Below are positions 1 through 33,837 of a stretch of DNA of 33,837 bases, piece by piece. The stretch covers positions 1 through 33,837 of the forward strand of contig PHCF01000025.1 in NCBI GenBank assembly GCA_002842145.1, in the 5' to 3' direction. Below the pieces are notes generated by a model. The model saw only the letters and a list, made by a program, of their open reading frames with translations. It searched no databases and was not told the origin of the DNA. Position numbers and translations under genes: made by a program. This DNA is from Betaproteobacteria bacterium HGW-Betaproteobacteria-6. Its GTDB lineage: Bacteria; Pseudomonadota; Gammaproteobacteria; Burkholderiales; Rhodocyclaceae. Position 1 is the first letter of the stretch, and every line of letters begins with the position of its first letter.

Positions 1-558
1 GTGCGAGTCGCTGTAGAAATAACTGTCGGCGAAGCTGCCCCACCACAGGCCGAGCGATTCGAGCCAGGCTTCGACGCGGGCGATCTTGCCTTCGCGGAAG
101 GACGGCGTGCCGCTCGGCGAGCCTGAAAATCGCCCATTTTCCGGGTTGACCGTGGGAATGGTGCCGATCAGGTGCGGAATGCCGAATTCGCGGCCAATGG
201 CGCCGGTGACGAAGCTGTTGGTGGCCGTGACGATGGCGCACAGGTCGCCGGCGTCGAGGTGCTGGTTGACCAGCGTCCGGGCTGGCTGGCCGATGATCGG
301 CAGGATGTGGCGGGCCATGTATTCGCCGTGCCAGGCGTCGAGTTCCTGACGCGAATGGCGGGTCAGCGGGGCGAGCTGGAAATTCAGGAATTCGTAGATG
401 TCGAGCGTGCCGGCCTTGTATTGCTCGTAGAACTGGATATTTTTGGCTTCCTGCAACTCACGGTCGACGACGCCTTTACTGATCAGGAATTGCGCCCACT
501 CGAAGTCGGAGTCGCCGGTGAGCAGGGTGTTGTCGAGGTCGAAGAGGGCAAGGTTCAT
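1..558 (-). CDS. HAD-superfamily subfamily IB phosphatase-like hydrolase, C-terminus outside window
   Basis: The protein opens with the HAD motif I FDLDNTLL (residues 5-12), whose first Asp is the expected nucleophile. Motif II is VTATNS near residue 115, and FREGKI near residue 160 supplies the motif III Lys. The visible part ends at YSDSH, where the motif IV acidic residues begin, so the gene is cut by the window edge after 186 codons. This matches the HAD-IB group of small phosphoserine-phosphatase-like enzymes; the substrate cannot be read from sequence. Its ATG overlaps the hda stop (ATGA, 555-558), so the two are probably translationally coupled. A copy of the dispersed element lies inside the gene at 123-159 and encodes the peptide around IPTVNPENGRF. 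Confidence 0.85.
   Translation of the reverse strand, partial: MNLALFDLDNTLLTGDSDFEWAQFLISKGVVDRELQEAKNIQFYEQYKAGTLDIYEFLNFQLAPLTRHSRQELDAWHGEYMARHILPIIGQPARTLVNQHLDAGDLCAIVTATNSFVTGAIGREFGIPHLIGTIPTVNPENGRFSGSPSGTPSFREGKIARVEAWLESLGLWWGSFADSYFYSDSH
123..159 (+). repeat. Dispersed bipartite element, copy 1 (inside HAD gene)
   Basis: GAAAATCGCCCATTTTCC is followed by GGGTTGACCGTGGGAAT, with 21-22 bp to TTGACC. It lies in the coding sequence and reads IPTVNPENGRFS on the gene strand. One extra G in the core compared with the intergenic copies. Confidence 0.6.
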
Positions 559-1208
559 GAGGTGGTTTCCGTGTCGAGCAGTTCGCGCAGCAGGGGCAGG
601 GTGACGGCTCGTTTTTGTTCCAGGGTGTATTGGTCGAGTGCGACGACGATGGCGGACAGGGTACGCATGTCGCGCGGGGCGTGGCGCATCAGGTAATCGA
701 TGATTTCCGGCGTCAGCTTGAGGGCGCGTTCCCTGGCCTGGGTGGCCAGCGCTTCGGCTTTTTCAGCGTCGGACAGCGGCTGCAGCCGGCAGATCAGGCC
801 GGAACCGAGGCGGGTGCGCAGGTCTTCGCGCAGCTTGAGATGGGCTGGCGGCTGGGCGGCTGCAGTCAACAGCATGCCGGAGGCCATTTTCAGGCGGTTG
901 AAATGGTTGAAGAGGGCGATCTGGCCGGTTTCGTTCAGGTTTTCAACGTGATCGACGGCCAGTTGCTCAGTCGTCGGCGCGTTTTTCAGGGCCGGGTCGA
1001 CGGCCGCGTCGACATAGGCAAAACCGCTCGCCTGAAGCAAATGCGAGCATCCCGAGCCGGCTTCGCCCCACAGGCAGAAGGATGTGTCGGTGCGCGTTCC
1101 GGCCAGCCATTCGGTGAGCAGGGCCAGCGTTTCCACGTTGCCGCCGGCGACGAAGTTATCGAGCGTGGGCGAGCTTTCGGGCAGCAAATCGAGAATCAGC
1201 TGGCGCAT
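555..1208 (-). CDS. hda: DnaA regulatory inactivator Hda
   Basis: This is a 217-residue DnaA-related AAA+ protein. In known systems Hda binds the DNA-loaded beta clamp and stimulates hydrolysis of DnaA-ATP, which prevents re-initiation of replication. The N-terminus carries a clamp-binding-like QLILDL (residues 3-8). The Walker A region GEAGSGCS (about 48-55) has Cys where the Lys of a classical P-loop would be, as is usual in Hda, where this Lys is not kept. A sensor-2-like RDMRTL lies near the C-terminus. The start is the ATG giving MRQLIL; the frame stays open further upstream, but that extension has no family similarity. It is the first gene of the pair with the HAD phosphatase, overlapping it by 4 nt. 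Confidence 0.88.
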   Translation of the reverse strand: MRQLILDLLPESSPTLDNFVAGGNVETLALLTEWLAGTRTDTSFCLWGEAGSGCSHLLQASGFAYVDAAVDPALKNAPTTEQLAVDHVENLNETGQIALFNHFNRLKMASGMLLTAAAQPPAHLKLREDLRTRLGSGLICRLQPLSDAEKAEALATQARERALKLTPEIIDYLMRHAPRDMRTLSAIVVALDQYTLEQKRAVTLPLLRELLDTETTS

Positions 1209-1236
1209 CGGGATGGCGAATGGGAACGGGGGCGAA

Positions 1237-1242
1237 ATTCTA
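1237..1242 (-). promoter_or_regulatory. Possible extended -10 of the hda promoter
   Basis: On the minus strand TAGAAT (5 of 6 matches to TATAAT) is preceded by TGC, an extended -10 arrangement, about 30 nt upstream of the hda ATG. No convincing -35 is visible. Purely motif-based. Confidence 0.35.
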
Positions 1243-1288
1243 GCATTGCTCCCGACCCCGGCGCCGATTTCAGCCGGTGCTGCGATGT

Positions 1289-1600
1289 TTACACTGCGGC
1301 GCGCTGGAGAATGACGGCCAGTTGGGGGTAGTAGCCGGCACAACTGCTGCGGATCTGGCGCTCCATCTGCAGGCATTCCAGCGTGTTGCGGGCGGCCGGC
1401 GACTGACTCAGCAGATCGGGAAAGGCTTCGCGTACATCGACAACCGAGAAGATGGTGGTGAGAAGGCGGGCGCAGGCTTGATAGTAGGCCGGGTCGAGCC
1501 GGGCAAACTGGGCGCCACTGTCGCAGGTGTCCAGATAGGCAGCGGCCGAACTAGCCGAGGCGGCAAGGGAGCTGATCTGAGCTGGGTTGAGGTAGGACAT
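1289..1600 (-). CDS. Hypothetical protein, 103 aa, Ala/Ser-rich helical N-terminus
   Basis: I do not recognise this family. The start is supported by a strong ribosome binding site, AGGAGA 6 nt before the ATG. The N-terminal third is rich in Ala and Ser, and there are three Cys residues spread through the chain. No signal peptide or transmembrane segment is evident. It lies 23 nt downstream of another small ORF on the same strand, so the two look like a bicistronic unit. It is 80 nt upstream of hda but probably unrelated to it. The good Shine-Dalgarno site and intact frame argue that it is a real gene. Confidence 0.6.
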   Translation of the reverse strand: MSYLNPAQISSLAASASSAAAYLDTCDSGAQFARLDPAYYQACARLLTTIFSVVDVREAFPDLLSQSPAARNTLECLQMERQIRSSCAGYYPQLAVILQRAAV

Positions 1601-1623
1601 GGCGCATCTCCTTCGGTAAAGCT

Positions 1624-1737
1624 CTACCGGAAAATTAACCCGGCAAGTTCATTAACGGCAGGAAATGCTTCACGTTTAGTGCATTTACGCGCTGTAACAC
1701 CTGGATACAGCGCGCATACAAGTCGGCTATCCGGCAT
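1624..1737 (-). CDS. Small ORF, 37 aa, with strong ribosome binding site
   Basis: A short frame starting MPDSRLVCAL and ending ELAGLIFR. An AAGGAG motif 6 nt before the ATG is near-ideal, which is the main support. The frame is open for 12 more codons upstream to an ATG giving MSDHHHLL, but that start has no ribosome binding site. It is followed after 23 nt by the 103-residue ORF, itself with a good ribosome binding site. Function unknown; it could be a leader peptide rather than a stable protein. Confidence 0.4.
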   Translation of the reverse strand: MPDSRLVCALYPGVTARKCTKREAFPAVNELAGLIFR

Positions 1738-1893
1738 GGCGGTCTCCTTGAGGAGGTGATGGTGATCGCTCATGCAAAAATCGGGCGAGTGTTGCCGGCG
1801 CCCTTTTCCATCGCGGGTTCGCCTGTCGCGGTCCGCCCTCGGGGGGAGGGGTGTAAGGTATTCCGACAGTCGTGTATGGCGAATGGCCGGGCT

Positions 1894-1916
1894 GCGGGGC
1901 CAGGATTGCACCCCGC
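1894..1916 (-). terminator. Weak hairpin just downstream of tyrS
   Basis: Arms GCGGGG and CCCCGC enclose an 11-nt loop, 14 nt past the tyrS stop. No T-tract follows on the minus strand, so it is at best a poor intrinsic terminator or a 3'-end stabilising hairpin. The rest of the 1738-1929 gap shows nothing else I can support. Confidence 0.25.
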
Positions 1917-1929
1917 ACGACGTAGTCGC

Positions 1930-3158
1930 TTACTGCCAGCTGACCAGTCCGTAGTTCTTTTTGCCTCGGCGCAGGATGGTGAAACGGCCGTAGAGGCGCT
2001 CGTCGTCGGCAATCTGGTGGTCGATGGCGTCGGCTTTTTGGCCGTTGATGGCGACGCTGCCGCTCTGGATGAAGGTACGTGCTTCGGATTTGGATTTGGC
2101 CAAGCCGGCGGCGACCAGGGCATCAATCAGGCTGCCAGCCGATTTTTCGATCTGAACGCCGGGCATGCCGTCCTGAGCCAGTTGCTCGAGGTCGTTTTCG
2201 GTCAGATTTTCCAGTTGACCGTGGAAGAGGCTGTCGGTGATGCGGCGGGCGGCCATCAGGGCCACTTCGCCGTGCACCAGGCGGGTCGCTTCCTCGGCCA
2301 GGATGCGCTGGGCTTCCGGCTTGGTGCCGCCGGCCTTGTCGGTGGCCTCGATTTCGGCGATGCGGGCGACCGGCAGGAAGGTGAAGAAATTCATGAACTT
2401 GTAGACGTCGGCATCGCTGGTGTTGAGCCAGAACTGGTAGAAGGCGTAGGGCGAGGTCTTTTTCGGGTCGAGCCAGATGGCGCCGGATTCGGTCTTGCCG
2501 AACTTGGTGCCGGGTGCAGACGGCGCGTCAGATCGGTGCCGGCAACGATGTTGCCCCACTGGTCGGAGCCGCCAATCTGCAGGACGCAGCCGTAGCGCTT
2601 GTTGAGTTCGGCGAAGTCGTAGCCCTGAAGCAGGCTGTACGAGAATTCGGTGTAGGAAATGCCCTGGTCTTCGCGGGCCAGGCGCTGCTGCACCGATTCT
2701 TTCTTGATCATGGCATTGACCGAGAAATGCTTGCCGATATCGCGCATGAATTCGAGACAGTTCATGCCGCCGAACCAGTCGTAATTGTTGGCCATGATGG
2801 CCGCGTTGGCGCCGTCGAACTGGAGGAAGGGCTCAACCTGGCCGCGGATCTTGTCGACCCAGGTGGCGATCACGTCCGGCGTGTTGAGCTTGCGCTCGGT
2901 CGCCTTGAAGCTCGGGTCGCCGATCATACCGGTGGCGCCGCCGACCAGCGCGATGGGCTTGTGGCCGGCTTGCTGGAAGCGCTTGAGGATGAGCACGGGG
3001 ACCAGGTGACCGAGGTGCAGGCTGTCCGCCGTCGGGTCGAAGCCGCAATAGAGCGTTACCGATTTCTCCGTCAGCAGCTTGTCGAGCGCCTGGGCGTCGG
3101 TGATCTGGGCGATCAGGCCGCGATCGTGCAGATCCTGGATGAGGGGGGACTGGTACAT
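1930..3158 (-). pseudogene. tyrS: Tyrosyl-tRNA synthetase, disrupted by an internal out-of-frame deletion
   Basis: TyrS charges tRNA-Tyr. The 5' frame (start [10 protein letters not shown], class I HIGH motif as HLGH at residues 48-51, conserved GGSDQWGN) is intact to LTRRLH at residue 215. The reading then continues in another frame with GTKFGKTES (the KMSKS-equivalent loop as KFGKT), the anticodon-binding region and the S4-like C-terminus, ending at 1930. Compared with E. coli TyrS as I recall it, about 16 residues (normally reading like QNQVFGLTVPLITKAD) are missing between His and Gly, with 2 nt remaining. This implies a deletion of about 46 nt at 2511-2514. As written it would give a truncated protein lacking the KMSKS loop and tRNA-binding domain. 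Because TyrS is essential, either a second synthetase exists elsewhere or this is a sequence error. Confidence 0.85.
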
Positions 3159-3254
3159 TGCGTTTTCTCCACGGAGCAGCGCCGCCGGCGCCGGAAATTC
3201 GAACCCGCGATTTTAGCAGAGCAGCCGGCGGTCTTTTCGGGGGCGGCGCGTGAT

Positions 3255-3292
3255 TTGAAATTTGGCGGTTTTTCCCGGTTGACCGTGGGGAA
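3255..3292 (+). repeat. Dispersed bipartite element, copy 2 (intergenic)
   Basis: The left block GAAATTTGGCG and the right block CCCGGTTGACCGTGGGGAA have 22 bp from GAAATTT to TTGACC. It lies in the 137-bp gap between the tyrS start and the 3' end of the HrgA-like gene (3296), ending 4 bp from that gene's stop codon. The right block contains the inverted repeat CGGT-TG-ACCG. Confidence 0.75.
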
Positions 3293-3295
3293 CAG

Positions 3296-4267
3296 CTATT
3301 CGGCCACTTCGGGCAAATCCCAATTGCCTACCCGAGCGTTGTCGGTCTGGTGGAATTGCCTGACCCAGCTGATGAAGTTCTGGAAATCGCTGTTCTCCAT
3401 GGCCAAGCGATTGCAGGCGTCCCAGTCGATATCTGATCGCTCACGAGCCGGGATGAGAATTTCGCTTTCACTTGGGTCTGCAGCATTTAAACGTATCAGG
3501 CCGATGCCGTAGGAGGCAGCGAGCAGATGCAATTCTTTCATTGCGGATTCCTGAATCTCTCCGGCAACCAAGTAACCGAGATTGGCCCATGATGAGTTGG
3601 AAACTGCCTGGAACCAGACTTCACGAACATTGGCGCGATTGATCAGTAGCTTGACCTCGAACGACCATAAACGTGCTCGCTGGGCCGCGACCTGTTGCAC
3701 GCAGGCGCGAATTTCACGGTCCCAACTGGAACCGAGGTCTTCCAGCGCAACGAGATCGGGAAATAACCATTTGTTTCCGTTGGGACCATTTCGGTTTGAA
3801 GAGCGTTTTTCATCAATCCGCTTCGGGTAAAGCGCCCATTCGCTGTGGAGGTAGAGGCACAGCAGCGGATACAGATCATGCTCGGTCAGTTTTCCTGCAC
3901 TGGGCGCGGCTGGTTTTTCTGCCTCGGCAATTTCTGCAGCCTCACTGACAGCGGTCCAGTAATACTGACGAGGGCGGCCTTCGGTGGTGCGTACCTGTGG
4001 CCATCGTTTCTGGACTTCCGGTCGATTGGCGCTAATTTCCGCTACGAGCTGGTAGAGAAAAGTTGCATCCTCGCTCAAGTCCTGCTGGCTGTTTTGTCGT
4101 TTTACTTCACACGCTTCGCGCAGGTTCTCAAACATCCAGAGCGCTATTTGTCGGGCAGTGAAACGTTCTTCCGGGCGCGCTTTCAGGAAGTCGACGATGG
4201 TTTGGCGTAAATTCAGTTTCGCGGTCATGGTTAGGACGGCATTCCATTGGTTTCGGTTGTTTGCCAT
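3296..4267 (-). CDS. HrgA/COG2958-like protein: helix-turn-helix domain plus PD-(D/E)XK-like domain
   Basis: The 323-residue frame begins with a winged-helix-like segment (about 18-50, [12 protein letters not shown] then [11 protein letters not shown]) typical of the HrgA/COG2958 family, first named in Helicobacter restriction loci. The C-terminal half shows a PD-(D/E)XK-type arrangement: P170-D171, then E204-V205-K206, then a Gln-containing helix around [12 protein letters not shown] (218-229). I infer a nuclease-like fold; activity is not proven by motifs. Sampled base composition is near 52 percent GC against about 65 percent in neighbouring genes, suggesting horizontal acquisition. The start is uncertain: M1 (MANNRNQWN) has a weak ribosome binding site, and M14 (MTAKLNLRQ) matches the usual family N-terminus. 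It stands alone, divergent from purM, with no methylase or recognition subunit visible. Confidence 0.75.
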
Positions 4268-4347
4268 ATTAGTTCATCCCGATGCCATCGGTTGCGGCCG
4301 GATTCCTTTGGCTGGCCGGTGGGTTAGGGCGCAAAGACGGTTTCGGG

Positions 4348-4353
4348 TAAAAT
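4348..4353 (+). promoter_or_regulatory. Possible purM promoter -10 element
   Basis: TAAAAT lies 47 nt upstream of the purM ATG, with TTAGGG as a poor -35 18 nt before it. The stretch 4268-4400 between the divergent HrgA-like gene and purM holds nothing else I can support. Confidence 0.35.
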
Positions 4354-4400
4354 CGCCGTTTTTTCCAGCAGCCTTGGCTGCCCCTTGGCGCCTAAAGACC

Positions 4401-5444
4401 ATGACCCAGAACACTTCCCTCTCCTACCGTGATGCCGGCGTCGATATCGATGCGGGCGATGCCCTCGTCGAACGTATCAAGCCGCTTGCCCGCAAGACCC
4501 TGCGCGACGGCGTGCTGGGCGGCATCGGCGGCTTCGGCGCGCTGTTCGAAGTGCCGAAGCGCTACAAGGAGCCGGTGCTGGTGTCCGGTACCGACGGTGT
4601 CGGCACCAAGCTGCGCCTGGCGTTTGACCTGAATCGTCACGATACGGTCGGGCAGGATCTGGTCGCCATGAGCGTCAATGACATCCTGGTCCTGGGCGCC
4701 GAGTCGCTGTTTTTCCTCGATTACTTTGCCTGCGGCAAGCTCGATGTCGATACCGCCGCTGCGGTCGTCGGTGGCATCGCCAAGGGGTGCGAACTGGCCG
4801 GCTGCGCGTTGATCGGTGGCGAAACCGCCGAAATGCCGGGCATGTACCCGGCCGGCGAATACGATCTGGCCGGTTTTGCCGTCGGTGTGGTTGAGAAATC
4901 TAAGGCCATCGACGGCAAGGCTTCGATCGCCCCGGGCGACGTGGTCCTTGGCCTGGCCTCCTCGGGCGCCCATTCCAACGGTTACTCGCTGGTCCGCAAG
5001 ATCATCGAACGCTCGAAGCCGGACATGAACGCCCCGTTCGATGGCGAACGGACTTTGGCCGAGGTCGTCATGGCGCCAACCCGCATCTACGTCAAGCAGG
5101 TGCTGGCAACGATGGAAAAGGTCACGATCAAGGGCATGGCCCACATTACCGGCGGCGGCCTGCTCGAAAACGTGCCGCGCGTCCTGCCGGACAACACCGT
5201 GGCCGAACTGGAAAAGGCCGCCTGGCCGCGTCCCAAGCTGTTCGACTGGATGCAGGCTGAAGGCAACGTTGCCGAGAACGAAATGCACCGCGTCTTCAAC
5301 TGCGGTATCGGTTTGGTCGTCGTGGTTGCTGCGGCTGATGCCGACGCCGCCATGGCCGAGCTCAAGGCGCAGGGCGAAGCCGTTTATCGCATCGGCAAGA
5401 TCCGGGCGCGTTCGGGTGACGAAGCGCAGACCGTCGTGGTCTAA
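4401..5444 (+). CDS. purM: Phosphoribosylformylglycinamidine cyclo-ligase
   Basis: AIR synthetase closes the imidazole ring of purines, converting FGAM to AIR with ATP. The 347-residue length is normal. Family hallmarks are visible: [16 protein letters not shown] at the N-terminus, the glycine-rich [14 protein letters not shown] nucleotide region, [62 protein letters not shown] and [11 protein letters not shown]. The start is the ATG giving [13 protein letters not shown]; upstream codons in the same frame belong to the intergenic region and antisense of the neighbour. purN, a different step of the same pathway, lies 16 kb away in another operon, so the pathway is dispersed. An RlpA-like gene follows within 10 nt. 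Confidence 0.95.
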
Positions 5445-5451
5445 AAAAGCG

Positions 5452-6039
5452 TTGCGGGCCGCGGCGATAGTCGCCTGCGGCCTGTTTCTGCTCAATGGCT
5501 GGTCTTCCGTCCGGGCGGCGAGCAACAAGCCGCTGCACCAGGCGGCAATCAAAAGTGGCCAACAGTCGGCGCGTCGCGCCGGGCCGGCCCCGGCATTCGG
5601 GGCGGCTGACCTGATCGAGGATGGCGTCCCCGGCTTGCGCGGCCTGGCCAGTTTTTACGGCAAGAAATTCGATGGCCGCCAGACAGCTACCGGCCAACGT
5701 TTCGACGCCCGGCAATTTACCGCTGCCAGCAATCGCTTCCCGCTCGGCACCCTGCTCGCCGTCCGGCGGGCCGACAACGACCGGTGCGCCATCGTCACGG
5801 TCAACGACCGGATGCACCCGAAACACCGCAAGCGGATCATCGACGTCTCGCGCAGCGTCGCCGAATACCTCGGCATGGTTCGGGCCGGCGTTGTCTTTGT
5901 CAGCGTGGCACCCGTGAAAAAGGGCCGACCCGATGCTGGCGCCGCCTTGTGTCACGCCGCCTTCGAACCCGAGCCGGAATGCGAATCCTGCGGTCAACCG
6001 CAAAAAATGCCGGAATTCCTCCCGCCGATCGAAAGCTGA
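5452..6039 (+). CDS. RlpA-like secreted double-psi beta-barrel protein
   Basis: The mature part matches the RlpA double-psi beta-barrel: GLASFYGKKFDGRQTATGQRF, FTAASNRFPLGTLLAVRR, then IVTVNDRMHPKHRKRIIDVS with the conserved Asp region. RlpA proteins are peptidoglycan-acting septal or surface lytic transglycosylases, or binders of that class; enzymatic activity here is inferred. No ATG precedes the domain in this frame. The TTG at 5452, 8 nt after the purM stop, gives a plausible signal peptide (hydrophobic AAAIVACGLFLLNGW, then VRAAS cleavage site), so I take it as the start, with no good ribosome binding site. No SPOR domain follows the barrel, and the C-terminus has a CESC pair. Probably cotranscribed with purM. 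Confidence 0.7.
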   Translation: MRAAAIVACGLFLLNGWSSVRAASNKPLHQAAIKSGQQSARRAGPAPAFGAADLIEDGVPGLRGLASFYGKKFDGRQTATGQRFDARQFTAASNRFPLGTLLAVRRADNDRCAIVTVNDRMHPKHRKRIIDVSRSVAEYLGMVRAGVVFVSVAPVKKGRPDAGAALCHAAFEPEPECESCGQPQKMPEFLPPIES

Positions 6040-6067
6040 TTTTTATCGGAAAGCCGGGTCGCTTCGT

Positions 6068-6073
6068 TACAAT
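6068..6073 (+). promoter_or_regulatory. Possible -10 of the RND efflux operon promoter
   Basis: TACAAT lies 15 nt upstream of the inverted repeat at 6088-6101 in the 82-bp gap before the adaptor gene. No clear -35 is seen, so the assignment is weak. Confidence 0.3.
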
Positions 6074-6087
6074 TCCGGCTATTGCTG

Positions 6088-6101
6088 ACTGTCCGGTCAG
6101 T
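6088..6101 (+). promoter_or_regulatory. Putative TetR-family operator before the RND efflux genes
   Basis: ACTGTCCGGTCAGT is a 14-bp inverted repeat with one mismatched pair, resembling operators of TetR-type repressors that control RND pumps. It sits between a candidate -10 and the adaptor start codon, where a bound repressor would block transcription. No tetR-like gene is present in the window, so the regulator would have to be encoded elsewhere. Confidence 0.4.
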
Positions 6102-6121
6102 TCGTCCTTTTGCCGAATGCC

Positions 6122-7231
6122 ATGAAAAAAAATACCCGTTTCGGAGTCATCGCCATCGCCCTTGTCGGTCTGGCTGGCTTGGGCTATTTCGCCTACACCG
6201 CCAATCGCGCCCCGATGGCCGGGACGCCTGCGCCGGGCAGTGCGCCGGTCAGCATTCCGACGGCAGTAGAGGTGGCACGGGTGGCGGCCAGCGATTTTGC
6301 CGACGACGTGGCGGCGGTCGGTACACTGAAATCCAACGAATCGGTTGTCCTGCGTCCGGAAACGGCGGGGAGGGTGGCCGCCATCGGTTTCAAGGACGGC
6401 GCTGTCGTGGCCAAGGGGGCGGTGCTCGTGGTATTCGATGCCGCGATCCAGGATGCCGAAGTGCAGCAGGCCCGGGCCAATCTGGCGCTGGCCAAAAGCA
6501 GCTACGAACGGAATGTCGAGCTGGTCGGCAAGAAATTCCTGAGCCAGCAGGCGCTCGACAGCTCGGCGGCGACGCTCAAGGTGCAGGAAGCAGCGGTCCG
6601 GCTGGCCGAGGCCAAGGCCGCAAAAATGCGCATCAAGGCGCCGTTCACCGGCATGGTCGGGTTGCGCAACGTGAGCGTCGGCGATTACCTCAAGGATGGC
6701 CAGGATCTGATCAACATCGAGGATGTCGCCACCTTGCGCGTCGATTTCAAGCTGCCGGAAAACTATCTTGGGCGGATCGGCAAGGGGCAGGTCGTCGAGG
6801 TGCAGAGCGATGCCCTGCCGGGCGAGCGCTTCAAGGCCGTACTCGATGCCATCGACCCGCTGGTCGACGAGAACGGCCGCTCGATTTCGGCCCGCGCCCG
6901 GCTCGATAACGCCAAGGGCAAGCTGCGGCCCGGCATGTTCGTTCGCGTCCGCCTGTTGTTCGGCGAACGCAAGGGCGTGCTCATGGTGCCCGAACAGGCC
7001 ATCGTGCCGGGCGGCCAGCCGGCGGTGTTCAAGGTTGTCGACGACAAGGCCAGTCTGGTCAAGGTCAAACTCGGGGTTCGCCGCGCGGCGCAGGTTGAAA
7101 TCGTGGAAGGGCTGGCCGCCGGCGATGTCGTCGTCACCGCCGGCCAGTTGAAGCTGCGCGATGGCGCGGCGGTGCGCCCGGTGGGCGACGGCGCGCCGAA
7201 GAGTGGCCAAGGGACGGCGGCCGGCAAATGA
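6122..7231 (+). CDS. RND efflux periplasmic adaptor (membrane fusion protein)
   Basis: A 369-residue HlyD/AcrA-type adaptor linking an inner-membrane RND pump to an outer-membrane channel. An N-terminal hydrophobic segment (about 7-25) anchors or exports it. The barrel-sandwich half-motif VGTLKSNESVVLRPETAGRVAA and its partner MRIKAPFTGMVGLRNVSVGDYL flank a helical hairpin (about 105-165, Gln/Ala-rich). The beta-barrel follows, ending with a membrane-proximal region around VPEQAIVPGGQPAVF. The ATG at 6122 (MKKNTRF) is preferred to a TTG 12 nt upstream. The stop overlaps the pump start (ATGA), implying coupled translation. No outer-membrane factor gene is nearby, so the complex must borrow one. 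Substrate unknown. Confidence 0.9.
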   Translation: MKKNTRFGVIAIALVGLAGLGYFAYTANRAPMAGTPAPGSAPVSIPTAVEVARVAASDFADDVAAVGTLKSNESVVLRPETAGRVAAIGFKDGAVVAKGAVLVVFDAAIQDAEVQQARANLALAKSSYERNVELVGKKFLSQQALDSSAATLKVQEAAVRLAEAKAAKMRIKAPFTGMVGLRNVSVGDYLKDGQDLINIEDVATLRVDFKLPENYLGRIGKGQVVEVQSDALPGERFKAVLDAIDPLVDENGRSISARARLDNAKGKLRPGMFVRVRLLFGERKGVLMVPEQAIVPGGQPAVFKVVDDKASLVKVKLGVRRAAQVEIVEGLAAGDVVVTAGQLKLRDGAAVRPVGDGAPKSGQGTAAGK

Positions 7232-10200
7232 AAATTTCAGAGGTCTGCATCAAGCGACCGGTCTTTGCGACGGTGTTGTCGCTGGTCATCATGCTGCTCG
7301 GCATCGTTTCCTACACCCGGCTGCCGGTCCGCGAGTACCCGAAGATTGACGAGCCGGTCGTCACGGTGACGACCGATTACCGGGGCGCCTCGGCTGACAT
7401 CATCGAGTCGCAGGTGACCAAGCCGCTTGAGGATTCGCTGGCCGGGATCGAAGGTGTGGAGGTGCTCACCTCCATTTCGCGGGCCGAGCGCAGCCAGATT
7501 TCGGTGCGTTTCAAGCTGGAGCGGGCGCCCGATTCGGCGGCGTCCGATGTCCGTGACCGGGTTTCCCGCGTCCGCAACAAGCTGCCGGACGAGGTCGACG
7601 AACCGGTCATCGCCAAGGTCGAGGCCGACGCCAACCCGGTGATCTGGATAGCCTTCTCGTCAGACCGGCACTCGGCGCTGGAGGTGACCGACGTCGCCAC
7701 GCGCATCGTCAAGCCGCGCCTGCAGACCTTGCCCGGCGCCGCCGATGTGCGCGTTTTCGGCGACCGCAAGTTCGCCATGCGCATCTGGCTCGACAAGCAG
7801 CGCCTGGCCGCTTACCAGCTGACGCCGGCCGATGTCGAAGATGCCTTGCGCAAGCAGAATGTCGAGGTGCCGGCCGGGCGCATCGAAAGCCGCGAACGCG
7901 AGTTTTCGGTGGTCGCCAATACCGACCTGAAGACACCCGAGGAGTTTGGCGCTGTCGTCGTCAGGACGGTCAATGGCTACCCGGTCCGCATCCGCGATCT
8001 GGGCCGGGTCGAGATCGGCGCTGCCTCGGAACGCAGTACGGTCCGCTTCAAAGGGCGTTCGGCCGTGGCGCTCGGCATCATCAAGCAGGCGACGGCCAAT
8101 CCGCTCGAGTTGTCGAAGGCGCTGCGCGCCGAGGTGCCGAAGATCACCAGCGAACTGCCGGAGGGCATGAGCGCCACACTGTCCTACGACTCGTCGGTGT
8201 TCATCGACCGCTCGATCGAGTCGGTGTTCAAGACCATCGGCGAGGCCATCCTGCTCGTCCTGGCGATCATTTTCTTCTTCCTGCGTAATGTTCGGGCGAC
8301 GCTGATCCCCCTGGTCACCATTCCGGTGTCGCTGATCGGCGCCTTCGGCATCATGTTCGCGCTCGGCTTCACGATCAATACGCTGACCCTGCTCGCGCTG
8401 GTGCTCGCCATCGGCCTCGTCGTCGACGACGCCATCGTCGTCCTGGAAAACATTTTCCGGCACATCGAGGAAGGCATGCCGCGCCTGCCGGCGGCGCTGC
8501 AGGGCGCCAGGGAAATCGGCTTCGCGGTGGTCGCCATGACGCTGACGCTGGCAGCGGTGTATGCCCCGGTGGCCTTCATGACCGGGCGCACCGGCAAGCT
8601 GTTCATCGAGTTTGCCCTGACCCTGGCCGGCGCCGTGCTCGTCTCCGGTTTCGTCGCGCTGACCCTGTCGCCGATGATGTGTTCGGTGCTCCTCAAGCAC
8701 GAGGAAAAGCACGGCAAGGTTTTCCTGATGGTCGAAGGCTTGCTGAACTGGTTGAATTTTGGCTATAAACGGGTGTTGACCGTCGCATTGAACCGCCGCT
8801 GGATCGTCCTCGTCGGCTTCGTCGTCGTCGCCGCCTCCTGCGGCGTCCTGCTCAAGGCACTCAAGTCGGAACTGGCGCCGGTCGAGGATCGCGGCATCAT
8901 TTTCGGGATGTTTCTCGGGCCGGAAGGGGCGACGCTCGATTACACCGAAAAGTATGCCCGCCAGATCGAGGGAATCTACAGCCAGACCAAGGATGTCGAA
9001 CGCTATTTCGTGGTTGCCGGCAACCCGACGGTCAGCCAGGGCATCTCCGTTCTCGGCCTGACCGACTGGAACGATCGCAGTCGCCGTTCGCCGGAAATCG
9101 CCAAGGAACTGTTCCCCAAATTCGCCGCCATTCCGGGCGTCATGGCTTTCCCGATCACGCCGCCCTCGCTTGGCCAGAGTGCGCGCGAGCGGCCGGTCAA
9201 TTTTGTCGTCGTGACTTCCGCCTCCTATGACGAGTTGCAGAAGGTGACCGGGCAGATCCTGGCCGAAGTCGCCAAGAACCCGTCGCTGATCAACGTCGAT
9301 ACCGACCTCAAGCTCAACAAGCCTGAACTGTCGGTCAACGTCAAACGCGACAAGGCGGCCGATATGGGCGTGCCGGTCGAAACCATAGGCCGGACGCTGG
9401 AAACCTTCCTGGGCGGTCGCCAGGTCACCCGCTTCAAGCGCGATGGCGAGCAGTACGACGTGATCGTCCAGGTCGCCGAGGCCGAGCGGCGCAATCCGGA
9501 CGATATCCGCGACATCTATGTGCGTGGCCGCGATGGCAGCATGATTTCCCTGGAAAATCTGGTCGATGTGAAAGAAACGATCAGCCCGCGTGAACTCAAT
9601 CACTTCGGCCAGCGCCGTGCCGTGGCGATCACTGCCAACCTGGCGCCCGGCTACACGCTGGGCGAGGCGCTGACCTTCATGGACGGCGTGGCCGAGCGGG
9701 TGCTCAAGCCGGGCTACGCCGCCGACTACAACGGCCAGTCGCGTGAATTCCGCCAATCGTCGTCGTCGCTCGCTTTCACTTTCGCCCTCGCGCTGGCCTT
9801 CATCTATCTCGTGCTGGCCGCCCAGTTCGAGAGCTTCCGCGACCCCTTCATCATCATGCTGACCGTGCCGCTGTCGATGGCCGGTGCCTTGCTCGCCCTT
9901 TGGCTGTCCGGCGGTACGCTCAACGTCTACAGCCAGATCGGGCTGGTCACGCTGGTCGGCCTGATTACCAAGCACGGCATCCTCATCGTCGAATTTGCCA
10001 ACCAGTTGCAGGAAAAGGGCATGGCCTTGAAAGAGGCGGTCATTGAGTCGGCCTTCCTGCGCCTGCGGCCGATCCTGATGACGACCGGCGCCATGGTCCT
10101 TGGTGCCGTGCCGCTGGCTTTCAGTACCGGGGCGGGGGCAGAATCGCGGCAGCAGATTGGCTGGGTCATCGTTGGCGGTCTGTTGCTCGGCACCTTCTTC

Positions 10201-10266
10201 ACCTTGTTCGTCGTGCCGACGGTGTATTCGCTGCTCGCCGCGACGAAGAAAACAGAATCCGCTTGA
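7228..10266 (+). CDS. RND-family efflux pump permease (HAE1-like)
   Basis: At 1012 residues this has normal length for a proton-driven RND transporter with 12 transmembrane helices and two large periplasmic loops. The N-terminus (CIKRPVFATVLSLVIMLLG) is TM1. The proton-relay pair is D400-D401 within GLVVDDAIVVLENI of TM4, and the TM10 Lys is K915 in LITKHGILIVEF, matching AcrB D407/D408/K940. These residues support a functional pump of the HAE1 type rather than the heavy-metal type. Which drugs or metabolites it exports cannot be told. It overlaps the adaptor by 4 nt; a receiver-domain gene follows 64 nt later. Confidence 0.93.
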   Translation: MKISEVCIKRPVFATVLSLVIMLLGIVSYTRLPVREYPKIDEPVVTVTTDYRGASADIIESQVTKPLEDSLAGIEGVEVLTSISRAERSQISVRFKLERAPDSAASDVRDRVSRVRNKLPDEVDEPVIAKVEADANPVIWIAFSSDRHSALEVTDVATRIVKPRLQTLPGAADVRVFGDRKFAMRIWLDKQRLAAYQLTPADVEDALRKQNVEVPAGRIESREREFSVVANTDLKTPEEFGAVVVRTVNGYPVRIRDLGRVEIGAASERSTVRFKGRSAVALGIIKQATANPLELSKALRAEVPKITSELPEGMSATLSYDSSVFIDRSIESVFKTIGEAILLVLAIIFFFLRNVRATLIPLVTIPVSLIGAFGIMFALGFTINTLTLLALVLAIGLVVDDAIVVLENIFRHIEEGMPRLPAALQGAREIGFAVVAMTLTLAAVYAPVAFMTGRTGKLFIEFALTLAGAVLVSGFVALTLSPMMCSVLLKHEEKHGKVFLMVEGLLNWLNFGYKRVLTVALNRRWIVLVGFVVVAASCGVLLKALKSELAPVEDRGIIFGMFLGPEGATLDYTEKYARQIEGIYSQTKDVERYFVVAGNPTVSQGISVLGLTDWNDRSRRSPEIAKELFPKFAAIPGVMAFPITPPSLGQSARERPVNFVVVTSASYDELQKVTGQILAEVAKNPSLINVDTDLKLNKPELSVNVKRDKAADMGVPVETIGRTLETFLGGRQVTRFKRDGEQYDVIVQVAEAERRNPDDIRDIYVRGRDGSMISLENLVDVKETISPRELNHFGQRRAVAITANLAPGYTLGEALTFMDGVAERVLKPGYAADYNGQSREFRQSSSSLAFTFALALAFIYLVLAAQFESFRDPFIIMLTVPLSMAGALLALWLSGGTLNVYSQIGLVTLVGLITKHGILIVEFANQLQEKGMALKEAVIESAFLRLRPILMTTGAMVLGAVPLAFSTGAGAESRQQIGWVIVGGLLLGTFFTLFVVPTVYSLLAATKKTESA
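8754..8789 (+). repeat. Possible degenerate copy of the dispersed element in the RND pump gene
   Basis: GAATTTTGGCTATAAACGGG, then TTGACCGTCGCATT at the usual 22-bp spacing. The peptide it encodes (LNFGYKRVLTVAL) is ordinary for RND pumps, so this may be chance. Confidence 0.25.
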
Positions 10267-10330
10267 TTGAATGTTTGCTGGATTTCGGTAAAAACTACAA
10301 AATATAAAAAACCGGAGACGGGGGTAAGGT

Positions 10331-11458
10331 ATGGACGCAAACCTGCGTGTTTTTGTCGTCGACGACGATCAGCTCATTCTGGATGTGCTGGCTGACACGC
10401 TTGGCGGTGGTTGCCACCTTGAAACTTTCGTTTCGGGGAAAGCCTGCCTGGAGCGTTTGGCGGAGGCCAAGCCGGATCTCTTCCTGCTCGATGTCTCGAT
10501 GCCGGTCATGGATGGCTACGCCTTGTGCCGGCACCTGAAGGACGATTGGGAGACGCAGGATATACCGGTGCTCTTCGCTTCGGCGAGAGACGACAGTGAG
10601 ACGCGCCTGCTCTGCTACGAAGCAGGGGGTGACGATTTTATCCAGAAGCCGTTTTCGCCAGCTGAACTGGAAGGAAAACTGAAGGTGGCCGGCCGCATTC
10701 TCGACGAGAAAAAGGCGCTTCGCGAACAGGCTGGTTACGCCCAGAAGACGGCTATGGCAGCCATGGTCAGCATGGGGGAACTGGGGGTCGTCCTGCAGTT
10801 CATGAGCAAGTCCTTCGCCTGCGACAGCATTGAAGATCTCGCCAGGGCCATGATCGATGCCATGGGACAGTATGACCTGCAGGCTGCTGTCCAGATGCGT
10901 CTGGGTAACGATCTTCTGTCATTGAGCCAGAACGGACGTGACGTGCCGCTCGAAGTGTCGGTACTCAACCATGTGCGCGACAGCGGCCGGATCTTTCAGT
11001 TCAAGACGCGCTGTGTATTCAACTACGGCCGTGTCACGCTGATGGTCAACAACATGCCGGTGGATGATGCCGAGCGTTGCGGCCGTATCCGCGACAATGG
11101 CGCCCTGCTGGCCGAAGGCGCCGATGCCCGGCTCAAGGCGATCGAGGCTGAAATGCTTGCGGCACGGCGACGTGCCGGCATCGAACTGGCATTGCCTCGA
11201 CTGTATTCAACGCTGGATGGCGTGCAGAACAATTATCGACGTAACTGCTTTGAGCTGACGCAGGTCATGATCGATTTTCAGGAAACCTTGAGCAAGGCGT
11301 TCATCCATCTCGGGCTGATGGACCAGCAGGAAGAGTTGCTCAGCAATATGGCCAACGAGTTCATGCTACGTGTGGTCGGGACGCAGGATGCCTCGCTGGA
11401 GATCGTCGGTCAGCTGGAAATGCTCGCCGAAGACCTCAAGGTCCTGCTCAAGCACTGA
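10331..11458 (+). CDS. Response regulator with N-terminal receiver and uncharacterised helical output domain
   Basis: The first 120 or so residues are a CheY-like receiver: acidic pocket D11-D12-D13, phospho-acceptor D54 in [13 protein letters not shown]84 and K106 (QKPFSP). A helical segment (about 120-150) follows, then a domain I do not recognise, and a C-terminal helical stretch from about 270 rich in Leu, Glu and Gln. There is no DNA-binding, GGDEF, EAL or HD-GYP signature, so output by protein-protein interaction is likely. A purine-rich ribosome binding site precedes the ATG. The 3' end overlaps convergent miaA by 11 nt. It is a candidate partner for the orphan FIST-kinase pair 1.2 kb downstream. 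Confidence 0.8.
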
Positions 11459-12392
11459 GGAAGGCAGCAGTCCGGGCGCTTATTTTTTCCGCCAGCGCCG
11501 GGTCGAGACAGTCGAAATTTTCGGATTCGAAGGAATTGGTCAGCCAGGTGATCTGGCGCTTGGCCAGTTGGCGCGTTGCGAAGATGCCGCGGTCGCGCAG
11601 TTCGCTGCGCGGCAGCGTTCCATCCTGCACCTCCCACGCCTGTCGGTAGCCGACGCAGCGCATCGACGGCAGGTCGAGGCTCAGCCGGTATTTCTGGCGC
11701 AGCATGTGCACTTCGTCATCCAGTCCGCCCAGCAGCATTTCGTCGAAACGGCGGGCGATGCGTTCGTGCAGCACGGCACGGTCGGAGGGCAGAAGGGCAA
11801 TCGACAAAAAATCGTAGGGTGGCTTCTGCTTCTCGCTCTCGGCGAGCAATTCCGACATCGGGCGGCCGGTCAGCCGGCAGATCTCGAGGGCGCGTTGCAG
11901 GCGCTGGCTGTCGGTGGTGTGTAGTCGGGCGGCCGTTGCCGGGTCGAGCTCGGCCAGTTTGGCATGCATCGCCGGCCAGCCTTCGGCGGCGGCTTCAGCA
12001 TCGATTTCGGCGCGTAGCGCGGCATCGGCTTGCGGCAAATCGGCCAGGCCGTGGAGCAGGGCGCGGAAGTAAAGCATGGTGCCGCCAACCAGCACGGGTA
12101 CCTTGCCGGCCTTGGTGATGCTGTCCATCGCGGCCAGCGCATCGGCGCGAAAACGCGCGGCAGAATAGCTTTCTTCCGGCGAGATGATGTCGATAAGGTG
12201 GTGCGGGTAGCGGGCCAGCGTGGCACGGTCTGGCTTGGCCGTGCCGACATCCATGTCACGAAAGACCTGGGCCGAATCGACACTGATCAGCTCGACCGGA
12301 AAATGGTCGGCCAGCGCCATGGCAACCGCCGTCTTGCCCGAAGCAGTCGGGCCCATGATCAGGATGGCGGGCGGCAGGCGTGTTGTGCTCAT
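11448..12392 (-). CDS. miaA: tRNA dimethylallyltransferase
   Basis: MiaA transfers a dimethylallyl group to A37 of tRNAs that read codons beginning with U. The 314-residue protein has the P-loop GPTASGKT (14-21), [57 protein letters not shown], and the C-terminal [10 protein letters not shown] and [12 protein letters not shown] motifs. The start is the ATG giving [14 protein letters not shown]; the frame is open upstream but non-homologous. In many proteobacteria miaA directly follows mutL; here mutL lies 6.2 kb away on the same strand with signalling genes between. Convergent with the response regulator gene, overlapping it by 11 nt. Confidence 0.95.
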
Positions 12393-12532
12393 GGCGGCGA
12401 ATGCTACCACGGCCGGAGTCCGTCCATTTCCAACGTCCCGGATGACCCTCGGTCTGGCGGTCGCTGGTTCGTGGATCTGGATGGCCGATGATTTTGATAT
12501 TTCCGGGTGTTTTTTTAAAAGTTGGCAATGAC

Positions 12533-12560
12533 TGGACAGCATCTTCCGGGTGCGGATAAT
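12533..12560 (+). promoter_or_regulatory. Candidate sigma-70 promoter for the FIST-kinase operon
   Basis: TGGACA (12533-12538) and GATAAT (12555-12560) are separated by 16 bp, each 5 of 6 to consensus. This places transcription about 50 nt upstream of the FIST start codon. A 9-bp direct repeat TTCCGGGTG occurs at 12501 and again at 12544, the second copy lying inside the spacer. The rest of the 227-bp gap between miaA and the FIST gene shows only a T/A-rich run at 12509-12520. Confidence 0.45.
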
Positions 12561-12619
12561 CGGACGAACTGCGCAACCTGTAGCAGGAAATAAAACTACA
12601 TGAGGAGCATGGAGACAAC

Positions 12620-13771
12620 ATGACTACCGATTCTCCCTTTCGCATCAGCCATTCCAGCGCCAGCGAGGCGCGCCAGGCCGCACGTGAATTCCACGCAGGC
12701 GTCGATCAGCCCGACATGACCACGGTCATTTTCTTCTGTTCCAGCGACTACGATCTTGATGCGCTGGCCGACGAACTGAACCGGCTCTTTGGCAGCGTAC
12801 CGTTGATCGGCTGCACCACGGCAGGTGAAATCGGCTCAGCCGGCTATCGCACCCAGAGCCTGTCCGGCGTCAGTTTTTCTGCCGGAGCCGGGGCGGTCGT
12901 TGCTGGCTGCCTCCCCGATCTGGAACATTTCGAAGCTGCGCGGGGCCAAACGTTTGTGCAAGAGTTGTTGCAGCAACTGGACAAACATGTGACGAAGAAT
13001 TCGAGAGCCTTTGCCCTGCTCCTGATTGATGGGCTGTCGGTGCGTGAGGAGCCGGTTGTTCGGGTGCTGCAGGGGTCGCTCGGCAGCATCCATTTGTGTG
13101 GCGGCTCGGCCGGCGACGATCTGAAGTTTGCCAGCACCAAGGTTTTCCATGACGGCGCTTTCCGCGAGAACAGCGCCGTCCTGCTGCTGGTCAGCACGCC
13201 GTTGCCGATCCGCATTTTCAAGACCCAGCACTTCATCAGCGAAAACGAACGGCTGGTCGTTACCGATGCCGATGCCGAAAACCGGATCGTCAAGGAAATC
13301 AATGGCTTGCCAGCGGCGGAGGAGTATGCGCGGGTGCTCGGCATCTCGGTCGAGGATCTGACTCCCGACCATTTCGCGGCGACACCCGTGGTTGTCGTGC
13401 TCGATGGTACCGATTACGTGCGCTCGATCCAGAAAGTAAACCCGGACGGCACCCTGACCTTCTTTTGCGCCATCGAGGACGGGATTGTCCTGCGCGTGGC
13501 GCACTGTGGCGATATTTATGCCAACCTGGAGGAGACCTTCGACAATCTTCGAGGGGAAATCGGTCAGCCGGCGCTCACTCTGGGGTGTGACTGCATCCTG
13601 CGCAATCTGGAAATTACCCAGAAGCATCTCAAGGACAAGGTGGGCGAGCTGTTCCAGCGCCACAACACGGTTGGCTTCAGTACTTACGGCGAGCAGTTTG
13701 GCGGCGTGCACATCAACCAGACCTTTACTGGCATTGCCATTGGCTGCGCCCCCGAGGACAAACATGACTGA
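12620..13771 (+). CDS. FIST-domain sensory protein
   Basis: A 383-residue soluble protein with FIST_N (about 35-225, including [33 protein letters not shown] and [11 protein letters not shown]) and FIST_C (about 235-370, ending [23 protein letters not shown]). FIST domains are predicted ligand-binding sensors, possibly for amino acids or similar small molecules, found with signalling proteins. The start is backed by GGAG 6 nt before the ATG. Its stop lies inside the following histidine kinase gene (8-nt overlap), a strong sign that the two proteins work together, with the FIST protein serving as the separate input for a kinase that has no sensor domain. Confidence 0.9.
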
Positions 13772-14864
13772 TCCGGTCGCCGGCAACGCTTCGCCGCAGG
13801 AAGAGGCGCTGAAGCGCGAAATCGTTCGCCTTAACAAAATTGTGACCGCCCTGATGAACCGGGCGGAGCGTGACATGAGTGCGAAAGTCTCCGATTTCAG
13901 CGCCTTCCAGTCGGGCGTGGCACTCGAAAACCAGGTCCGCGAACGCACTCAGCAGTTGGAAGCCGCGTTGCGCGAAAATGAGCGGGTCAACCAGGCCCTG
14001 CAGAGCGAAAAGGAAGAGCAGCGCATCCTGATCGCGAAATTGGAGGAAGCCCACGACCAATTGCACCAGTCGGAAAAACTCGCGTCGATCGGCCAGTTGG
14101 CGGCTGGCGTCGCCCACGAGATCAACAACCCGATCGGCTTCGTCAATTCCAACCTGGGTACGCTGAAGAACTATGTCGATCAATTGATGACATTGATCGA
14201 CGCCATGACGACGACGGTCGCTCCGCTACTGGCTGGTAATCCGGAGATCGGCAAGGAACTCGATACCTTGAAGCACAAGGCCGACCTCGATTTCCTGCGC
14301 GAAGACATCGGCGCGCTCATCGCCGACTCCATCGATGGCACGACGCGGGTCCGCCAGATCGTCCAGGACCTCCGCGATTTCTCGCGGACCGGCGAAGTCG
14401 GCATGGAATGGGTCGATCTCCATGCCGGCCTGGAGAGTACGCTCAATGTCGTTGCCAACGAGATCAAGTACAAGGCCGAGGTCGTCCGTGACTACGGCAC
14501 GCTGCCCCAGGTCGAGTGCAGGCCATCGCAGATCAACCAGGTCTTCATGAACCTGCTGGTCAACGCCGCCCAGGCGATTCCCCAGAAAGGCCGGATCATC
14601 CTGAAAAGCGGCTGTGCCGACGACAAAGTCTGGGTTTCGGTGAGCGACACCGGTAGTGGCATCCCGCCGGAAATCCTGGCGCGCATTTTCGACCCCTTCT
14701 TTACGACCAAGCCGGTGGGCAAGGGGACCGGCCTCGGCCTGTCCGTTTCCTACGGGATCATCGAAAAACATGGTGGCAAGATCGACGTCGCCAGCCAGCC
14801 GGGGCTGGGAACTACCTTCACGGTCTGGTTGCCGACTCGCCAGGCCCAGCTCTCTCAGGCGTGA
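13764..14864 (+). CDS. Cytoplasmic sensor histidine kinase (coiled coil, HisKA, HATPase)
   Basis: This 366-residue kinase has no transmembrane segment or recognisable sensor domain. Residues about 52-105 form a heptad-like coiled coil. The phospho-accepting H118 lies in [12 protein letters not shown], followed by the N-box [12 protein letters not shown]1 box [12 protein letters not shown] box FDPFFTTKP and G2 box GTGLGLS. The sequence resembles the class of kinases that take input from partner proteins. The ATG at 13764 (MTDPVAGN) lies within the FIST gene end. A phosphotransfer partner is not adjacent; the receiver protein at 10331-11458 is the nearest candidate. It ends 40 nt before the convergent TonB-like gene. 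Confidence 0.92.
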
Positions 14865-14903
14865 AGCCGGGGGGCCAGAGTTCTTCGCTCCGCATGGATG
14901 CAG

Positions 14904-15716
14904 TCAACAGCGCTGGCGGCCCGCCCGGGTAAAGCCGAAGCCGGCATCGCCCGAACCGGCGGGCAGGATGCAGATGCGCATGGTCAGCGAGCGGGCCGCC
15001 CTGTCGAGATCGGCCGGGAAGGGCGAGAAGGGGATCGAGCGTTCGACGACGGCTTTGACGAAGGCGATCTCATCGGCCTGATCGCCGGCATTGACGATCT
15101 TGAACGACTTCATCGAGCCGTCGGGGTTGATCTTGAACTCGATGGCGGCCGGCTTGACGCCCTTGGCACGCGGGTCGTTCTTGACGAAGCCGGCGCTGCG
15201 GTTGAGGCGCTTGAGCAAGCCTTTTAGATACATTTCGAGACTGAACGGGTCGGGCGGCGCGGCGTTCGGACGTAGCTCCAGCAGGGCGCTGCCGGCCGAA
15301 TCTTCCTGCGCCTGCTGCCACGCTTCCTCGCGCGCCATGGCTTTTGAACGCTGGGCCAGAGTCGGTTTCGGCGCGGTCTTGGCATTGTTGTCCAACTCGT
15401 CGAGAAAGCGGTTCATCTCGGCTTTTTCCGCTGCCGTCCACTGTGGCGCGCTGGCCACCGAAGTTTTGCCCGGCTTGTCGGTGGTCAGCAGGCGCGGCCG
15501 TTGCGGCTTGATTTTGGCCGGCTTCCGCCTGGCCTCGGGGGCTTCCGCCGCTTCCGGCGTAACCGGCGGGCGCAGGCGGGCCTCCAGGCGCGGCGGACTT
15601 GAAACTTCGTCCGGATCATGCCGGGGGATCATGAGGACCAGGGCATGGATCAGGAGCGAGGCGGCAAACGCAAAAAGCGGTGCCTGCCGGGCCGGCGGGA
15701 GATGGAAGGCGAACAT
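14904..15716 (-). CDS. TonB-like protein: N-terminal anchor, periplasmic linker, TonB C-terminal-like domain
   Basis: The 270-residue product starts with an inner-membrane anchor (about 15-35, LFAFAASLLIHALVLMI), followed by a Pro/Arg/Lys-rich periplasmic stretch (40-85), a helical segment, and a C-terminal region (about 175-255) with the TonB_C pattern IEFKINPDGSMKSFKIVNA followed by a helix and a Pro-containing strand. It may transmit proton-motive force to an outer-membrane receptor; a TonB-dependent receptor gene is 10 kb away. No exbB/exbD is seen. The ATG at 15716 (MFAFHLP) is chosen; another in-frame ATG lies 8 codons upstream. The C-terminal tail after the domain ends in Cys. Confidence 0.7.
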   Translation of the reverse strand: MFAFHLPPARQAPLFAFAASLLIHALVLMIPRHDPDEVSSPPRLEARLRPPVTPEAAEAPEARRKPAKIKPQRPRLLTTDKPGKTSVASAPQWTAAEKAEMNRFLDELDNNAKTAPKPTLAQRSKAMAREEAWQQAQEDSAGSALLELRPNAAPPDPFSLEMYLKGLLKRLNRSAGFVKNDPRAKGVKPAAIEFKINPDGSMKSFKIVNAGDQADEIAFVKAVVERSIPFSPFPADLDRAARSLTMRICILPAGSGDAGFGFTRAGRQRC

Positions 15717-15790
15717 CGCCGGTATTTTAGGCGGCGCCACCGGTGAATGGCTGTAACGATGTGTGGTTTTACGCGTTGAGCGGCGCCGGG

Positions 15791-15831
15791 TATTTCAATT
15801 TTTGGCCAAATTTCCGGTTGACCGTGGGAAT
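15791..15831 (+). repeat. Dispersed bipartite element, copy 3 (intergenic)
   Basis: The left block AATTTTTGGCCAAATTT contains the palindrome TTTGGCCAAA and is followed by CCGGTTGACCGTGGGAAT. It ends 14 bp before the 3' end of the GGDEF-EAL gene (stop at 15845), in the 128-bp gap before the TonB-like gene. With copies 1, 2 and 5 it is one of the best preserved. Confidence 0.8.
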
Positions 15832-15844
15832 GGCCTTTCCGGCT

Positions 15845-18556
15845 TCATTCCGTGGTGTTGAGGGGACGTACGGGGAGGCGTACGCCCTGCTGCAGCACGG
15901 CCTCGATGGCGATGGCCGAGGACGGGCGGCTGAAGTGGTAGCCCTGCATCAGGCGACAACCGTGGTCGAGCAGGAAGGCTGCCTGCTCCGGCTGCTCGAC
16001 GCCTTCGGCGATGACTTCCTTTTGCAGGCTGTCGGCGATGGCGATGATCGCCCGGACGATGGCGATGTCGTCCGTGTCGCCCGGCAGTTCGCGGACGAAG
16101 GACTGGTCGATCTTGATGCGGTCGAAGGGCAGCCGCTTGAGGTAGGCGAGGCTGGAATAGCCGGTGCCGAAATCGTCGATGGACAGCTTGATACCCTGGG
16201 CGCTCAGTTCGTCGAGCACGGCGACGATGCGCTCGGTGTCGTGGACGAAGGCGCTTTCGGTGATTTCGAGTTCGAGCCAGCGGGGATCCAGGCCGGTGTC
16301 GGCGAGGATGGCGATGATGCGTTGGGCCAGGTTTGCTTGGCGCAACTGAACGGCGGACAGGTTGACCGCCATGACCACGGGCGGCAGACCTTGATCCTGC
16401 CACTGGCGGTTTTGCCGACAGGCTTCGCGCAGCACCCAGTCGCCGATCTCGTTGATCAGGCTGCTTTCTTCGGCGATGGGGATAAAGCGCGACGGCGGGA
16501 TAGCGCCTTTTTCCGGGTGTTCCCAGCGGACCAGTGCCTCGAGACCGACCAGGCGGCCGCTTTGCGCGTCGACCTGCGGCTGGTAATGGAGGTAGATGTC
16601 CTCGCCGCGCGAGGCCCGGCGCAGGCAGTTTTCGAGCATTACCCGTTCGGAGATGCGGGTGTTCATCTCCGGCATGAAGAAACGGTAGGCGTTGCCGCCG
16701 GCAGCCTTGGCCTGGTACATGGCAGTGTCGGCGTTCTTGAGCAGGCTGCCGATGTCCTTGCCGTCCTGCGGGTAGGTGCTGATGCCGATGCTGGCGCCGA
16801 CGCGCAATTCATGTCCGGCCACCATGAAGGGTTCGCCCAGGGCGTTGATCAGTCGCTGGGCGATGCTGGCCAGGCGCGAGGGCGAGCCATAGCCCTGGAT
16901 CAGGATGGCGAATTCGTCGCCACCCTGGCGGCTGACCGCATCCCGGGTATCGAGGCTGCTGCGCAGGCGCTGGGCTGCTTCGAGCAGCAACTGGTCGCCG
17001 ATCTCATGGCCGAGCGTGTCATTGACGTTCTTGAAATGGTCGAGGTCGAGGAACATCAGGGCGACTTCGGCCTGAGAGCCGACGGTCAGGGCCAGTGCCT
17101 GCGACATCAGATCGGCCAGCATGCTGCGGTTGGGCAATTGGGTTAGTTGGTCGTGTTCGGCCAGGTAGCGGATGCGCTCCTGATCCTCATGCAGTTGCGT
17201 GATGTCGCGGGCGACGCCAGCGACGCCGGCCAGCTCGCCGTGTTCGTCAAGGACCGGGGTCGAGATGAACTCGAAATGACGGATCCCGCCATCGGCCAGT
17301 TGCTGGGTGTCGGTCCGCCGCTGCTGCCGTTGTTCGGTCAGTGCCATGGCATCCTGCCGGGCCAGCGAGTCGGCCGCTTCGGCCGGCCAGATGGTGGCCA
17401 CCGTCTGGCCCGGCAGGGTGTCGGCCGGTTGGCCGCAAGCCCGCGCGTAGGCGTCGTTAACAGCGATCAGGCGTTGCTCGCGGTCGCTCAGCCAGGCCGG
17501 GTCGGGCAAACTGTCGAGGAGGGCGCGGGTTTGTCGCGTGGTGTTCTCATAGGCGCGCGTCATGCCTTGTGCCAACGCATGTGCCCGGTCGTAGATGCGC
17601 AGCCAGACGGCGATCCATCCGCCGAGCACGAGTGCCAGCAAGAGCACACTGAGGATCGACCACAGAACTTCCTGATACCAGTTGGCCAGATAGTCGCTCG
17701 GCGCATGCCCGATTACCACGTACAACGGGTAGTGGCCAACCTGCCGCGCGACATAAAGCCGCTCGACGCCATCAACCGCCGAGCGGTTGGTGAAATTGCC
17801 GTAGCTCTGCCCCGCAGCAATAAGCGCGGTCAGCGGCATACCGTCGACGGCCTTGCCCCGGCGTTCGGGGGCGGCAGGGTAGCGGGCGATCAGCCGACGT
17901 TCGTGGTCGATGAGGGCGACGCTCTGGCCGGGGCCGAGCTTGAGGTTGGTAAAGAACTCCTGGAAATGATCGGCCCGTATCGCGGCCTGGACGAGGCCGG
18001 CAAAGTTGCCTTGTCGGTCGTCGAGACGGCGGCTCAGGGTGATCACCCAGTTGCTGGTGATACGGGCAAACAGCGGCTCGGAGATGATTAGTGCAGGCGC
18101 TTCGTCGCGATTGCGCTGGAAGTAGTCGCGGTCGCGTATGTGCACGCTGGCGATCTTCCCCGAAGCGTCGTGCGTGAAGTTACCGGCGGCGTTGGCGACG
18201 CGCAGGCTTTGCGATTCGCTGGCGATGAGCGCCAGATAGCGGGCCAGCGTGGCATTGATTGCCGCAGCGTCGGCTGATTCGCCGGCCAGCGTGGTGTTCA
18301 GGCGCAACTGAGTGGCCTGCAGCACGGTGTCTATCTTGTCCACCGTGTTGTGGGCATGCGCCTCGAGGACGCGGGCCAGATTGTCGAGGTTGCGCAGGGC
18401 AAACTCGTTTTCGCGGTCCAGCGCGACTTTCAGACCGCCGACAACAAGCCCGATATAGGTCAGCAAGGCAAGGATCCCCAGGGCAATCAGGATATTGCGA
18501 CGCTCGCCGGTGGGGGCCGAGGACGGTCGGAACAACTGCCTGAGGGATGAAATCAT
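15845..18556 (-). CDS. Membrane Cache-PAS-GGDEF-EAL cyclic-di-GMP signalling protein
   Basis: A 903-residue protein: TM1 at about 21-41, periplasmic double-Cache-like sensor (about 42-290), TM2 at about 298-319, PAS (about 345-455), GGDEF (about 465-630) and EAL (about 640-890). GGDEF is intact at 545-549; the RxxD inhibitory site is not conserved (Asp in the Arg position at 536). EAL is intact at 673-675, with [21 protein letters not shown] and EGVEQ present, so both synthase and phosphodiesterase activities are possible from sequence. The start is the ATG (MISSLRQLF) 35 nt after mutL; it lacks a clear ribosome binding site and the frame is open upstream. It is transcribed in the same direction as mutL. 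Confidence 0.93.
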
Positions 18557-18591
18557 GTGGGCGCGGGCCGGGGCGGGTGTGAGCCGCCGAA

Positions 18592-20445
18592 TTATTGTCC
18601 GCGCAGGAACAGCTTGTCGAGTTGGTCCAGCGTTAACTCCGTCCACGTCGGACGGCCGTGATTGCACTGGCCGGCGCGTTCGGTTTCTTCCATCTGGCGG
18701 AGCAGGGCGTTCATTTCGGGCACGGTGAGCTGGCGGCGGGCGCGGACGGCACCGTGGCAGGCCATGGTGGCGAGCAGTTCGTTGCGCCGCGCGGTGGCGA
18801 GCTGGGTGATGCCGTGTTCGCGCAGTTCGGCGATCAGCGACTTGGCCAGCGCGGCCGGGTCGCCGCTTTGCAGCAGGGCCGGGACGGCACGCACGCCGAG
18901 CTGATTGGGGCCGAGCGGGGCGATCTGGAAGCCGAGGTCGGCCAGCGCCTCGGCGTGTTCCTCAACGGCGGCGATGTCGAGCGGATCGGCCGAGAAGACG
19001 GCCGGGATGAGTAGCGCCTGGGTGGCGATCTGGCGGTTGTCGAAGGCAGTCTTGAGCTTTTCGTAGAGGATGCGCTCGTGCGCCGCGTGCATGTCGATGA
19101 GGATCAGGCCGCGGGCGTTCTGGGCCAGGATGTAGATGCCGTGGAGCTGAGCCAGGGCGTAGCCGAGCGGCGGGCCGGCGCTGTCGGGCGGCGGGCTGTC
19201 ATTGCTATCCCCCAAGGGGACTTCCTGCGGGGCGCGGTCAACCGGAAAACTCGGCTGAAATTGAACTGTCGTCGCCGGGCCGGCGGACGAGGGCGTGACC
19301 AGCTGTGCGGCGCGGGCGAAGGCGAGGTAAGCGGCGGCGGCCGGTTCGGCGACGCCGAGGCTGCCCTGATGACGGAGCGGTGGGGCGTATTCCAAATTTG
19401 GCTGATTTTGCCGGTTGACCGTAGTAGCCTCGCGTTCGACCAGCGTCGGGGCGGCTGCGGCCTGCACCGGCGCGGCCAGCGTGCGCTGGATGGCGTGGAA
19501 GACGAACTGGTGCATGGCGCGCGAGTCACGGAAACGGACTTCGGTCTTGGCCGGGTGCACGTTGACGTCGACCAGCGCCGGGTCAACGTTCACGAACAGG
19601 CAGACGGCCGGCTGGCGGCTGCCGTGCAGTACGTCGCGGTAGGCTTCGCGCAGGGCATGGCTGATGATCTTGTCGCGCACGAAACGGCCGTTGACGAAGA
19701 CATACTGGCCGTCCTTGGCTTCGGTGGCGCGCGTCGGGTCGATGGCGAAGCCGACGAGTGACAACGCACCGGCCCCGGCCTCGACCGACCGGGCGGCACC
19801 GAGGAAGTCGTCGCCGAGGATGTCGGCAATGCGTCGCGGGGCGTCGGCGGGGGCGAGCTGGAACAGGTTGCGGCCATTGTGGGTCAGGCTGATCGCCACA
19901 TCCGGCCGGGTCAGCGCCAGACGGCGGACAGCATCGGCGCAGTGGGCGAATTCCGTGCTTTCCGACTTCAGGAACTTGCGGCGGGCCGGGGTGTTGAAAT
20001 AAAGGTCGCGCATCTCGACGACGGTACCGGCCATCAAGGCGGCCGGTTCAGGCTCGGCATCCGGCTCGCCTTTCAACTTCCAGGCATGGCTGGCACCGCG
20101 TTCACGGCTCGTGATGCTCAGCCGGGCGACCGAAGCGACCGAAGCCAGCGCCTCGCCCCGAAAGCCAAGCGTGCCGACGCATTCAAGATCGTCGAGGGTC
20201 GAAATCTTCGAGGTGGCATGCCGGGTCAGCGCCAGCGCCAACTCGTCTTTCGCAATGCCGCAACCGTCGTCGGTAATGCGAATCAGCTTGACCCCGCCTT
20301 CTTCCAGATGGACCTGGATGGCCTTGCTGCCGGCGTCGAGGCTGTTTTCGAGCAATTCCTTGAGAACGGAGGCGGGTCTTTCGACCACTTCGCCTGCGGC
20401 AATCTGGCTGATCAGCAGGTCGGGGAGGCGGGCAATGGTTGGCAT
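18592..20445 (-). CDS. mutL: DNA mismatch repair protein MutL, endonuclease type
   Basis: The N-terminal GHKL ATPase is complete: [38 protein letters not shown] (57-64), [18 protein letters not shown] (91-103), and [11 protein letters not shown]. The C-terminal domain carries D451[11 protein letters not shown]462, which fits the DxHAxxExxxxE metal-binding motif of nicking MutL proteins, plus CNHGRPT near the end. This points to MutH-independent repair. The linker (about 325-425) contains two copies of the dispersed element in opposite orientation. The start MPTIARLPD fits the family N-terminus. A perfect palindrome with a -10 hexamer lies only 4 nt upstream, so the transcript may be leaderless or begin at an alternative upstream ATG (8 codons earlier). 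Confidence 0.95.
19231..19265 (-). repeat. Dispersed bipartite element, inverted copy inside mutL
   Basis: On the minus strand CAATTTCAGCC and TTTTCCGGTTGACCGCGCC lie with the standard 22-bp spacing to TTGACC. It encodes MutL linker residues around 396-405 ([10 protein letters not shown]). Opposite orientation to the second mutL copy 130 bp away. Confidence 0.55.
19391..19427 (+). repeat. Dispersed bipartite element, direct copy inside mutL
   Basis: CAAATTTGGCTGATTTTG is followed by CCGGTTGACCGTAG with 22 bp from the left edge to TTGACC. Read on the mutL strand it encodes [12 protein letters not shown] (about 341-352) in the variable linker. The last bases of the right block diverge from the GTGGGAA seen in intergenic copies. 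Confidence 0.65.
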
Positions 20446-20449
20446 CGGC

Positions 20450-20461
20450 GCATTATAATGC
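20450..20461 (+). promoter_or_regulatory. Palindromic -10 region between divergent mutL and dedA
   Basis: GCATTATAATGC is a perfect 12-bp palindrome, so TATAAT reads the same way on both strands. For dedA it predicts a start of transcription near 20465, 24 nt before the ATG. For mutL it predicts a start at about 20446, essentially at the mutL ATG. No good -35 is visible for either direction. The intergenic gap is only 43 bp. Confidence 0.5.
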
Positions 20462-20488
20462 GGCCTCATTCAAAGCCCGGCACCCCGC

Positions 20489-21130
20489 ATGGAACTCCTC
20501 ACCCAATTCATCGAAATTGTCCTTCATCTCGACAAGCATCTGGCCATCATGGTCCAGCAGTACGGGCTGTGGATCTACGGCATCCTGTTCTTCATCATCT
20601 TCGCCGAAACCGGGTTTGTCGTGACGCCCTTCCTGCCGGGTGACTCGCTGCTGTTCGTGGCCGGCGCGCTGGCTGCCATTGGCGAGGGCGGCATGGATAT
20701 TTTTACGCTGATGGGCGTGCTGACGGCCGCGGCGGTGCTCGGTAATACGGTCAACTACCAGATCGGTCGCTTTCTCGGGCCCAAGGTTTTCCACTGGGAA
20801 AACTCGCGTTTCTTCAACCGCGACGCGCTGATCAAGACGCATGCCTTCTATGAAAAACACGGCGGCAAGACGCTGGTCATTTCGCGCTTCCTGCCGCTGT
20901 TCCGGACCTTTGCGCCGTTTGTCGCGGGCATCGGCTCGATGACCTACGCGCGTTTCACGATATTCAACCTGATCGGCGCCGTTGGTTGGGTCGTTTCGCT
21001 GTGCCTGGCCGGCTACTGGCTGGGCAACATGCCGTGGGTCAAGGCCAATCTGTCGGTCATCATCATCGGCATCATCGTTTCCTCGCTCATTCCCATCGGC
21101 TGGGGCTACCTCAAGAGCAAGGAGGCCTGA
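20489..21130 (+). CDS. DedA-family inner membrane protein
   Basis: A 213-residue DedA/SNARE-associated family protein. The hallmark FAETGFVVTPFLPGDSLLFVAGALA (about 39-63) and the FxRFxP-type motif ISRFLPLFRTFAPFVAGIGSM are present. Hydrophobic spans include about 25-40, 70-90 and two near the C-terminus (150-170, 185-203). DedA proteins act as membrane transporters or lipid scramblases involved in envelope homeostasis and undecaprenyl-phosphate recycling; the exact substrate here is unknown. It is the first gene of a six-gene run in which each stop touches, overlaps or nearly touches the next start; its own TGATG shares one base with the following lipoprotein gene. Confidence 0.92.
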   Translation: MELLTQFIEIVLHLDKHLAIMVQQYGLWIYGILFFIIFAETGFVVTPFLPGDSLLFVAGALAAIGEGGMDIFTLMGVLTAAAVLGNTVNYQIGRFLGPKVFHWENSRFFNRDALIKTHAFYEKHGGKTLVISRFLPLFRTFAPFVAGIGSMTYARFTIFNLIGAVGWVVSLCLAGYWLGNMPWVKANLSVIIIGIIVSSLIPIGWGYLKSKEA

Positions 21131-21834
21131 TGCGCTGGCTGGCCGTCATTCTCGTTCTGACGCTGACGGCCTGTTCGACGAAGCTGGGCCGGGATGGGCG
21201 GACGGAGTCTACGGTCAACCCGAAATATTTGCTCAAATCGGAAGTCGACCGCATCGCCGACACCAATCGGACCGAAGTGGTCAACGGCCTGCTGCTCATT
21301 GCCGACAAGCTTTACAAACGCAACCCGAAGGAATGGAAGAAGGGGGGCGCAACGAGCCGCGAGGCAGCCGTCGAGCGTCTGCGCCAGCGTCAGCACGGCA
21401 ATTGGGCTGAGTTCAGCGGTCTGCGCGAGGGGGCGATAGCGTCGCTGGCCTTTACCGAAATTTATTCCGGCGACCGCGTCATGGCCCTGATCTACGGGCT
21501 GTTGAGCATGGTCGACGCGGCTTTCGAACACAAGGACGAGTTTTATATCCTCGACAGCCTGAACGAAATGAAGCTCTACAACTGTGCGCGCAACATGGAT
21601 GTCGCCATCTGGAAGCTCGGCCACGACCGTACCGCCACCGGCGAGCTCTTCCTGCTTTCGAACGAGCTCGACCCGGCCAACCGCAATCTCTCGTTCGAGC
21701 GCGAATTCGGCCGCGTCATGGGCCTCCTCGATTTCATGGCCAAGGTCGTTGCCGACCGCAATGGCCGCACCTTTTCCCGGCTGAGCCAGTCCGTGGCCAG
21801 CGCCATCTTTTTACCCGTGAGTTTTTTGAAATGA
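21130..21834 (+). CDS. Putative lipoprotein, unknown function
   Basis: The 234-residue product begins with a lipoprotein signal peptide ending in the lipobox LTAC (Cys15), so it is probably anchored to a membrane on the periplasmic side. The remainder looks helical and repeat-like, with no domain I can name; Tyr, Leu and Asn-rich segments (FYILDSLNEMKLYNCARNMD) recall helical-repeat folds but this is speculative. A strong AGGAGG precedes the ATG. A degenerate copy of the dispersed element lies at 21209-21240, coding STVNPKYLLKS just after the lipobox region. It overlaps purN by 4 nt (ATGA). Confidence 0.75.
   Translation: MRWLAVILVLTLTACSTKLGRDGRTESTVNPKYLLKSEVDRIADTNRTEVVNGLLLIADKLYKRNPKEWKKGGATSREAAVERLRQRQHGNWAEFSGLREGAIASLAFTEIYSGDRVMALIYGLLSMVDAAFEHKDEFYILDSLNEMKLYNCARNMDVAIWKLGHDRTATGELFLLSNELDPANRNLSFEREFGRVMGLLDFMAKVVADRNGRTFSRLSQSVASAIFLPVSFLK
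21209..21240 (-). repeat. Degenerate copy of the dispersed element in the lipoprotein gene
   Basis: On the minus strand GATTTGAGCAAATATTTCGGG precedes TTGACCGTAGA with 21 bp to TTGACC. The left block is poorly matched; the conserved spacing is the main support, and chance is possible. Confidence 0.35.
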
Positions 21835-22493
21835 AGAAGATCGTCATCCTGATTTCCGGTCGTGGCAGCAACATGGAGGCACTCATCGCCGCCCGCGATG
21901 CCGGCAATCTGCCCGTCAAAATCGCTGCCGTGATCAGCAACCGGCCCGATGCCGCCGGGCTGGAAACAGCCGCCCGGGCCAGCATTCCGACGCACTTCAT
22001 CAACCACAAGGCGTTTGCCGGGCGCGAGGCTTTCGACAGCCGGCTGGCCGAATGCATCGATGAATTCGAACCCGACCTCGTCGTCCTCGCCGGCTTCATG
22101 CGCATTTTGTCCGATGGCTTCGTCCGTCATTACGAAGGCCGGCTTATCAACATCCACCCCTCGCTGCTGCCGTCCTTCCCCGGTCTGCACACCCACCAGC
22201 GGGCGCTTGAAGAGGGCGTGCGCATCCACGGCTGCACGGTACATTTCGTCACGCCGGCCCTCGATCACGGCCCGGTCATCATTCAGGCCGCCGTGCCGGT
22301 CCTCGATGGCGACGATGAAAGCAGCCTGGCGGCTCGCGTCCTGCGTCAGGAACATCTTGTTTACGCGCAGGCCGTGCGCTGGTTTGTCGAAGACAGGCTG
22401 ACCCTGGAAAACGGCCTCGTCCGGATTGCCGCCGAACTGGCCGAGCCGGCCGCGCTCGTTTCGCCCGCCCCGACGGCGTCCGGGATGCGCTGA
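21831..22493 (+). CDS. purN: Phosphoribosylglycinamide formyltransferase
   Basis: PurN transfers a formyl group from 10-formyl-THF to GAR in purine synthesis. The 220-residue protein has the phosphate-binding ISGRGSNM (8-15) and the catalytic triad N107, H109 (INIHPSLLPSFPGLHTH) and D145 (LDHGPVI). The last 20 residues, rich in Ala and Pro, extend beyond the usual end. The ATG overlaps the lipoprotein stop, and the DUF3108 gene starts 6 nt after its stop. It is separated from purM by about 16 kb. Confidence 0.95.
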   Translation: MKKIVILISGRGSNMEALIAARDAGNLPVKIAAVISNRPDAAGLETAARASIPTHFINHKAFAGREAFDSRLAECIDEFEPDLVVLAGFMRILSDGFVRHYEGRLINIHPSLLPSFPGLHTHQRALEEGVRIHGCTVHFVTPALDHGPVIIQAAVPVLDGDDESSLAARVLRQEHLVYAQAVRWFVEDRLTLENGLVRIAAELAEPAALVSPAPTASGMR

Positions 22494-22499
22494 GGCGAA

Positions 22500-23474
22500 A
22501 TGCCGCTCGCCTTCGTCATCGCGCTCGCCGCATCGCTCGGCATTCATGCCGCTGCGCTGTTCGGGACCGATGTCGAGATATTCGGCGGGGCGGACGAGCC
22601 GGCACCGCTGCTCGTCGATTTGCAACCGCCGCCGGCAGCTCCCCCACCCGCTACGCCACCGGCCAGCGAACCGAAGCCGCCCGCCAAACCGCGCCCGAAA
22701 CCGCCCAGGCCTGCCCCGCTGACCACCGCCAGGCCATCGCCAACGGTCGAAGCCGTGGCCCCGGTGGCGGCAAGCCAGCCTGCCGAAATTGCCCCGAATT
22801 TGCCGTCGACCGTAGCAAACAAGGCGCCGGCGCCGGCCAAGCCGCTGCTGCCGGCCAAAGGCCGCATGCGCTTCGTCATTTACTACGGCACCCAGGGCTT
22901 TGAGATCGGGCGCGCCGAACACCGCTGGGAATTCGCCGAGGACGGTCGTTACCGGCTCGCCGGCATGACTGAAACCACAGGTCTGGTCGCCCTCTTCAAA
23001 CCACTCATCTTCGAAAACGAAAGCAGCGGCCGGCTGGTCGCCGGTGGCCTGCAGCCGGAAACCTACCGAACCCGCAAGAACGGCAAGGATGCCAACGAAA
23101 ATGCCGATTTTGACTGGTCGACCGCTGAGGTCCGCCTGTCGCGCAGCGGTGCCAGCCAGCCGGTCAGCCGTGGTGCCCAGGACATCCTGTCGCTCAACTA
23201 CCAGCTCGCCTACCTGCGCCGGCCGGAAGGCGGGACGACGGTCGGCGTCGTCACCGGCAAGAAATACGACCGTTTCGCCCTCGATTCGTTGGGCGAAGAG
23301 GAAATCGACATCCCGGCCGGCCATTTTCGCACCCTGCACCTGAGGGCGATGGGCGATACGGTCACCGAGATCTGGATTGCGCTCGATCGCCACCGCTTGC
23401 CGGTTAAAATTCGCTACACCGATAAAAAAGGCGACATCTTCGAACAAGTCGCCACCGAAATAGGATCACCATGA
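22500..23474 (+). CDS. DUF3108 domain protein with N-terminal membrane anchor and proline-rich linker
   Basis: A 324-residue protein with a hydrophobic N-terminus (about 3-21) that may be a signal anchor, then a Pro/Ala/Lys-rich linker (about 40-120) reminiscent of TonB-type spacers. A DUF3108 region follows (about 122-320: MRFVIYYGTQGFEIGRAEHRWE, TTGLVALFKPLIFENESSGRLV, FDWSTAEVRL, LDRHRLPVKIRY). DUF3108 proteins are envelope-associated and functionally uncharacterised; in betaproteobacteria they commonly follow purN. A degenerate copy of the dispersed element falls in the linker. The stop overlaps the next gene by 4 nt. Confidence 0.85.
   Translation: MPLAFVIALAASLGIHAAALFGTDVEIFGGADEPAPLLVDLQPPPAAPPPATPPASEPKPPAKPRPKPPRPAPLTTARPSPTVEAVAPVAASQPAEIAPNLPSTVANKAPAPAKPLLPAKGRMRFVIYYGTQGFEIGRAEHRWEFAEDGRYRLAGMTETTGLVALFKPLIFENESSGRLVAGGLQPETYRTRKNGKDANENADFDWSTAEVRLSRSGASQPVSRGAQDILSLNYQLAYLRRPEGGTTVGVVTGKKYDRFALDSLGEEEIDIPAGHFRTLHLRAMGDTVTEIWIALDRHRLPVKIRYTDKKGDIFEQVATEIGSP
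22783..22820 (+). repeat. Degenerate copy of the dispersed element in the DUF3108 linker
   Basis: GAAATTGCCCCGAATTTG is followed by CCGTCGACCGTAGC, 21 bp from the left edge to the TCGACC core. It encodes EIAPNLPSTVA in the low-constraint linker. The core has C in place of T at one position. Confidence 0.4.
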
Positions 23475-24733
23475 AAGCCCGCTTCACACCCGCCCTGTTT
23501 GCCCACGCCGAAGCCGTTCTCGGCCTGTTGCTGCGCTTCGATTACCCGGCCGACGCCGTCGTTTCACGCTATTTTCGCGAGCACCGCGAGCTCGGCCATG
23601 CTGACCGCGCCTTCGTCGCCGAAACGGTGTTTGCCGTGCTGCGCCGCGGCCGCAGCCTCGAAGCACGCTGTGCCGGCAAGCTCTCCGACCGCCGTCGTTT
23701 GCTCGTCGCGCTTGCCGTGACGCGTGGCTGGAGCCAGCGCGAACTGGCCCCGGTTCTCAAGGCCAGCGAAGAAGAGTGGCTGGCCGCCGCCAAGGCCATG
23801 CCGGAAGCCGACTTCCCGCCGGCCGTCCGTTGCGATCTGCCGGACTGGCTGTACAACCGCCTCGAAACCCAGTTCGGCGCCGAAGAAACGCTGGCCCTGG
23901 CCCATGCCCTGAACCAGCCGGCGCCGCTCGATCTGCGCGTCAATACGCTCAAGGCCAACCGCGAAGACGTGTTGGCCAAGCTGGCTGCCGACGACATCGC
24001 CGCCATGCCCGGCCCGCTCTCGCCGATCGCCGTCCGCCTGCGTGACAAGCCGGCGCTGGCCAAGCACCCGCTGTTCATCGAAGGCGCTGTCGAGGTTCAG
24101 GACGAAGGCAGCCAGCTGCTCGGCTTCCTGCTCGAACCGAAGCGCGGCGAAATGGTTGTCGATTTCTGCGCCGGCGCTGGCGGCAAGACGCTGCTCCTTG
24201 GCGCCCTGATGCGCAACACCGGCCGGCTCTACGCCTACGATGTCTCCGACAAGCGCCTGGCCAACCTCAAGCCGCGGCTGGCCCGTTCCGGGTTGTCCAA
24301 CGTCCATCCGGCCCGCATCGAGCACGAGCGCGACACCAAGATCAAGCGTCTGGCCGGCAAGGCCGACCGCGTGCTGGTCGATGCACCGTGCTCCGGTCTC
24401 GGCACCCTGCGCCGCAATCCCGACCTCAAGTGGCGTCAGGATGAGGCCTCGGTGGCCGAACTGACCGTCAAGCAACTGTCGATTCTCGAAGCCGCTTCGA
24501 CCATGGTTCGCCCGGGCGGCCGTCTGGTTTATGCCACGTGCAGCCTGTTGACCGCGGAAAACGACGACATCGTCGCTGCTTTCCTGGCAAAACATCCCGA
24601 TTTCACGCTGGTTCCGGCGTCGACCATTCTTGCCAAGCAAGGCATCGCCTTTGACGGCGACATGCTGCGTCTGCTGCCCCATCAGCACAACACCGACGGC
24701 TTCTTCGCCGCGGCGCTGGAAAAGAAAGCATGA
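23471..24733 (+). CDS. RsmB/NOP-family rRNA (cytosine-C5) methyltransferase
   Basis: The 420-residue enzyme has an N-terminal NusB-like helical part (about 1-75) and a Rossmann SAM domain: VVDFCAGAGGKTLLLGAL (motif I), AYDVSDKRL, then DAPCSGLGTLRRNPDLKWR with C307 and GRLVYATCSLLTAEND with C357. These are the two cysteines expected of m5C methyltransferases, nucleophile and release. The final segment NTDGFFAAALEK fits the family. It is not called rsmB because the context (purN operon) differs from the usual fmt-rsmB locus, and betaproteobacteria carry paralogues. It overlaps its neighbours on both sides by 4 nt. Confidence 0.88.
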   Translation: MKARFTPALFAHAEAVLGLLLRFDYPADAVVSRYFREHRELGHADRAFVAETVFAVLRRGRSLEARCAGKLSDRRRLLVALAVTRGWSQRELAPVLKASEEEWLAAAKAMPEADFPPAVRCDLPDWLYNRLETQFGAEETLALAHALNQPAPLDLRVNTLKANREDVLAKLAADDIAAMPGPLSPIAVRLRDKPALAKHPLFIEGAVEVQDEGSQLLGFLLEPKRGEMVVDFCAGAGGKTLLLGALMRNTGRLYAYDVSDKRLANLKPRLARSGLSNVHPARIEHERDTKIKRLAGKADRVLVDAPCSGLGTLRRNPDLKWRQDEASVAELTVKQLSILEAASTMVRPGGRLVYATCSLLTAENDDIVAAFLAKHPDFTLVPASTILAKQGIAFDGDMLRLLPHQHNTDGFFAAALEKKA

Positions 24734-26004
24734 GCGAAAAAACACAGGCCTTGCGCCTGATCAACGACCTAGTAGCGGATTTTCGCAATCCGGATTTCGT
24801 CTGGCAGGTCGTCGCGCTGCTTGCCTGTATCGGGGTCGCCGCGCTGATTGCTGCATGGTGGCGCGGCCGTCGTACCGAAGGCGAAGGAAGGCTGTCCGAT
24901 GCCAGTTCGCGGCTCGCCTTCCCGCTCACCGGCATGGTCCTGACCGGTTTCGCCATCGCCACGCTCGGTTCGTTCCTGAGCGTCAATCTGCTCAGGCTGG
25001 CCATGCCGCTGTTCGGCTCGATGGCCCTCGTACGCAGCGTCGTTTTCGTGCTTCGCCACGCCTTCCCGCAGGCGACCTGGTTGACCGCCTGGGAACGCAT
25101 CATCGCGGCCATCGTCTGGGGTTGGCTGGCGCTCTACATCACCGATCTGGCGCCATACGTCATCGAAGCGCTGGAGACGGTGCGCTTCCACGTCGGCCAA
25201 CAGCAAGTCGATCTATGGGCCGTCCTGCGCGGCATCGCCACCATCTTCCTGACTGTTGTCTTCGCCCTGTGGATCGCCGGCGTCATCGAGACGCGGCTGA
25301 TGGGCGTCCATTCGCTCGACGCCAATCTGCGCATTGTCGGGGTGCGCGTCGCCAAGGCCGGCCTGACGGTCGTTGCCATTCTGGCCAGCCTGGGCATGGT
25401 CGGCATCGACATGACGGCGCTCTCGGTGTTCACCGGTGCGCTCGGCGTCGGCCTCGGCTTCGGTCTGCAGAAGATCGCCAGCAATTACGTCTCCGGTTTC
25501 ATCATCCTGCTCGACCGCTCGATTCGCATCGGCAACATCATCCAGGTCGGTACCGATGTCGGCGAGGTGACGCAGATCACGACCCGCTACACCGTGCTCA
25601 AGCACCCGGGTGGCAGCGAGTTCATCGTGCCGAACGAAACGCTGATCAGCAGCACGGTGCAGAACCAGACTTACTCCGATAGCCGTCTGCGCCTCGTCAC
25701 CACCGTTGGCGTCGCCTACGACAGCGATCTTGACCTGGCCATGCGCCTCATGAGCGATGCCGCGGCGGCCCATCCGCGCGTGCTGGCCGAGCCGCCGCCC
25801 AAGGTCTTTCTGACCCAGTTTGCCGATAGCTCGATCAATCTTGAACTCGGTTTCTGGATCGTCGATCCCGAGGCCGGCAAGGGCAATATCGTTTCCGAGG
25901 TCAATATCGCCCTGTGGCGCGCCTTCAAGGAAAACGGCGTGGCCATCCCCTTCCCGCAGCGCGAGGTAAGGCTCCTCAATCCGGGTCATCCGGAAACTGC
26001 CTAG
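24730..26004 (+). CDS. MscS-family mechanosensitive ion channel
   Basis: A 424-residue channel with several N-terminal hydrophobic spans (about 28-45, 65-90, 118-140, 168-190) before the MscS core. The pore helix is Gly/Ala-rich (LGVGLGFGLQKIASNYVSGFIILLDR, about 238-263), followed by the beta domain (IRIGNIIQVGTDVGEVTQITTRYTVL, then FIVPNETLISSTVQN) and an alpha/beta C-terminal domain. These channels release solutes on hypo-osmotic shock. Last gene of the overlapping dedA-to-mscS run. A small GCCCC/GGGGC hairpin lies 6 nt after the stop. Confidence 0.93.
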   Translation: MSEKTQALRLINDLVADFRNPDFVWQVVALLACIGVAALIAAWWRGRRTEGEGRLSDASSRLAFPLTGMVLTGFAIATLGSFLSVNLLRLAMPLFGSMALVRSVVFVLRHAFPQATWLTAWERIIAAIVWGWLALYITDLAPYVIEALETVRFHVGQQQVDLWAVLRGIATIFLTVVFALWIAGVIETRLMGVHSLDANLRIVGVRVAKAGLTVVAILASLGMVGIDMTALSVFTGALGVGLGFGLQKIASNYVSGFIILLDRSIRIGNIIQVGTDVGEVTQITTRYTVLKHPGGSEFIVPNETLISSTVQNQTYSDSRLRLVTTVGVAYDSDLDLAMRLMSDAAAAHPRVLAEPPPKVFLTQFADSSINLELGFWIVDPEAGKGNIVSEVNIALWRAFKENGVAIPFPQREVRLLNPGHPETA

Positions 26005-26009
26005 GCCTT

Positions 26010-26023
26010 GCCCCTGATGGGGG
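26010..26023 (+). terminator. Short hairpin after the dedA-mscS operon
   Basis: GCCCC, a 4-nt loop TGAT, GGGGGC, then GTTTGG. The stem is GC-rich but the T-run is only three bases. Weak intrinsic terminator at best. The remaining gap to 26138 shows no convincing promoter. Confidence 0.3.
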
Positions 26024-26138
26024 CGTTTGGGGATATCGATGTTTGTTAAAATGCCGCGCAGGTCTTTGACTTGTAATCCGAATTCCCCCGGGCTGGCCAG
26101 GTATTTCAGGCTTTGGGGCAGTATGTCCGACAACCGCA

Positions 26139-28181
26139 GTGACTATCGATAAGCGCTACCTCTTCCTGTCGAGCTGGCTGAGTTCCGTCCTCGGGGTGGC
26201 CTTGCCGGCTGCGCCGGTGCAGGCGGAAGAGAATCTTTTCTTTGCCAGCTTGCCCGTTGTCGCCTCGGTTAGCCGCTTGCCGCAACGTCTGGCCGACGCA
26301 CCGACCTCGGTTACGGTGATCGATCGCGACATGATCCGCAGCTTGCCCATTCGCGATCTGAACGACATCTTTCGGCTGGTTCCAGGTTTCCAGACTTATC
26401 CCAACACCACCGAATCCAGCCGCGTTACCTATCACGGCCTGACCGACGAAGAGTTCTCGCCACGCCTGCAGGTGCTCGTTGATGGCCGGTCGATGTATTC
26501 GCCGGCCTTCCGCAACGGTACGAACTGGGCGCTTATCCCGGTGGCGCTTGAGGATATCGAGCGCATCGAGGTGGTACGCGGCACCAACGCCGTGTCCTAC
26601 GGATCCAACGCCTTTCTCGGCGTCATCAATATCGTCACGGTCGATCCGTCGGTGGTGCGCAAGGTGTCCGTGTCGACCCATTACGGCAACCAGAACGTGC
26701 GTGATCAGACCGTGCGGGCTGGTGGCAAGCTGGGCGAGACGGGCGATTTCCGTTTTACCTTTCGTCAGCAGAACGATGACGGCTTGTCCGATCGCTACGA
26801 CTGGATCGATTCCTTTTATTCCCGGCTGTTCGATTTTCGCGCCGACTTTGCGCTGACCGAACGCGATAGCCTGCAGGTCAGCGCCGGCCATGTCGATGCG
26901 GTGACGCAGCGCGGGCGGCTCGACACGACGACCTGGCTGAGCAACCCCGGCAATCCGATTCGCGATTTCGAGCAGTCGAGCACTTTTTTGCAATTCCAGT
27001 GGCGCCGGGTCTTGTCTCTCGATTCGGATTTTCTGTTGCGCTATGCCTACTCAATGGACAAGGGCACGGAGGCCTATGTCAACCCGGGCAATCCGGGTGG
27101 GGGTCTCGCGCCCTATACCTACGACCCGTGGGGGGGCGAGGGGACACGGCATGAAATCGAGGCGCAACACAATCGGCGCCTGTTCGAGACTTTGCGCCTG
27201 GCCTGGGGCGGTAGCTGGCGCCAGGATAGCGTCCGGGCGCAAACCACATTGGCCGGTCAGGGCGACGTTCTCCGCGATGTTTCGCGCCTGTTCAGCAATC
27301 TGGAATGGAAGCCGGTGGCTTCGCTGACCGGCAATCTTGGCCTGTCCGGCGAGGAAGACAGCTTGGCGGGTGGGCATTTCGCGCCACGGGCCAGCATTTC
27401 CTTCCATCTCGATCCGAGAAACACCTTGCGTGTTGGCGCTTCCCGCGCTTATCGGACGGGCAGCACAGTCGACTACCGGGGTGACTGGTGGAACGGCACC
27501 AAGTACCAGTTCCGGGGCGATCCGGACATGCCGTCCGAACGCATGGATACCTTGGAAATCGGCTATCTCGGTGATTGGCGGGATTGGCGCATGAGTCTCG
27601 ATGTGCGGCTGTTCGACGAAAAGGTCCATAACCGCCTGCTGGTGATCGACCGCAACGACGGCGATAATTCGATCCCGGATGCGATGACGCCGATTCAGGA
27701 TGTCTGGATGCGCGGCGTCGAGTACCAATGGCGCTGGCAGCCAGTCGATTCGACCAAGCTCGTTCTCAGCCAGATGTTTATCGACATTGATGCGGAATAT
27801 CTGGCCTCGGCCCTGGCTAACCCGACCAGCAGCCTGCAGAGTACCCAGAAGTTCAACCATATCGACAAGCTCTCCGAATACGGCACGCCGCACCGCTCCA
27901 CCTCCTTGCTGCTGATCCAGAAGCTGCCCTATGGTCTGGCGTTCTCGGCTGCGGCCTACTGGCAGAGCAACATGAAATGGTCGATCAATACCGAGGCTTT
28001 GAAGTATCACCGGGTCGATACCCGGCTGGCCTATCCGTTCCAGGTGGCGGGGGTCGGCGGCGAGTTGGCGTGGACGATCCAGTCGCTGAATGGCGCACAC
28101 TTTGAGTACAAGGCCTACAACGCTCCGGCCGACCGGATTGTGGAACGCCGGCAGTGGTTGAGTCTGCGCCTCGACTTCTGA
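26139..28181 (+). CDS. TonB-dependent outer membrane receptor
   Basis: The product has a signal peptide ending PAAPVQA-EE, a plug domain (about 45-160: RLADAPTSVTVIDRDMIRSL, RDLNDIFRLVPGFQTY, VLVDGRSMYSPAF, IERIEVVRGTNAVSYGSNAFLGVINIVT) and a beta-barrel of about 500 residues ending in the outer-membrane C-terminal signature with terminal Phe (SLRLDF). Such receptors import siderophores, cobalamin or other scarce ligands using TonB energy. The ligand is unknown, with no adjacent ABC transporter or regulator. The GTG at 26139 is the start that leaves a sensible signal peptide; the frame is open upstream and the ribosome binding site is poor, so the start is uncertain. A TonB-like gene is 10 kb away. 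Confidence 0.9.
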   Translation: MTIDKRYLFLSSWLSSVLGVALPAAPVQAEENLFFASLPVVASVSRLPQRLADAPTSVTVIDRDMIRSLPIRDLNDIFRLVPGFQTYPNTTESSRVTYHGLTDEEFSPRLQVLVDGRSMYSPAFRNGTNWALIPVALEDIERIEVVRGTNAVSYGSNAFLGVINIVTVDPSVVRKVSVSTHYGNQNVRDQTVRAGGKLGETGDFRFTFRQQNDDGLSDRYDWIDSFYSRLFDFRADFALTERDSLQVSAGHVDAVTQRGRLDTTTWLSNPGNPIRDFEQSSTFLQFQWRRVLSLDSDFLLRYAYSMDKGTEAYVNPGNPGGGLAPYTYDPWGGEGTRHEIEAQHNRRLFETLRLAWGGSWRQDSVRAQTTLAGQGDVLRDVSRLFSNLEWKPVASLTGNLGLSGEEDSLAGGHFAPRASISFHLDPRNTLRVGASRAYRTGSTVDYRGDWWNGTKYQFRGDPDMPSERMDTLEIGYLGDWRDWRMSLDVRLFDEKVHNRLLVIDRNDGDNSIPDAMTPIQDVWMRGVEYQWRWQPVDSTKLVLSQMFIDIDAEYLASALANPTSSLQSTQKFNHIDKLSEYGTPHRSTSLLLIQKLPYGLAFSAAAYWQSNMKWSINTEALKYHRVDTRLAYPFQVAGVGGELAWTIQSLNGAHFEYKAYNAPADRIVERRQWLSLRLDF

Positions 28182-28226
28182 GCAATTAGCACATCCGAAG
28201 AGGGTTGTGGCTCGCATCCGGGCGGC

Positions 28227-28258
28227 CGGCAGGATGTCGATAGCCCGCGCTCCTGCCG
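28227..28258. terminator. Hairpin between convergent receptor and ovoA genes
   Basis: CGGCAGGA and TCCTGCCG form an 8-bp stem around a 16-nt loop in the 108-bp convergent gap. There is no T-run on either side, so function as a transcription terminator is uncertain; it could act as an mRNA 3'-end hairpin. Confidence 0.3.
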
Positions 28259-28289
28259 CCTGCCGGTGCCACTGGCTGCGGATAGAGGC

Positions 28290-30364
28290 CTACTTTCGTT
28301 CCCAGATGGTGACTTCGGACAGGGTGTGCTGGAATTTTCGTTTCGTTTCGCGAATGACAAAGGGTACCGATTCGGGCCCGCGCACGAGTCGGAAGTGCTC
28401 ACCGAGGATTGCTTTCAGGCTATCGAAGGTGGTCAGATTCTCGCCATCCTTCTTGAAGCCGCCGATCCATTCCTCGCGCTTGGTATGCTCCGTCAGCCAG
28501 GTGTAGGGCGAGGTCAGCATCAGCAGACCGCCTTGGTTCAGGCGTTGATGGACAGTTTTGAGGAAGAGTGCCGGACTGTACAGGCGGTCAATCAGGTTGG
28601 CGGCCAGAATCAGGTCGTAGCCGGCGAAAACAGGTTTCAGGTTGCAGGCATCACCCTGAAAGAACTCAACCTTGGTCGCCACATCGCTCAGCCCTAGTGC
28701 GCCCAGCGAGCATTCCTTGTAGCTGACCAGTTCGCCTTCTTCGGTCAGCGTGTAGCGCAGCCGGCCCTGTTCGGCCAGTTGCGTGCCGACGCCGATGAAG
28801 CGGAATGGCGTGCCAGTTCAAAAGTGGCGCGGCCGGTGGCGCAGCCGAGATCGAGCGCACGATGTGCCGGCTTGTCGCCCATCGTTTCGATGGCCAGTTG
28901 GGCGAGCGTTTTCGGGAAATTGGCGACACCGAAATATTCGTCGCCGTAATGGAATTCGATGTATTCCGAAATCAGACGGTCGGTTTCGTAATGCGAAGCA
29001 TGCTGGGTCGCCGGCGCATCGGCCACGACATAGCGGAAACCGGCATGCTGGAAAAAGTGGCGGCGGAAGGCATAGCGCGAGACCGGCGCCGCTTCATTGC
29101 CGCAGGAAATCCACGAACCGCCCTTGAACAGGTTGTGGCGCTCGTCGAAGGTCGGTGTCGTGAAATCGTCGTAGATCGGATGAACTTCAAAACTCGCGAA
29201 CGGGTAGATGGGGGTTTCCAGCCATTGCCAGACATTGCCGATGACGTCGAACAACGGGCCGTGGGCAAAGCGATTGACCGGGCAGCTCGACGCCTCTTGG
29301 CTTAAACCGAGATTGGCCGGCGCTTCGTCGGGCAACTCGGCGATGCCGGCGAACTGGCGCAGTGCCTGCCATTCGTCTTCGGTCGGTAGGCGTACGGCCA
29401 GGCCGCTCTCGCGTGCCTTCCAGTTACAGAAAGCCTTGGCCTCGTGGTAATTGGTTTCGACTGGCCAGTCCCAAGGCATGGCCACTTCTTCGAGCATCAG
29501 GCGCAGGCGCCATTGCGTGCCGTCCTTGATCCAGAAAGTTGGATGGGCAGCCTTGGCGAAGTTCTTCCAGGCAGCGCCTTCTGCCGGCCATAGTGCGTCG
29601 TCGGCGTAGCCGCCGGCTTCGACGAAGGCGAGGAACTCGCGATTCGACACCAGATAACGGCTGGCCTGAAATGCTGCGGTCGACGCTTCATGATGACCGA
29701 ATTCGTTGTCCCAGCCGTATATTTTCGGATCGCTACGGTCGCGACCGAGGCGAAATTCGGCCGCTGGAATGACGATCAGTGCGTTCTCGGGCGCCGGCCC
29801 GCTGTCGCGACAGGGCGCCCAGGCCGGATGTTTCTGTACGTATTTGAGCTGATGCTGGCGAATCAGCACCGACGAGGTTTCGAGGTGGATGCGCTCATGC
29901 TCGATGCCCATCAGGATGATCCAGAACGGGTCTTCCCAGCCGATGGGCAGCGTTAGTGAATTTGTGCGAATTATCCGGTCGACCGTAGCGCGCACGCTTT
30001 GCCGATAGGCGCGCACCTCATCGACGCTTGGCCAGTCGTAACGCTGGTCGTTGAGGTCGTCCCAGCTCATTTCGTCGACGCCAATGGCAAACATCGACTC
30101 GAAACCCGGGTTGATGCGCTGTGCAAGCAATCCGGCCAGCACCAGTTTGTTGATGAAAAAGGTGGCAGTGTGTCCGAAGTAGAAAATAAGCGGGTGGCGT
30201 AGCGCAATCGGCTTGACGTAATACGCCTCGTCGCTGGTCAGCACCTCGAATAGCTGCTCGTAGCGGTCGAAGGTGGCGTGAAAGTAGTCGAGGATCTGAC
30301 GGCGCTTCTGCTCAGTGTCAGCGCCCGTCAACAAGGGCGTAGCGGGAAAAGGGGCTGGCTTCAT
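28290..30364 (-). pseudogene. ovoA: 5-histidylcysteine sulfoxide synthase OvoA (ovothiol), methyltransferase domain disrupted
   Basis: OvoA joins Cys and His with oxygen to make the ovothiol precursor, and its C-terminal SAM domain methylates the imidazole. The N-terminal DinB-like domain has the iron ligands H65, H156 and H160 (EHERIH). The middle is an FGE-sulfatase-like fold (about 185-440: LPTEDEWQALRQF, IGNVWQWLETPIYPF, LFKGGSWISCGNEAAPVSRYAFRRHFF). The methyltransferase begins with LDLGCATGRATFELA and then shifts frame at residue 520 (28800-28807). It resumes in another frame as FIGVGTQLAEQG, running to TIWERK at 28292. Against OvoA as I remember it, about 10 residues (the acidic SAM loop near GVDFSA) are missing, implying a deletion of about 31 nt. 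The synthase half could still work; the methyltransferase could not. Confidence 0.85.
29956..29990 (+). repeat. Degenerate copy of the dispersed element in ovoA
   Basis: GAATTTGTGCGAATTATCCGG is followed by TCGACCGTAGC with 21 bp to the core. On the gene strand it encodes ATVDRIIRTNS in the DinB-like domain. That peptide fits the OvoA family, so the match may be selected or coincidental. Confidence 0.3.
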
Positions 30365-30460
30365 GCGGTTACCGGTCGAAGAAGGTTTTGCTGGTCGGGA
30401 AGAATGACCTTGCGGCCCGAAGGCGAGTGGGAGATTAAACAGGGTTATTGCTACGAAGGC

Positions 30461-30487
30461 AAAAAAAACCCCGCCACGAGGGCGGGG
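30461..30487 (-). terminator. Intrinsic terminator after the small-protein pair
   Basis: On the minus strand CCCCGCC, loop CTCGT, GGCGGGG, then eight T. This is a textbook rho-independent terminator 52 nt after the stop of the 59-residue ORF at 30539, so it most likely ends the transcript carrying the two small proteins, before the ovoA start at 30364. Confidence 0.9.
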
Positions 30488-30538
30488 TAACAGGGAGTAT
30501 CTCGAATCGGGGGAAATTCGAGAGGAGGGTAAAACGGT

Positions 30539-30718
30539 TCAGTCCTTGCGGCGCTTTCTCAACCAATGGCGAGTAACGGCAATGATGGCGCCGGCCGCCA
30601 CGGCTGCGATAGCGGCATTGAGCGGCTCGGCCTGACCTTCCGACAGCCAGTCGAACCCGGTGATGCCGATGAAGACACCGAGGGATTCACTGATCGGAAG
30701 GTTGTCGGCAAAGGCCAT
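30539..30718 (-). CDS. Small membrane protein, 59 aa
   Basis: The protein starts MAFADNLPISESLGVF and has one hydrophobic span (about 33-49, LNAAIAAVAAGAIIAVT) followed by a strongly basic tail (RHWLRKRRKD), predicting a single-pass inner-membrane protein with its C-terminus in the cytoplasm. Its ATG shares one base with the preceding stop (TAATG), so translation is coupled to the 38-residue ORF. A strong terminator follows 52 nt later. I recognise no family. Codon use is unremarkable for this genome. Confidence 0.6.
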   Translation of the reverse strand: MAFADNLPISESLGVFIGITGFDWLSEGQAEPLNAAIAAVAAGAIIAVTRHWLRKRRKD

Positions 30719-30834
30719 TAGCGATCCGTGCGGACGGGAATGGTGGCCAGCACCGGCTGGGCTTGGGCGATAGCCAGTTCGAACAGATACTGGCGGGTGG
30801 CTTCAATAAATTGCTTAATGTTCACTTTGATCAT
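30718..30834 (-). CDS. Small protein, 38 aa (or 51 aa from an upstream ATG)
   Basis: MIKVNIKQFIEATRQYLFEL then AIAQAQPVLATIPVRTDR: an amphipathic helix-like segment with an Ala/Gln/Pro stretch. The ATG at 30834 has AGAGGA about 10 nt upstream. An in-frame ATG at 30873 (MDANQSHQEDNEE) is possible but has a weaker site. The TAATG junction couples it to the 59-residue membrane protein. Lies downstream of the RstAB-like genes on the same strand. No family recognised. Confidence 0.5.
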   Translation of the reverse strand: MIKVNIKQFIEATRQYLFELAIAQAQPVLATIPVRTDR

Positions 30835-30880
30835 TTCCTCGTTGTCCTCTTGGTGGGATTGGTTTGCATCCATGCCTCGC

Positions 30881-30886
30881 ATTCTA
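30881..30886 (-). promoter_or_regulatory. Possible -10 for the small-protein pair
   Basis: TAGAAT on the minus strand (5 of 6) would start transcription near 30874, leaving a leader of about 40 nt to the ATG at 30834. No -35 match is visible, which would fit an activator-dependent promoter. Confidence 0.3.
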
Positions 30887-30949
30887 GGGATGCACAGGGT
30901 CAGCGTCTGTGGCGCAAGCGTGGCTCGGAGGTAACAGGCTTTGATCTTG

Positions 30950-30965
30950 TGTGACGCTTTGTGAC
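30950..30965 (-). promoter_or_regulatory. Candidate OmpR-type response-regulator site (direct repeat)
   Basis: TGTGAC-N4-TGTGAC on the plus strand (GTCACA-N4-GTCACA on the minus) has 10-bp periodicity, the arrangement typical of OmpR/PhoB-family sites, with some likeness to the RstA box half-site. It lies 14 bp after the kinase stop and about 65 bp upstream of the -10 candidate for the small-protein pair. Motif-based inference only. Confidence 0.4.
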
Positions 30966-30979
30966 TCGACTGAAAGGCC

Positions 30980-32303
30980 CTATTGGCGCGCCTTCCAGCT
31001 TAGCGTGAAGCGGGCGCCGCCGAGTGGCGAGGCATCGGCCTTGGCGGTGCCGCCATGCAGTTCGAGTACGCGGCGAGCGATGGCCAGGCCGAGGCCGTAG
31101 CCACCGGTGGACCGGTCGCGCGAACGGTCGAGGCGGGTAAAGGCGGAGAAGATGTGCTCGCGCTCTTCGGGCGGGATGCCGATGCCGTCGTCGTCGACGT
31201 GGATCAGCATGTTGTCGCCATCGAGCTCGGCACTGACGGCAATCCGCGTCGCGGCGTACTTGAAGGCGTTGCGCAGCAGATTGCGCAGGGCGTAGGGCAT
31301 GGCCTTGCGGTCGAGGTCGACAAACAGGTTTTCGGGCAGTTTGTCGGTGTTGACCATAAGTCAGGCTGGTGTCGATGAGCTGGTCGAGTTCGTTGAGGTC
31401 ACCCTCCATCATCGCCCACAGCCGCTCGCGTTCCTGGCGGATTTCGGTTTCGGAAAGCATTTCCAGCGCGAAGCGCATGCGGGCAATCGGCGTGCGCAGT
31501 TCGTGGGAGATGCCGCAGGAAAGCTCGCGGTGGGTGGCGAGCAGTTGGCGAATCCGTTCGGCCATGCTGTTCATCGTGTCGGACAGCGGGGCGAATAGTT
31601 GGGTTCGGATGGTCGGCGAGCGCGCGTCGAAATTGCCGTCACCCAGATCGATTGCGGTCTGGCGCAGCCCTTCGAGGTCGCGCCAGACCGGGCGAACCCA
31701 GAACCACAGGGCGATGGCGAAGATCAGGCCGATCAGGCTCCAGGTCAGCAGGCGCAGTCGGAGTTCGAGGGGCAAGCGCTCGCTGACTTCCCGGTTGCGG
31801 CTCGAGGCGAGCGGGCCAACTACCAATACCTTGCTGCTTGTCCCGAGGCGGTGATACATGATGTCACCGTCGTGGTCGATGGCGATGTCACCAGCATCAA
31901 GCTTGATGACCTGCTTTGGCGTCAGGGTGTGGTCGAGGGTCATGCGTTCGACGATGCCCAGCCGATACGAGAATTTTTCGTCGATGTCCTTGATGCGCTT
32001 GGTCCATTCCCGGCGCGGATGGCGGAAAAGCTCGTCCTCGATCAGGGTGATCGTGCCGCGCATGAAGCGGCGCGCGTAGTCGTCGGTAATGCCGCGTTGG
32101 GCGGTGGAAATGACAAAATCAGCCGTAAAGGCAATGGCAACAAAGGAGCCCATCGCCAGCAGGTAGAAATTGAAGAACAGCTTGGACAGGCTGTAACGCC
32201 GTCCGCGCCAGCGCGGCAGGGCCACCCGGATCAGCGAGCGGGCCAGCCCCTCGTTCTTTTCCTTCGGTTTGGCCGTGCCGGCTTCGGGATCAGTTCCAGT
32301 CAT
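30980..32303 (-). pseudogene. RstB-like sensor histidine kinase, disrupted by an internal deletion
   Basis: The 5' frame encodes TM1 (about 43-67), a periplasmic region, TM2 (about 187-205, LTWSLIGLIFAIALWFWV), HAMP and the HisKA box SHELRTPIARMRFALEML with H267, up to DTSLTY (residue 316). The frame then breaks at 31354-31358. The continuation VNTDKLPENLFVDLDRKAMPYALRNLLRNAFKYA, the G1 box DDDGIGIPP and the G2 box GGYGLGL lies in another frame ending at 30980. By comparison with RstB-like kinases some 30-40 residues of linker between HisKA and HATPase appear missing. The start codon overlaps the regulator's stop by 14 nt, as in intact two-component operons. As written it would make a kinase without an ATP-binding domain. 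Confidence 0.8.
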
Positions 32304-32994
32304 GCTTGCTGAAAAGGTAACCCTTGCCGCGCACAGTCTTGATGCGCGTCGGGTTTTCCGGGTCGTCGTTCAGCTTCTTGCGCAGGCGGGAAATACGTGC
32401 GTCGATGGAGCGATCCAGCCCGTCGAAACCGATGCCGCGCAGTTCCTGCAGCAGGTCGTCGCGCGACAGTACATTGCCGGCGTGAGTGGCAAGCAGCCAG
32501 AGCAGATCGAATTCAGCGGTGGTCAGGTCGATGGTCAGTCCGCTCAGCGATGCCGTGCGGGTGGCCTGGCTGATGCGGAACTGGCCGAATACCATGTTTT
32601 CGGATTCGCCATTGCCGGTTTCCGGCACCGTCGGCAGGCGGCGCAGCAGCGCCTTGATGCGGGCGAGCAGGACGCGGGGTTGAACCGGTTTCGCGATGTA
32701 GTCGTCGGCACCCATCTCGAGGCCGAGAATCTGGTCGAAATCCTCGTCGCGGGCCGTCAGCATCAGGATCACGCCGCGATATTGCGCGCGGACGGCACGG
32801 CAGACTTCAAAACCATCCTTGCCTGGCAGCATGACGTCAAGAATGACCAGATCCGGCTGCTCGGTCAGAATGCGTGCCTCGGCGGTGTCGCCACGCGGCT
32901 CGATGCTGACTTGCATGTCGTTCTTGGTCAGGTATTCGGCCGTCAGTTCGGCCAGTCGTTCGTCGTCCTCGACGAGCAGGATGCGTGTATTCAT
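32290..32994 (-). CDS. OmpR-family response regulator, RstA-like
   Basis: The 234-residue regulator has a receiver domain (EDDERL acidic pair, phospho-acceptor Asp in LVILDVMLPGKDG, Thr in MLTARD, Lys in IAKPVQPR) and a C-terminal winged helix (LTTAEFDLLWLLATHAGNVLSRDDLL, DARISRLRKKLNDDPENP, IKTVRGKGYLF). The C-terminus resembles E. coli RstA. It heads an operon with the overlapping kinase gene. The ATG at 32994 gives MNTRILLVEDDERL. The 150-bp divergent region to dsbB contains one copy of the dispersed element. Confidence 0.92.
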   Translation of the reverse strand: MNTRILLVEDDERLAELTAEYLTKNDMQVSIEPRGDTAEARILTEQPDLVILDVMLPGKDGFEVCRAVRAQYRGVILMLTARDEDFDQILGLEMGADDYIAKPVQPRVLLARIKALLRRLPTVPETGNGESENMVFGQFRISQATRTASLSGLTIDLTTAEFDLLWLLATHAGNVLSRDDLLQELRGIGFDGLDRSIDARISRLRKKLNDDPENPTRIKTVRGKGYLFSKHDWN

Positions 32995-33050
32995 CCGCCA
33001 ATCTTAACCACCTGCCGGGCGGCGGTCCACCGTCATGTGGCGTGGTTGGC

Positions 33051-33089
33051 AATCCCACGGTCAACCGGGAAAAAGGCCAAAATTTCAAG
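33051..33089 (-). repeat. Dispersed bipartite element, copy 5 (intergenic)
   Basis: On the minus strand GAAATTTTGGCC, a T-run, then CCCGGTTGACCGTGGGATT, with 22 bp to TTGACC. It is the best match to the other intergenic copies. It sits between the divergent rstA-like and dsbB genes, 57 bp from the regulator's start codon. Confidence 0.8.
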
Positions 33090-33144
33090 TCTCCTCAGCG
33101 ATGGCATAGAATCCCGGCTCATTGTCACTTGAGGAATTGCCTTG

Positions 33145-33642
33145 ATGAATTGGTCAAAAGTGCCCATGCGGGCCTGGTTTGCGACATTGGGGCTGGGTTG
33201 CCTGGGACTAGTTGCAGTCGGTATGGAGCTGCAAACCCTGTTGCGTCTGGCCCCTTGTCCGCTCTGCATCTTCCAGCGCCTGCTCTATATCGTGATCGGC
33301 ATAATCGGACTGCTCGGCTTCATCTGGCCGGCTGGACGGATGTTGTGGTCTCTGCTGGCCGGTAGCCTGGCTGTTCTGGGCTTCGGTGTCGCCAGCTACC
33401 AGACCTGGATGCAGGCGTTTCCCGACTTGGCGCCGGAATGCAGCTTCACCGATCCCAACGCCATCGAGCGTCTGGTTGACTGGCTCGGCATGGAGTGGCC
33501 CTCGATGTTTCTCGCCACGGGCTTCTGCACCAGCCGTGACTGGGTGTTCCTCGGCATGTCTATGGCCAACTGGTCGGTGCTGATCTTTGCCGGCATCGTG
33601 GTCTATGCAGCATTGCTTTTCCGGCAGAAACAGGCAGCCTGA
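33145..33642 (+). CDS. dsbB: Disulfide bond formation protein DsbB
   Basis: DsbB re-oxidises DsbA and passes electrons to quinones in the inner membrane. The 165-residue protein has four hydrophobic spans (about 10-30, 43-62, 68-88, 142-162). The first periplasmic Cys pair is C39-P-L-C42 (APCPLCIFQR) and the second is C100 and C129 (ECSF, GFCTSRDW). All four catalytic cysteines are present. The ATG at 33145 has GAGGAA about 9 nt upstream; an adjacent TTG is rejected. Followed by a terminator shared with convergent rpmG. Confidence 0.95.
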   Translation: MNWSKVPMRAWFATLGLGCLGLVAVGMELQTLLRLAPCPLCIFQRLLYIVIGIIGLLGFIWPAGRMLWSLLAGSLAVLGFGVASYQTWMQAFPDLAPECSFTDPNAIERLVDWLGMEWPSMFLATGFCTSRDWVFLGMSMANWSVLIFAGIVVYAALLFRQKQAA

Positions 33643-33650
33643 AAAAACAA

Positions 33651-33670
33651 AACCCGCCGAAAGGCGGGTT
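33651..33670. terminator. Bidirectional terminator between dsbB and rpmG
   Basis: AACCCGCC, GAAA tetraloop, GGCGGGTT. On the minus strand the stem is followed by TTGTTTTTTC, a good T-rich tail for rpmG; on the plus strand only TTTG follows, so dsbB termination is weaker. Confidence 0.8.
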
Positions 33671-33695
33671 TGTCGAATGCTCTGGAGAAGCTGAA

Positions 33696-33837
33696 TTACT
33701 TCAGCTTGACTTCCTTGTAAGCGACATGCTTACGAGCTTTCGGGTCGTACTTCATGAACTCCAGTTTTTCAGGCGTCGTGCGCTTGTTCTTGGAGGTGGT
33801 ATAGAAGTGACCGGTGCCAGCTGTGGATTCCAGCTTG
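33696..33837 (-). CDS. rpmG: 50S ribosomal protein L33, 5' end outside window
   Basis: The visible 47 codons read [18 protein letters not shown], then [27 protein letters not shown], the canonical bacterial L33 sequence; only about the first nine residues are beyond the window edge. L33 is a small 50S protein near the E site, usually cotranscribed with rpmB (L28), which would lie just outside. This form lacks the CxxC zinc-ribbon pairs, so it is the zinc-independent type. It ends 26 nt before the shared terminator. Confidence 0.95.

Follow-up and report, generated by a model that had tools for sequence, protein, structure and literature searches.

A dispersed 41-bp motif as a candidate DNA uptake sequence of Azonexaceae

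A 41-bp motif dispersed through genomes of Azonexaceae, which would be naturally competent, probably functions as a DNA uptake sequence, comparable in role to USS and DUS. We put the probability of this reading at about three in four. As parts of the explanation, we infer biased uptake, a receptor and molecular drive. Within the competence apparatus, a DNA receptor at the cell surface would favour DNA containing a dialect core and two adjoining A-tracts, which lie one helical turn apart and would adopt a narrow-groove, rigid or bent shape. Because fragments with better copies would be imported more frequently, and would then replace resident alleles by recombination, the motif would accumulate chromosome-wide via substitutions until limited by gene function. 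Dialects would arise from receptor changes, and sites would decay once specificity was lost.

Neisseriaceae and Pasteurellaceae are mostly animal-associated, and Azonexaceae-type Betaproteobacteria occupy soil, water and sludge. If the reading is true, DNA self-labelling would be a general outcome of biased uptake and recombination, and the drive model could be tested beyond mucosal habitats. One genus with dialect, mixed, weak and lost states together would allow receptor, motif and recombination to be compared, and the motif may be of practical use in transforming members of the group. The relevant passages of two papers (PMC12616744, October 2025; PMC7811141) give uptake sequences as known only from Neisseriaceae and Pasteurellaceae. 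Experimental confirmation would therefore make this a third, independent case of self-DNA labelling.

Form of the motif and its copies in the window

The window is the whole stretch of DNA analysed, 33,837 nucleotides in length. The original prediction described a bipartite element of about 36 bp, recurring about nine times on both strands. All nine listed copies were recovered with a position weight matrix (30.4-54.0 bits), and the window contained 13 sites at the threshold used for counts (at least 14 bits; Table 1). The motif is bipartite, as predicted, and has sharp bounds at 41 bp (consensus ATTTCAWTTTTGGCCnTTTTTyCCGGTTGACCGTRGsAATC). One ungapped model accommodated all nine copies, in agreement with the fixed distance reported from the left edge to TTGACC. 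The 10-bp inverted repeat CGGT-TG-ACCG, also reported, is real; it makes up only part of the core and varies between dialects.

Table 1. Copies of the 41-bp motif in the window, with predicted gene context and state in relatives
Feature	Position	Strand	Bits	Location	Remarks
Copy	120..160	+	36.6	within predicted gene 1-558 (-)	
Copy	2189..2229	+	35.8	within predicted gene 1930-2559 (-)	not in original prediction; kept in G014, length unchanged
Copy	3253..3293	+	48.8	intergenic (predicted genes)	
Copy	5983..6023	-	35.6	within predicted gene 5452-6039 (+)	not in original prediction
Copy	8750..8790	+	32.7	within AcrB-type RND pump gene 7228-10266 (+)	not in original prediction
Copy	15792..15832	+	54.0	intergenic (predicted genes)	top score of the window
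Copy	19227..19267	-	31.3	in mutL (18592-20445, -), between N- and C-terminal domains	
Copy	19389..19429	+	47.8	mutL interdomain stretch	opposite strand to 19227..19267
Copy	21204..21244	-	37.9	within predicted gene 21130-21834 (+)	
Copy	22780..22820	+	36.9	within DUF3108 gene 22500-23474 (+)	
Borderline copy	24522..24562	+	12.9		under count threshold
Weak copy	29669..29709	-	17.8	within gene 28745-30334 (-)	not in original prediction
Copy	29953..29993	+	30.4	within gene 28745-30334 (-)	in G052, G053; not in G055, G002, G012, G003
Copy	33050..33090	-	51.1	intergenic (predicted genes)	retained in seven relatives; core D2-type in G003

The motif contains two A/T tracts, phased 10 bp (one helical turn) apart. 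With alignments anchored on the core alone, the distance from the tracts to CGGT was equal across three core dialects (D1, D2 and D3), and the core-proximal tract was weaker in D2 and D3. TpA is nearly excluded from the tracts, occurring in 9 of 151 all-A/T tracts (2/76 and 7/75) versus 48% of the all-A/T 5-mers of the 407-kb sample described below (2,090/4,314; Fisher p 1.8e-29). Perfect and one-mismatch cores numbered 43 versus 17 in the tract context, and 62 versus 75 anywhere. From the shape signature of the tracts, we infer that they form narrow-groove, rigid or bent DNA. The suggestion of a protein-binding site thus holds in a general sense, as a putative site, because the tracts show the shape signature.

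Abundance, placement and origin of the copies

Counts of the motif exceeded those expected from composition. The exact 14-mer CCGGTTGACCGTNG occurs 340 times genome-wide, compared with once for the reversed pattern, and the strands are alike (162 plus, 178 minus). A sample of 407,487 bases, comprising the window and 20 other stretches, contained 117 sites of at least 14 bits. Neither a single order-2 Markov sequence nor the sample read in reverse had any (0 in each). In the window, the 14-base core with up to 2 mismatches was found at 13 places (1.54 expected; 0 of 100 shuffles reached 13), a set that overlaps with the 13 matrix sites and is not identical to it. Because the 20 stretches were drawn from contigs with core hits, site density in the sample is 1.2-1.3 times that of the genome. 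Corrected for this choice, the whole genome is estimated to contain 925-1,010 sites on both strands. Haemophilus and Neisseria have a higher density, ~1 per kb, compared with ~1 site per 4-5 kb here.

As predicted, copies lie both between and inside genes. Genes were predicted with a caller of our own. Of the 13 sites in the window, 10 fell inside such genes, and the 117 sample sites comprised 76 coding (65%), 30 intergenic and 11 straddling, with both orientations present within genes. Coding sites showed a marked frame bias. Intergenic DNA was enriched 2.6-fold (30/117 versus 9.9% expected), and the strongest copies were more often intergenic. This enrichment favours the idea that the sites are transcription terminators, promoters or global-regulator operators, and TTGACC with upstream A/T tracts is similar to an UP element and -35 box. 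A promoter of this kind was set aside because most sites are genic, in both orientations, and because TTGACC is altered across dialects (GTCCACC, GTCGACC) with the tracts retained. We consider transcription signals in general very improbable, in line with the original view that the motif is not simply a promoter or terminator.

REP/RPE/MITE and Neisseria dRS3-type repeats are short, dispersed, contain an inverted repeat and occur in hundreds of copies, and the motif resembles them in these respects. A non-autonomous mobile or palindromic repeat of the RPE type, inserting between and inside genes, had been among the original suggestions. It fits the sharp edges, the inverted repeat in the core and the copies within genes, and all 16 motif-lacking intergenic orthologues differed in length by >3 bp. 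At coding sites, however, such an element is contradicted, because motif-lacking orthologues are often of equal length and differ by substitutions: coding sequence yielded 58 orthologous pairs in which the motif was lacking, and of these 25 had the same length and 32 were within 3 bp. The anticipated empty sites failed to appear in numbers, with a length difference of that size (35-46 bp) in just 3 of 241 orthologous pairs, one of which still has the motif. The site at 21204..21244 is gap-free across 12 relatives, and its score falls from 36 to -8 via substitutions. Orthologue alignments thus refute an inserted element at gap-free coding sites. Cores are re-coded in place at orthologous sites, and the exchange of A for T in the tracts without TpA is not copy decay. 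Coding copies are gained, lost and re-coded via substitutions, not insertion; intergenic alignments are indel-rich, and the substitution origin is established for coding sites only. We consider a mobile repeat very improbable and the least credible of the alternatives. The GTRG tetranucleotide also raised the idea of a REP/RAYT element. The D2 and D3 words do not conserve the TTCCC/GGGAA arms of dRS3-like repeats. A separate dRS3-like repeat is present in one genome of the set (G048).

Dialects and comparison with known uptake sequences

Many relatives, like the genome of the window, have hundreds of copies. In the genus of the window (n=76 genomes), 36 had at least 40 copies and 28 had at most 6, whereas counts in 393 other genomes of the order did not exceed chance. 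The cores fall into at least three dialects, D1 (GGTTGACCGTRG, the dialect of the window), D2 (GTYSACCGCAGCA) and D3 (CACGGTCGACCGTGA). The dialects cluster on the dprA tree and partly follow phylogeny.

Uptake-sequence traits matched by the motif are described in the cited parts of PMC1626085, PMC7811141 and PMC3630211. Those of the first two describe the Pasteurellaceae USS as a core with two A/T tracts on one side, about one helical turn apart, with tract shape important; it occurs in hundreds of copies on both strands, arises by substitution, has clade dialects, and is scarcer in newly acquired DNA (PMC1626085, PMC7811141). For H. influenzae, they give 65% of USS as coding, with non-coding DNA nevertheless favoured (PMC1626085, PMC7811141). 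Our motif is alike in having a core with two phased one-sided A/T tracts, use of both strands, substitution origin, dialects, a 65% coding share with non-coding DNA favoured, and two motif-free comEC inserts. D2 read on the other strand (TGCTGCGGTCAAC) includes GCGG, the inner core of USS, whereas D1 and D3 have ACGG. The motif further differs in its host (Betaproteobacteria, Rhodocyclales), its greater length (41 bp), and its first tract, which starts 12 bp past the C of CGGT rather than immediately 3' of the core; the tracts are 10 bp apart, compared with 12 in USS.

The DUS of Neisseriaceae is described, in the cited parts of the literature, as a short repeat with a CTG core and without flanking segments (PMC3630211, PMC1626085), whose dialects in part follow phylogeny (PMC3630211). 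Our motif shares with DUS (receptor ComP) the existence of dialects, a host among Betaproteobacteria and the presence of a ComP-family minor pilin. Its sequence is unrelated: the D1 core is without CTG, and the A/T tracts have no equivalent in DUS. Many members of the genus are nearly motif-free, and the ComP-family pilin does not track dialect. Both this PilE/ComP-family minor pilin and the FimT minor pilin were rejected as receptor candidates, as each is highly variable within D1 and does not track dialect. Close inverted pairs, which a share of USS and DUS copies form, are rare here.

Competence genes, comEC inserts and chromosome organisation

comEC was above the curated cut-off in 68 of the 76 genomes, and dprA in 73; pilin genes were also present. 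In the genome of the window, comEC is in two pieces, both under the cut-off. Among the motif-poor genomes (at most 6 copies), 23/28 had comEC above the cut-off. Disruption of comEC as a cause of motif loss was rejected, as motif number showed no correlation with it (split in 12 genomes, intact in 43; p 0.36). The gene is split by stretches of 43.3 kb (G111) and 33.7 kb (G002), and the smallest comEC gap was 2.4 kb. The two large inserts (77 kb) contained 0 sites, versus 9.6 generic matches expected, with sites directly outside. This depletion in newly acquired DNA concerns the two usable comEC inserts, both from motif-rich genomes.

The main rival explanation is that a protein inside the cell, belonging to the nucleoid or organising the chromosome (gyrase, IHF/HU, ParB- or SMC-loader-like), reads the core and phased A-tracts, with selection on chromosome structure maintaining the sites. 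The A-tract shape signature with its helical phasing is consistent with this, as are the equal use of strands and the scarcity of close neighbours: 3 of 97 intervals were <500 bp versus 15.3 simulated (interval CV 0.85 versus 0.93 random, not significantly lower, P 0.13). However, neither the near-absence of the motif from 28 genomes within one genus nor the core dialects would be expected for a housekeeping factor, and insertions as long as 43 and 34 kb can lack sites altogether. In G101, the 52 of 65 plus-strand sites listed were distributed uniformly (KS p 0.30) across 2.86 Mb of its 3.57 Mb, so that no strand polarity or macrodomain was seen among them. KOPS, matS and parS are likewise dispersed chromosomal binding motifs, and binding is predicted here; unlike them, the motif is a 41-bp bipartite one, showed no strand polarity or regional confinement, and is near-absent or re-coded within one genus. 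We regard a chromosome-organising protein as unlikely. Of the uptake- or segregation-type function originally suggested, uptake is favoured by the alike strands, broad spread, dialects and frequent loss, and segregation is not.

For uptake, it seems likely from the genomes compared that Azonexaceae evolved a self-specific code, an evolving core with two phased A-tracts, independently of Neisseriaceae and Pasteurellaceae. D1 and D3 would be derived dialects and D2 the widespread one, with mixed genomes (G043, G003) between dialects and repeated losses. The repeated splitting of comEC by large inserts, tag-free in the two motif-rich genomes examined, may indicate that mobile DNA and transformation are in conflict. 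In other genomes, the scanned part of the comEC insert had two sites (22.9 and 37.9 bits; motif-poor G100) or one site (12.6 bits; G005); therefore, foreign DNA sometimes bears the motif.

The 41-bp repeat and its placement in the genome

All nine copies of a bipartite repeat that had been read from the sequence of the window, on both strands, were recovered. A sample of 407,487 bases was taken from the window's own genome, G000 (the window and 20 further stretches). Alignment of 62 copies with the core GGTTGACCGT from this sample gave 41 conserved columns with abrupt edges and background on either side, and the consensus ATTTCAWTTTTGGCCnTTTTTyCCGGTTGACCGTRGsAATC. An ungapped weight matrix found 117 sites of at least 14 bits in the sample (51 on the plus strand, 66 on the minus strand), including 91 of at least 30 bits; 13 of the sites lie in the window. 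At a threshold of 10 bits, no sites were found in one order-2 Markov sequence or in the reversed sequence. The excess also held genome-wide (4,315,322 bases scanned, 226 contigs), with 340 occurrences of the exact 14-mer CCGGTTGACCGTNG (162 and 178 per strand) and one of the reversed pattern. Because the stretches were chosen from contigs that had matched the core, the sample's site density is 1.2–1.3 times that of the genome; the corrected genome-wide estimate is ~925–1,010 sites.

Genes were predicted from codon usage by a caller made for this analysis (374 genes, 88.3% coding). The 117 sites comprised 76 within genes, 30 intergenic and 11 across a gene edge, compared with 84.8%, 9.9% and 5.3%, respectively, expected from random placement (p = 8e-7 for the intergenic excess). 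Intergenic copies had the higher mean score (49 versus 37 bits). The 76 genic sites were unevenly distributed over the six frames (29, 21, 12, 9, 3 and 2), and mutL holds two of the window sites, between its N-terminal and C-terminal domains. Close neighbours were scarce, with 3 of 97 intervals below 500 bp versus 15.3 in simulations; the CV of the intervals overall was not significantly low (P = 0.13).

Two A/T tracts at a distance of 10 bp (columns −16 to −12 and −6 to −2 relative to CCGG) are kept as A-tracts while their letters vary, the common forms being TTTTT, ATTTT, AATTT, AAATT and AAAAT. Of the all-A/T tracts, 2 of 76 and 7 of 75 contain a TpA step, compared with 2,090 of 4,314 all-A/T 5-mers of the sample (Fisher p = 1.8e-29). 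Such avoidance of TpA would follow from selection for a minor groove that is narrow and rigid, and is not expected from the decay of inserted copies.

Origin of coding sites in place

Window sites were aligned with up to 12 relatives. Around one genic site (see table), the gene aligns gap-free in 12 relatives, in which the site scores 36, 36, 34, 34, 33, 33, 24, 22, 12, 11, 7 and −8 bits through substitutions alone. An orthologue test over the whole sample scored 241 pairs, which represent 52 of the 117 sites; pairs that share a site are not independent. The remaining sites lie close to the end of a stretch or lacked, in the DNA compared, an orthologue with sufficient flank. The original prediction had named a non-autonomous palindromic element as one option; the check for empty sites spoke against it, since a length difference of 35–46 bp was seen in 3 of the 241 pairs, one of which still carries the motif. 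Among 58 coding pairs with a motif-lacking relative, 25 are equal in length and 32 agree within 3 bp, the other 26 having assorted indels. Intergenic pairs that keep the motif (n = 65) have an identity of 0.92 within the element and of 0.77 in its flanks. The motif-lacking intergenic pairs, 16 in number, all show length differences above 3 bp, and in-place origin is therefore demonstrated at coding sites only. A switch of dialect in place was also observed at a coding site, which reads GGTCGACCGTAGCAGTC in G000 and CGTCCACCGCAGCAGTC in its relative G014, with the same length and with the tracts retained.

Coordinates of individual sites and regions
Feature	Genome or stretch	Position
Genic site aligned in 12 relatives	G000, window	21204-21244
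Coding site with dialect switch	G000, stretch L035	1260
comEC, two neighbouring pieces	G000	C145:64643-66402
fimT/pilV/pilW/pilE-type minor pilin genes	G000	C218:26745-33104
D1-like site in comEC insert, 22.9 bits	G100	C1:3088362
D1-like site in comEC insert, 37.9 bits	G100	C1:3091249
Cluster of six D1-core copies	G102	C1, 1.48-1.70 Mb

Distribution and dialects within the genus

Across the genus, 76 genomes were scanned with a generic pattern made up of GTYSACCGYRG and two A/T tetramers in set positions. At least one match occurred in 68 (40–658 matches in 36 genomes, 7–39 in 12 and 0–6 in 28), and the reversed pattern had 4 matches summed over all 76. Elsewhere in the order, 393 genomes were scanned (7 from the same family): 11 of them had one match each, and the reversed pattern had 17, which is chance level for generic-pattern cores. 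The strict D1 form, the dialect of the window, occurred among the matches listed solely in MAGs, titled Rhodocyclaceae, Azonexaceae, Azonexus, Betaproteobacteria, Gammaproteobacteria or Proteobacteria bacterium.

When k-mers were counted in samples of ~400 kb, the top words were GGTTGACCGT in G000 (64 versus 1.7 expected), GTTGACCGCA in G014 (46 versus 1.9) and CACGGTCGAC in G101 (94 versus 4.5); G047 had no such over-represented word. With the core as the only anchor, the first three genomes agree in the position of both A/T tracts. The core-near tract is weaker in G014 and G101 (A/T 0.53–0.77 versus 0.79–0.98 in G000), and the far tract has a mid-tract A/T of 0.96–1.00 in all three.

A tree of a dprA fragment (one 657-base gene) was labelled for 40 of the 76 genomes from counts split by core, using thresholds that we set (none, <12; weak, 12–59; dialects D1, D2 and D3 by majority). 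One group of 14 (support 100/96) takes in all nine D1 genomes; its other members are the two mixed genomes, two of the four weak ones and one genome without the motif. The two D3 genomes form a sister pair (100/100). D2 genomes are spread over the tree, as an ancestral state would be, and so are genomes without the motif. The six labels take 13 changes, compared with 23.2 after shuffling (0 of 200 shuffles gave so low a number), on a tree with 10 of 37 inner branches strong.

The D1 cluster of G102 spans ~224 kb of a genome that is motif-poor elsewhere, as if imported from a D1 relative. G048, in which the uptake-like motif is almost lost, has as its most over-represented words CGTCATTCCCGC and GCGGGAATCCAG, of a repeat resembling the small Neisseria repeat dRS3 (sample L176, L180-L199).

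Competence genes and the proposed reading as an uptake sequence

comEC scored above its curated cut-off in 68 of the 76 genomes, and dprA above its own in 73; at E ≤ 0.001 comEC matched in 75 of 76, but 12 of 14 control genomes matched there too. Ten of the 76 genomes (G103, G100, G111, G002, G044, G005, G056, G018, G036 and G029) carry comEC on one contig in pieces 2.4–64 kb apart, three pieces in G018. The breakpoints cluster near profile positions 143–166 and 590 (L263-L272, L274-L282), GC in the inserts is mostly reduced (0.50–0.58 in most 5-kb bins), and comEC looks like an integration hotspot in the genus. Motif number was no lower with split comEC (12 split versus 43 intact, genomes at least 90% complete, G000 excluded; p = 0.36). 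The inserts of the D1 genomes G111 (43.3 kb) and G002 (33.7 kb) contain no sites, against 9.6 generic-pattern matches expected jointly; sites lie just outside the insert on both sides in G111 and on one side in G002. The scanned part of the insert in motif-poor G100 (L282) holds two D1-like sites, and this insert may derive from a motif-rich relative; that of G005 holds one site of 12.6 bits. In G000 the two comEC pieces are separate open frames (442 and 400 aa), neither above the cut-off, and the split may be a sequencing, frameshift or assembly slip.

The motif shares traits with the uptake signal sequences (USS) of Pasteurellaceae and the DNA uptake sequences (DUS) of Neisseriaceae, as described in excerpts of the published accounts (PMC1626085, PMC7811141, PMC3630211, PMC12616744): in-place genic origin, occurrence on both strands, tolerance in coding sequence with intergenic preference, scarce close neighbours, absence from two inserts in motif-rich genomes, the shape of the A-tracts, clade-level dialects and frequent lack of the motif. 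By this likeness, we infer that the motif probably mediates biased DNA uptake. Sites of a chromosome-organising protein are the main rival; the near-absence of the motif in many genomes and the dialects inside one genus weigh against them. As to a role in uptake, we found no report of uptake sequences in Rhodocyclaceae, Dechloromonas or Azonexus in a search with preprints and most subscription journals outside its reach, nor in broader searches among the matches listed, in one case 12 of 601. The only paper matched to uptake sequences and these taxa concerns, going by title and abstract, a gonococcal pilus factor, and no mention of a repeat of this kind occurs in the excerpts from the genome paper on Dechloromonas aromatica (PMC2907700).

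Among the pilin genes of G000 are those for FimT and for a minor pilin of the ComP family (PF16732). A role of either as specificity factor is unsupported, because both differ sharply between D1-group genomes: FimT identity is 78% in G003, 53% in G012, 42% in G053 and 41% in G104, and PF16732 scores range from 40.7 to 89 bits. The minor pilin genes and their counterparts are highly variable between genomes that share ~90% identity across the window region, a pattern that suggests exchange or diversifying selection.
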